A stretch of DNA of 64,000 nt from NCBI RefSeq assembly GCF_008831285.2, contig NC_045143.1, positions 124,001 through 188,000 on the forward strand, in the 5' to 3' direction. A model generated the notes under the pieces. It made no database searches. It was not told the origin of the DNA and saw only the letters and a program-made list of their open reading frames with translations. A program made the position numbers and the translations under genes. Positions 1 through 64,000 of the stretch are shown here, piece by piece. Position 1 is the stretch's first letter, and each line of letters starts with the position of its first letter. The stretch comes from Nymphaea colorata (lineage: Eukaryota; Streptophyta; Magnoliopsida; Nymphaeales; Nymphaeaceae).

Positions 1-659
1 AAATTGTCAATAATAATCCCAAACAAAATCTATGTTCATTCATCGCTATTTGTCAAGAATGTGCTCCCACATGCAACATCCGCTACTTTACCATGACAAC
101 CTATCAGTCATTTATTTTAATTGCACATAACTGACATTTTAAACTTGATGGTGGGGACGTTGCCTCCTCAAGATTCTTATGTGGTTCCCAGGTCTCACGA
201 AACTACTTTCCCCTCTTGTTGTATGGGGTTCATCGTATCTTTTTTACCCTAGTTCAATGTAAAATTGAAATATTTTTGTTTTCAATAGCCTTTTTACATC
301 TCCTCTCAATTACCAATTTGAACATCGACCACTGATTTCAACCAACATTTTGTCTTATCTTTCATTGTAAAGGAAACAAACCATATGTCAAGGACATCAT
401 ATCCTAAATTCATGACATGCACCTTATATCATATTTCGAGATGAAATTCATCAAGACGACGACAAGGTCGTCATGACCCTTTTCATAAAAAGATTGTAGT
501 ACTTTTCATCAGTCAAAATAGAGCAGCTGCCCCATCTGATCTCGAATGGCGGCATGATGTTCATATTGTGAAAAAATACACCTCAAGTAATCTAACATTT
601 AGTTAACTATTTTCATCATGCCCTCGCACTTTTATAGTATTGCATGCTTTTCGTAGTCA
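1..659. repeat. Decayed left flank of the satellite array, copy 1
   Basis: The stretch carries recognisable but diverged pieces of the array unit, such as CTTGATGGTGGGGACGTTGC near 143 and the linker text AATAATCCCAAACAAAATC near 10. They are interrupted by non-repeat sequence at about 260-600. No convincing gene was seen. Diverged edges around a uniform core are usual for satellites homogenised by unequal exchange. Confidence 0.6.
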
Positions 660-3600
660 ATACTTTTGTCTCACATGTAACCTCTTAAAACTGACCATTA
701 TGTTGATGCATCCAGTTGGTCATGCATTGGTTGTCTTTAGTCAGTCATGTATTTCAATTGCATTTGATTGACATTTTAAACTTGATGGTGAAGATGTTGC
801 TTCATCAAGATCATTTAGCAATTCCCAGGCCTCACGGGAATGCTTGTTCTCTAGTTGTATGAGCTTCATCGTAACTTTTGTGCTCCTAATGGGACGATCA
901 CACATCATTTACGTCTCATCTCCTGAGTGCACCTTAAGTTATAAATGTCGCTCCATTATACCAAGACGATGAGGCAAGATGCACAAGCTTGTAAACAATA
1001 ATCCCAAACAAAGTCTATGTTGGTTCATCTCTATTCGTCAAGAATATGCTCCCACATGCAACATTCGATAGTTTACCACGACAACCACTAAGCATTTATT
1101 CTAATTGCACATAACAGACATTTTAAACTTGATGGTAGGGACGTTGCCTCATCAATATCTATATGCAGTTCTCTTGTCTCACGGGACTGCTTCCCCTCTT
1201 GTTGTACGGGGTTCATCGTATCTTTTCTACCATAGTTTTTCCATAGTCAATACTTTTGACTCACACATAACCTCCTAAAAGTGACCATTATACCGATGTA
1301 TCTAGCATGCAGCGGCTATGTTTGCAATCAGCCATTTATTTCAAGTGCATGTGATTGACATCTTTAACTTGATGGTAGAGACGTTTCCTCGTCAATATCC
1401 ATATGCAGTTCCCATGTCTCATGGGACTCTTTCCCCTCTTGTCGTACGGGGTTCATCGTATCTTTACTAACCTAGTTTTTTCATAGTCAATACTTTTGTC
1501 TCACTCATAACCTCCTAAAACTCACCATTATGCTGATGTATCTAGTTGGCCATGCATTGGCTTTGTCTTCAGTCGGCCACTTATTTCAAGTGCATTTGAT
1601 TGACTTGAACTTGATGGTAGGGATGTTGCCTCATCAAGATCCATCATTTTGAACTTGATGATAGCGACGTTGCCTCATCAAGATCCATCATTTTGAACTT
1701 GATGGTAGGGACCCTTTCTCATTAAGATCCATACACAGTTCCCATGTCTCACAGGACTGTTTCCCCTCTTGTTGTACGGGATTCATCGTATCTTTCTTAC
1801 CTTAATTTTTTCATATTCAATACTTTTGTCTCACACATAACTCCTAAAACTGACCATTATGCCGATGCATCTAGTTTTATGTGTCTCAGCCATTTAATTC
1901 AAGTACACTTGATTGACATTTTTAACTTGATGGTGGAGACATTGCCTCAACAACATCGTTTAGCAGTTCCCAGGTCTCACGGGACAGCTTCTCTTCTGGT
2001 TGTATGGGTTTCATCGTATCATTTGTGTCTGTAATGAGACAATCACACATATTAACAACTCATCCTTTGAGTACTCCTTAAGTTATAAGTGTTGCTCTCT
2101 CTTGCCGAGACGATGAGGCGAGATGCACAAGATTGTCAATAATAATCTCAAACAAAGTCTATGTTTGTTCAAGTCTATTCGTCAAAAATGTGCTCGCAGA
2201 TGCAACATCCGCTAATTTACCACAAGAACCAAACAACCATTTATTTCAATTGCACATAATTGACATTTTGAACTTGATGATAGGGACGTTGCCTCATCAA
2301 GGTCCATTTGCAATTCCCATGTCTCACGGGACTGCTTCTCCTTTTGTTGTACGGGGTTCATCGCATCTTTCCTACCCTAGTTTTTTCGAAGTCAATACTT
2401 TTGTCTCACACATAACCTCCTAAAACTTACCATTTTGTCGATGCATCTTGTTGGCCATGCATCGGATATGTCTTTAATCGCCATTTATTTCAAGTGTCTG
2501 TGATTGACATTTTGAACTTGATGGTAGGGACGTTGTCTCATCAAGATCCATATGATGTTCCCAAGCCTCACGGGATTGCATCCCCTCTTGTTGGACAGGG
2601 GTTCACCGTATCTTTGCTACCCTAATTTTCGGTCAATACTTTTGTGTCACACATAACCACCTAAAACTGACCGTTATGTTGATGCATGTAGTTGGCAATG
2701 CATCGGCAATGTATTTAATCGGCCATTGATTTCAAGCGCATCTGATAGACGTTTCGAACTTGATGGCAGGGACGTAGCCTCATCAAGATCCATATGCAGT
2801 TCCGATGGCTCACGGTACTGCTTTCCCTTTTGTTGTACAGGGTTCATTGCATCTTTCCAACCTTAGTTTTTTCATAGTCAACACTTTTGTCTCACACAGA
2901 AACCCTTAAAACTGACCATTATGCCGATGCATCTAGTTGGCCATGCATCGGCTATATCTTCAGTCTGAAATTTATTTCAACTGCATGTGATTGACATTTT
3001 TAACTTGATGGTAGGAGCATTGCCTTATCAATATCCATATGCAGTTCCCATGTCTCACGGGACTGCTTCTCCTCTTGTTGTATGGGATTCATCGTTTCTT
3101 ACCAACCCCAATTTTTTCATAGTCAATACTTTTGTCTCGCACACAACCTCTTAAAACTGACCATTATACTGATGCGTCAAGCTGGCCATGCATCGGCTGT
3201 CTTCAATCAGCCATTTATTTGAAGTGCATTTGAATGACATTTTGAACTTGATGGTAGGAACGTTGCCTCATCAGGATCCATATGCAGTCCTCCAGTCTTA
3301 TGGGACTGCTTCCCCTGTCGTTGTACGGGGTTCATCGTATCTTTCCTACCTAGTTATTTCATAGTCAATACTTTTGTAACACACATAACATCCTAAAACT
3401 GACAATTATGCCGATGCATCTAGTTGGCCATGCATCGGCCATCTCTTCAGTCAGTCATTTATTTCAAGTGCATTTGATTGACATTTTGAACTTGATAGTA
3501 GGGATGTTGCCTCATCAAGATCCATATGCAGTTCCCATGCCTCACAGGACTGCTTCCCCTTTTGTTGTACGGGGTACATCGCATCTATCCTACCCTAGTT

Positions 3601-6600
3601 TATTTATAGTCAATACTTTTGTCTCGTACATAACGTTCTGAAACTTACCATTATGCCAATGCATCTAGTTGGCCATGCATCGGCTATGTCTTCAATTCGT
3701 CATTTATTTCAAATGCATGTGATTGACATTTTTAATTTGATGGTAGGGATGTTGTCTCATCAAGATCCATTTGCAGTTCCGATGTCTCACGGGACCGCTT
3801 CCCCTTTTGTTGTACAGGGTTCATCACATTTTTCCTACCCAAATTTTTTCATAGTCAATACCTTTGTCTCACACATAAGCTCCTAACACTAACCATCAAG
3901 CTGATGCATCTCGTTGGCCATGCATCGGCTATGTCTTCAGTTCACCATTTATTTCAAGAGCATGTGATTGACATTTTTAACTTGATGGTAAGGACGTTGT
4001 CTCATCAATATCCATATGCAGTTCCCATGTCTCACGAGACTGTTTCCCCCTTGTTGTACAAGGTTCATCGTATCTTTCCTACCCAAGTTTTTTCATAGTC
4101 AATGCTTTTCTCACACATAACCTCCTAAAATTGACCATTATGCCGATGCATTTAGTTGGTCATGCATCGGCTATGTCGTCAGTGAGCCATTTATTTCAAG
4201 TGCACTTGATTGACATTTTTAACTTGATGGTGGAGACATTTCCTAAACAACATCGTTTAGTAGTTCCCAGGTCTCATGGGACTGCTTCTCCTCTGGTTGT
4301 ACGGGTTTCATCGTATCATGTGCCTCATTAAGATCCATATGCAGTTCCCATGCCTCATGAGACTGCTTCCCCTTTTGTTGTACGGGGTTCATCGCATCTT
4401 TCCTACCCTAGTTTTTTCATAGTCAATACTTTTGTCTCATACATAACCTCCTAAAACGCTAAAACTGACCATTATGCCTACTCATCTGGTTGGCCATGCA
4501 TCGGCTATGTCTTCAAACCGTCATCTATTTCAAATGCATGTGATTGACATTTTTAACTTGATGGTAGGGACGTTGCCTCATCAATATCAATATGCAGTTC
4601 CCAAGTCTCACGGGACTGCTTCCCCTCTTGTTATACGGGGTTCATCGTATCCTTCCTACGCTAGCTTTTTCATAGTCAATACTTTTGTCTCACACATAAC
4701 CTCCAAAAATTGACCATTATGCCGATGCATTTAGTTGGACATGCATCGGCTATGTCGTCAGTAAGTCATTTATTTCAAGTGCACTTGATTGACATTTTTA
4801 ACTTGTTGGTGGAGACATTTCCTCACAACATCGTTTAGCAATTCCCAAGTCTCACGGATTGTTTCTCCTCTGGTTGTACGGGTTTCATCGTATCAATTGT
4901 GCCCATAATGAGACGATCACACATCATTAACAACAAATCCCTTGAGTACTCCTTAAGTTATAAGTGCCGCTCTCTCTTGCCAAGACGATGAGGCAAGATG
5001 CACAACATTGTAAATAATAATCCCAAACAAAGTCCATGTTCGTTCATGTCTATTCGTCAAAAATGTGCTCGTAGACGCAACATCCACTATACCACGAGAA
5101 ACAAACAGCCATTTATTTCAATTGCACATAAGTGACATTTTGAAGTTGATGGCAGGGATGTTGTCTCATCAAGATCTATTTGCAGTTCCCATGTCTCACG
5201 GGACTGCTTCCCCTTTTGTTGTACAGGGTTCATCACATATTTCCTACCCAACTTTTTTCATGGTCAATACCTTTGTCTCACACATAAGCTCCTAACACTA
5301 ACCATTATGCGATGCATCTAGTTGGCCATGCATGTGATTGACATCCTAAAACTGACCATTATGCCGATGCATCTAGTTGGCCATGCATCGGTCATGTCTT
5401 TAGTCAGCCATTTATTTCAAGTGCATTTGATTGACATTTTAAACTTGATAGTAGGGACGTTGCCTCATCAAGATCCATATGCAGTTCCCATGCCTCACAG
5501 GACTGCTTCTCCTGTACGGGGTACATCGCATCTATTCTACCCTACTTTATTCATAGTCAATACTTTTGTCTCATACATAGCCTCCTGAAACATACCATTA
5601 TGCCGATGCATCTAGTTGGCCATGCATCGGCTATGTCTTCAATTCGTCATTTATTTCAAATGCAAGTGATTGACATTTTTAACTTGATGGTAGGGACGTT
5701 GTCTCATCAAGATCCATTTGCAGTTCCGATGTCTCACGGGACCGCTTCCCCTTTTGTTGTACAGGGTTCATCACATTTTTTTCCTACCCAAACTTTTTCA
5801 TAGTCAATACCTTTGTCTCACACATAAGCTCCTAACACTAACAATCAAGCCGATCCATCTAGTTGGCCATGCATCGGCTATGTCTTCAGTTCACCATTTA
5901 TTTCAAGAGCATGTGATTGACATTTTTAACTTGATGGTAAGGACGCTGCCTCATCAATATCCATACGCAGTTCTCATGTCTCACGGGACTGCTTCCCCTC
6001 TTGTTGTGCGGGGTTCATCGTATCTTTCCTACCCAAGTTTGTTCATAGTGAATACTTTTGTCTCACACATAACCTCCTAAAATTGACCATTATGCCGATG
6101 CATTTAGTTGGCCATGCATCGGCTATGTCGTTAGTGAGCCATTTATTTCAAGTGCACTTGATTGACATTTTTAACTTGATGGTGGAGATATTGCCTCAAC
6201 AACATCGTTCAGCAGTTCCCAGGTCTCACGGGACTGCTTTCCTCTGGTTGTACGGGTTTCATCGTATCATTTGCGCCCGTAATGAGACGATCACACATCA
6301 ATAACAACTCTCCCTTGAGTACTCCTTAAGTTATAAGTGCCGCTCTTGCTTGCCAAGACGATGAGGCGAGATGCACAAGATTGTCAATAATAATCCCAAA
6401 CAAAGTCTATGTTCGTTCTGTCTATTCGTCAAAAATGTGCTCGCAGATGCAACATCCGCTACTTTACCAAGAGAACAAACAGCCATTTATTTCAATTGCA
6501 CATAACTGACATTTTGAACTTGATGGTGGGTACGTTGTCTCATCAAGATCCATTTGCAGTTCCCATGTCTCACGGGATTGCTTCCCCTTTTGTTGTACAA

Positions 6601-6950
6601 GGTACATCACATTGTTCCAACCCAAGTTTTTTCATAGTCAATACCTTTGTCTCACACATAAGCTCCTAACACTAACCATTACGCCGATGTATTTAGTTGG
6701 CCATGCATCGGCTATGTTTTCAGTTCACCATTTATTCCAAGTGCATGTGATTGACATTTTTAACTTGATGGTAGCGACGTTGCCTCATCAATATCCATAT
6801 GCAGTTCTCATGTCTCACAGGACTGCTTCCCCTCTTGTTGTACAAGGTTCATCGTATCTTTCCTACCCAAGTTTGTTCATAGTGAATACTTTTGTCTCAC
6901 ACATAACCTCCTAAAATTGACCATTATGCTGATGCATTTAGTTGGCCTTA
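660..6950. repeat. 245-bp tandem satellite array, copy 1
   Basis: About twenty head-to-tail units are visible; the spacing between equivalent points in adjacent regular units is exactly 245 bp (3408 to 3653). Each typical unit opens with a perfect hairpin, CCGATGCAT, ten-base loop CTAGTTGGCC, ATGCATCGG (3411-3438 is one example). It then holds the anchors TTTATTTCAAGTGCAT, AACTTGATGGTAGGGACGTT, CATATGCAGTTCCCATGTCT, TTGTTGTACGGGGTTCATCG and ATAGTCAATACTTTTGTCTC. Every few units a longer linker unit of about 347 bp intrudes, marked by GATGAGGCGAGATGCACAAG (near 968, 2111, 4987, 6361). Each 245-bp unit contains an open frame of about 77 codons, but 245 is not a multiple of three, so successive frames shift and end at a stop in each unit. 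I treat these frames as a by-product of the repeat. No known satellite family was recognised. Confidence 0.92.
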
Positions 6951-8550
6951 CATTGATTGAGTCATTAGTCAGCCATTTATTTGCATCTAATTGACATTTT
7001 TTACTTTATGGTAGAGACGTTGCTTCATCAACATCCTTGAGTAGTTCACAGGTCTCATGGGACTGCTTCTCCTCTTGTTGTATGGGGTTCATGGTATCTT
7101 TTGTGTTCCTAATGAGGCAATCACACACTATTCACATCTCATACCTTAGGTGCACCTTAATTTATAAGTGTCGTTGTCTTTTGCCGAGACAATGAAGCAA
7201 GATGCATAAGATTGTCAATAATTATCCCAAACAAAGTCTATGTTTATTCATCATTGTTCGTAAATATATTACTAAGGTTTGCATTATATATGTGTACGCA
7301 TTATTATGCACATCATGTAATATATTGGTCTTATAATGAACCGAAATTATTATTTTATACACATAAACATATGGTTTATCCAAGAAACAAAGTTGTCAAA
7401 GCCAGGCTGAATGACTGAGTCGGCCCAACAAGTCATGGACTCACAAATCACTGGGTTTTAAAACCTTGTGTTTGACATCATATTCCTTTTGACTCCTCTA
7501 GCCCATTACTGCTTTATCATGCATTTAATTTACATCTACCACGTGCAAACCACCTCTAACAACATCTCCACATCTAGGATTGACTTGGGAGCCTTCCCTC
7601 TTTCCTCCATGCTAATACGTCTAACCTACATCCTTAATATCGAGAGAAACTAGGTGTGAAAATTAACTATTCTCATCATGTTTTTACACTTTCCCAGCCT
7701 TGCGCAGTTTCCATTGTCATTTCTGTAGTCTCACGTGTAAGCTCTTGAAAATGGCTTTTGTACCGATGCTTGTAGTTGGCCATGTGAGAAACTCGGGCAT
7801 TGGAACCCTCCAACCTACTATTGTTGGTAATGAAGAGGTGCAACATTTTCTAGATTTCACCACAAAAGGTTAGAATGATTATGCTATCTGGGGTTGTAGG
7901 TTTTGAATTAGGAATCATACCCCGTCTACCAAACCCTTTTCTAACGTTGTACTGGTTTTTCACAATACTCTTAAAACTGCAATGCATAAGACACTGAGTT
8001 TCCACATGAGTATGTCTCATTCACTGTTCGAATGAGTGTCAATATTTGCTCCAACTAATCTCCAATTTTATCCATCCTTTTGCACCAATAACGCAATGAT
8101 GATACCTCACATATTCCTCATTGATTGCTCCCAAAGACATCCACGGCGCTCTCTCCTGCATAGATGATGAGGCAGGATGCGTAAATTGTTATTAAGTCTC
8201 AAACAAAGTTGATGCTTCTTCATTGCTTTTCATCATGAATGTACCCCAGATGTTGCATCTACCATTTGTCTATGCTTATGAGTTAACTTATCATAATAAT
8301 ATTCCACCACCTGCTATTTTGGATTTTGATTGTGGGGACACTGCCACATAAGATCCTTGAGTGGTTCCCACATCTCAAGGGATTACTCGCCAGTCCCCCT
8401 CTTCTTGTACATAATTGGTTGTAGTTTTTCCATATTGGTTCATTTTACCTATGGCAAAATCTTGTTTCAAAAACTCTTTATGCATCTCCAGATAGTAATT
8501 AAAACATTACCCAAGGATTTCTTACTCGTGTTCTGCCTTATCTTTCAATG
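6951..8550. repeat. Decayed right flank of the satellite array, copy 1
   Basis: Linker-type text recurs in worn form near 7193 (AAGCAAGATGCATAAGATTG) and 8165 (GATGAGGCAGGATGCGTAAA). Unit fragments such as CCGATGCTTGTAGTTGGCCATG near 7760 are far from the consensus. Short open frames here have no recognisable product. The same text is in the second copy at about 46450-48055. Confidence 0.6.
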
Positions 8551-9016
8551 AAAAGGAAAATCTAAAATCCAGAACAAGAACATAAATATGAATGCTGATG
8601 CTAGAGGGATATTCATAAAGGCAACAAATGTTGCAGCTGAGTAATATATCTGAAAACTAAAAAACCCATTTATGAAGAGCTGTTATAATTTGCCTATACA
8701 ACGGAAGCTATGGATGTAAAAATATTGTCATATGGATGGCAATAAGAAGCAGTACAGAATTTTACAACAATCAACAGTATTTTCAAGCATGGAATAGAGA
8801 TGACCGCTAGATCAGCAACAAACAAGCCACAACTACACAAAACATTTGCAAATAAAAGGAGGCAGTCTAAGATGATCATCAATCAGATGAATGGCAACAT
8901 GGTTCTCCAAACAAAGCACAGCAGAATAGACACAGGATAAATGTGAAGGACCTTCAGCAGCCTACTATAGAATATTACTTCACCTTGGAAAAGAAAACCT
9001 CCTGTAGCACATGTAC

Positions 9017-9489
9017 CTTTTCAAACCTCTCAAGAATGATAGATATATCCCCGTTTTCCAGTGCACTAAGGCCCCATGACTACATACCACTGCTTACGAC
9101 GAGTGCTCTATGACCTATTATATACAAGTGCTCCATTTAATTTGACTAGACTGTTTTGCAAAAAACCAATTATCTTATGATATATAGAGAGAGAAAATTC
9201 CTGACCTCCCCACCACACTGTCATCTTGGTAGTCTTGATGTAGATGATTCCTTCTTCACAGCAAGACCAGCCTCTTCGAGATCTGCCCACAATTTGTTGA
9301 AAGCTTCAAACAATCAAGTCCACTGAAATAACAAAGTAGGAGTCTCAGGCATCCGTAAGATCAATTCCATCCTTGTTAATGACATTTAGTATTGGGATGC
9401 CCCAATTTTCTTGCAAGACCATAATCATTATGATCATGTACAGGGTTTATCTTCAGCAGTCCAGTTCCAAATTATTTGTCAACATATGG
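9017..9489 (-). pseudogene. Valyl-tRNA synthetase gene fragment, copy 1 (frameshifted)
   Basis: Minus-strand exons encode consecutive pieces of the valyl-tRNA synthetase (charges tRNA-Val with valine) editing/catalytic region. Visible pieces are PYVDK then FGTGLLKINPVHDHNDYGLA near 9400-9489, FEAFNKLWADLEEAGLAVKK near 9240-9310, and ALENGDISIILERFEK ending at 9017 before a GT donor. The gene is dead here: the Glu before FGTG is TAA, the Ser in the PRSQ motif is TGA, an extra C near 9401 breaks LGIPILN, and two single-base losses near 9095-9110 break the IEPLV-KQW motif. Introns are retained (about 100 bp between the GGEV and IEPLV exons), so this is a DNA copy, not a processed one. HDHNDY suggests the organellar isoform, but I am not certain. 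About 150 of roughly 1000 residues remain. Confidence 0.8.
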
Positions 9490-9688
9490 CCTCAGAGGAT
9501 TTCAGCAATTAATTTTTCATGTATATTAAACAATTTAAAGACAAACTATCTTGCAAAAGTAGGATGTAGATGCACAGGTAACAAACAGCTATAGGATATG
9601 CAATAAGAGCAATAAAGGCATCTATCTACTTCAGAAGCGTCCAATCCTTCAAAATACTAAAAGAACAAAAACTAATTTGAAGGGGTAC

Positions 9689-9818
9689 CATCGAATCCCT
9701 TGACTGCCGCTTGGATGACATCCTTCGTGTGATGCTCATAAACGCTCAAGTTCGTGCAAGTCTCGTCGAACACGTAATCTGCACAGTCAGACCAAGAGCC
9801 CCGTTCAGCGTTTTTGCA
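9689..9818 (-). pseudogene. Isolated kinesin motor-domain exon, copy 1
   Basis: This 130-bp minus-strand open exon lies between a CTCTTACAG acceptor at its upstream end and a GT donor (GATG|GTACCC) at its downstream end. It encodes DYVFDETCTNLSVYEHHTKD followed by VIQAAVKGFDG. That is the early motor domain, with the (F/Y)xFDxVF and GFNGT signatures just upstream of the P-loop (GQTxSGKT). The D-C-T-N-x-x-VYE-HTKD pattern fits the plant kinesin-7 (CENP-E-like) group of microtubule motors. The exon that should carry the P-loop is absent downstream; the sequence runs into the valyl-tRNA synthetase remnant within about 200 bp. It is a stranded exon, unlikely to make a motor. Confidence 0.62.
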
Positions 9819-10146
9819 CTGTAAGAGGGAACGCAGAGAAGAGAAGAACCTGCAGGACGGGAGGGCAAAAGGAGTTTACCCAAAGCGAAGGAGACGGACC
9901 GATCGATCGATCACTAAATAGTGAAATCGCGAATCGATGGATCGACGAGCGAGGGACGAGGCCGATCGAACTCTTCTCCACTTCGCTACTCTGTCTCTCG
10001 ACCTTTTAGATGCCCCCCCTCCCTTCCCTTCCAAGTAATGATCATAAAGAATCGACCTGCATTGGTCTTGTGGGTTAAAATTTTTCTCAAGCCCTAATGA
10101 GAGCGCAGAAACGCTGAAAGAGCGAGGGAGGAGGAAGGAAACTCAC

Positions 10147-10236
10147 CAGCGGAAGGATGATGGATAGGAGCTGCTGCTCGTAATTTGGAAGGATGAACTG
10201 CGGCAACCCACCGATGCAATCTGCATCCTCCTCCAT
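10147..10236 (-). CDS. Possible first exon (30 codons) with splice donor, copy 1
   Basis: An ATG at 10236 opens a 30-codon frame that begins MEEDADCIGGLPQFILPNYE and ends at a consensus donor, CTG|GTGAGT. On the minus strand a TATTTATA motif lies about 200 bp upstream (10437-10447), which could be a TATA box. Spliced to the kinesin exon, about 330 bp away, the frame would stay open (phase 0), but this N-terminus does not resemble a kinesin start. The exon sits in a small GGATCC-containing duplication (10230-10300). I do not recognise the peptide, and it may be chance. Confidence 0.3.
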
Positions 10237-10439
10237 CGTCGCACCATCGAGGATCCAGCCTCCTCCATCGTCGCGCCATCGAAGATCCACTCCTCCCATC
10301 GAGAGAGAAGGAGAGGGTGCTTTCTTTCCGGGAACTCGGCGGGAAAAAGAAAGCCCTCGTAACAGAATGGCCGTTGAGAAGTGTTTCTTGAACTTCTTGA
10401 TTTATTGTGACCCCTTTTCATTCTTACTTTGAAAAATTA

Positions 10440-11686
10440 TAAATAGGCGCCCACAGCCGCTCAAATTTTCAAACACCACAATGATACCCCCAACTTTTGC
10501 ACGAAGTCTCGCTTACTCACAAAAACAATTAATTTTTTTCTAAACATTTAACATAAAAATGAGAAGGTGATAAAAAAATTTTCAAAATTTAAGTTTTAGT
10601 TCGGGTGCTGTATGATATTTCATGCTCATCAAACGTGCCCCTTAAGTTATTGTTAGTAATCCTTGTTGGTTGAATCAGTGTGTATCAGCCGATTCCCTCC
10701 ATTTTTTTATTTTTAAATCAGTGTAAAATATTTTAAACTATTTTTTAATTTAAATAAGATATTAGCCCCTCTTGTATTTTATAATTTAAATAAGAAATTA
10801 TATTTGATTTTGTGTATGATTTATAAACTTTGTTATATTAAATGAATTATTAAATCATTTAAATTTATAAAAAAAAATAGAATATTTGGCGATCCCAACT
10901 ACCCATCTTTTATATTGTTGAAGGTGTGCGTTTGATAACTTGTATATTGTTGAGACTTTTAATTACTTTTAAATATATTTTGAAGTTTTATTTAACTATT
11001 TTTATTTTTTAATATTTTTAATCAATTCGCAACCAATCAACTGACGGGCGGCCTGGCCGGCCAATTTGGTGTACAAGGTGGCAGGAAGGAATGACAAGAG
11101 TTGTGTGACTCATCACTCATGAAACAAATTAAAGATGTAGTACAAGGAATTTTTTTAAATTTGAGTAGATTCACCAAACAACACTTGAAACATGTGTCTC
11201 ATGAATTTAACCCAATTTTGAAGTAGATTCATGAAACACTAACGCTCATTAAAAGACTCTTTGGTCATTAAGAGAATCTAACCCAATTTTGAAGTAGATA
11301 AAATGCATTGTACTTTGAGGTTTAGTATATTTTCAAACAACCCTTAAGAAGAACTCGGTTTGTCCATGGTCTCAAATTTATTGCTAGAACGTGTCAAGAT
11401 ATTGACATTAAAATCAAATCAAGATTTCAATTCCTAACTCGATGGCAAGTTGATTTATAGGATATTTGGCTAGAGGAAAATGAAAGCTTTGGATTTTACA
11501 GTTGGACTCTTCTAAGTCCAAAAAAAAGAAAATCTAAAGAATCGGTACCAAGACAGCACTGAATAGAGTTCATGTCTGCAAATGTACTAACCAAATTTGC
11601 CCTAATTAAGAGACTATTTAATAAGAAGAAACATGTGTTTTGAATTATGGTGTGAAAATGCTACGCTTTTTTTGCGTGATTATGGA
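10440..11686. other. AT-rich intergenic stretch without a gene, copy 1
   Basis: The sequence is strongly AT-rich, with long T and A runs and short direct repeats (AACCCAATTTTGAAGTAGAT occurs at about 11210 and 11281). No coding frame, splice-bounded exon or TE terminus was seen. A GC island holding GGCCGGCC sits near 11050. Close to the gap this copy lacks single bases that the second copy has, which suggests low-quality contig-end sequence. Confidence 0.6.
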
Positions 11687-11786
11687 NNNNNNNNNNNNNN
11701 NNNNNNNNNNNNNNNNNNNNNNNNNNNNNNNNNNNNNNNNNNNNNNNNNNNNNNNNNNNNNNNNNNNNNNNNNNNNNNNNNNNNNN
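11687..11786. other. Assembly gap of exactly 100 N
   Basis: This is a run of 100 N. A round length of this kind is the usual placeholder for a scaffold join of unknown size. The left flank matches 51191-51199, but the right flank is unrelated to what follows there, so the join is not supported by sequence. Confidence 0.99.
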
Positions 11787-12120
11787 CAAGAAGAAATCAC
11801 TCACCGGAGGACGATGTAACCTGGCTCTGATACCATGTGAGAATCTTCACTAAAACATCACCGAATCACGTCTCTCCGTCTGAAAATAAGGAGGATGGAG
11901 AATAGAGAATAGAGAAGGCAATGAAGGTAAGAGAACCGGCGGCCAATGCAGCCACACTATGCTTGATCTCTATTATTAAAACATAAACCTAATTAGGTTT
12001 CAACAAAAAGAGGAATAAAACATGAAGTAATTACAAGAGGTGCCACCACTTAGACGTGAAGACATAAAAACGAAGTGGATCGGGTCTGAACAGACCCGAT
12101 CCAGACCCGATCCCTTTACA
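11787..12120 (-). mobile_element. Copia-type LTR retrotransposon terminus: LTR, primer binding site and leader stub
   Basis: Read on the minus strand, a 285-bp LTR (12120 down to 11836) begins TGTAAAGGGATC and ends GAAGATTCTCACA. It is followed at once by TGGTATCAGAGCC (11835-11823), the primer binding site complementary to the 3' end of initiator methionine tRNA used by plant Ty1/Copia elements. Then come 36 bp of leader (AGGTTACATCGTCC and onward) before the gap removes the rest. The LTR holds a near-perfect palindrome at 12077-12102 (GGATCGGGTCTG, AA, CAGACCCGATCC). No gag or pol is visible, and the second LTR and target-site duplication cannot be checked. The neighbouring block B copy at 28261 has no LTR beside it, so the insertion is specific to this copy. 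Confidence 0.82.
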
Positions 12121-12684
12121 TTGATGCGTACAGACTTAACAACATGCACATGCTCCGCAAAACTTTTAATAATAGCAGCAAACGGGCAATTAAATCACTG
12201 AGACAAAACCCCAAAAATGTAAAGATGCAAACAGAGGAAACGAACGGTGACCTCCAAGCAAGAGAAATACATTTATACAGTGGCAGTGGCGGAACAATAA
12301 ATTTTGGACTATGCCCCTCCAAAAATAAAATATCGCTCTAAAAAATATATGCATAGAGAGGGATATTTTATTTTTGGAGGGACATAGGTGAACATAGAAA
12401 ATATACGCGTGCAGAACAGTTTAATCCAGCACTTCTTGTTCCACCACAGTTTAGGACCCTTTCCTTTGCAAAACCCACTTCCACATCCAAATGAGCTGGT
12501 CATGAGCTTAGAGTAGATTTAGAGCTCAAATATCAAGGAACCCTTCTCCTTATAATACTTCTGCATCCAAATGAGCCGATCAGATGATAGTAGATTCTGA
12601 GCTTTGAACTTTTCTCCTTGCAAAACCCACTTACATGACTTGTAAGATTTTTTGTCTGCTCTCAAAAACCTAACGTGGTCTTAC

Positions 12685-12832
12685 AGAAGCATTTGTTCCT
12701 GTATCCATCTCCTTGGAACCGGATGTCCGAAAGCTTTGGCTCTTGTTGGTCTCAGATCTCAAAGCATTTCTAATATTCACAACCTCACCAAGCAACTGCT
12801 ATGCTGCCTTGACATACTTGGAATACTTAGGG
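12685..12832 (-). pseudogene. BEL1-like homeodomain (SKY box) exon fragment, copy 1
   Basis: The minus-strand frame reads KYSKYVKAA, stop, QLLGEVVNIRNAL and continues about 25 residues to a GCTTCT|GTAAGA donor at 12685. The pattern SKY-x-KAAQQLL-x-EVVN is the conserved SKY/BELL segment of BEL1-like TALE homeodomain transcription factors, which pair with KNOX proteins. The first Gln of KAAQQLL is TAG, so the frame is dead. The homeodomain and the rest of the BELL domain were not found downstream. The same TAG is present in the second copy, so it predates the duplication. Confidence 0.66.
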
Positions 12833-13294
12833 AGCAAGGCTGGGGGCAGCTTCCTCCAACTTAATTCCCATTCTTAGCATCATGGAATCGCTTTGTGATC
12901 ATGATGCTTCACACCAGAAGGACATGGAAGAATACCTAGTCAATTGGGATTTAAATCCATTGAGGCATATTAAACTATATGAATTTGGATAGCATCTCTC
13001 CCTGATGACGACTATTATGTACTTGTTACTTACCTTTGCTAATTAATCATCTTATTCACCACATCGGTGTGCGCATGCATGGTTGAATGTGCGATGAGTG
13101 CTTCAGAAGCCACACATTCGAACCTCTGTACAAAGCAAGAAGAAAAAGGATTGGATTCACCAACTTCCAAATAAGCAGTGTGCCCAAGGACAGGGGCCGG
13201 TTTGTGGTTCCTTTTTCAAATATGGGCTAACATTCATCTCTTAGATGTAAGTGAAATTTGGATGTAAATTAAATTAAAGCTACCAGATTATGCC

Positions 13295-13370
13295 AAAAGA
13301 CTATCGCAGAATCGAACTCTCAACCTCCATCAGCTGGTTTTAAGTCGACTCAGTTTTTTAATTGGTGTCT
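13295..13370 (-). other. tRNA-like patch, possible SINE head (block B1)
   Basis: On the minus strand there is an A-box-like AACTGAGTCGACTTAAAACC, followed about 36 bases on by GAGAGTTCGATTCTGCG, resembling a Pol III B box (GGTTCGANNCC). The order and spacing fit a tRNA-derived SINE head or a decayed tRNA gene, but the paired stems of a real tRNA are poor. Copies lie at about 29395-29470 and 36455-36525. No poly-A tail or target-site duplication was identified. Confidence 0.3.
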
Positions 13371-13871
13371 AAGTATCAGTGTGCAAACATACCTTGTGCC
13401 TTCCATCCAACCAGGGAAATGGTCATAATAAGTTCTGCTTTCAATTACTGTATGTTGGGTGTATGATCAAGACTAGTATATCCCCTCTTTTTTCTCCAAT
13501 CAACATCTATCCCATGGTGAGTGTTAGGCCAGCAAACTTTGCTCTGTGAGAAATGTACATGAAGATTAATTCACAAACTACCTTAAAGGCCTAGTTGCTT
13601 CTGTATGTATATACAACAGCAGTTACTGCTGTAACTTTTGTACCTTTGACGCATACCTCTCGGCCTTCATCGATCCGAAGTTACTCCAATCTCTTGGTAA
13701 TGAGTTGCAACCCAATCCTATGTATAGACTCTATCTTCTAGCAAGTGTTTAACCCATTGGAAATGCCGATATCAAACCAGTTTTGGTTGCTGGCAACATA
13801 TGCTTTCAACCACAACAAACATTATGCATTAAACCACAACAAACATAAAAAGAAAAGACATTATTTCATGT

Positions 13872-14051
13872 TCAGTACATCAACAACACATTCCTGAGGA
13901 TGCCTTCAACCAACTCAACAACCTCCTTTGGTTGTATAAAGTATTTTGCTTTTTGTAGAAAAGTTGTCGTTGAATGGTGAATGGCATTAGAGGCTCTTGG
14001 TTCGCCAATCACACCAGGCATGGGCAAGCAACCAAGTTCAGGAAAACTCAT
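13872..14051 (-). CDS. Unrecognised 59-codon open frame, block B1
   Basis: The minus-strand frame begins MSFPELGCLPMPGVIGEPRA and ends at a TGA (13872-13874). It stays open eight codons upstream of the Met, to a TGA. The counterpart in the other copy (29969-30148) has the same length with a few substitutions, including two amino-acid changes in the first six codons. No splice site clearly bounds it. I do not recognise the product. It may be the tail of another decayed exon. Confidence 0.3.
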   Translation of the reverse strand: MSFPELGCLPMPGVIGEPRASNAIHHSTTTFLQKAKYFIQPKEVVELVEGILRNVLLMY

Positions 14052-14509
14052 AATGTTAGGATCAAGTTCACGAATTCATGCAATAGTGCCCAACCGCTGC
14101 ATAAAATGCTTGCCATATCAAGTGTTAGGAAAGTCCTGGAAAAAAAAGTATCACTGTTCACCTTCCAGTTCATGATCATGGGCCTTACCAGCAGCAACGA
14201 CATTTGGTTAAGAACATAAAAAAATTCAAGACCAATAACAAATCTAAAAACAAGCTTTCCAAGACATTCTGAAATAAGCATTAGTTGTGTCATTTTCACG
14301 CCTAAAGAACCTACATTCTGATATAGTTTTGGTCCAACCTCAGCCCACCTTCTTCTCCTCCAATGTAGGAAAAACATCTCGGTTATGGAAAGGGGAAGAA
14401 CTAGATTAAAAGCAATAGCCTCAATCGACGGGGAGCAGGCCGAACAGCCAGCCTTAAATGAGTGACACAACATAAATAGCATCAATGAGAAAAGATTCAA
14501 TAATATCAT
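14048..14509 (-). CDS. Unrecognised 153-codon open frame, longest in the window
   Basis: The frame starts MILLNLFSLMLFMLCHSFKA and is hydrophobic, with a basic HWRRRR patch near residue 50. Its N-terminal two-thirds lie in unique sequence (14180-14509) and its C-terminal end overlaps block B1. It overlaps the 59-codon frame at its 3' end in another register. A CTG|GTAAGG donor lies inside it near 14189. Composition is ordinary for AT-rich DNA and I recognise no domain, so chance is the leading explanation. Confidence 0.2.
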   Translation of the reverse strand: MILLNLFSLMLFMLCHSFKAGCSACSPSIEAIAFNLVLPLSITEMFFLHWRRRRWAEVGPKLYQNVGSLGVKMTQLMLISECLGKLVFRFVIGLEFFYVLNQMSLLLVRPMIMNWKVNSDTFFSRTFLTLDMASILCSGWALLHEFVNLILTL

Positions 14510-15292
14510 AATTTTTCCCCAATGCAGGACATTGTCCTGATTTATGGATAAACAAACACATACTAGTTAAAATATCCATAACTCTCGACTAACATGACAC
14601 AAGAAGAAACAAGGAAGAACTGAATAATAAGCTGGTCCAAATCTATGAAGGACCCAGCTGTCGAAGCAAAGGCATGGGTGGGTAGTTGATGATGATGAAG
14701 AATAATTCCACCCCATTTTGCAAAACCATGTATTTCAAGCCAAGACAAATATTAGATGAAGCCAAGAACAAAACTCATGCAACTTCAAAGGATATAACTT
14801 TTCAAAAATGTCACAGTTCAAAATTGACCGTTCTTTTGAAAACAGATAAGAGACCTTCCATGACAGCCTCAACCCTAAGTTTGGGTTATGTCATTGAAAT
14901 GCAGTTTGAAGGCATTTCAACGGGTTGAGGAGACTCAATTAAGGTGCAATAATGGGTCAGGTTTCCAAATGATCTGCCTCTCCCAAGACAGAGGAAAAGA
15001 AGGACAATTTGTCACATTCAGCATAAGTGGACTAGGTTTGAGGACTATTCCATGACTTCATCTATTCCATGAAAGGGACTAGTAGTTTGTTAATGAAATG
15101 GCAAACACCTTTCAAGACCAAAGGGAATTGATTAGTTCCTCTTATGCCTAAAAAACCTCGAAACATAACAAGAGATGTCAAGTTTTTATTTTGAAATAGT
15201 TCAAAATTATCAATTTAACTCATAAGCTTGAGTGCTCGTGTTGTGCAAACAATATGTCATTCATTTACCATACTACCATACAGGCATTAGGA

Positions 15293-15388
15293 TTCATTTC
15301 GCATCAATGTTGTCGAACCTCTAGAAGGGACATCTTTCAATTTTCTAAATGTGAACATAAAGGAATCATCCTCGACGTCTTAGGTAAT
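15293..15388 (+). other. Conserved 32-codon segment (FISHQCC), copy in C1
   Basis: The segment reads FISHQCCRTSRRDIFQFSK and ends ILDVLGN. The same frame is open in C2 (18270-18365) and at 52087-52182. Against the 52-kb copy most differences are third-position and silent. I do not recognise the peptide. A coding exon of a mobile element or of a captured gene is possible. Confidence 0.35.
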
Positions 15389-16991
15389 AAAAAAAAGGAG
15401 CAGATATTGACCCCAAATCACACATCTACGAAAGATTGCCACATTCAATTCCTGCAAGTTTAGCCTTCATGTCTTTCATCTCTGTCTTCATCTCTTGGCA
15501 GGCACCTTTTGTTTTTGTTTTTTTCTTTTTTCTTTTTCTTTCTTTTGCATTCAGCTTTTTGCCTTTTTGATTCTTTTCCTTTGATTTTTTTTTTCCAGGC
15601 CGACCTTCACTTTGAGGGAATACCTCACCACCTCAAAGGCTACTAACGAAGCTCCACCGCTTTGGTAGTTATGTGTAGCTTTGTCACGTGTCCAACCCGC
15701 TTTCACCTTACGAGTTTCTCGAGACCAAAGGTTCGTAAGTCAATATCTTCGCGAAATAGACATAAATCAGCTTTATGCCTACCCGGTACTCGTGATTACT
15801 GACTTAGAGGAACAACTACACCAAGCCCCGAGCCCATCTCACAACCCTCATTTTGCTACCTGCCAAGATCTTACAGAGCATTGTGGCTTCTCTCACAGTA
15901 TATTTCATGTTAAATCCTTGTAAATGTTTGAACACCGGAATCAATAGCATTTCCTAGGATTGACTTTCTCAGCTTCATAGGAGTTTTCCTTACTGTTCAC
16001 ATCTAGGATTTTTAGCTTTCCCGTTCCATAGATTGACAACAAAAACTTGAAATTTCTCCTACTCAAAAAGATACTAAGAGTAAAGCACAGACATATCGTT
16101 GTGAGAGAAGCCATTTTTAAAATGTTTTTAAAGAAAATTAAAAAAAAAACTTTAAAAAAGTTCTTGACATCAAATGGTATATCACAAGGAGGAATGAACT
16201 TTACTCCCTAAAGAGACAGGCAAATGCAAAACAAATGGGGTAGACTAGGAAGAAGAATGAACTTCACCAACTCTGCTATAAAAATATGATATTCTACATA
16301 AAAGGGTGGTTTAAGGGTGACGAGTTCCATAAATGTATAAATAATAGGTCATCAACTGATTGAAAGTTTTGCAAGAGGTTTAGGTTAAGCTCTCTCTTTC
16401 CTTGAACAAACCCTAGGATAAACCAATCCTATAAAGCGGCTTTTGTAAAATCATTAGAGAAATGATAACGACAACAACAGCATTGGACACTGTTAGACTT
16501 TGATGTAAGGTTGTCTGCAGAAGCGAAAGTAAAAAAAGTGTTCGGACTTCGGATATAGAACAAAGGCAGACTTTTCGATTTCTGACGCGTTCATAAATCT
16601 GGGTTAAAAAGACATGATATTGTAAAGAGATGATACCAAAACCAAGGATTTTTTATTCTACAGAAGTAGAGGATTTTAGAAAACCAGAATCAGAATTTTT
16701 TGAACTTGGTATTGTTTTGTATTTTTTTTATTCTGCCCAGTTTCTGTACAAAGTAGAACAAAATTCTCAAAAACAATGTTTCCTAATTAAACTATCAAAG
16801 ATAGTAAAAAATCCCACAAAATTCAGAAACTATATTCACATGTAAGAAGATCAAAACACAAAATGCTTGCACCCAAGAAGAAGATACAACACCAAGCACA
16901 CAGGGCAAGAATAATAAGAAAATGTAAAGTACATTAGCAAAGAAATCAAACAATTGTCATTCTATAGAATTTATAGAAAACAGATTTCTCT

Positions 16992-17292
16992 TCAAAGAAC
17001 AAAGCACCTCACTTCTTGTAATGGACCATGAACCTTCATCACATTCCCAAAGGTTGCTATGACAATTAATTGGGCTGCATTAAGGGGAAACTTTTTTTGA
17101 CAATAAGACTGTCTTAGACAAGTGCAATCCACCAATGAAGAAGGAAAGGAAGAAGAAAGGAAAAAAAAATGCATACCAGACAACGACTGCTAAAGCCTGT
17201 CTACAACAATGTGCTGCCTCATTGAGCCTTCCCTTTCCCACGACAAATTTGACCAGCCATGCCCATCACCAAAATTACGTCACAAGTCATAA
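16992..17292 (-). pseudogene. SEC: SECRET AGENT (O-GlcNAc transferase) TPR fragment, unit C1
   Basis: Two minus-strand exons encode parts of the TPR region of plant O-GlcNAc transferase SECRET AGENT, which modifies Ser/Thr of nuclear and cytosolic proteins. The first (17292-17177) gives NFGDG..WSNL, then after a frameshift GKGRLNEAAHCCRQALAV, ending at a GT donor. The second (17108-16992) gives FPLNAA, then GNVMKVHGPLQEV, stopping at TGA. The order and spacing match consecutive TPRs (NFADAWSNL, GRLNEA.CC.QAL, GN.MKAQG). Unit C1 has a 6-bp insertion inside the first exon relative to C2. The frameshift and missing flanking repeats mark it as a pseudogene. The intron is retained, so it arose by DNA copying. 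Confidence 0.66.
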
Positions 17293-18269
17293 CTGCAAAT
17301 ACAAGAAAAGCACAATTATAGGAAAGATCTAAAGATGAGCCTCAAATTCTTCCCTAATATCTTCAACATGGCTTGTAGACTCAAAATTGATGATGTAACA
17401 TCCCACTCCAAACTTTGGAAAGATTATTTCCGGTGTGAGGAGCTGTGTTAGTCCCTGTGGGGTCACGTGTTTGATGGTTACTGCTGTATAGCTTTGTACA
17501 CCCAATGCAGGACATGTCCTGATTTATGGATAAACAAACACAACTAGTTAAAATATCCATAACTCTCGACTAACATGACACAAGAAGAAACAAGGAAGAA
17601 CTGAATAATAAGCTGGTCCAAATCTATGAAGGACCCAGCTGTCGAAGCAAGGCATGGGTGGGTAGTTGATGATGATGAAGAATAATTCCACCCCATTTTG
17701 CAAAACCATGTATTTCAAGCCAAGACAAATATTAGATGAAGCCAAGAACAAAACTCATGCAACTTCAAAGGATATAACTTTTCAAAAATGTCACAGTTCA
17801 AAATTGACCGGTTCTTTTGAAAACAGATAAGAGACCTTCCATGACAGCCTCAACCCTAAGTTTGGGTTATGTCATTGAAATGCAGTTTGAAGGCATTTCA
17901 ACGGGTTGAGGAGACTCAATTAAGGTGCAATAATGGGTCAGGTTTCCAAATGATCTGCCTCTCCCAAGACAGAGGAAAAGAAGGACAATTGTCACATTCA
18001 GCATAAGTGGACTAGGTTTGAGGACTATCCATGACTTCATCTATTCCATGAAAGGGACTAGTATTTGTTAATGAAATGGCAAACACCTTTCAAGACCAAA
18101 GGGATTGGTTAGTTCCTCTTATGCCTAAAAAACCTCGAAACATAACAAGAGATGTCAAGTTTTTATTTGAAATAGTTCAAAATTATCAATTTAACTCATA
18201 AGCTTGAGTGCTCGTGTTGTGCAAACAATATGTCATTCATTTACCCATACTACCATACAAGCATTAGGA

Positions 18270-18365
18270 TTCATTTCGCATCAATGTTGCCGAACCTCTA
18301 GAAGGGACATCTTTCAATTTTCGAAATCTGAACATAAAGGAATCATCCTCGACGTCTTAGGTAAT
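18270..18365 (+). other. Conserved 32-codon segment (FISHQCC), copy in C2
   Basis: The frame is the same as at 15293-15388, with three base differences from C1: two silent (TGT to TGC, TCT to TCG) and one replacement (Cys to Ser in SKCEH). It remains open without stops. Confidence 0.35.
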
Positions 18366-19956
18366 AAAGGAGCAGATATTGACCCCAAAATCACACATCT
18401 ACGAAAGATTGCCACATTCAATTCCTGCAAGTTTAGCCTTCATGTCTTTCATCTCTTGCAGGCACCTTTTGTTTTTGTTTTTTTCTTTTTTTCTTTTTCT
18501 TTCTTTTGCATTCAGCTTTTTGCCTTTTGATTTCTTTTCCTTTGATTTTTTTTTTTTCAGGCCGACCTTCACCTTTGAGGGAATACCTCACCACCTCAAA
18601 GGCTACTACGAAGCTCCACCGCTTGGTAGTTATGTGTAGCTTTGTCACGTGTCCAACCCGCTTCACCTTACGAGTTTTCGACGAGCCAAAGGTTCGTAAG
18701 TCATTATCTTCGCGAAATAGACATAAATCAGCTTTATGCCTACCCGGTACTCATGATTACTGACTTAGAGGAACAACTACACAAGCCCCGAGCCCATCTC
18801 TCAACCCTCACTTTGCTACCTGCCAAGATCTTACAGAGCATTGTGGCTTCTCTCACAGTATATTTCATGTTAAATCCTTGTAAATGTTTGAACACCGGAA
18901 TCAATAGCATTTCCTAGGATTGACTTTCTCAGCTTCATAGGAGTTTCCTTACTGTTCACATCTAGGATTTTCAGCTTTCCCGTTCCATAGATTGACAACA
19001 AAAACTTGAAATTTTCTCCTACTCAAGAAGATACTAAGAGTAAAGCACAGACATATCGTTGTGAGAGAAGCCATTTTTAAAATGTTTTAAAGAAAATTAA
19101 AAAAAAAACTTTTAAAAAAGTTCTTGACATCAAATGGTATATCACAAGGAGGAATGAACTTTACTCCCTAAAGAGACGGGCAAATGCAAAACAAATGGGG
19201 TAGACTAGGAAGAAGAATGAACTTCACCAACTCTGCTATAAAAATATGATATTCTACATAAAAGGGTGGTTTAAGGGTGACGAGTTCTCATAAATGTATA
19301 AATAATAGGTCATCAACTGATTGAAAGTTTGCAAGAGGTTTAGGTTAAGCTCTTCTCTTTCCTTGAACAAACCCTAGGATAAACCAATCCTATAAAGCGG
19401 CTTTTGTAAAATCATTAGAGAAATGATAACGACAACAACAGGATTGGACACTGTTAGACTTTGATGTAAGGTTGTCTGCAGAAGCGAAAGTAAAAAAGTG
19501 TTCGGACTTCGGATATAGAACAAAGGCAGACTTTTCGATTTCTGACGGGTTCATAAATCTGGGTTAAAAAGACATGATATTGTAAAGAGATGATACCAAA
19601 ACTAAGGATTTTTATTCTACAGAAGTAGAGGATTTTAGAAAACCAGAATTCAGAATTTTTTGAACTTTGGTATTTGTTTTGTATTTTTTTTATTCTGCCC
19701 AGTTTCTGTACAAAGTAGAACAAAATTCTCAAAAACAATGTTTCCTAATTAAACTATCAAAGATAGTAAAAAATCACACAAAATTCAGAAAACTATATTC
19801 GCATGTAAGAAAATCAAAACACAAAATGCTTGCACCCAAGAAGAAGATACAACACTCATGCACACAGGGCAAGAATAGTAAGAAAATGTAAAGTACATTA
19901 GCAAAGAAATCAAACAATTGTCATTCTATATAATTTATAGAAAACAGATTTCCTCT

Positions 19957-20253
19957 TCAAAGAACAAAGCACCTCACTTCTTGTAATGGACCATGAACCT
20001 TCATCACATTCCCAAAGTTTGCTATGACAATTAATTGGGGCAGCATTAAGGGGAAACTTTTTTTGACAATAAGACTGTCTTAGACAAGTGCAATCCACCA
20101 ATGAAGAAGGAAAGGAAGAAGAAAAGGAAAAAAAAATGCATACCAGACAGCGACTGCTAAAGCCTGTCTACAACAATGTGCTGCCTCATTGAGCCTTCCC
20201 TTTCCCACGACAAATTTGACCAGCCATCACCAAAATTAGGTCACAAGTCATAA
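19957..20253 (-). pseudogene. SEC: SECRET AGENT (O-GlcNAc transferase) TPR fragment, unit C2
   Basis: The fragment has the same two-exon structure as in C1: exon 20253-20144 (NFGDGWSNL, then after a frameshift GRLNEAAHCCRQALAV, then a GT donor) and exon 20074-19957. Here the first exon lacks the 6-bp insertion and aligns directly with NF.D.WSNL of the functional gene. The second exon has an extra C (GCCCCAATTAATTG, GCCCAATTAATTG in C1) that shifts the frame before the GN.MK motif. The two units therefore carry different lesions on a shared older frameshift. A third, inverted copy is at the end of the window. Confidence 0.66.
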
Positions 20254-20393
20254 CTGCAAATACAAGAAAAGCACAATTATAGGAAAGATCTAAAGATGAG
20301 CCTCAAATTCTTCCCTAATATCTTCAACATGGCTTGTAGACTCATCCCACTCCAAACTTTGGAAAAGATTACTCTTCCGGTGTGAGGAGCTGT

Positions 20394-20565
20394 GTGTTAG
20401 TTCTCCTGTTGGGGTCACGTGTTTGATGGTTTACTGCTGTATAGCTTTTGTACACTCATTGTATGTCTAGAGTGTAATTCTACCTCAGCTCTATTCGTAT
20501 GTTTGTGTATAGCTTCAATTTTTGTTCAATAAAATGGTCAAGAAAGGCCCCTACTCCCTGCAGGT
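20394..20565 (+). other. LTR-like or 3'-UTR-like stretch with AATAAA
   Basis: The stretch starts TGTTAGTTCTCC, contains a TTCAATAAAATGG polyadenylation-type signal near 20527 and ends near CCCTGCA. A TG...CA stretch of about 170 bp with an internal poly-A signal would fit a small solo LTR. An expressed gene's 3' UTR fits equally well. No primer binding site or purine tract beside it is convincing. The C1/C2 duplication ends inside it. Confidence 0.25.
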
Positions 20566-21054
20566 TTGCATTGCAAAAGTTTAAAGGAAGGCTTTGGCAT
20601 GTCTCAACTGCTTTTGGAAAAGCAGCAAAGTTTGCTCCGCAAACTCAGATATTTAGCATGGTCAAAACTAACTCAAAATTAGAGGCAGTTCTATATAGAA
20701 TAGGGTTTTGGAACTATATAAGTTTGCATGCTATGTTAATTCAGAGAAATAAAACATCCACTATGATGCAAATCACCTAAACGAAGGATTCTTATCAGAG
20801 TGTTTCTTGCGTTGTTCCTGGATACTTATTTTTGTCCCGTTTTGTGTCAATTGGATGATGTCTCTGATTCAAACAAAGAAACCAACAGTTGCCGAACACA
20901 AAACAGAGCAAAGTACAAGATATACATGTTTCAATTTAAGATTCTACATTACAGTTGACGAAGGCTAAAAAAGGATTCACAAGCTTTGACCAGAAAAGGG
21001 GGAGGAAGTCATAGAAGCTATACACAAGATCCTCGAACCCTCAAGCTTCACACA

Positions 21055-21065
<11 letters not shown>

Positions 21066-21085
<20 letters not shown>
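21066..21085. repeat. (GA)n microsatellite after a CA run
   Basis: This is a run of about ten GA dinucleotides preceded by ACACACACA. Its inverted counterpart (CT then GT) is near 62940-62970. Confidence 0.9.
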
Positions 21086-21463
21086 AACTTAGATATTGTT
21101 TGGGAACGGTAAAGTTTTTATTATTTGCAAATACAATTTGAAGCAAAAGCCAATAATGTCATTAATCCTAGGCAATGGACAGGCCCAAATATAACTAAAC
21201 AGATAAAAGTATTTAGCAACCAACAAAGAAGAACAACAACGCATGAAAGTCCGATATTCATATATAACATCCATGCTGTAAGCAGGTCCTTTTGCAAACT
21301 TATGATCCAATTAAACAAGTTTTCAAACATAAAGCAGATCTAAAACAACCTTCCCTATCTTGAAAAGGCGAAGACGACAACTAGGGCTGCGATTTGGGGA
21401 AACACAGGCTGTTTGGAAATAAAACGAGAAAGAAAGAGGCAAGCCTGCGCCTCACCTCGACAG

Positions 21464-21618
21464 AGACGTGGAAGAGGAGTTGATGCAGACGTGCGATACG
21501 AGAATGGGCAGCTGCATGCGGAGAGCTTCTGCAAGAGGAGGAAGACGGCTTCTCCACGGACAAGGACGAAAAACAGAAATTATGCCCCAACGGGCAGAAA
21601 GTTTGTCCATGCTCCTGA
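21464..21618 (-). CDS. Possible 5' exon with splice donor (unrecognised)
   Basis: An ATG near 21615 opens a frame starting MDKLSARWGIISVFRPCPWR, and a CTGTCGAG|GTGAGG donor follows near 21468. It is locally GC-richer than its surroundings, as plant promoter-proximal exons often are. The alternative frame is also open, so a 5' UTR exon is as likely. The contig 3 copy (about 62410-62570) is identical over this part. No product was recognised. Confidence 0.22.
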
Positions 21619-23789
21619 ATTTTAGAAAAGAAGAAGGAAAGAGGCGGGTAGGGCTCGATAAACCTCCCCTCACCAAAATTTCAAAATCGACCTAAATATT
21701 ATGTAGTGTTTCAAAAACACACTTTAGTTTTAAAATTTCATAAACTGCCTTTTTGAAAACTTGTGGGCGTGACAAGGAGACTCACCGTCCAGGTCGGCGG
21801 TGTTCGGGGCAAAGTTATAAATATTCGAATGTGAATGTCAAAATCAGATTCACACCCAATGGAAATGCCAACGGATAATTATTTATACTTGATCGGATAT
21901 TTATGAAATATCTATATACGAATCCAAATCTAGATCCGATCAGTTGTTTTTTAAATCCAAATTGGATCTGATTTCTTAGTCAGGTATTAATTTTTTTTTT
22001 GGTACCCCGATTTTTTTGAAATGGTTGGATCGAATATCTCATCAAATCAAATATATTGACATCCCTAAGTATCAATTTCCTTTCCTACCCAAACTAAACA
22101 AAAGGGCCTTGGTTTTTATCTTTAATAGACTGTTTTTAAAGCCTACGGGGCTTCGGGTAGAAGATGGTATGGAGTTTTACTTTAGAACCAAGGCCCTTCT
22201 TGCACACAAAACCTTTTTTTGTTTTTGTCTACCCATCAAAACATAAAAGCTATGTTTTTAAAACTCATTTAAACAATCATTTTTACAAAACCAAGTTTTC
22301 TAAAAAATCATTTTGTCAAGGAATTGCCCAAACGCTACCTAAAGCTTTTAAGCGAAGTAAATTGAACTCTTGTTTGCCTGAACAATAAATACGCATGACA
22401 TGTCTCAACCATTTGTGAGTGCCTTGTACTGATGTGATTAAGTCTTTTCCTTTTAAGTGTATTTTTGAAAGGCTAAGTAAGTGAGATTTAAAAATTCAAA
22501 TATGTAGTACAATTCATTTTTTCTTTTTCAATTTGAAACAAATTGATGGAAATGCCTCTAATGACTACATATATGAAGAACTACAATCAATCAATTCACA
22601 TGCGTAGGAAAGCTCGGGTTTCCATGTGAAGATCATGATCAAGTTCATCTCAAATGATCATTCGTGAAAAAGCTTGGGAGAAAGATTCGCACCAACACGA
22701 CCTGCCGTCTATGTCGGCACCAAAATCTCCAGTCAAAGCATGAACACCTACTAGGGCGGTATTGGGCCCGCCCTGTTCGATTTAGAGTTAGAATTTCCAG
22801 TTAGAGTAGATATCAACGAGGAGCACTAAATTCTAGAACAAGTATAAAGGGCAATATATGTCATATCGTACTAAAAATTTGTCAAGAATTTTATTTTACA
22901 GAGGGTAGGCCTCCACGTTTTATTAAGACAGATGACATCAGCACGAAGTATAAAAAAAATCAAGAACAGACGGCGGAATTGTATACCCGGCTTCATCAAT
23001 GATGGTGGCAGTTTGGAAGAGGACCTACACCTACCCATTAGAAATTAACGATGTGCGTGAAGAGTACCCGTTGATTGCGTGTACCAGTAAAGCTTAATGG
23101 CAAGTTGAGTGAATGGGTTCGGTGTCGGTGAGCTGACGACTACTTTAGTGCCCAGCACCAAGTAGCAGACTAGTCCGCTAACATCTATCAAAGCCATTAC
23201 ATCACTCTGCAACTACTTACAACAATACATGGCGCCTCCTCTCTACAATGCTAATGAGTTAACCAGCAATGGAATCTACTCAGGCAGCCGACGATTGTGG
23301 TGTCGGCCTCAAAGGTTACCACTTGCTTCCACCTCCTGGGAAGACAAGTTGGTTTTTCCTCGCTTTCTACTTTACAAAAAGGAATTACATAACAAAGTAG
23401 AAAGGAGGGTGAGTAAGAGGTTTTAGGGTCTTGTTTTCCAAATTGGAGCTTGGTTGTTTATAATTTACAGAAATTACTAAATATATTAATTTCCTGAGGT
23501 TTGTATCCGATTGATATTATTTGTTCTCAAAATCATTAAAGTCTGCAACTGATCATATGTGAAAATGGCACTATGTATATAAGGCACTTACGTGAGAATA
23601 TTTGCTCAAAAAGTCCGAACTTCCTTTCATATGTAGAGAGAGGAGGAGAACACAAAATACTTGTCTTACACGGAAGTGCTAAGGAAAGGGGAGGGACGAA
23701 GAACACTCCTCTCAATCCAAATTCTAAAGAAAGCAGCGAAACTAGAGGTGGAGGATCACCAGTATACATGTACAACGATGACAATTTTC

Positions 23790-24006
23790 ACCGGTATAGA
23801 TTCATTGGCATATCTATACCGGTGGAAGGCTCACCGCTATAGCTGCTTCTCCCGGCGGTAACTATCACCGGAAGAGGACACCTATAGCGGCGCATATCTT
23901 CATCGCTAGACCTGTATACAGGCGACGAAAATCACCGCCGGAGGAATGTATACCGGTGAATTTATCACCGCTATAGATGCAATACCGGCCATCAACATCA
24001 CCGGAG
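23790..24006. repeat. Cluster of alternating ACCG(G/C)TATAG palindromic motifs, copy E1
   Basis: Within about 220 bp the motif ACCGGTATAG or ACCGCTATAG, its reverse complement, or a close variant recurs roughly ten times in alternating orientation. The outer pair (23790-23799 and 23814-23823) is a perfect 10-bp inverted repeat, and the half-palindrome CCTGTATACAGG lies near the centre. Dense short motifs in both orientations are typical of the subterminal transposase-binding regions of CACTA-type DNA transposons. I found no CACTA terminal repeat or transposase nearby, so that identity is inference. The surroundings are AT-rich, and this patch is clearly GC-richer. Confidence 0.75.
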
Positions 24007-24642
24007 AACGTTGACCGCAAGTAATTTGTTCCGACCCACGCAATACGAATTCCTCATTTCGTCAATCCAAACCCAACGCGATAAATCGGCCAGCGACGGA
24101 TCGACTTGCTTAATTCTCTTTTTTAGTTTTACCATAACCTTATTAACATGATTTTCAACCTGCAACTTAGCACGTAGTTGCAGGATCATTTTTCGGGGAA
24201 TTTTTTTTGAAAAATAAATTCGACCATCTCAAAGCTTCCAAACAGTGGAGCCTAAAAGCTAAAAATGCATCACTGAAAAAACTCTGAATTAATGCTACAA
24301 ATATGATGGAACCCAAGCTGGTTGGTGGATATTGCAGGTGGTGACAGAATTGACAGGAAGAAGTGCAGACTATTGCTTCGAGTGTGTGTCCCTTGCCTCT
24401 CTCGCTTGCTGGCCTGTATAAAGACAAGCAAGCTGAAATCAACACTATCTCTCCTTTTGCTAATTTATCAACATGTAAGCATCAGTTTCCGAAGAACAGA
24501 GGAGCGTCCTACTTACCATGCACAACCAAGGTAAACAGACATGTTAGGCACGCCAATAAAAAAAAAATTCCTGCATCAATGTAATCCAGAATCAGATCAA
24601 ACTTTAGAACATCTCAATGAAAGAAATTCTAGTCATATATAC

Positions 24643-24684
24643 ATATCTATATATCTATCTATCTATCTATATATATATATATAT
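24643..24684. repeat. (ATCT)n/(AT)n microsatellite
   Basis: Runs of ATCT followed by AT dinucleotides. Length differs slightly between copies (about 31086-31130, 55850-55890, and reversed at 59385-59425). Confidence 0.9.
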
Positions 24685-27392
24685 TAAGGAATAACAGATA
24701 TTAAATGTAATCCCTAGATAGTGCCTGGCCTGCATAGGTTGACCCATCTTTTGTTATTTTATTGATATTGGATCTAGTTACATCAACCAGACATTGGGAA
24801 CTCAAGAGATGCATAGCAAAACCAAGAGGTGCTTGGGTGGTTGTTTGGCAATAATAACGGTATGACACCCTGTGCCTCAAGATAATCTTTGACAAGAATC
24901 TTATGTGCAGAAAATATACATTATACATGCTTCCTTCAATAGCTTCATATTAAGTTTCCCCATTTTGTTTTGATCCCAATGTCTGTACGGTTCTTGAACA
25001 ACTTTCTAAAACCCTATGGAGCAAGGAGAGTTAGGTGCAGCAAAACTATTATTTGGTTCTTCTTTTTGTAACATAAAGTGTTGAAGCAAATGGATCTAAC
25101 AACCCCAAGGCATTACTTCGTCAAAAGAAATAATCTGAAAGCATTGAAGCAGAAAATTTGGAAGGATGATCAGAGATTGAACATGAAGCACACCGATTAC
25201 TAAGAAGGTGTTAAATTGGTTTAAACACACACTCTGAATATAATTAGTCGGTTCTAGCTCCAACAATCAGATTTTTTTTTGTTTGAAATCAACATATTTT
25301 ATCCATTTCATTATAAGCAGATATATAAAACAGGTATTTGAATTTTGAACCATAAACAAACCAAGATTCTGCAGGCAAAAATTGACAGTTCATACCAACT
25401 ATTGACTGGAAATGTACAAATCTAGACAACAGGCACAGTGAGCACCAATATGGATAACTTGGACATGCAAATTAGTTACATGAATCCCAAAGTGTCATAC
25501 CAACAAATCGATAAATTTTTTATATGCCCATATGCAAAAAATATTATTCAATCATTGACAAGGGACAGACATTTGAAAAATTTCCTTTTTGGGCCTACAT
25601 TTTGCCTGCAACCTGAAAAACCAACATTTTGTAATTTTTAATAAGTGTCACACCTACTCATTCCCTTGCTAGTCATTATTGAATTTGATACAGGCAGCTG
25701 CGGTAATCACAGTGTCAAGCTGCCGAAAGTAATAAAATAAGGACACATTTTCCCTCTCCTAATGGTTAAATGGTACTCAACTTAGCTGCCAGACAGCTAT
25801 ATGAATGGAAAATCCCCATAAGTTGCCGACACAATATAGAGCAATTGTAAGCATGGAAAACCGACGGCCAAAAGACAACTGTAACAACTACCCCTGCTCT
25901 CAGTAACAGTTTCCATACACATAAAACCGTCATTGGAGTATCTTTTTGGCATTTTTGTAAAACAAAATACAGTCACTACTCTTTTAAAGGCATTGATTTC
26001 AAAGGTTTCATGTGTACAAGGTTGTTGGAGAGGAGTAAAGAACTTGGGCCTTGTCATTGTCCCAGATCATAATCATTAGGTCCAAAAATAAAGAACTTGG
26101 AAGGAAATTTTAGATAATGTGGACCAGTTTGGGCCTTTAGGATCTAAAATGTAAGAAAATATTGCATTTAAATATATGCCCCTCTTCGCATTTATGAGCA
26201 GGTTGAAAATTGTGCATAGTGTCACTTTTAGCAAAGCAAGCTTAAACATCGGAAAATATTGGCCTAAAGGTCAGGTTTATTTCAAGAGCAAAAGGCAAGT
26301 AGTATATCAAATGGATCACAACTTCCTTTAGCAAAATTCCTGAGAATTTCAACTTGAGCTTTGTAAGTGCAGGTATTTGTGTGCAGAAGAGATGTTCAGC
26401 TCCGATACAGTTGAGAAGTCCCTACCTCTTGGTGATAATATAAGGCACCAAGGCCTAAAAAACTCACAGGTCTGACCATAGCTTGGTCAGACTCAATTTG
26501 ACCAAGCTGAGCTTGCACAAACATAAAAATTAGAAAAATACAATTACAAAAAGAATAAAAATGCTTACATATATTACTAATATAGTCAAATGTATATATA
26601 TGTAAGACTATGGTTATATACGCACTTGTGCATATAGCTTGATGGATCATACACATACACATATAAATTGCATATACACAAGTGTTTGCGATAATACACA
26701 AAGAACCTTCTAATAGCTAATGCCCCCACATACCTTTTAGATGTTTTTTTCACCATAAACCTATTACCATTATCTCCTAACTTTTTTGAAACCACAAAAA
26801 AAAAAGCCCTAAACAAAACCTTTAGTGTGCAACTCAACCAACCACAAGGTTGAGCGACAAGCATCCAACAGTAGGCTGGAATGACCAACAATACCTGAAG
26901 CACTTCCAACTATAACAACAGCCGTCTAACATTACTTAGAAGGCTAAAAAGTTACAACATAAGATCAACACATTAATTGATCACTAAAGGTAATCACATA
27001 CGAGAATATATGCATGCCCTTGTGTATCTCTCTTCCGTAAATGCCCATAGGAATAGCAATGCAACCTAAATGAACCCTAACTCTACCAAATTCCAATATA
27101 AATCTATTCTTTTCTGAAATATCACCGCCAAAAATTTAAATTAGATGAGTACTGAAATACGATTTCTGCATCCTAATCATACATGCGAAAGGCCTAAGAC
27201 AAGTCAAAGGATTGACCGCTATCACTTTTTTGATGCATGGTAGAATCGAAGGTTAAGTCCTGCACTATGGTGTTGGAAGCATCTTAACTGTGGCATCATC
27301 AGAAAACCTTGAAAATTAAAACCCTTCAAGCAACCCCTCTCGGATGCATGACATTTTCTAAGTTTCAAACCTTTGAGGCTTCGATGCGCATC

Positions 27393-27455
27393 TCAGGGAA
27401 TGACTGTTGCAGGTGACTCGCTGTCTGCCGACAACCAGTGGTAGATGGCGGCTGC
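27393..27455 (-). CDS. Possible terminal exon after the APT exon (unrecognised), E1
   Basis: After an ATTTGCAG acceptor the minus strand reads AAAIYHWLSADSESPATVIP and stops. The E2 counterpart (about 34132-34193) reads GAAIYQWLSAASKSPPTIIP and stops. Open frame and acceptor are conserved across copies, with several replacements. It does not match exon 2 of adenine phosphoribosyltransferase (expected IMFQD...), and spliced to APT exon 1 it would be read in a different frame. Function unknown; it may be chance. Confidence 0.25.
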   Translation of the reverse strand, partial: AAAIYHWLSADSESPATVIP

Positions 27456-27559
27456 CTGCAAATAACGAACAGAACCCAAGACCACAAATTTGAAGGCCCA
27501 CCGAAAGTAATCAAGAAGCCGTGCTCAAGGGAAAGAGAGAGACATAGAGAAAGAGATAC

Positions 27560-27639
27560 CGGACTTGGGGAAATTTGGGATCACACGGATCAACGTGGAG
27601 ATCCTCTTGATGCGATCGTCGCCGCCCTCGATTCTCCAT
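27560..27639 (-). pseudogene. APT: Adenine phosphoribosyltransferase exon 1, copy E1 (frame broken at start)
   Basis: The minus-strand frame GGDDRIKRISTLIRVIPNFP followed by KSG and a GT donor matches the N-terminus of plant adenine phosphoribosyltransferase (adenine and cytokinin-base salvage to AMP forms), which reads D-x-RI-x-x-I-x-x-x-IRVIP-x-FPKPGI. Relative to copy E2 there is one extra base just after the ATG, so the start codon is out of frame with the body. The remaining APT exons, including the PRPP-binding loop, are absent downstream. This copy is a fragment. Confidence 0.66.
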
Positions 27640-28803
27640 TGTGGACTAATAACATAAGTTGAGGCATTTAAAAAAAAACAACAGTGTACGTACATATGCA
27701 CTGACATTTCATCAACCAATTTGAGGGCTACCGCATTGAAGGGAAGAAACGAATGAAGAGACAAGAAGAGATAACATACGGCAAGAGGTGCGTCAGCGAT
27801 GGTCGACGCAGAGCCTCAAAGAGAGAGAGAGAGAGAGAGACCAGGTTAGCATGCCTATTTCAAACGACGTCATATGAGAATGCTGTAAATCAGAGCTAAG
27901 GCCGACTCAGAAAGAGAAGTATTCATACATGTGAAGCAGAGGGGAGAGGGGAGGTGGGACGGAGACGGGTTGCATTGCAGGAGACGAAGAAGAATAGGAG
28001 AGACACAGGAGAAGAGTTGAGACGTTTCTTGGATAGGCATGGCAGAGGCGGTGAGAGTGGGCGACGGTTTTGTCGAGTTGGGGAAAGCAAATTCGCCGTT
28101 GCGACTTTTTGGCTTCCAGAATTTAACTTTCTTTATTCTCGTTATAAAACAGAAGCCATATGTTTATAGGATTATTGTGTTTTTCTTACATAGAGGATCA
28201 GTAAATTGGTGGATCTGTTGCTTAATATCCAAATAGTTAATTTGCATCAATAAGTGGCTCACATGCACATGCTCTGCAAAACTTTTAATAATAGCAGCAA
28301 ACGGGCAATTAAATAACTGAGACAGAACCCCAAAAATGTAAAGATGCAAACAGAGGAAATGAGCGGTGACCTCAAAGCAAGAGAAATACATTTATACAGT
28401 GGCAGTGGCGGAACAATAAATTTTGGACTATGCCCCTCCAAAAATAAAATATCGCTCTAAAAAATATACGCATAGAGAGGGATATTTTATTTTTGGAGGG
28501 ACATAGGTGAACATAGAAAATATACGCGTGCAGAACAGTTTAATCCAGCACTTCTTGTTCCACCACTGTTTAGGACCCTTTCCTTTGCAAAACCCACTTC
28601 CACATCCAAATGAGCTGGTCATGAGCTGAGAGTAGATTTAGAGCTCAAATATCAAGGAACCCTTCTCCTTATAATACTTCTGCATCCAAATGAGCCGATC
28701 AGATGATAGTAGATTCTGAGCTTTGAACTTTTCTCCTTGCAAAACCCACTTACATGACTTGTAAGATTTTTTGTCTGCTCTCAAAAACCTATCGTGGTCT
28801 TAC

Positions 28804-28951
28804 AGAAGCATTTGTTCCTGTATCCATCTCCTTGGAACCGGATGTCCGAAAGCTTTGGCTCTTGTTGGTCTCAGATCTCAAAGCATTTCTAATATTCACA
28901 ACCTCACCAAGCAACTGCTATGCTGCCTTGACATACTTGGAATACTTAGGG
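28804..28951 (-). pseudogene. BEL1-like homeodomain (SKY box) exon fragment, copy 2
   Basis: The fragment has the same length as 12685-12832 and the same TAG inside KAAQQLL. The GTAAGA donor is retained. The adjacent GGG in place of GGA is the main difference. No homeodomain is present. Confidence 0.66.
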
Positions 28952-29968
28952 GGCAAGGCTGGGGGCAGCTTCCTCCAACTTAATTCCCATTCTTAGCATC
29001 ATGGAATCGCTTTGTGATCATGATGCTTCACACCAGAAGGACATGGAAGAATACCTCGTCAATTGGGATTTAAATCCATTGAGGCATATTATCTCTCCCT
29101 GATGACGACTATTATGTACTTGTTACTTACCTTTGCTAATTAATCATCTTATTCACCACATCGGTGTGCGCATGCATGGTTGAATGTGCGATGAGTGCTT
29201 CAGAATTCACACATTCGAACCTCTGTACAAAGCAAGAAGAAAAAGGATTGGATTCACCAACTTCCTAGTAAGCAGTGTGCCCAAGGACAGGGGCCGGTCT
29301 GTGGTTCCTTTTTCAAATATGGGCTAACATTCATCTCTTGGATGTAAGTGAAATTTGGATGTAAATTAAATTAAAGCTACCAGATTATGCCAAGAGACTA
29401 TCGCAGAATCGAACTCTCAACCTCCATCAGCTGGTTTTAAGTCGACTCAGTTTTTTAATTGGTGTCTAAGTATCAGTGTGCAAACATACCTTGTGCCTTC
29501 CATCCAACCAGGGAAATGGTCATAATAAGTGCTGCTTTCAATTACTGTATGTTGGGTGTATGATCAAGACTAGTATATCCCCTCTTTTTTCTCCAATCAA
29601 CATCTATCCCAAGGTGAGTGTTAGGCCAGCAAACTTTGCTCTGTGACAAATGTACATGAAGATTAATTAACAAACTACCTTAAAGGCCTAGTTGCTTCTG
29701 TATGTATATACAACAGCAGTTACTGCTGTAACTTTTGTACCTTTGAAGCATACCTCTCGGCCTTCATCGATCCGAAGTTACTCCAATCTCTTGGTAATGA
29801 GTTGCAACTCAATCCTATGTATAGACTCTATCTTCTAGCAAGTGTTTAACCCATTGGAAATGCCGATATCAAACCAGTTTTGGTTGCTGGCAACATATGC
29901 TTTCAACCACAACAAACATTATGCATTAAACCACAACAAACATAAAAAGAAAAGACATTATTTCATGT

Positions 29969-30148
29969 TCAGTACATCAACAACACATTCCTGAGGATGC
30001 CTTCAACCAACTCAACAACCTCCTTTGGTTGTATAAAGTATTTTGCTTTTTGTAGAAAAGTTGTCGTTGAATGGTGAATGGCATTAGAGGCTCTTGGTTC
30101 GCCAATCACACCAGGCATGGGCAAGCAACCAAATTCAGGAAAACCCAT
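29969..30148 (-). CDS. Unrecognised 59-codon open frame, block B2
   Basis: This is the counterpart of 13872-14051, beginning MGFPEFGCLPMPGVIGEP with the same stop. Both copies stay open, but the copies are too young for that to prove selection. Confidence 0.28.
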   Translation of the reverse strand: MGFPEFGCLPMPGVIGEPRASNAIHHSTTTFLQKAKYFIQPKEVVELVEGILRNVLLMY

Positions 30149-30278
30149 AATGTTAGGATCAAGTTCACGAATTCATGCAATAGTGCCCAACCTCTGCATA
30201 AAATGCTTGCCATATCAAGTGTTAGGAAAGTCTTGGAAAAAAAAGTATCACTGTTCACCTTCCAGTTCATGATCAGTT

Positions 30279-30452
30279 ACCGCTATAGCTGATTCTCCCG
30301 GCGGTTATTATCACCGGAAGAGATCACCTATAGCGGCGCATATCTTCATCGCTAGACCTGTATACAGGCGACGAAAATCACCGCCGGAGGAATGTATACC
30401 GGTGAATTTATCACCGCTATAGATGCAATACCGGCCATCAACATCACCGGAG
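30279..30452. repeat. Palindromic ACCG(G/C)TATAG cluster, copy E2 (truncated)
   Basis: The right three-quarters of the E1 cluster is present; the first inverted pair is missing because block B2 is joined here. Motif spacing otherwise follows E1. Confidence 0.75.
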
Positions 30453-33400
30453 AACGTTGACCGCAAGTAATTTGTTCCGACCCACGCAATACGAATTCCT
30501 CATTTCGTCAATCCAAACCCAACGCGATAAATCGGCCAGCGACGGATCGACTTGCTTAATTCTCTTTTTTAGTTTTACCATAACCTTATTAACATGATTT
30601 TCAACCTGCAACTTAGCACGTAGTTGCAGGATCATTTTTCGGGGAATTTTTTTTGAAAAATAAATTCGACCATCTCAAAGCTTCCAAACAGTGGAGCCTA
30701 AAAGCTAAAAATGCATCACTGAAAAAACTCTGAATTAATGCTACAAATATGATGGAACCCAAGCTGGTTGGTGGATATTGCAGGTGGTGACAGAATTGAC
30801 AGGAAGAAGTGCAGACTATTGCTTCGAGTGTGTGTCCCTTGCCTCTCTCGCTTGCTGGCCTGTATAAAGACAAGCAAGCTGAAATCAACACTATCTCTCC
30901 TTTTGCTAATTTATCAACATGTAAGCATCAGTTTCCGAAGAACAGAGGAGCGTCCTACTTACCATGCACAACCAAGGTAAACAGACATGTTAGGCACGCC
31001 AATAAAAAAAAAATTCCTGCATCAATGTAATCCAGAATCAGATCAAACTTTAGAACATCTCAATGAAAGAAATTCTAGTCATATATACATATCTATATAT
31101 CTATCTATCTATCTATATATATATATATATTAAGGAATAACAGATATTAAATGTAATCCCTAGATAGTGCCTGGCCTGCATAGGGTGACCCATCTTTTGC
31201 CACTTCACTCTCTCCCCCTCCCCTGTCTACAAAATATTTCTTTTTGCTTTTTGCTTGCCAAATGGACACACTGCAGTAACTATTCTATCACTAGAAAATG
31301 AGAGAGTGATCTAGTTGGGAAAACAATCATTTATGACATTAAAAATTGTTCTTTGATGGTTTCTGTGAAGATAAATGAAACACCGTTAGATGGTAAAGAT
31401 TAAGGGACATGTTATTTTATTGATATTGGATCTGGTTACATCAACCAGACATTGGGAACTCAAGAGATGCATAGCAAAACCAAGAGGTGCTTGGGTGGTT
31501 GTTTGGCAATAATAACGGTATGACACACTGTGCCTCAAGATAATCTTTGACAAGAATCTTATGTGCAGAAAATATACATTATACATGCTTCCTTCAATAG
31601 CTTCATATTAAGTTTCCCCATTTTGTTTTGATCCCAATGTCTGTACGGTTCTTGAACAACTTTCTAAAACCCTATGGAGCAAGGAGAGTTAGGTGCAGCA
31701 AAACTATTATTTGGTTCTTCTTTTTGTAACATAAAGTGTTGAAGCAAATGGATCTAACAACCCCAAGGCATTACTTCGTCAAAAGAAATAATCTGAAAGC
31801 ATTGAAGCAGAAAATTTGGAAGGATGATCAGAGATTGAACATGAAGCACACCGATTACTAAGAAGGTGTTAAATTGGTTTAAACACACACTCTGAATATA
31901 ATTAGTCGGTTCTAGCTCCAACAATCAGATTTTTTTTTGTTTGAAATCAACATATTTTATCCATTTCATTATAAGCAGATATATAAAACAGGTATTTGAA
32001 TTTTGAACCATAAACAAACCAAGATTCTGCAGGCAAAAATTGACAGTTCATACCAACTATTGACTGGAAATGTACAAATCTAGACAACAGGCACAGTGAG
32101 CACCAATATGGATAACTTGGACATGCAAATTAGTTACATGAATCCCAAAGTGTCATACCTCGATAAATTTTTTATATGCCCATATGCAAAAAATATTATT
32201 CAATCATTGACAAGGGACAGACATTTGAAAAATTTCCTTTTTGGGCCTACATTTTGCCTGCAACCTGAAAAACCCACATTTTGTAATTTTTAATAAGTGT
32301 CACACCTACTCATTCCCTTGCTAGTCATTATTGAATTTGATACAGGCAGCTGCTGTAATCACAGTGTCAAGCTGCCGAAAGTAATAAAATAAGGACACAT
32401 TTTCCCTCTCCTAATGGTTAAATGGTACTCAACTTAGGTACCAGACAGCTATATGAATGGAAAATCCCCATAAGTCGCCGACACAATATAGAGCAATTGT
32501 AAGCATGGAAAACCGACGGCCAAAAGACAATTGTAATAACTACCCCTGCTCTCAGTAACAGTTTCCATACACATAAAACCGTCATTGGAGTATCTTTTTG
32601 GCATTTTTGTAAAACAAAATACAGTCACTACTCTTTTAAAGGTATTGATTTCAAAGGTTTCATGTGTACAAGGTTGTTGGAGAGGAGTAAAGAACTTGGG
32701 CCTTGTCATTGTCCCAGATCATAATCATTAGGTCCAAAAATAAAGAACTTGGAAGGAAATTTTAGAAAAATGTGGACCAGTTTGGGCCTTTAGGATCTAA
32801 AATGTAAGAAAATATTGCATTTAAATATATGCCCCTCTTTGCATTTATGAGCAGGTTGAAAATTGTTCATAGTGTCACTTTTAGCAAAGCAAGCTTAAAC
32901 ATCGGAAAATATTGGCCTAAAGGTCAGGTTTAGTGAAACAACGGGGCAATAAAAAAATTTTTGGATGAGGGGATGAGACTATGGGGATGGACAGATTTTA
33001 GAACTCCGCCTGAAACATGAAACTTTTCAAGAGCAAAAGGCAAGTAGTATATCAAATGGATCACAACTTCCTTTAGCAAAATTCCTGAGAATTTCAACTT
33101 GAGCTTTGTAAGTGCAGGTATTTGTGTGCAGAAGAGATGTTCAGCTCCGATATAGTTGAGAAGTCCCTACCTCTTGGTGATAATATAAGGCACCAAGGAC
33201 TAAAAAACTCACAGGTCTGACCATAGCTTGGTCAGACTCAATTTGACCAAGCTGAGCTTGCACAAACATAAAAATTAGAAAAATACAATTACAAAAAGAA
33301 TAAAAATGCTTACATATATTACTAATATAGTCAAATGTATATATATGTAAGACTACGGTTATATACGCACTTGTGCATATAGCTTGATGGATCATACACA

Positions 33401-34283
33401 TACACATATAAATTGCATATACACAAGTGTTTGCGATAATACACAAAGAACCTTCTAATAGCTAATGCCCCCACATACCTTTTGTCCATTTTCTGCATTT
33501 AGATGTTTTTTTCACCATAAACCTATTACCATTATCTCCTAACTTTTTTGAAACCACAAAAAAAAAGCCCTAAACAGAACCTTTAGTGTGCAACTCAACC
33601 AACCACAAGGTTGAGCTGTGGTTGAGCGACAAGAATCCAACAGTAGGCTGGAATGACCAATAATACACAAGGTTGATAGACTACATTAGATCATATAACA
33701 ACATATATCTAAATCAATTCCAGGCTCACATTTCAAAGTCCAACTAAGGCTCCTATAAAATATTTTGAAGTGTCACATAAATAGTCCCCTATCAAATTCC
33801 AATACAAATCTATTCTTTCTGAAATTTCACCGACTCTCCAGGCAAAAACTTAAATTAGATGAGTACTGAAATACGATTTCTGCATCCTAATCATACATAC
33901 GAAAGGTCTAAGACAAGTCAAAGGATTGATCACTATCACTTTTTTGATGCATGGTAGAATCGAAGGTCAAGTCCTGCACTATGGTGTTGGAACCATCTTA
34001 ACTGTGGCATCATCAGAAAACCTTGCAAGTTAAAACCCTTCAAGCAACCCCTACCAACTCCTCTCGAATGCATGACAATAAACTACCCCTGTTCTAAGCC
34101 TCTAACCTTTGAGGATTTGATGCGCATCTCAGGGAATGATTGTTGGAGGTGATTTGCTGGCTGCCGACAACCACTGGTAGATGGCGGCACCCTGCAAATA
34201 AAGAACAGAACCCAAGACCAGAAATTTGAAGCCCCACCGCAAGTAATCAAGAAGCCGAGCTCAAGAGAAAGAGAGAGAGATAC

Positions 34284-34365
34284 CGGGCTTGGGGAAAAAA
34301 TTTGGGATCACACGGATCGCCGTCGAGATCCTCTTGATGCGATCGTCGCCGCCCTCGATCGCCAT
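34284..34365 (-). pseudogene. APT: Adenine phosphoribosyltransferase exon 1, copy E2 (open frame)
   Basis: This is the best-preserved copy. The ATG at 34365 opens MAIEGGDDRIKRISTAIRVI, followed by PNFFPKPG and a G|GTATCT donor, in one frame. It has an extra Phe codon (three extra T) compared with the NFPKPG of the other copies. IRVIP-x-F-PKPG is the conserved N-terminal segment of plant APT. Downstream exons with the catalytic and PRPP-binding motifs were not found within the block, so even this copy is an orphan first exon unless the gene continues in an unrecognised form. Confidence 0.68.
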
Positions 34366-35032
34366 TGTGAACTAAGAACATAAGTTGAAGCATTAAAAAA
34401 AAACAGAGTGTACATACACACTGACATTTCATCAACCAATTTGAGGGCTACCGCGTTGAAGGGAACAAACGAATGAAGAGACAAAAAGAGATAACATACG
34501 GCAAGAGGTGCGTCAGCGATGGACGACGCAGAGCCTTAAACAGAGAGAGAGACATAGAGACCAGGTTAGCATACCCGTTTCAAACGACGTCATATGAGAA
34601 CACCCATCATTGATTAGGGCTGCACCACCTTGATCGCGCAGGTTAGGGCTGTCAATCTGAGATACTTAAGAAGCGAAAGAAAAGGGCGTTTTGTGTTGGC
34701 CATGGCCGACTAAGAACCTAGTGTGAGCGAGAAGTATAAGGTTTCGTTCATACATGTGAAGAAGAGGGATGTGGGACGGAGACGGGTTGCATTGCAGGAG
34801 AAGAAGAAGAATAGGGGAGACATAGGAGAAGATTTGAGACGTTTCTTGGAGAGGCGTGGCAGAGGCGGTGGGAGTAGGCAACGGTTTTGTCGAGTTGGGG
34901 AAAGCAAATTCTAAATAACATGGCCGTTTGCGATAACTTTTTGGCTCTTAGCGTTTAACGAGAAAAGTTATAAAACGGAAGCATAAGATCCCATATGTCT
35001 ATAGGATTATTGTGTTTTTGGCACATAGAGGA

Positions 35033-35377
35033 AATAACCAATCACTGACTTGAATCTCATCCACAAATTAGCCAATGCCAAATACTTTTGACGCACGTTT
35101 AATTCAAACTTACCTTCCTAACTGTCATTTTTTTTGCAATTACAGAGTTTTAATCAGAATTTTGCTTTAATTTCATAAATAGGCCTCACTTTTCTTAATT
35201 TTTTTAAAAATGTTTACACTTTGGACATGTTACTAAGAATGGGCATTTGGCTGGGGATGGTCGGACTTTCGGTCCCCCAACCTGCCATGAAAATGGCTGC
35301 GCACCGGGCCAGCTCGAGTTGAACCGGACCAGGCTGAGTTGGCTCAATTAATTTTTTCTACTTTTTTTCATGTATTT
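35033..35377. other. Stretch without recognisable gene between E2 and the older remnant
   Basis: The sequence is unique in the window, AT-rich, with a GC-richer patch near 35260-35340. No exon, repeat unit or TE end was seen. Confidence 0.5.
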
Positions 35378-36890
35378 CAACTTGAGCTTTGGAAGTGCAG
35401 GTATTTGTGTGCAGAAGGGATGCACAGCTTAGAGATAGTTGATGCCCCCTCACTGGTGGTGATATAAGGCATTAAGGCCTAAAAAACTCACAGATCTGAA
35501 TTGAATAGTGAAACTATAATGAATGACACTTAAAAGTTGTTTAAAACAGCATAACTACAAGAGAAAAGAATCACCTGCCCTAAAAGAAAAACAAAAAGAT
35601 ACAACATTTTGAAGGAGGAAGCAGTATGAGACCCGAGCATAGCTTGGTCAGACTCGATTTTGACCAAGCTGAGCTCGCACAAACATAAAAATTAGAAAAT
35701 GCCTACATAACTTATAAGACTACAGTTATATACGCATTTGTGCATATAGCTTTACAGATCATACACATACACATATAAATTGCATACACACAAGTATTTG
35801 CGATAGCCTTCTAATAGCTAGTGCCCCACATAATCGAAGGATAGGATGGAAAGGCAACCAATTCAAGCAAGTGTTTGCAGCAACCACATGATGAACATTT
35901 TTCTTTTCAGAATGGCAACTAACTCAGGCAATATAATTCCCTACCTTCAAAAAAAAAAAAAAAAAAAAAAACTATCGGGAATGTTCACATTTTGTGGGCC
36001 ATGATGCCAAAAGTTATGGTCATGATGCTTCACACCAGGACATGGAAGAAATACTGATGGGTCACTCGCCCTTGTGATATTTGTCCATCCTTCCGCTGCC
36101 AATTGGGCCATAAATCCATTGAGGCATATTAAACTATATGAATTTGGATAGTGTCTCTTCATGATGATGACTATTATATACTAGTTATAACATACCTTTG
36201 CTAATTAATCATTTTACTCATCGGTGTGAGCATGCATGGTTGAATGTGCGATGAGTGCTTCAGAATTCACACATTCAAACCTCTGTACAAAGCAAGAAGA
36301 AAAAGGGTTGGATTCACCAACTTCCTAGTAAGCAGTGTGTCCAAGGACAGGGGCAGGTCTGCGGTTCCTTTTTCAAACAAGGGCTAACATTCATCTCTTG
36401 GATTTAAGTGAAATTTGGATGTAAATTAAATTAAGCTACCAGATTATGCCAAGAGACTATCGCAGGATCGAACTCTCAACCTCCGTCAGCTGGTGTTAAG
36501 TCGACTGAGTTATTTAATTGGTGTCTGATTATCAGTGTGCAGACAATACCTTGTGCCTTCCATTCAACCAAGGAAATGGTCATAATAAGTGCTGCTCTCA
36601 ATTACTGTATCTTGGGGGTATGATCAAGACTAGTATACCCCTTTTTTTCTCCAATCAACATCTCTCCCATGGTAAGTGTTAGGTTTGCTTTGTAGACAAA
36701 TGTAGATGAAGATTAATTCATAAACTACCATAAAGGCCTAGTTGCTGTTGTATGTACATACAACAGAACTGTTGTGACTTTTGTACCTTTGACGGCCAAG
36801 TTGCTTCATGACATACCTCTCTGCCTTCATCAATCCGAAGTTACTCCAATCTCTTGGCCATGAGCTGCAACTCAACTCAGTTCTATGTCT
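35378..36890. repeat. Older, diverged remnant of blocks E and B
   Basis: Positions 35378-35820 align with about 26346-26735 of E1, and 36018-36890 with about 12897-13730 of B1. Both show many more substitutions and indels than the other copies. Between them lie a poly-A run and about 150 bp of unmatched sequence. The E-then-B order is the same as at E1/B2. The BELL exon itself is not included. Confidence 0.75.
35949..35971. repeat. Poly-A run of 23 bases
   Basis: This is a pure A tract in the diverged remnant. It could be the tail of a retroposed sequence on the plus strand, but no flanking target-site duplication was identified. Confidence 0.85.
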
Positions 36891-37901
36891 AGTAAAGTTA
36901 TCCATTAAAAAGATAAAATGTTTGGATGCTTTCAGAATTGGACGCTTGATCTAATAAGAAAAAGTTAAATAACGAGCATCAATAAGAAAATAAAAACTTT
37001 TGTTTCAAAAGGAATTAGATTTCGTTTTAAAATCGACATATTTAACGTAAAAGAATCACTTTGATGTTCAATATACCCAACTTAGCTAATCTTAATTTCT
37101 GAATTAAAAGTTTATTAATCACGGTTTTACTCCTTCCTTCACTAGATCTTCAAACCCTTTTCCCCGCCAAAAAGTATGTGCCTTTCTTCCATACTTTTGG
37201 AAGGGAAGAGAAAGGAGAGGCTGTACCGTGAAAATGGAAAAGAGAGAAAAGGACTCTCTCCCTTCAAGTGCTTTGTGTTGGAAAGGTCATGAACAATAAT
37301 GGCGCCGGAGCCACTGGTGTTGGCATTTCCAGCACCAGACTTTAAATTTTCTTTAATTTTTATAATTGTGGTTTCCAATGCTTGGTCATTTATATACATT
37401 TATACCTTCAAAGGTGTCACGACCTTTTACCCGATACTGCATTTATTCCGCTTACCAAAGACATATCTTTGGCACTTACTTGTCCATGTCAATTATATGA
37501 ATACAACCCAAAGTAGCAAAAGGCTCCCAAATCATTCCCTGCACGTCATATTATATAAGAAGCCAAGAGTTAGGCTGAAACTCACAACAGCGCGACATCT
37601 ATTTAGATCCTTGAAATTGGAAATAAAAGACCACTTCAGGAAAAAATGGGTCATTTATTTGAGCTATAATTTACAACTTAATTTACATATGACAAGGACA
37701 CTAACATATTAAATATGAGCATCTTTTACTTCAGTTAACATCCAAGCTTTGCTTTATGTGCTTGTTTATGCACTTTAAATAATTTTCACATTGTATTGAT
37801 TATACGGCAATTTTTCTGTTCTTTTATGCACTTTAACTAATCTTCACATTGTGTTGATTATATGGTAAGGGCACCTGATAAATACAATAATGATTAAATG
37901 T
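36891..37901. other. Single-copy stretch with two unrecognised open frames
   Basis: This is the only long part of contig 2, apart from the A2 tail, with no second copy here. It holds a plus-strand frame of 137 codons (37299-37712, start MAPEPLVLAFPAPDFKFS) and an overlapping minus-strand frame of 85 codons (37142-37399, start MYINDQALETTIIKIKEN). Neither shows a domain, signal or splice boundary I recognise, and the two overlap on opposite strands, so at most one could be real. Confidence 0.4.
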
Positions 37902-38584
37902 GAAGATGATAAGGCGAGATGCATAAAATTGTCAATAATAATCCCAAACAAAATCTATGTTCATTCATCGCTATTTGTCAAGAATGTGCTCCCACATGCA
38001 ACATCCGCTACTTTACCATGACAACCTATCAGTCATTTATTTTAATTGCACATAACTGACATTTTAAACTTGATGGTGGGGACGTTGCCTCCTCAAGATT
38101 CTTATGTGGTTCCCAGGTCTCACGAAACTACTTTCCCTATTGTTGTATGGGGTTCATCGTATCTTTTTTACCCTAGTTCAATGTAAAATTGAAATATTTT
38201 TGTTTTCAATAGCCTTTTTACATCTCCTCTCAATTACCAATTTGAACATCGACCACTGATTTCAACCAACATTTTGTCTTATCTTTCATTGTAAAGGAAA
38301 CAAACCATATGTCAAGGACATCATATCCTAAATTCATGACATGCACCTTATATCATATTTCGAGATGAAATTCATCAAGACGACGACAAGGTCGTCATGA
38401 CCCTTTTCATAAAAAGATTGTAGTACTTTTCATCAGTCAAAATAGAGCAGCTGCCCCATCTGATCTCGAATGGCGGCATGATGTTCATATTGTGAAAAAA
38501 TACACCTCAAGTAATCTAACATTTAGTTAACTATTTTCATCATGCCCTCGCACTTTTATAGTATTGCATGCTTTTCGTAGTCAA

Positions 38585-41500
38585 TACTTTTGTCTCACAT
38601 GTAACCTCTTAAAACTGACCATTATGTTGATGCATCCAGTTGGTCATGCATTGGTTGTGTCTTTAGTCAGTCATGTATTTCAATTTCATTTGATTGACAT
38701 TTTAAACTTGATGGTGAAGACGTTGCTTCATCAAGATCATTTAGCAATTCCCAGGCCTCACGGGAATGCTTGTTCTCTGGTTGTATGAGCTTCATCGTAA
38801 CTTTTGTGCCATAATGGGACGATCACACATCATTTACGTCTCATCTCCTGAGTGCACCTTAAGTTATAAATGTCGCTCCATTATACCAAGACGATGAGGC
38901 AAGATGCACAAGCTTGTAAACAATAATCCCAAACAAAGTCTATGTTGGTTCATCTCTATTCGTCAAGAATATGCTCCCACATGCAACATCCGATAGTTTA
39001 CCACGACAACCACTAAGCATTTATTCTAATTGCACATAACAGACATTTTAAACTTGATGGTAGGGACGTTGCCTCATCAATATCTATATGCAGTTCTCTT
39101 GTCTCACGGGACTGCTTCCCCTCTTGTTGTACGGGGTTCATCGTATCTTTTCTACCATAGTTTTTCCATAGTCAATACTTTTGACTCACACATAACCTCC
39201 TAAAAGTGACCATTATACCGATGTATCTAGCATGCAGCGGCTATGTTTGCAATCAGCCATTTATTTCAAGTGCATGTGATTGACATCTTTAATTTGATGG
39301 TAGAGACGTTTCCTCGTCAATATCCATATGCAGTTCCCATGTCTCATGGGACTCTTTCCCCTCTTGTCGTACGGGGTTCATCGTATCTTTACTAACCTAG
39401 TTTTTTCATAGTCAATACTTTTGTCTCACTCATAACCTCCTAAAACTCACCATTATGCTGATGTATCTAGTTGGCCAAGCATTGGCTTTGTCTTCAGTCG
39501 GCCACTTATTTCAAGTGCATTTGATTGACTTGAACTTGATGGTAGGGATGTTGCCTCATCAAGATCCATCATTTTGAACTTGATGATAGCGACGTTGCCT
39601 CATCAAGATCCATCATTTTGAACTTGATGGTAGGGACGCTTTCTCATTAAGATCCATACACAGTTCCCATGTCTCACAGGACTGTTTCCCCTCTTGTTGT
39701 ACGGGATTCATCGTATCTTTCTTACCTTAATTTTTTCATATTCAATACTTTTGTCTCACACATAACTCCTAAAACTGACCATTATGCCGATGCATCTAGT
39801 TTTATGTGTCTCAGCCATTTAATTCAAGTACACTTGATTGACATTTTTAACTTGATGGTGGAGACATTGCCTCAACAACATCGTTTAGCAGTTCCCAGGT
39901 CTCACGGGACAGCTTCTCTTCTGGTTGTATGGGTTTCATCGTATCATTTGTGTCTGTAATGAGACAATCACACATATTAACAACTCATCCTTTGAGTACT
40001 CCTTAAGTTATAAGTGCTGCTCTCTCTTGCCGAGACGATGAGGCGAGATGCACAAGATTGTCAATAATAATCTCAAACAAAGTCTATGTTTGTTCAAGTC
40101 TATTCGTCAAAAATGTGCTCGCAGATGCAACATCCGCTAATTTACCACAAGAACCAAACAACCATTTATTTCAATTGCACATAATTGACATTTTGAACTT
40201 GATGATAGGGACGTTGCCTCATCAAGGTCCATTTGCAATTCCCATGTCTCACGGGACTGCTTCTCCTTTTGTTGTACGGGGTTCATCGCATCTTTCCTAC
40301 CCTAGTTTTTTCGAAGTCAATACTTTTGTCTCACACATAACCTCCTAAAACTTACCATTTTGTCGATGCATCTTGTTGGCCACGCATCGGATATGTCTTT
40401 AATCGCCATTTATTTCAAGTGTCTGTGATTGACATTTTGAACTTGATGGTAGGGACGTTGTCTCATCAAGATCCATATGATGTTCCCAAGCCTCACGGGA
40501 TTGCATCCCCTCTTGTTGGACAGGGGTTCACCGTATCTTTGCTACCCTAATTTTCGGTCAATACTTTTGTGTCACACATAACCACCTAAAACTGACCGTT
40601 ATGTTGATGCATGTAGTTGGCAATGCATCGGCAATGTATTTAATCGGCCATTGATTTCAAGCGCATCTGATAGACGTTTTGAACTTGATGGCAGGGACGT
40701 AGCCTCATCAAGATCCATATGCAGTTCCGATGGCTCACGGTACTGCTTTCCCTTTTGTTGTACAGGGTTCATTGCATCTTTCCAACCTTAGTTTTTTCAT
40801 AGTCAACACTTTTGTCTCACACAGAAACCCTTAAAACTGACCATTATGCCGATGCATCTAGTTGGCCATGCATCGGCTATATCTTCAGTCTGAAATTTAT
40901 TTCAACTGCATGTGATTGACATTTTTAACTTGATGGTAGGAGCATTGCCTTATCAATATCCATATGCAGTTCCCATGTCTCACGGGACTGCTTCTCCTCT
41001 TGTTGTATGGGATTCATCGTTTCTTACCAACCCCAATTTTTTCATAGTCAATACTTTTGTCTCACACACAACCTCTTAAAACTGACCATTATACTGATGC
41101 GTCAAGCTGGCCATGCATCGGCTGTCTTCAATCAGCCATTTATTTGAAGTGCATTTGAATGACATTTTGAACTTGATGGTAGGAACGTTGCCTCATCAGG
41201 ATCCATATGCAGTCCTCCAGTCTTATGGGACTGCTTTCCCTGTCGTTGTACGGGGTTCATCGTATCTTTCCTACCTAGTTATTTCATAGTCAATACTTTT
41301 GTAACACACACAACCTCCCAAAACTGACCATTATATCGATACATCGAGTTGGACATGCATCGGCCATGTCTTCAGTCAGCCATTTATTCCAAATGCATTT
41401 GATTGACATTTTGAACTTGATGGTAGGGACGTTGCATCATCAAGATCCATATGCAGTTCCCAAGTCTCACGGGACTGCATCCCCTTTTATTGTACGGGGT

Positions 41501-44500
41501 TCATCGTATCTTTCCTACCCCAGCTTTTTCATAGTCAATACTTTTGTCTAACACATAACATTCTAAAACTGGCCATTATGCCGGTGCATCTAGTTGGCCA
41601 TGCATCGGCCGTGTCTTTAGTCAGCCATTTACTTCAAGTGCATTTGATTGACATTTTGAAGTTGATAGTAGAGGCGATGCCTCATCAAGATCAATATGTA
41701 GTTCCCATGTCTCGCGGGACTGTTTCCTCTTTTGTTGTACAAGGTTCATCGCATCACTCCTACCCAAATTTTTACATAGTCAATACTTTTGTCTCACACA
41801 TAACCTCCTAAAACTGACCATTATGTCGATCCATCTAGTTGGCCACGCATCAGCTATGTCTTCACTTTGTCATTTATTTCAAATGCCTGTGATTGAAATT
41901 TTTAACTTGATGGTAGGGACGTTGCCTTATCAATATCCATATGCAGTTCCCATGTACCACGAGACTGCTTCCCCTCTTATTGTACAGGATTCATCGTATC
42001 TTTCCTACCCTAGTTTTTTCATAGTCAATACTTTTGTATCACACATAACATCCTAAAACTGACAATTATGCCGATGCATCTAGTTGGCCATGCATCGGCC
42101 ATCTCTTCAGTCAGTCATTTATTTCAAGTGCATTTGATTGACATTTTGAACTTGATAGTAGGGATGTTGTCTCATCAAGATCCATATGCAGTTCCCATGC
42201 CTCACAGGACTGCTTCCCCTTTTGTTGTATGGGGTACATCGCATCTATCCTACCCTAGTTTATTTATAGTCAATACTTTTGTCTCGTACATAACGTTCTG
42301 AAACTTACCATTATGCCGATGCATCTAGTTGGCCATGCATCGGCTATGTCTTCAATTCGTCATTTATTTCAAATGCATGTGATTGACATTTTTAATTTGA
42401 TGGTAGGGATGTTGTCTCATCAAGATCCATTTGCAGTTCCGATGTCTCACGGGACCGCTTCCCCTTTTGTTGTACAGGGTTCATCACATTTTTCCTACCC
42501 AAATTTTTCATAGTCATACTTGTCTCACACATAAGCTCCTAACACTAACCATCAAGCTGATGCATCTCGTTGGCCATGCATCGGCTATGTCTTCAGTTCA
42601 CCATTTATTTCAAGAGCATGTGATTGACATTTTTAACTTGATGGTAAGGACGTTGTCTCATCAATATCCATATGCAGTTCCCATGTCTCACGAGACTGTT
42701 TCCCCCCTTGTTGTACAAGGTTCATCGTATCTTTCCTACCCAAGTTTTTTCATAGTCAATGCTTTTGTCTCACACATAACCTCCTAAAATTGACCATTAT
42801 GCCGATGCATTTAGTTGGTCATGCATCGGCTATGTCGTCAGTGAGCCATTTATTTCAAGTGCACTTGATTGACATTTTTAACTTGATGGTGGAGACATTT
42901 CCTAAACAACATCGTTTAGTAGTTCTCAGGTCTCATGGGACTGCTTCTCCTCTGGTTGTACGGGTTTCATCGTATCATGTGCCTCATTAAGATCCATATG
43001 CAGTTCCCATGCCTCACGGGACTGCTTCCCCTTTTGTTGTATGGGGTTCATCGCATCTTTCCTACCCTAGTTTTTTCATAGTCAATACTTTTGTCTCATA
43101 CATAACCTCCTAAAACGCTAAAACTGACCATTATGCCTACGCATCTGGTTGGCCATGCATCGGCTATGTCTTCAAACCGTCATCTATTTCAAATGCATGT
43201 GATTGACATTTTTAACTTGATGGTAGGGACGTTGCCTCATCAATATCAATATGCAGTTCCCAAGTCTCACGGGACTGCTTCCCCTCTTGTTATACGGGGT
43301 TCATCGTATCCTTCCTACGCTAGCTTTTTCATAGTCAATACTTTTGTCTCACACATAACCTCCAAAAATTGACCATTATGCCGATGCATTTAGTTGGACA
43401 TGCATCGGCTATGTCGTCAGTAAGTCATTTATTTCAAGTGCACTTGATTGACATTTTTAACTTGTTGGTGGAGACATTTCCTCACAACATCGTTTAGCAA
43501 TTCCCAAGTCTCACAGGACTGCTTCTCCTCTGGTTGTACGGGTTTCATCGTATCAATTGTGCCCATAATGAGACGATCACACATCATTAACAACAAATCC
43601 CTTGAGTACTCCTTAAGTTATAAGTGCCGCTCTCTCTTGCCAAGACGATGAGGCAAGATGCACAACATTGTAAATAATAATCCCAAACAAAGTCCATGTT
43701 CGTTCATGTCTATTCGTCAAAAATGTGCTCGTAGACGCAACGTCCACTATACCACGAGAAACAAACAGCCATTTATTTCAATTGCACATAAGTGACATTT
43801 TGAAGTTGATGGCAGGGATGTTGTCTCATCAAGATCTATTTGCAGTTCCCATGTCTCACGGGACTGCTTCCCTTTTGTTGTACAGGGTTCATCACATATT
43901 TCCTACCCAACTTTTTTCATGGTCAATACCTTTGTCTCACACATAAGCTCCTAACACTAACCATTATGTCGATGCATCTAGTTGGCCATGCATGTGATTG
44001 ACATCCTAAAACTGACCATTATGCCGATGCATCTAGTTGGCCATGCATCGGCCATGTCTTTAGTCAGCCATTTATTTCAAGTGCATTTGATTGACATTTT
44101 AAACTTGATAGTAGGGACGTTGCCTCATCAAGATCCATATGTAGTTCCCATGCCTCACAGGACTGCTTCTCCTGTACGGGGTACATCGCATCTATTCTAC
44201 CCTACTTTATTCATAGTCAATACTTTTGTCTCATACATAGCCTCCTGAAACATACCATTATGCCGATGCATCTAGTTGGCCATGCATCGGCTATGTCTTC
44301 AATTCGTCATTTATTTCAAATGCAAGTGATTGACATTTTTAACTTGATGGTAGGGACGTTGTCTCATCAAGATCCATTTGCAGTTCCGATGTCTCACGGG
44401 ACCGCTTCCCCTTTTGTTGTACAGGGTTCATCACATTTTTTTCCTACCCAAACTTTTTCATAGTCAATACCTTTGTCTCACACATAAGCTCCTAACACTA

Positions 44501-46449
44501 ACAATCAAGCCGATCCATCTAGTTGGCCATGCATCGGCTATGTCTTCAGTTCACCATTTATTTCAAGAGCATGTGATTGACATTTTTAACTTGATGGTAA
44601 GGACGCTGCCTCATCAATATCCATACGCAGTTCTCATGTCTCACGGGACTGCTTCCCCTCTTGTTGTACGGGGTTCATCGTATCTTTCCTACCCAAGTTT
44701 GTTCATAGTGAATACTTTTGTCTCACACATAACCTCTTAAAATTGACCATTATGCCGATGCATTTAGTTGGCCATGCATCGGCTATGTCGTTAGTGAGCC
44801 ATTTATTTCAAGTGCACTTGATTGACATTTTTAACTTGATGGTGGAGATATTGCCTCAACAACATCGTTCAGCAGTTCCCAGGTCTCACGGGACTGCTTT
44901 CCTCTGGTTGTACGGGTTTCATCGTATCATTTGCGCCCGTAATGAGACGATCACACATCAATAACAACTCGTCCCTTGAGTACTCCTTAAGTTATAAGTG
45001 CCGCTCTTGCTTGCCAAGACGATGAGGCGAGATGCACAAGATTGTCAATAATAATCCCAAACAAAGTCTATGTTCGTTCTGTCTATTCGTCAAAAATGTG
45101 CTCGCAGATGCAACATCCGCTACTTTACCAAGAGAACCAAACAGCCATTTATTTCAATTGCACATAACTGACATTTTGAACTTGATGGTGAGTGCGTTGT
45201 CTCATCAAGATCCATTTGCAGTTCCCATGTCTCACGGGATTGCTTCCCCTTTTGTTGTACAAGGTACATCACATTGTTCCAACCCAAGTTTTTTCATAGT
45301 CAATACCTTTGTCTCACACATAAGCTCCTAACACTAACCATTACGCCGATGTATTTAGTTGGCCATGCATCGGCTATGTTTTCAGTTCACCATTTATTCC
45401 AAGTGCATGTGATTGACATTTTTAACTTGATGGTAGCGACGTTGCCTCATCAATATCCATATGCAGTTCTCATGTCTCACAGGACTGCTTCCCCTCTTGT
45501 TGTACAAGGTTCATCGTATCTTTCCTACCCAAGTTTGTTCATAGTGAATACTTTTGTCTCACACATAACCTCTTAAAATTGACCATTATGCCGATGCATT
45601 TAGTTGGCCATGCATCGGCTATGTCGTTAGTGAGCCATTTATTTCAAGTGCACTTGATTGACATTTTTAACTTGATGGTGGAGATATTGCCTCAACAACA
45701 TCGTTCAGCAGTTCCCAGGTCTCACGGGACTGCTTTTCCTCTGGTTGTACGGGTTTCATCGTATCATTTGCGCCCGTAATGAGACGATCACACATCAATA
45801 ACAACTCGTCCCTTGAGTACTCCTTAAGTTATAAGTGCCGCTCTTGCTTGCCATGACGATGAGGCGAGATGCACAAGATTGTCAATAATAATCCCAAACA
45901 AAGTCTATGTTCGTTCTGTCTATTCGTCAAAAATGTGCTCGCAGATGCAACATCCGCTACTTTACCAAGAGAACCAAACAGCCATTTATTTCAATTGCAC
46001 ATAACTGACATTTTGAACTTGATGGTGAGTGCGTTGTCTCATCAAGATCCATTTGCAGTTCCCATGTCTCACGGGATTGCTTCCCCTTTTGTTGTACAAG
46101 GTACATCACATTGTTCCAACCCAAGTTTTTTCATAGTCAATACCTTTGTCTCACACATAAGCTCCTAACACTAACCATTACGCCGATGTATTTAGTTGGC
46201 CATGCATCGGCTATGTTTTCAGTTCACCATTTATTCCAAGTGCATGTGATTGACATTTTTAACTTGATGGTAGCGACGTTGCCTCATCAATATCCATATG
46301 CAGTTCTCATGTCTCACAGGACTGCTTCCCCTCTTGTTGTACAAGGTTCATCGTATCTTTCCTACCCAAGTTTGTTCATAGTGAATACTTTTGTCTCACA
46401 CATAACCTCCTAAAATTGACCATTATGCTGATGCATTTAGTTGGCCTTA
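38585..46449. repeat. 245-bp tandem satellite array, copy 2 (longer)
   Basis: The unit, hairpin and linker are as in copy 1. Regular spacing is clear in consecutive starts at 41578, 41823, 42068 and 42313, each 245 bp apart. Relative to copy 1 it has three extra units (735 bp) between about 41300 and 42040, and a second copy of an 837-bp higher-order unit (about 45274-46110 against 46111-46947, start to start). The 837 bp equals two 245-bp units plus one linker unit of about 347 bp. Flanks at 37902-38584 and 46450-48055 are decayed as in copy 1. Confidence 0.92.
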
Positions 46450-48516
46450 CATTGATTGAGTCATTAGTCAGCCATTTATTTGCATCTAATTGACATTTTT
46501 TACTTTATGGTAGAGACGTTGCTTCATCAACATCCTTGAGTAGTTCACAGGTCTCATGGGACTGCTTCTCCTCTTGTTGTATGGGGTTCATGGTATCTTT
46601 TGTGTTCCTAATGAGGCAATCACACACTATTCACATCTCATACCTTAGGTGCACCTTAATTTATAAGTGTCGTTGTCTTTTGCCGAGACAATGAAGCAAG
46701 ATGCATAAGATTGTCAATAATTATCCCAAACAAAGTCTATGTTTATTCATCATTGTTCGTAAATATATTACTAAGGTTTGCATTATATATGTGTACGCAT
46801 TATTATGCACATCATGTAATATATTGGTCTTATAATGAACCGAAATTATTATTTTATACACATAAACATATGGTTTATCCAAGAAACAAAGTTGTCAAAG
46901 CCAGGCTGAATGACTGAGTCGGCCCAACAAGTCATGGACTCACAAATCACTGGGTTTTAAAACCTTGTGTTTGACATCATATTCCTTTTGACTCCTCTAG
47001 CCCATTACTGCTTTATCATGCATTTAATTTACATCTACCACGTGCAAACCACCTCTAACAACATCTCCACATCTAGGATTGACTTGGGAGCCTTCCCTCT
47101 TTCCTCCATGCTAATACGTCTAACCTACATCCTTAATATCGAGAGAAACTAGGTGTGAAAATTAACTATTCTCATCATGTTTTTACACTTTCCCAGCCTT
47201 GCGCAGTTTCCATTGTCATTTCTGTAGTCTCACGTGTAAGCTCTTGAAAATGGCTTTTGTACCGATGCTTGTAGTTGGCCATGTGAGAAACTCGGGCATT
47301 GGAACCCTCCAACCTACTATTGTTGGTAATGAAGAGGTGCAACATTTTCTAGATTTCACCACAAAAGGTTAGAATGATTATGCTATCTGGGGTTGTAGGT
47401 TTTGAATTAGGAATCATACCCCGTCTACCAAACCCTTTTCTAACGTTGTACTGGTTTTTCACAATACTCTTAAAACTGCAATGCATAAGACACTGAGTTT
47501 CCACATGAGTATGTCTCATTCACTGTTCGAATGAGTGTCAATATTTGCTCCAACTAATCTCCAATTTTATCCATCCTTTTGCACCAATAACGCAATGATG
47601 ATACCTCACATATTCCTCATTGATTGCTCCCAAAGACATCCACGGCGCTCTCTCCTGCATAGATGATGAGGCAGGATGCGTAAAATTGTTATTAAGTCTC
47701 AAACAAAGTTGATGCTTCTTCATTGCTTTTCATCATGAATGTACCCCAGATGTTGCATCTACCATTTGTCTATGCTTATGAGTTAACTTATCATAATAAT
47801 ATTCCACCACCTGCTATTTTGGATTTTGATTGTGGGGACACTGCCACATAAGATCCTTGAGTGGTTCCCACATCTCAAGGGATTACTCGCCAGTCCCCCT
47901 CTTCTTGTACATATTGGTTGTAGTTTTTCCATATTGGTTCATTTTACCTATGGCAAAATCTTGTTTCAAAAACTCTTTATGCATCTCCAGATAGTAATTA
48001 AAACATTACCCAAGGATTTCTTACTCGTGTTCTGCCTTATCTTTCAATGAAAAGGAAAAATCTAAAATCCAGAACAAGAACATAAATATGAATGCAGATG
48101 CTAGAGGGATATTCATAAAGGCAACAAATGTTGCAGCTGAGTAATATATCTGAAAACTAAAAAACCCATTTATGAAGAGCTGTTATAATTTGCCTATACA
48201 ACGGAAGCTATGGATGTAAAAATATTGTCATATGGATGGCAATAAGAAGCAGTACAGAATTTTACAACAATCAACAGTATTTTCAAGCATGGAATAGAGA
48301 TGACCGCTAGATCAGCAACAAACAAGCCACAACTACACAAAACATTTGCAAATAAAAGGAGGCAGTCTAAGATGATCATCAATCAGATGAATGGCAACAT
48401 GGTTCTCCAAACAAAGCACAGCAGAATAGACACAGGATAAATGTGAAGGACCTTCAGCAGCCTACTATAGAATATTACTTCACCTTGGAAAAGAAAACCT
48501 CCTGTAGCACATGTAC

Positions 48517-48990
48517 CTTTTCAAACCTCTCAAGAATGATAGATATATCCCCGTTTTCCAGTGCACTAAGGCCCCATGACTACATACCACTGCTTACCGA
48601 CGAGTGGCTCTATGACCTATTATATACAAGTGCTCCATTTAATTTGACTAGACTGTTTTGCAAAAAACCAATTATCTTATGATATATAGAGAGAGAAAAT
48701 TCCTGACCTCCCCACCACACTGTCATCTTGGTAGTCTTGATGTAGATGATTCCTTCTTCACAGCAAGACCAGCCTCTTCGAGATCTGCCCACAATTTGTT
48801 GAAAGCTTCAAACAATCAAGTCCACTGAAATAACAAAGTAGGAGTCTCAGGCATCCGTAAGATCAATTCCATCCTTGTTAATGACATTTAGTATTGGGAT
48901 GCCCAATTTTCTTGCAAGACCATAATCATTATGATCATGTACAGGGTTTATCTTCAGCAGTCCAGTTCCAAATTATTTGTCAACATATGG
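48517..48990 (-). pseudogene. Valyl-tRNA synthetase gene fragment, copy 2 (better preserved)
   Basis: The exons are the same as in copy 1, with fewer breaks. Read from 48990 downward: PYVDK, stop, FGTGLLKINPVHDHNDYGLA, RKLGIPILNVINKDG (one frame); exon 48824-48708 with FEAFNKLWADLEEAGLAVKK and LPR, TGA, QCGGE, ending at a GT donor; exon 48616-48517 with VIEPLVGKQWYVVM, a frame slip, then ALENGDISIILERFEK and a GT donor. Each piece matches valyl-tRNA synthetase in order. The two stops (Glu to TAA, Ser to TGA) are shared with copy 1, so the gene was dead before the copies split. Its HIGH and KMSKS catalytic signatures lie outside the fragment. Confidence 0.82.
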
Positions 48991-49190
48991 CCTCAGAGGA
49001 TTTCAGCAAATTAATTTTTCATGTATATTAAACAATTTAAAGACAAACTATCTTGCAAAAGTAGGATGTAGATGCACAGGTAACAAACAGCTATAGGATA
49101 TGCAATAAGAGCAATAAAGGCATCTATCTACTTCAGAAGCGTCCAATCCTTCAAAATACTAAAAGAACAAAAACTAATTTGAAGGGGTAC

Positions 49191-49320
49191 CATCGAATCC
49201 CTTGACTGCCGCTTGGATGACATCCTTCGTGTGATGCTCATAAACGCTCAAGTTCGTGCAAGTCTCGTCGAACACGTAATCTGCACAGTCAGACCAAGAG
49301 CCCCGTTCAGCGTTTTTGCA
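49191..49320 (-). pseudogene. Isolated kinesin motor-domain exon, copy 2
   Basis: It has the same 130-bp exon length, acceptor and donor as 9689-9818, with no indels between the copies. The P-loop exon is again missing. Its position 200 bp upstream of the valyl-tRNA synthetase fragment on the same strand cannot reflect a normal gene. Confidence 0.62.
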
Positions 49321-49649
49321 CTGTAAGAGGGAACCGCAGAGAAGAGAAGAACCTGCAGGACGGGAGGGCAAAAGGAGTTTACCCAAAGCGAAGGAGACGG
49401 ACCGATCGATCGATCACTAAATAGTGAAATCGCGAATCGATGGATCGACGAGCGAGGGACGAGGCCGATCGAACTCTTCTCCACTTCGCTACTCTGTCTC
49501 TCGACCTTTTAGATGCCCCCCCTCCCCTTCCCTTCCAAGTAATGATCATAAAGATCGACCTGCATTGGTCTTGTGGGTTAAAATTTTTCTCAAGCCCTAA
49601 TGAGAGCGCAGAAACGCTGAAAGAGCGAGGGAGGAGGAAGGAAACTCAC

Positions 49650-49739
49650 CAGCGGAAGGATGATGGATAGGAGCTGCTGCTCGTAATTTGGAAGGATGAA
49701 CTGCGGCAACCCACCGATGCAATCTGCATCCTCCTCCAT
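49650..49739 (-). CDS. Possible first exon (30 codons) with splice donor, copy 2
   Basis: This is the counterpart of 10147-10236: same frame, length and GTGAGT donor. No product was recognised. Confidence 0.3.
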
Positions 49740-49929
49740 CGTCGCACCATCGAGGATCCAGCCTCCTCCATCGTCGCGCCATCGAAGATCCAAACTCCTC
49801 CCATCGAGAGAGAAGGAGAGGGTGCTTTCTTTCCGGGAACTCGGCGGGAAAAAGAAAGCCCTCGTAACAGAATGGCCGTTGAGAAGTGTTTCTTGAACTT
49901 CTTGATTTATTGTGACCCCTTTTCATTCT

Positions 49930-51199
49930 TACTTTGAAAAAATTATAAATAGGCGCCCACAGCCGCTCAAATTTTCAAACACCACAATGATACCCCCAAC
50001 TTTTGCACGAAGTCTCGCTTACTCACAAAAACAATTAATTTTTTTCTAAACATTTAACATAAAAATGAGAAGGTGATAAAAAAATTTTCAAAATTTAAGT
50101 TTTAGTTCGGGTGCTGTATGATATTTCATGCTCATCAAACGTGCCCCTTAAGTTATTGTTAGTAATCCTTGTTGGTTGAATCAGTGTGTATCAGCCGATT
50201 CCCTCCATTTTTTATTTTTAAATCAGTGTAAAATATTTTAAACTATTTTTTAATTTAAATAAGATATTAGCCCCTCTTGTATTTTATAATTTAAATAAGA
50301 AATTATATTTGATTTTGTGTATGATTTATAAACTTTGTTATATTAAATGAATTACTTAAATCATTTAAATTTATAAAAAAAAATAGAATATTTGGCGATC
50401 CCAACTACCCATCTTTTATATTGTTGAAGGTGTGCGTTTGATTAACTTGTATATTGTTGAGACTTTTAATTACTTTTAAATATATTTTGAAGTTTTATTT
50501 AACTATTTTTATTTTTTAATATTTTTAATCAATTCGCAACCAATCAACTGACGGGCGGCCTGGCCGGCCAATTTGGTGTACAAGGTGGCAGGAAGGAATG
50601 ACAAGAGTTGTGTGACTCATCACTCATGAAACAAATTAAAGATGGTAGTACAAGGAATTTTTTTAAATTTGAGTAGATTCACCAAACAACACTTGAAACA
50701 TGTGTCTCATGAATTTAACCCAATTTTGAAGTAGATTCATGAAACACTAACGCTCATTAAAAGACTCTTTGGTCATTAAGAGAATCTAACCCAATTTTGA
50801 AGTAGATAAAATGCATTGTACTTTGAGGTTTAGTATATTTTCAAACAACCCTTAAGAAGAACTCGGTTTGTCCATGGTCTCAAATTTATTGCTAGAACGT
50901 GTCAAGATATTGACATTAAAATCAAATCAAGATTTCAATTCCTAACTCGATGGCAAGTTTGATTTATAGGATATTTGGCTAGAGGGAAAATGAAAGCTTT
51001 GGATTTTACAGTTGGACTCTTCTAAGTCCAAAAAAAAGAAAATCTAAAGAATGGGTACCAAGACAGCACTGAATAGAGTTCATGTCTGCAAATGTACTAA
51101 CCAAATTTGCCCTAATTAAGAGACTATTTAATAAGAAGAAACATGTGTTTTTGAATTATATGGTGTGAAAATGCTACGCTTTTTTTGCGTGATTATGGA
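49930..51199. other. AT-rich intergenic stretch without a gene, copy 2
   Basis: Counterpart of 10440-11686. No exon or mobile-element terminus was seen. Confidence 0.6.
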
Positions 51200-52690
51200 T
51201 ATTATTTTGTAACCAAACAATCAAAGCTTAGCTATAATCATTCTATATTTTCTGAAACAATAAGCCGCGTTCTTTTTTTTCCTTTAGTTGAAGGAGAAAG
51301 AGAAATTGGGGATGTTGAGCGCTGGGTCCGAGATGCAGACTCCGTTGAAGCACGCTTGGAGACTGAGAATTGTTTGTTTGACCGGATCGAACCGGTTGAC
51401 CAGGTCAGGCTCGGGCAGCACTTCCTTGTTCCCTCTTCGATCAAACTCGCTTAGACCCTAAAATTTTGACCAAAACGATGGTCAGTAGTCCACATACTCT
51501 GTCGCTGAGTAAAATTTCCTCTATGCCCAAGATCTCCTAAACAAACTGCTGAGATGCCATTCCCTTTCTCAGGACCGAACAACAGATTACCAAATTCTCA
51601 AGTTGGTTTATTATTTTCTTTTATTTTTCTATAATCGGTTTAATTTGGTGCAAACAGATAAGGCAGTAATTTTTTTTTTGAAAAAGTTGAGATTGCCAAT
51701 TTGCCATAGTGCCATCACATGATTGTTTTGAAAGGGAATGGCAAACGTGTAATATCTTCAAATAAGTGGCTCCTTTTATACAGAGCAGGTTCTTTCTGGA
51801 AGGAAAGCAGTGGCAGAAGTGAAATACTCTGAGGTTGAAAGGGCAATACTCTGAGGTTGAAAAGGCCTTTGGGTGCAGCCAAATCCTTCCAAGAAGTAGG
51901 GTAGAGAAAACGTCGGCGTTCCCGTTCAGAGAAGAAGCTCTCTACCCTATTTCAAGACTCACTACGACCAGAGATCAAGGTCTCTACCCTACGCTTCTCT
52001 CTCGTTCACTCTGCGTTGACGGTCATGGCTACGAGAGGAAAGAAGCCCATGTGCAAATAAGATGTAAGTATCATACAAGCATAGTATTCATTTCGCATCA
52101 ATGTTGTCGAACTTCTAGAATGGATATATTTCAATTTTCAAAATGTGAACATAAAGGAATCATCCTCGACATCTTAGGTAATAATTTGAGAAGAATTGGA
52201 CTGGTTTCTATTGCGCGACATCATTTGAGATGTCATTTGATTTGAGGTTCCATAGTAAAAAAGAGTGGACTGAGTCATAAAAGAATGATTCAAGTATGTG
52301 CATGGTCAGCCCAGGAAGATGACTATTATAATGCTGATGATTATGTACATATGTAATAACTTCATAGTGGCGATCTAAAAACTATTGGTGAGCCCCAACA
52401 GGAGGAGGAACAAAATAAGAACACTCTAGTAGACTGCCTCACACTTAGAATTGATGAAAAGAATAAGGACTTGTGGTCTAATTGATGAAAAGAAGGTCAG
52501 TAGCATCATTGTAATTGCATCATTAGGTTGTTTATGGGTTTAATTTAGTTTTATGTTTCCATGATAAGTAGTTTTATGTAAAAGAAGAGGGCACCTGTTT
52601 AAGTGGTCTTAATTGCATATAGATACAAGCTTGGTAGTAGAGAACAAGTCATACTAAGCAATTCTGTTTGTACCCTTGTTATGCTGGTTT
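51200..52690. other. A2-only tail with unrecognised open frames
   Basis: The stretch is not duplicated here except for 52087-52182. It holds an 89-codon plus frame (51185-51454, start MRDYGYYFVTKQSK) and a 136-codon plus frame (51835-52245, start MKGQYSEVEKAFGC). The C-terminal part of the latter contains the conserved FISHQCC segment. Neither has a recognised domain. Positions 51840-52030 contain several GTAGGGTAGAG/CTCTACCCTA pairs that can form short stems. Confidence 0.4.
52087..52182 (+). other. Conserved 32-codon segment (FISHQCC), third copy
   Basis: The segment reads FISHQCCRTSRMDIFQFSK and ends ILDILGN. Compared with C1 there are six base changes; four are silent third-position changes and two are replacements (Arg to Met, Val to Ile). 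The frame is open and extends upstream and downstream. Confidence 0.4.
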
Positions 52691-52697
52691 TCCCTAG

Positions 52698-52918
52698 AGC
52701 TGAAAAAACAAGAAAGTAGAAATTCTGATTTACGGATTGAGATTCTGAAAGAAAGTTGAGAAGTGGTGCAATGGGAAGGTCTAAAGTCTAAACTCGCACA
52801 GCGTGATATAGAGTTGCAGAAACGAGGAGCCCACTATGACTATGAGAAAAAAAAAAAGAAGCTTGAGGAGGATATTCACATGTTTCAGATTCTATTTCAG
52901 ATTCAGATCCCAATCTAA
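52698..52918 (+). pseudogene. Coiled-coil exon remnant, possibly from an XH/XS-domain (IDN2/FDM-like) protein
   Basis: After a TTTTCCCTAG acceptor the plus strand reads LKKQESRNSDLRIEILKES, TGA (52757-52759), EVVQWEGLKSKLAQRDIELQ, KRGAHYDYEKKKKKLEEDI and stops at 52916-52918. It is rich in Lys, Glu and Leu with heptad-like spacing. The stretch ELQKR-AH-x-x-x-EKKKLEEDI resembles the coiled coil of plant XH/XS proteins such as IDN2/FDM, which act in RNA-directed DNA methylation. That likeness is to a low-complexity coil, so it is tentative. The in-frame TGA and absence of XH or XS domains point to a dead fragment. It abuts the start of block E3. Confidence 0.42.
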
Positions 52919-54988
52919 ATTGCAACGGATATTCACATGTTTCATTTGCATGTTCCAAATCTAGTTCTTTGGGTTTTTTTTTGGTACCGATTTTCCAAAT
53001 GCTTCGATCGAATATCTAGATATCAAATCAAATACATTGACATACCTACATATCAATTTCCTAACCAAGTTGATAGACACAAGGCCAAACCGAACGAGAG
53101 GGCCTTGGTTCCTGTCTTTAATGGACTGTTTTTTAAAGCCTGTATGGCTTGTAGTGGAAGGTGGTAGGGAGTTTCATTAAGGCCCTTCTTGCACACAAAA
53201 CCTTTTTTTGTTTTTGTCTACCCACCAAAACATAAAAGCTATGTTTTTTAAACTCATTTAAACAATCATTTTTACAAAACCAAGTTTTCTAAAAAATCAT
53301 TTTGTCAAGGAATTGCCCAAACGGTACCTAAAGCTTTTAAGCGAAGTAAATTGAACTCTTGTTTGCCTGAACGATAAATACGCATGACATGTCTCAACCA
53401 TTTGTGAGTGCCTTGTACTGAAAATGCTACATGTGATTAAGTCTTTTCCTTTAAGTGTATTTTTGAAAGGCTAAGTAAGTGACATTTAAAAATTCAAATA
53501 TGTAGTAGAATTCATTTTTTCTTTTTCAATTTGAAACAAATTGATGGAAATGCCTCTAATGACTACATATATGAAGAACTACAATCAATCAATTAACATG
53601 CGTAGGAAAGCTCGGGTTTCCATGTGAAGATCATGACCAAGTTCATCTCAAATGATCATTTGTGAAAAAGCTTGGGAGTAAGATTCGCACCAACACGACC
53701 TGCCGTCTATGTCGGCATTAAAATCTCCAGTCAAAGAATGAACACCTACTAGGGCGGTATTGGGCCCGCCCTGTTCGATTTAGAGTTAGAATTTCCAGTT
53801 AGAGTAGACATCAACGAGGAGCACTAAATTCTAGAACAAGTATAAAGGGCAATATATGTCACAATTTTTGTGGACTATCTATTTCCTTGTATATATAAGC
53901 CAAAGTTTGGGTGTATCTCTTAGAAATTATTGTTTGATTACCTCTTATCCTAGGCTCATGCATCGGACTTGGCATTGTTTTTTGAAGTGAAAAAATCTAA
54001 ACCAAGAACGTATTAGGTCCAATATCGTACTAAAAATTTGTCGAGAATTTTATTTTACAGAGGGTACGCCTCCACGTTTTATTAAATTTTACAGAGGGTA
54101 GGCCTCCACGTTTTATTAAGACAGATGACATCAGCATGAACAATAAAAAAATCAAGAACAGACAGCTGAATTGTGTACCCGGCTTCATCAATGATGGTGG
54201 CAGTTTGGAAGAGGACCTACACCTACCCATTAGAAATTAACGATGCGCGTGAAGAGTACCCGTTGAGTGTACCAGTAAAGCTTAATGGCAAGTTGAGTGA
54301 ATGGGTTCGGTGCCGGTGAGCTGACGACTACTTTAGTGCCCAGCGCCAAGTAGCAGACTAGTCCGCTAACATCTATCAGAGCCATTACATCACTCTGCAA
54401 CTACTTACAACAATACATGGCGCCTCCTCTCTACAATGCTAATGAGTTAACCAGCAATGGAATCTACTCAGGCAGCCGACGATTGTGGTGTCACCTCAAA
54501 GGTTACCACTTGCTTCCACCTCCTGGGAAGACAAGTTGGTTTTTCCTCGCTTTCTACTTTACAAAAAGGAATTACATAACAAAGTAGAAAGGAGGGTGAG
54601 TAAGAGGTTTTAGGGTCTTGTTTTCCAAATTAGAGCTTGGTTGTTTATAATTTACAGAAATTACTAAATATATTAATTTCCTGAGGTTTGTATCCGATTG
54701 ATATTATTTGTTCTCAAAATCATTAAAGTCTGCAACTGATCATATGTGAAAATGGCACTATGTATATAAGGCACTTACGTGAGAATATTTGCTCAAAAAG
54801 TCCGAACTTCCTTTCATATGTAGAGAGAGGGGGAGAACACAAAATGTACTTGTCTTACACGGAAGTGCTAAGGAAAGGCGAGGGACGAAGAACGATGTAA
54901 TTAAACTCCTCTCAATCCAAATTCAAAAGAAACCAGCGAAACTAGAGGTGGAGGATCACCAGTATACATGTACAACGATGACAATTTT

Positions 54989-55240
54989 CACCGGTATAGG
55001 CATATCTATACCGGTGGAGGGCTCACCGCTATAGCTGCTTCTCCCGGCGGTTACTATCACCGGAAGAGGCCACCTATAGCGGCGTATATCTTCATCGCTA
55101 GACCTGTATACAGGCGACGAAAATCACCGCCGGAGGCATGTATACCGGTGAATTTATCACCGCTGGAGTCCATGTATAGCGGTGAAGTTATCACCTCTAT
55201 AGATTGCAATACCGGCGATCAACATCACCGGTGAAGGTTG
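54989..55240. repeat. Palindromic ACCG(G/C)TATAG cluster, copy E3 (expanded)
   Basis: The first inverted pair has a shortened 6-base loop (ACCGGTATAG, GCATAT, CTATACCGGT). About 36 bp containing TGTATAGCGGTGAAGTTATC is added after the TTTATCACCGCT step, so this copy has extra motif iterations. Confidence 0.75.
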
Positions 55241-58200
55241 ACCGCAAGTAATATGTTCCGACCCACGCAATACCTCATTTAGTCAATCCAAACCCAACGC
55301 GATAAATCGGCCAGCGACGGATCGACTTGCTTAATTCTCTTTTTTAGTTTTACCATATATCCATAAGACCTTATTAACATGATTTTCAACCTCCAACTTA
55401 GCACGTAGTTGCAGGATCATTTTTCGGGGAATTTTTTTTGAAAAATAAAATTCGACCATCTCAAAGCTTCCAAACAGTGGAGCCTAAAAGCTAAAAATGC
55501 ATCACTGAAAAAACTCTGAATTAATGCTACAAATATGATGGAACCCAAGCTGGTTGGTGGATATTGCAGGTGGTGACCCCATTGACAGGAAGAAGTGCAG
55601 ACTATTGCTTCGAGTGTGTGGGCCTTGCCTCTCTCGCTTGCTGGCCTGTATAAAGACAAGCAAGCTGAAATCAACACTATCTCTCCTTTTGCAAATTTAT
55701 CAACATGTAAGCATCAGTTTCCGAAGAACAGCACAACCAAAGTAAACAGACATGTTAGGCACGCCAATAAAAAAAAAATTCCTGCATCAATGTAATCCAG
55801 AATCAGATCAAACTTTAGAACATCTCAATGAAAGAAATTCTACTCATATATACATACCTATATATCTATCTATCTATATATATATATATATTAAGGAATA
55901 ACAGATATTAAATGTAATCCCTAGATATCTTTTGCCACTTCACTCTCTCCCCCTCCCCTGTCTACAAAATATTTCTTTTTGCTTTTTGGTTGCCAAATGG
56001 ACACACTGCAGTAACTACTCTATCACTAGAAAATGAGAGAGGGATCTAGTTGGGAAAACAATCATTTATGACATTAAAAATTCTTCTTTGATGGTTTCTG
56101 TGAAGATAAATGAAACACCGTTAGATGGTAAAGATTAAGGGACATGTTATTTTATTGATATTGGATCTGGTTACATCAACCAGACATTGGGAACTCAAGA
56201 GATGCATAGCAAAACCAACAGGTGCTTGGGTGGTTGTTTGGCAATAATAACGGTATGACAAACTGTGCCTCAAGATAATCTTTGACAAGAATCTTATGTG
56301 CAGAAAATATACATTATACATGCTTCCTTCAATAGCTTCATATTAAGTTTCCCCATTTTGTTTTGATCCCAATGTCTGTACGGTTCTTGAACAACTTTCT
56401 AAAACCCTATGGAGCAAGGAGAGTTAGGTGCAGCAAAACTATTATTTGGTTCTTCTTTTTGTAACATAAAGTGTTGAAGCAAATGGATCTAACAACCCCA
56501 AGGCATTACTTGGTCAAAAGAAATAATCTGAAAGCATTGAAGCAGATATATAAGAAGGTGTTAGATTGGTTTAAACACACACTCTGAATATAATTAGTCG
56601 GTTCTAGCTCCAACAATCAGATCTTTTTTTTGTTTGAAATCAACATATTTTATCCATTTCATTATAAGCAGATATATAAAACAGGTACTTGAATTTCGAA
56701 CCCTAAACAAACCAAGATTCTGCACGCAAATTGACAGTTCATACCAACTATTGACTGGAAATGTACAAATCTAGACAACAGGCACAGTGAGCACCAATAT
56801 GGATAACTTGGACATGCAAATTAGTTACATGAATCCCAAAGTGTCATACCAACAAATCGATAAATTTTTTATATGCCCATATGCAAAAATATTATTCAAT
56901 CATTGACAAGGGACATACATTTGAAAAATTTCCTTTTTGGGCCTACATTTTGCCTGCAACCTGAAAAACCACATTTTGTAATTTTTAATAAGTGTCACAC
57001 CTACTCATTCCCTTGCTAGTCATTATTGAATATTATACAGGCAGCTGCGGTAATCACAGTGTCAAGCTGCCGAAAGTAATAAAATAAGGACACATTTTCC
57101 CTCTCCTAATGGTTAAATGGTACTCAACTTAGCTACCAGACAGATATATGAATGGAAAATCCCCATAAGTTGCCGACACAATATAGAGCAATTGTAAGCA
57201 TGGAAAACCGACGGCCAAAAGACAATTGTAACAACTACCCCTGCTCTCAGTAATAGTTTCCATACACATAAAACCGTCATTGGAGTATCTTTTTGGCATT
57301 TTTGTAAAGCAAATACAGTCACTACTCTTTTAAAGGTATTGATTTCAAAGGTTTCATGTGTACAAGGTTGTTGGAGAGGAGTAAAGAACTTGGGCCTTGT
57401 CATTGTCCCAGATCATAATCATTAGGTCCAAAATAAAGAACTTGGAAGGAAATTTTAGAAAAATGTGGACCAGTTTGGGCCTTTAGGATCTAAAATGTAA
57501 GAAAATATTGCATTTATGAGCAGGTTGAAAATTGTGCATAGTGTCACTTTTAGCAAAGCAAGCTTAAACATCGGAAAATATTGGCCTAAAGGTCAGGTTT
57601 AGTGAAACAACGGGCAATAATTGTGGAAAAAATTGTTGGATGAGGGGATGAGACTATGGGGATGGACAGATTTTAGAACTCCGCCTGAAACATGAAACTT
57701 TTCAAGAGCAAAAGGCAAGTAGTATATCAAATGGATCACAACTTCCTTTAGCAAAATTCCTGAGAATTTCAACTTGAGCTTTGTAAGTGCAGGTATTTGT
57801 GTGCAGAAGAGATGTTCAGCTCCGATATAGTTGAGAAGTCCCTACCTCTTGGTGATAATATAAGGCACCAGGCCTAAAAAACTCACAGGTCTGACCATAG
57901 CTTGGTCAGACTCAATTTGACCAAGCTGAGCTTGCACAAACATAAAATTAGAAAATACAATTACAAAAAGAATAAAAATGCTTACATATATTACTAATAT
58001 AGTCAAATGTATATATATGTGAGACTACGGTTATATACGCACTTGTGCATATAGCTTGATGGATCATACACATACACATATAAATTGCATATACACAAGT
58101 GTTTGCGATAATACACAAAGAACCTTCTAATAGCTAATGCCCCCACATACCATTTGTCCATTTTCTGCATTTAGATGTTTTTTTCACCATAAACCTATTA

Positions 58201-59006
58201 CCATTATCTCCTAACTTCTTTGAAACCACAAAAAAAAAAGCCCTAAACAAAACCTTTAGTGTGCAACTCAACCAACCACAAGGTTGAGCGACAAGCATCC
58301 AACAGTAGGCTGGAATGACCAACAATACCTGAAGCACTTGAATGTGACACCCCAACTATAACCACAGCCGTCTAACATTACTTAGAAGGCTAAAAAGTTA
58401 CAACATAAGATCAACACATTAATGGATCACTAAAGGTAATCACATACGAGAATATATGCATGCCCTTGTGTATCTCTCTTCCGTAAATGCCATAGGAATA
58501 GCAATGCAACCTAAATGAACCCTAACTCTACCAAATTCCAATATAATCTATTCTTTTCTGAAATATCACAGACTCTCCAGCCAAAAACTTAAATTAGATG
58601 ATACTGAAATACGATTTCTGCATCCTAATCATACATGCGAAAGGCCTAAGACAAGTCAAAGGATTGACCCCTATCACTTTTTTGATGCATGGTAGAATCG
58701 AAGGTTAAGTCCTGCACTATGGTGTTGGAAGCATCTTAACTGTAGAAAACCTTGAAAATTAAAACCCTTCAAGCAACCCCTCTAGTTCGATGCATGACAA
58801 TAAACTACCCTTGTTCTAAGTTTCTAACCTTTGAGGCTTCGATGGCATCTCAAGGAATGACTGTTGCAGGTGACTCGCTGTCTGCGACAACAGTGGTAGA
58901 TGGCGGCTGCTGCAAATAACGAACAGAACCCAAGACCACAAATTTGAAGGCCACGAAGTAATCAGAAGCCGTGCTCAGGGAAGAGGAGAGATAGAGAAAG
59001 AGATAC

Positions 59007-59084
59007 CGGGCTTGGGGAAATTTGGGATCACGGATCGACGTGGAGATCCTCTTGATGCGATCGTCGCCGCCCTCCCGATTCCAT
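59007..59084 (-). pseudogene. APT: Adenine phosphoribosyltransferase exon 1, copy E3 (degraded)
   Basis: The core DDRIKRIST is still readable, but the start region is frame-shifted and the GTGTGATCCC step has lost two bases (ATCCGTGATCCC), shifting the IRVIP motif. It lies within 270 bp of the gap, where base loss is frequent, so some lesions may be sequencing errors. Confidence 0.6.
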
Positions 59085-59268
59085 TGTGGATATAAAGTTG
59101 AAGCATTTAAAAAAAACATAGTGTACATACACACTGACATTTCATCAACCAATTTGAGGGCTACCGTTGAAGGGAAGAAACGAATGAAGAGATAACATAC
59201 GGCAAGAGGTGCGTCAGCGATGGTCGACGCAGAGCCTCAAACAGAGAGAGAGAGAGGGAGAGAGAGAG

Positions 59269-59368
59269 NNNNNNNNNNNNNNNNNNNNNNNNNNNNNNNN
59301 NNNNNNNNNNNNNNNNNNNNNNNNNNNNNNNNNNNNNNNNNNNNNNNNNNNNNNNNNNNNNNNNNNNN
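59269..59368. other. Assembly gap of exactly 100 N
   Basis: The left flank ends in a GA microsatellite and the right flank starts about 15 bp from an AT/ATCT microsatellite. Both are common assembly stop points. The orientation of the sequence to the right is set only by scaffolding. Confidence 0.99.
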
Positions 59369-60029
59369 AATATCTGTTATTCCTTAATTAATATATATAT
59401 AGATAGATAGATAGATATATAGATATGTATATATGACTAGAATTTCTTTCATTGAGATGTTCTAAAGTTTGATCTGATTCTGGATTACATTGATGCAGGA
59501 ATTTTTTTTTTATTGGCGTGCCTAACATGTCTGTTTACCTTGGTTGTGCATGGTAAGTAGGACGCCTCTGTTCTTCGGAAACTGATGCTTACATGTTGAT
59601 AAATTAGCAAAAGGAGAGATAGTGTTGATTTCAGCTTGCTTGTCTTTATACAGGCCAGCAAGCGAGAGAGGCAAGGGACACAACTCGAAGCAATAGTCTG
59701 CACTTCTTCCTGTCAATTCTGTCACCACCTGCAATACCACCAACCAGCTTGGGTTCCATCATATGTAGCATTAATTCAGAGTTTTTCAGTGATGCATTTT
59801 AGCTTTAGGCTCCACTGTTTGGAAGCTTTGAGATGGTCGAATTTATTTTCAAAAAAAATTCCCCGAAAAATGATCCTGCAACTACGTGCTAAGTTGCAGG
59901 TTGAAAATCATGTTAATAAGGTTATGGTAAAACTAAAAAAGAGAATTAAGCAAGTCGATCCGTCGCTGGCCGATTTATCGCGTTGGGTTGGATGACGAAA
60001 TGAGGAATCGTATGCGTGGGTCGGAACAA

Positions 60030-60260
60030 ATTACTTGCGGTCAACGTTCTCCGGTGAGTTGATGGCCGGTATGCATCTATACGGTGATAAATTCACCGGT
60101 AACATTCCTCCGGCGGTGATTTCGTCGCCTGTATACAGGTCTAGCGATGAAGATATGCGCCGCTATAGGTGTCCTCTTCCGGTGATAGTTACCGCCGGAG
60201 AAGCAGCTATAGCGGTGAGCCTTCCACCGGTATAGATATGCCAATGAATCTATACCGGTG
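60030..60260. repeat. Palindromic ACCG(G/C)TATAG cluster, contig 3 copy (inverted)
   Basis: This is the mirror of 23790-24006, with small base losses. Both members of the outer inverted pair are present. Confidence 0.72.
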
Positions 60261-62939
60261 AAAATTGTCATCGTGTACATGATACTGGTGATCCTCCACC
60301 TCTAGTTTGCTGCTTTCTTTAGAATTTGGATTGGAGAGGAGTGTTCTTCGTCCCTCCCCTTTCCTTAGCACTTCCGTGTAAGACAAGTATTGTGTTCTCC
60401 TCCTCTCTCTACATATGAAAGGAAGTCGGACTTTTGAGCAATATTCTCACGTAAGTGCCTTATATACATAGTGCCATTTCACATATGATCAGTTGCAGAC
60501 TTTAATGATTTGAGAACAAATAATATCAATCGGATACAAACCTCAGGAAATTAATATATTTAGTATTTCTGTAAATTATAAACAACCAAGCTCCAATTTG
60601 GAAAACAAGACCCTAAAACCTCTTACTCACCCTCCTTTCTACTTGTTATGTAATCCTTTTTGTAAAGTAGAAAGCGAGGAAAAACCAACTTGTCTTCCCA
60701 GGAGGTGGAAGCAAGTGGTAACCTTTGAGGCCGACACCACAATCGTCGGCTGCCTGAGTAGATTCCATTGCTGGTTAACTCATTAGCATTGTAGAGAGGA
60801 GGCGCCATGTATTGTTGTAAGTAGTTGCAGAGTGATGTAATGGCTTTGATAGATGTTAGCGGACTAGTCTGCTACTTGGTGCTGGGCACTAAAGTAGTCG
60901 TCAGCTCACCGACACCGAACCCTTCACTCAACTTGCCATTAAGCTTACTGGTACACGCAATCAACGGGTACTCTTCACGCACACGTTAATTTCTAATGGG
61001 TAGGTGTAGGTCCTCTTCCAAACTGCCACCATCATTGATGAAGCCGGGTATACAATTCCGCCGTCTGTTCTTGATTTTTTTTATACTTCGTGCTGATGTC
61101 ATCTGTCTTAATAAAACGTGGAGGCCTACCCTCTGTAAAATAAAATTCTTGACAAATTTTTAGTACGATATGACATATATTGCCCTTTATACTTGTTCTA
61201 GAATTTAGTGCTCCTCGTGATATCTACTCTAACTGGAAATTCTAACTCTAAATCGAACAGGGCGGGCCCAATACCGCCCTAGTAGGTGTTCATGCTTTGA
61301 CTGGAGATTTTGGTGCCGACATAGACGGCAGTCGTGTTGGTGCGAATCTTTCTCCCAAGCTTTTCACGAATGATCATTTGAGATGAACTTGATCATGATC
61401 TTCACATGGAAACCCGAGCTTTCCTACGCATGTGAATTGATTGATTGTAGTTCTTCATATATGTAGTCATTAGAGGCATTTCCATCAATTTGTTTCAAAT
61501 TGAAAAAGAAAAAATGAATTGTACTACATATTTGAATTTTTAAATCTCACTTACTTAGCCTTTCAAAAAATACACTTAAAAGGAAAAGACTTAATCACAT
61601 CAGTACAAGGCACTCACAAATGGTTGAGACATGTCATGCGTATTATTGTTCAGGCAAACAAGAGTTCAATTTACTTCGCTTAAAAGCTTTAGGTAGCGTT
61701 TGGGCAATTCCTTGACAAAATGATTTTTTAGAAAACTTGGTTTTGTAAAAATGATTGTTTAAATGAGTTTTAAAAACATAGCTTTTATGTTTTGATGGGT
61801 AGACAAAAACAAAAAAAGGTTTTGTGTGCAAGAAGGGCCTTGGTTCTAAAGTAAAACTCCATACCATCTTCTACCCGAAGCCCCGTAGGCTTTAAAAACA
61901 GTCTATTAAAGATAAAAACCAAGGCCCTTTTGTTTAGTTTGGGTAGGAAAGGAAATTGATACTTAGGGATGTCAATATATTTGATTTGATGAGATATTCG
62001 ATCCAACCATTTCAAAAAAATCGGGGTACCAAAAAAAAATTAATACCTGACTAAGAAATCAGATCCAATTTGGATTTAAAAAACAACTGATCGGATCTAG
62101 ATTTGGATTCGTATATAGATATTTCATAAATATCCGATCAAGTATAAATAATTATCCGTTGGCATTTCCATTGGTGTGAATCTGATTTTGACATTCACAT
62201 TCGAATATTTATAACTTTGCCCCGAACACCGCCGACCTGGACGGTGAGTCTCCTTGTCACGCCCACAAGTTTTCAAAAAGGCAGTTTATGAAATTTTAAA
62301 CTAAAGTGTGTTTTTGAAACACTACATAATATTAGGTCGATTTTGAAATTTTGGTGAGGGGAGGTTTATCGAGCCCTACCCGCCTCTTTCCTTCTTCTTT
62401 TCTAAAATTCAGGAGCATGGACAAACTTTCTGCCCGTTGGGGCATAATTTCTGTTTTTCGTCCTTGTCCGTGGAGAAGCCGTCTTCCTCCTCTTGCAGAA
62501 GCTCTCCGCATGCAGCTGCCCATTCTCGTATCGCACGTCTGCATCAACTCCTCTTCCACGTCTCTGTCGAGGTGAGGCGCAGGCTTGCCTCTTTCTTTCT
62601 CGTTTTATTTCCAAACAGCCTGTGTTTCCCCAAATCGCAGCCCTAGTTGTCGTCTTCGCCTTTTCAAGATAGGGAAGGTTGTTTTAGATCTGCTTTATGT
62701 TTGAAAACTTGTTTAATTGGATCATAAGTTTGCAAAAGGACCTGCTTACAGCATGGATGTTATATATGAATATCGGACTTTCATGCGTTGTTGTTCTTCT
62801 TTGTTGGTTGCTAAATACTTTTATCTGTTTAGTTATATTGGGCCTGTCCATTGCCTAGGATTAATGACATTATTGGCTTTTGCTTCAAATTGTATTTGCA
62901 AATAATAAAAACTTTACCGTTCCCAAACAATATCTAAGT

Positions 62940-62970
<31 letters not shown>

Positions 62971-63771
62971 TGTGTGAAGCTTGAGGGTTCGAGGATCTTG
63001 TGTATAGCTTCTATGACTTCCTCCCCCTTTTCTGGTCAAAGCTTGTGAATCCTTTTTTAGCCTTCGTCAACTGTAATGTAGAATCTTAAATTGAAACATG
63101 TATATCTTGTACTTTGCTCTGTTTTGTGTTCGGCAACTGTTGGTTTCTTTGTTTGAATCAGAGACATCATCCAATTGACACAAAACGGGACAAAAATAAG
63201 TATCCAGGAACAACGCAAGAAACACTCTGATAAGAATCCTTCGTTTAGGTGATTTGCATCATAGTGGATGTTTTATTTCTCTGAATTAACATAGCATGCA
63301 AACTTATATAGTTCCAAAACCCTATTCTATATAGAACTGCCTCTAATTTTGAGTTAGTTTTGACCATGCTAAATATCTGAGTTTGCGGAGCAAACTTTGC
63401 TGCTTTTCCAAAAGCAGTTGAGACATGCCAAAGCCTTCCTTTAAACTTTTGCAATGCAAACCTGCAGGGAGTAGGGGCCTTTCTTGACCATTTTATTGAA
63501 CAAAAATTGAAGCTATACACAAACATACGAATAGAGCTGAGGTAGAATTACACTCTAGACATACAATGAGTGTACAAAAGCTATACAGCAGTAAACCATC
63601 AAACACGTGACCCCAACAGGAGAACTAACACACAGCTCCTCACACCGGAAGAGTAATCTTTTCCAAAGTTTGGAGTGGGATGAGTCTACAAGCCATGTTG
63701 AAGATATTAGGGAAGAATTTGAGGCTCATCTTTAGATCTTTCCTATAATTGTGCTTTTCTTGTATTTGCAG

Positions 63772-64000
63772 TTATGACTTGTGACCTAATTTTGGTGATG
63801 GCTGGTCAAATTTGTCGTGGGAAAGGGAAGGCTCAATGAGGCAGCACATTGTTGTAGACAGGCTTTAGCAGTCGCTGTCTGGTATGCATTTTTTTTTCCT
63901 TTTCTTCTTCCTTTCCTTCTTCATTGGTGGATTGCACTTGTCTAAGACAGTCTTATTGTCAAAAAAAGTTTCCCCTTAATGCTGCCCCAATTAATTGTCA
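63772..64000 (+). pseudogene. SEC: SECRET AGENT (O-GlcNAc transferase) TPR fragment, contig 3 copy
   Basis: The exon 63772-63881 follows a TATTTGCAG acceptor and ends before GTATGC. It carries NFGDGWSNL and, one frame over, GKGRLNEAAHCCRQALAV. A second exon starts at 63951 after CTAAGACAG and is cut by the window end. It matches the C2 version, including the extra C. Confidence 0.64.

Follow-up and report, generated by a model that had tools for sequence, protein, structure and literature searches.

The two duplications that cross scaffold gaps in the window (the whole 64,000-nucleotide stretch of Nymphaea colorata DNA analysed here) are in our judgement likely to be false duplications of two kinds, arising from assembly and scaffolding, and a third instance is probably present within contig 2, as a 3-kb tandem pair. 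An ordinary assembly artefact of a known kind, not biology, is the most likely source of the patterns described below. False copies of this type swell the counts of genes and repeats and mimic structural variants.

Window layout and known kinds of false duplication

The window contains exactly two runs of N, each of 100 N, at 11687-11786 and 59269-59368. These scaffold gaps separate contig 1 (1-11686), contig 2 and contig 3 (59369-64000). Positions 1 and 64000 are window edges, and the sequence to the left of contig 1 and to the right of contig 3 lies beyond view. Duplications were identified by a self-comparison of the window with BLAST; the main pieces (4.3-6.1 kb, 96.3-98.9% identity, E = 0) exclude chance. 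All copies discussed here lie on the forward strand, with the exception of contig 3, which is on the reverse strand relative to its partner. Substitutions and small indels (1-3 bases) were tallied separately for each pair, because alleles and true duplicates accumulate substitutions, whereas long-read consensus errors are mostly small indels adjoining equal bases. Diverged pairs below about 90% identity are not in the counts. The patterns of substitutions and indels, and the gradients in them, are read directly from the alignments.

A preliminary description of this DNA had taken both gap-crossing duplications to end exactly at the gaps, with no flanking sequence of their own. They do end there, at 11686/51199 and at 24702/59369, but any match must stop at a contig end. 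The lack of flanking sequence holds only for the part in view, since the window edges truncate both contigs on the side away from the gap. An excess of small losses is seen at three of the four visible contig ends. The exception is the left end of contig 2, where no excess of small indels is seen in the part that can be tested (12142-14178); for 11787-12141 the self-comparison of the window found no partner.

Two kinds of false duplication are distinguished by the Vertebrate Genomes Project: heterotype duplication, in which diverged haplotypes are kept as separate contigs, and homotype duplication, which occurs near contig boundaries or results from sequencing errors and in which consensus quality differs between the copies (PMC8081667). 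A combined heterotype and homotype case is shown according to the legend of Extended Data Fig. 6c of that work (PMC8081667). Read depth is described as half for heterotype and very low for homotype duplications, and the sequence linking false duplications sometimes has no read support (PMC9516828). The same works mention Purge_Haplotigs and purge_dups in connection with heterotype duplications or unpurged haplotigs (PMC8081667, PMC9516828).

Contigs 3 and 1 compared with contig 2

Contig 3 in view (59369-64000) matches 20025-24702 of contig 2 from end to end in BLAST, bearing out its description as a reversed copy. BLAST and three scoring schemes agree on 0 substitutions in 4.6 kb, which places an upper bound of about 0.065% on the substitution rate between contig 3 and its partner. 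The two sequences are separated by 47 small indels, each of 1-2 bases, with the same counts under three scoring schemes; in 45 of the 47 it is contig 3 that has the loss (one base in 42 cases, two in 3), and 35 of the 47 adjoin an equal base. The losses cluster towards the gap end at 59369 (KS p 4.8e-8 against an even spread), and the kilobase farthest from the gap has none. Their peak, however, falls short of the very end: 27 of the 45 are located 0.2-1.2 kb from it, and the final 178 bases hold 2.

When contig 3 was aligned globally with MAFFT, there were 15 ‘mismatches’ and 42 indels; the mismatches were rejected as gap placement because they adjoin gaps and vanish in BLAST and the three other scoring schemes. 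The paralogue 54086-55909 was rejected as the sequence of which contig 3 is a copy, there being 35 substitutions between them.

Contig 3 is probably no diverged allele but the same haplotype (or a homozygous stretch) present a second time, with consensus errors at its end. The match begins at 59369, the first base past the gap and hence a contig boundary. Haplotype-like differences, which mark a heterotype duplication or haplotig, are absent. By proxy, consensus quality is unequal between contig 3 and its partner, as the one-sided losses rise towards the contig 3 end. Judged by these sequence-based features contig 3 appears as a homotype duplication: in the published description, as here, the copy lies at a contig boundary, lacks haplotype-like differences, includes one lower-quality copy and is scaffolded with a gap. 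Contig 3 departs from that description in its inverted orientation and in its distance of about 35 kb from the partner, instead of standing in direct tandem with a single gap between. A stretch that contig 2 already contained would have been assembled again from few or poor reads; the end of the new contig would have kept uncorrected single-base losses, so that it was neither merged nor removed and came to be scaffolded beside contig 2. We infer both the low read support at contig ends and the scaffolding history, and polishing failure in duplicated sequence, without low coverage, could be an additional source of error.

Contig 1 is collinear with 37926-51199 of contig 2, in the same orientation, and is contained in it as far as seen, its left end being cut by the window edge. 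To this extent it is entirely a copy, as had been proposed, but it is not a simple one. The match consists of four blocks (1-3385, 3380-5197, 5219-6375 and 6910-11686; one 26-base off-register match is omitted), and the offset shifts by 735 and by about 838 bases. The partner includes a tandem array of ~245-base units (about 39042-46600); the array is found at 1117-7101 and 39042-46600, and its neighbouring copies show about 81-84% matches.

The left part of contig 1 (1-6375) is a diverged, allele-like copy of 37926-45036. Its three blocks (6,354 bases) hold 14 + 11 + 4 = 29 substitutions, a rate of about 0.46%, with 23 transitions and 6 transversions, and 11 small indels. The 735-base difference in the array is a switch of array unit inside a short shared stretch. 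The right part (6910-11686) is a near-identical copy of 46409-51199: this last block of 4,777 bases has 2 substitutions and 20 small indels, and 16 of the 20 are losses in contig 1 (sign test p 0.012), which rise weakly towards the contig end (KS p 0.044). The substitution counts of left and right (29 in 6,354 bases vs 2 in 4,777) differ with a Fisher p of 1.1e-5. Bases 5198-5218 and 6376-6909 are outside the contig 1 counts. At 6376-6909 contig 2 holds two near-identical neighbouring copies where contig 1 has a single one, and the 838-base change is this one extra copy (4 differences in about 900 bases of alignment); the near-identical tandem gain in the array is confined to contig 2. Contig 1 departs from both contig 2 copies alike at 4 sites in the range 6311 to 6532, of which 2 are substitutions and 2 single-base indels.

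The pattern in contig 1 looks like two haplotypes with unequal array lengths followed by a near-identical, error-bearing end. The left part would be the other haplotype, with its substitutions and shorter tandem array, and the right part the same or homozygous sequence with an error-bearing contig end. We infer the allelism of the left part from the allele-like substitutions and the array-length difference; collapse of the array by the assembler may alternatively have produced the length differences. Like the heterotype duplications or unpurged haplotigs described, the left part combines these differences with a place on the same scaffold as its partner, but in contig 1 only about half of the sequence has haplotype-like differences. 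Contig 1 appears best filed as the combined case, with which it shares a part that has diverged and an end that is near-identical but error-bearing.

The preliminary description regarded both contigs as allelic contigs scaffolded together. The redundancy is probably right, side-by-side scaffolding is the best reading of it, and the left part of contig 1 is allele-like in its 29 substitutions and array-length changes. The allelic reading does not extend to contig 3, and the right part of contig 1 offers only its 2 substitutions. We consider it unlikely that both contigs are plain haplotigs, with contig 3 falling within a homozygous stretch and hence free of substitutions. This would agree with the allelic look of the left part of contig 1, and with only 2 substitutions in the 4,777 bases of the right part homozygous stretches may be common here. 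At the 0.46% rate of that left part, the probability of no substitution in 4.6 kb is 6e-10; contig 3 combines the absence of substitutions with a one-sided gradient of losses, which argues against a plain haplotig. A homozygous allele would, moreover, normally not be kept separate unless errors hold it apart, and that is the homotype mechanism. Half depth over both copies, which had been put forward as a test, is a test that fits alleles only, given the very low depth reported for homotype duplications (PMC9516828).

Older duplications and coding content of the window

The pair 12142-14178/28261-30275 has 29 substitutions, one 22-base indel and no indel of 1-3 bases, and on this evidence looks like a genuine duplication. 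It is one of four control pairs, the others being 23833-24753/30279-31199, 24752-26279/31410-32932 and 26280-26894/33025-33666. With BLAST-like scoring the four pairs total 54 substitutions and 2 small indels; the first scoring gives 52 and 4. A six-pair control set adds 22893-24720/54086-55927 (33-36 substitutions, 5-7 small indels) and 30279-33666/55025-58328 (48-53 substitutions, 14-18 small indels). Older pairs that involve the 54-58 kb copy are less clean, as small indels are not always absent from them; 24752-26279/56145-57601 (19-21 substitutions, 8-10 small indels) overlaps one of the six and was kept out of both control sets. The pairs 26280-27840/57700-59261 and 54086-55909/contig 3 reach contig ends and were also kept out.

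The first of these last two pairs covers the right end of contig 2 (57700-59261), which has an excess of small losses against its paralogue 26280-27840: 24 losses vs 5 in the partner, or 20 vs 2 or 19 vs 1 by other scoring. The losses crowd towards 59268, at the gap, and because of this excess coding or variant calls at 57700-59261 would be unreliable.

The older pairs bear on the possibility that contigs 1 and 3 derive from true, very recent segmental duplications located elsewhere or next door (inverted for contig 3). The region is rich in older segmental duplications (21992-28197, 30279-35032, 52974-59261, 12142-14178 and 28261-30275), and contigs do break in repeats, so new duplications are plausible. 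The older duplications, however, differ mainly by substitutions (54:2 in the four pairs, 143:21 in the six), whereas contig 3 shows the reverse, and we regard this origin as quite improbable. Still harder to credit are real, very young duplications within an actively rearranging cluster and the 245-base array, with contig 3 inverted and under about 0.065% substitutions. False duplication is the reading that we retain for both contigs. The comparison also provides indications that can be used without reads: substitutions as the main difference within a pair suggest a true duplicate or an allele, and one-sided small losses concentrated at the end of a contig suggest that one piece of DNA was assembled twice.

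In the older segmental-duplication cluster a long unit is present three times, in part or whole (21992-28197, 30279-35032, 52974-59261). A 2-kb unit is present twice in full (12142-14178, 28261-30275), with a third copy at 36014-36875 that is partial and more diverged. No coding signal was found in this cluster. In the window as a whole there is no Rfam match at gathering score, no tRNA and, in any of the frames, no open frame of at least 200 aa. Outside contig 1, contig 3 and the bulk of the array, 133 frames of at least 66 aa were listed, and 122 of them plus one array frame were scanned against Pfam. These 123 frames gave 12 families at E up to 0.1, the best at 0.012, which is about the chance level, and no coding signal is claimed; short exons would escape a frame and Pfam search of this type. 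The observed/expected ratio of CpG in the window is 0.58, which is not vertebrate-like.

The 3-kb tandem pair in contig 2

Contig 2 also contains a suspected false duplication away from the gaps, a 3-kb tandem pair consisting of copy 1 (14518-17507) and copy 2 (17501-20461). One scoring gives the pair 28 substitutions and 50 small indels, and two others give 34 and 45; there are also larger indels of 5, 12, 6 and 17 bases. The ratio of small indels to substitutions, 45:34, compares with 2:54 in the four control pairs (Fisher p 7.6e-12) and with 21:143 in the six pairs, to which the two 54-58 kb pairs have been added (Fisher p 2.7e-12). Losses rise towards 17507 in copy 1 and towards 17501 in copy 2, so on either side they cluster towards the junction (KS p for both copies pooled 0.0013, or 0.0054 by the other scoring); of 45 losses, 23 are less than 1 kb away from it and 4 are more than 2 kb away. 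For each copy alone the gradient is modest (KS p 0.009 and 0.027, or 0.021 and 0.065 by the other scoring). The last 437 bases of copy 2 can be compared with the separate consensus of contig 3, from which they do not differ. The tail of copy 1 differs from contig 3 by 9 small losses and 7 substitutions, and contig 3 has the base at all 9 losses.

At 17.5 kb two overlapping ends, which may belong to two haplotypes, were probably joined with poor support, and the 3-kb pair would then be false. Two ends that overlapped by 3 kb would have been joined head to tail without being merged. The substitutions lean towards the unit end (KS p 0.11 or 0.051) and comprise 18 transitions and 16 transversions, unlike the 23 to 6 in the left part of contig 1; because of this ratio and this lean, some of the substitutions may be errors, and the haplotype reading is weak.

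A real, old tandem duplication, about 1% diverged, with a junction that was merely badly polished, is a serious contender, if in our view the less probable one. The 28-34 substitutions and the indels of 5, 12, 6 and 17 bases exceed the small-loss type of error, and the unit ends meet with a few shared bases, both of which suit a real pair. The larger differences are, however, equally expected between two haplotypes, and the excess small losses centre on the junction instead of filling both copies evenly. The false join therein proposed remains our preferred reading of the pair. The duplications inside contig 2, labelled B, C and E in the preliminary description, had been considered free of the problem affecting the gap-crossing copies. 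We take B to be the 3-kb tandem pair and E to be 12142-14178/28261-30275; on this assumption E, with its 29 substitutions and no small indel, does look genuine, and for B, with its small losses crowded at the junction, the claim is doubtful. A suspect duplication inside a contig is thereby flagged, a case that would escape a search confined to gaps. Part of the 3-kb unit, 117 bases long (15274-15390, 18251-18367), recurs at 52069-52184 with about 91% identity.
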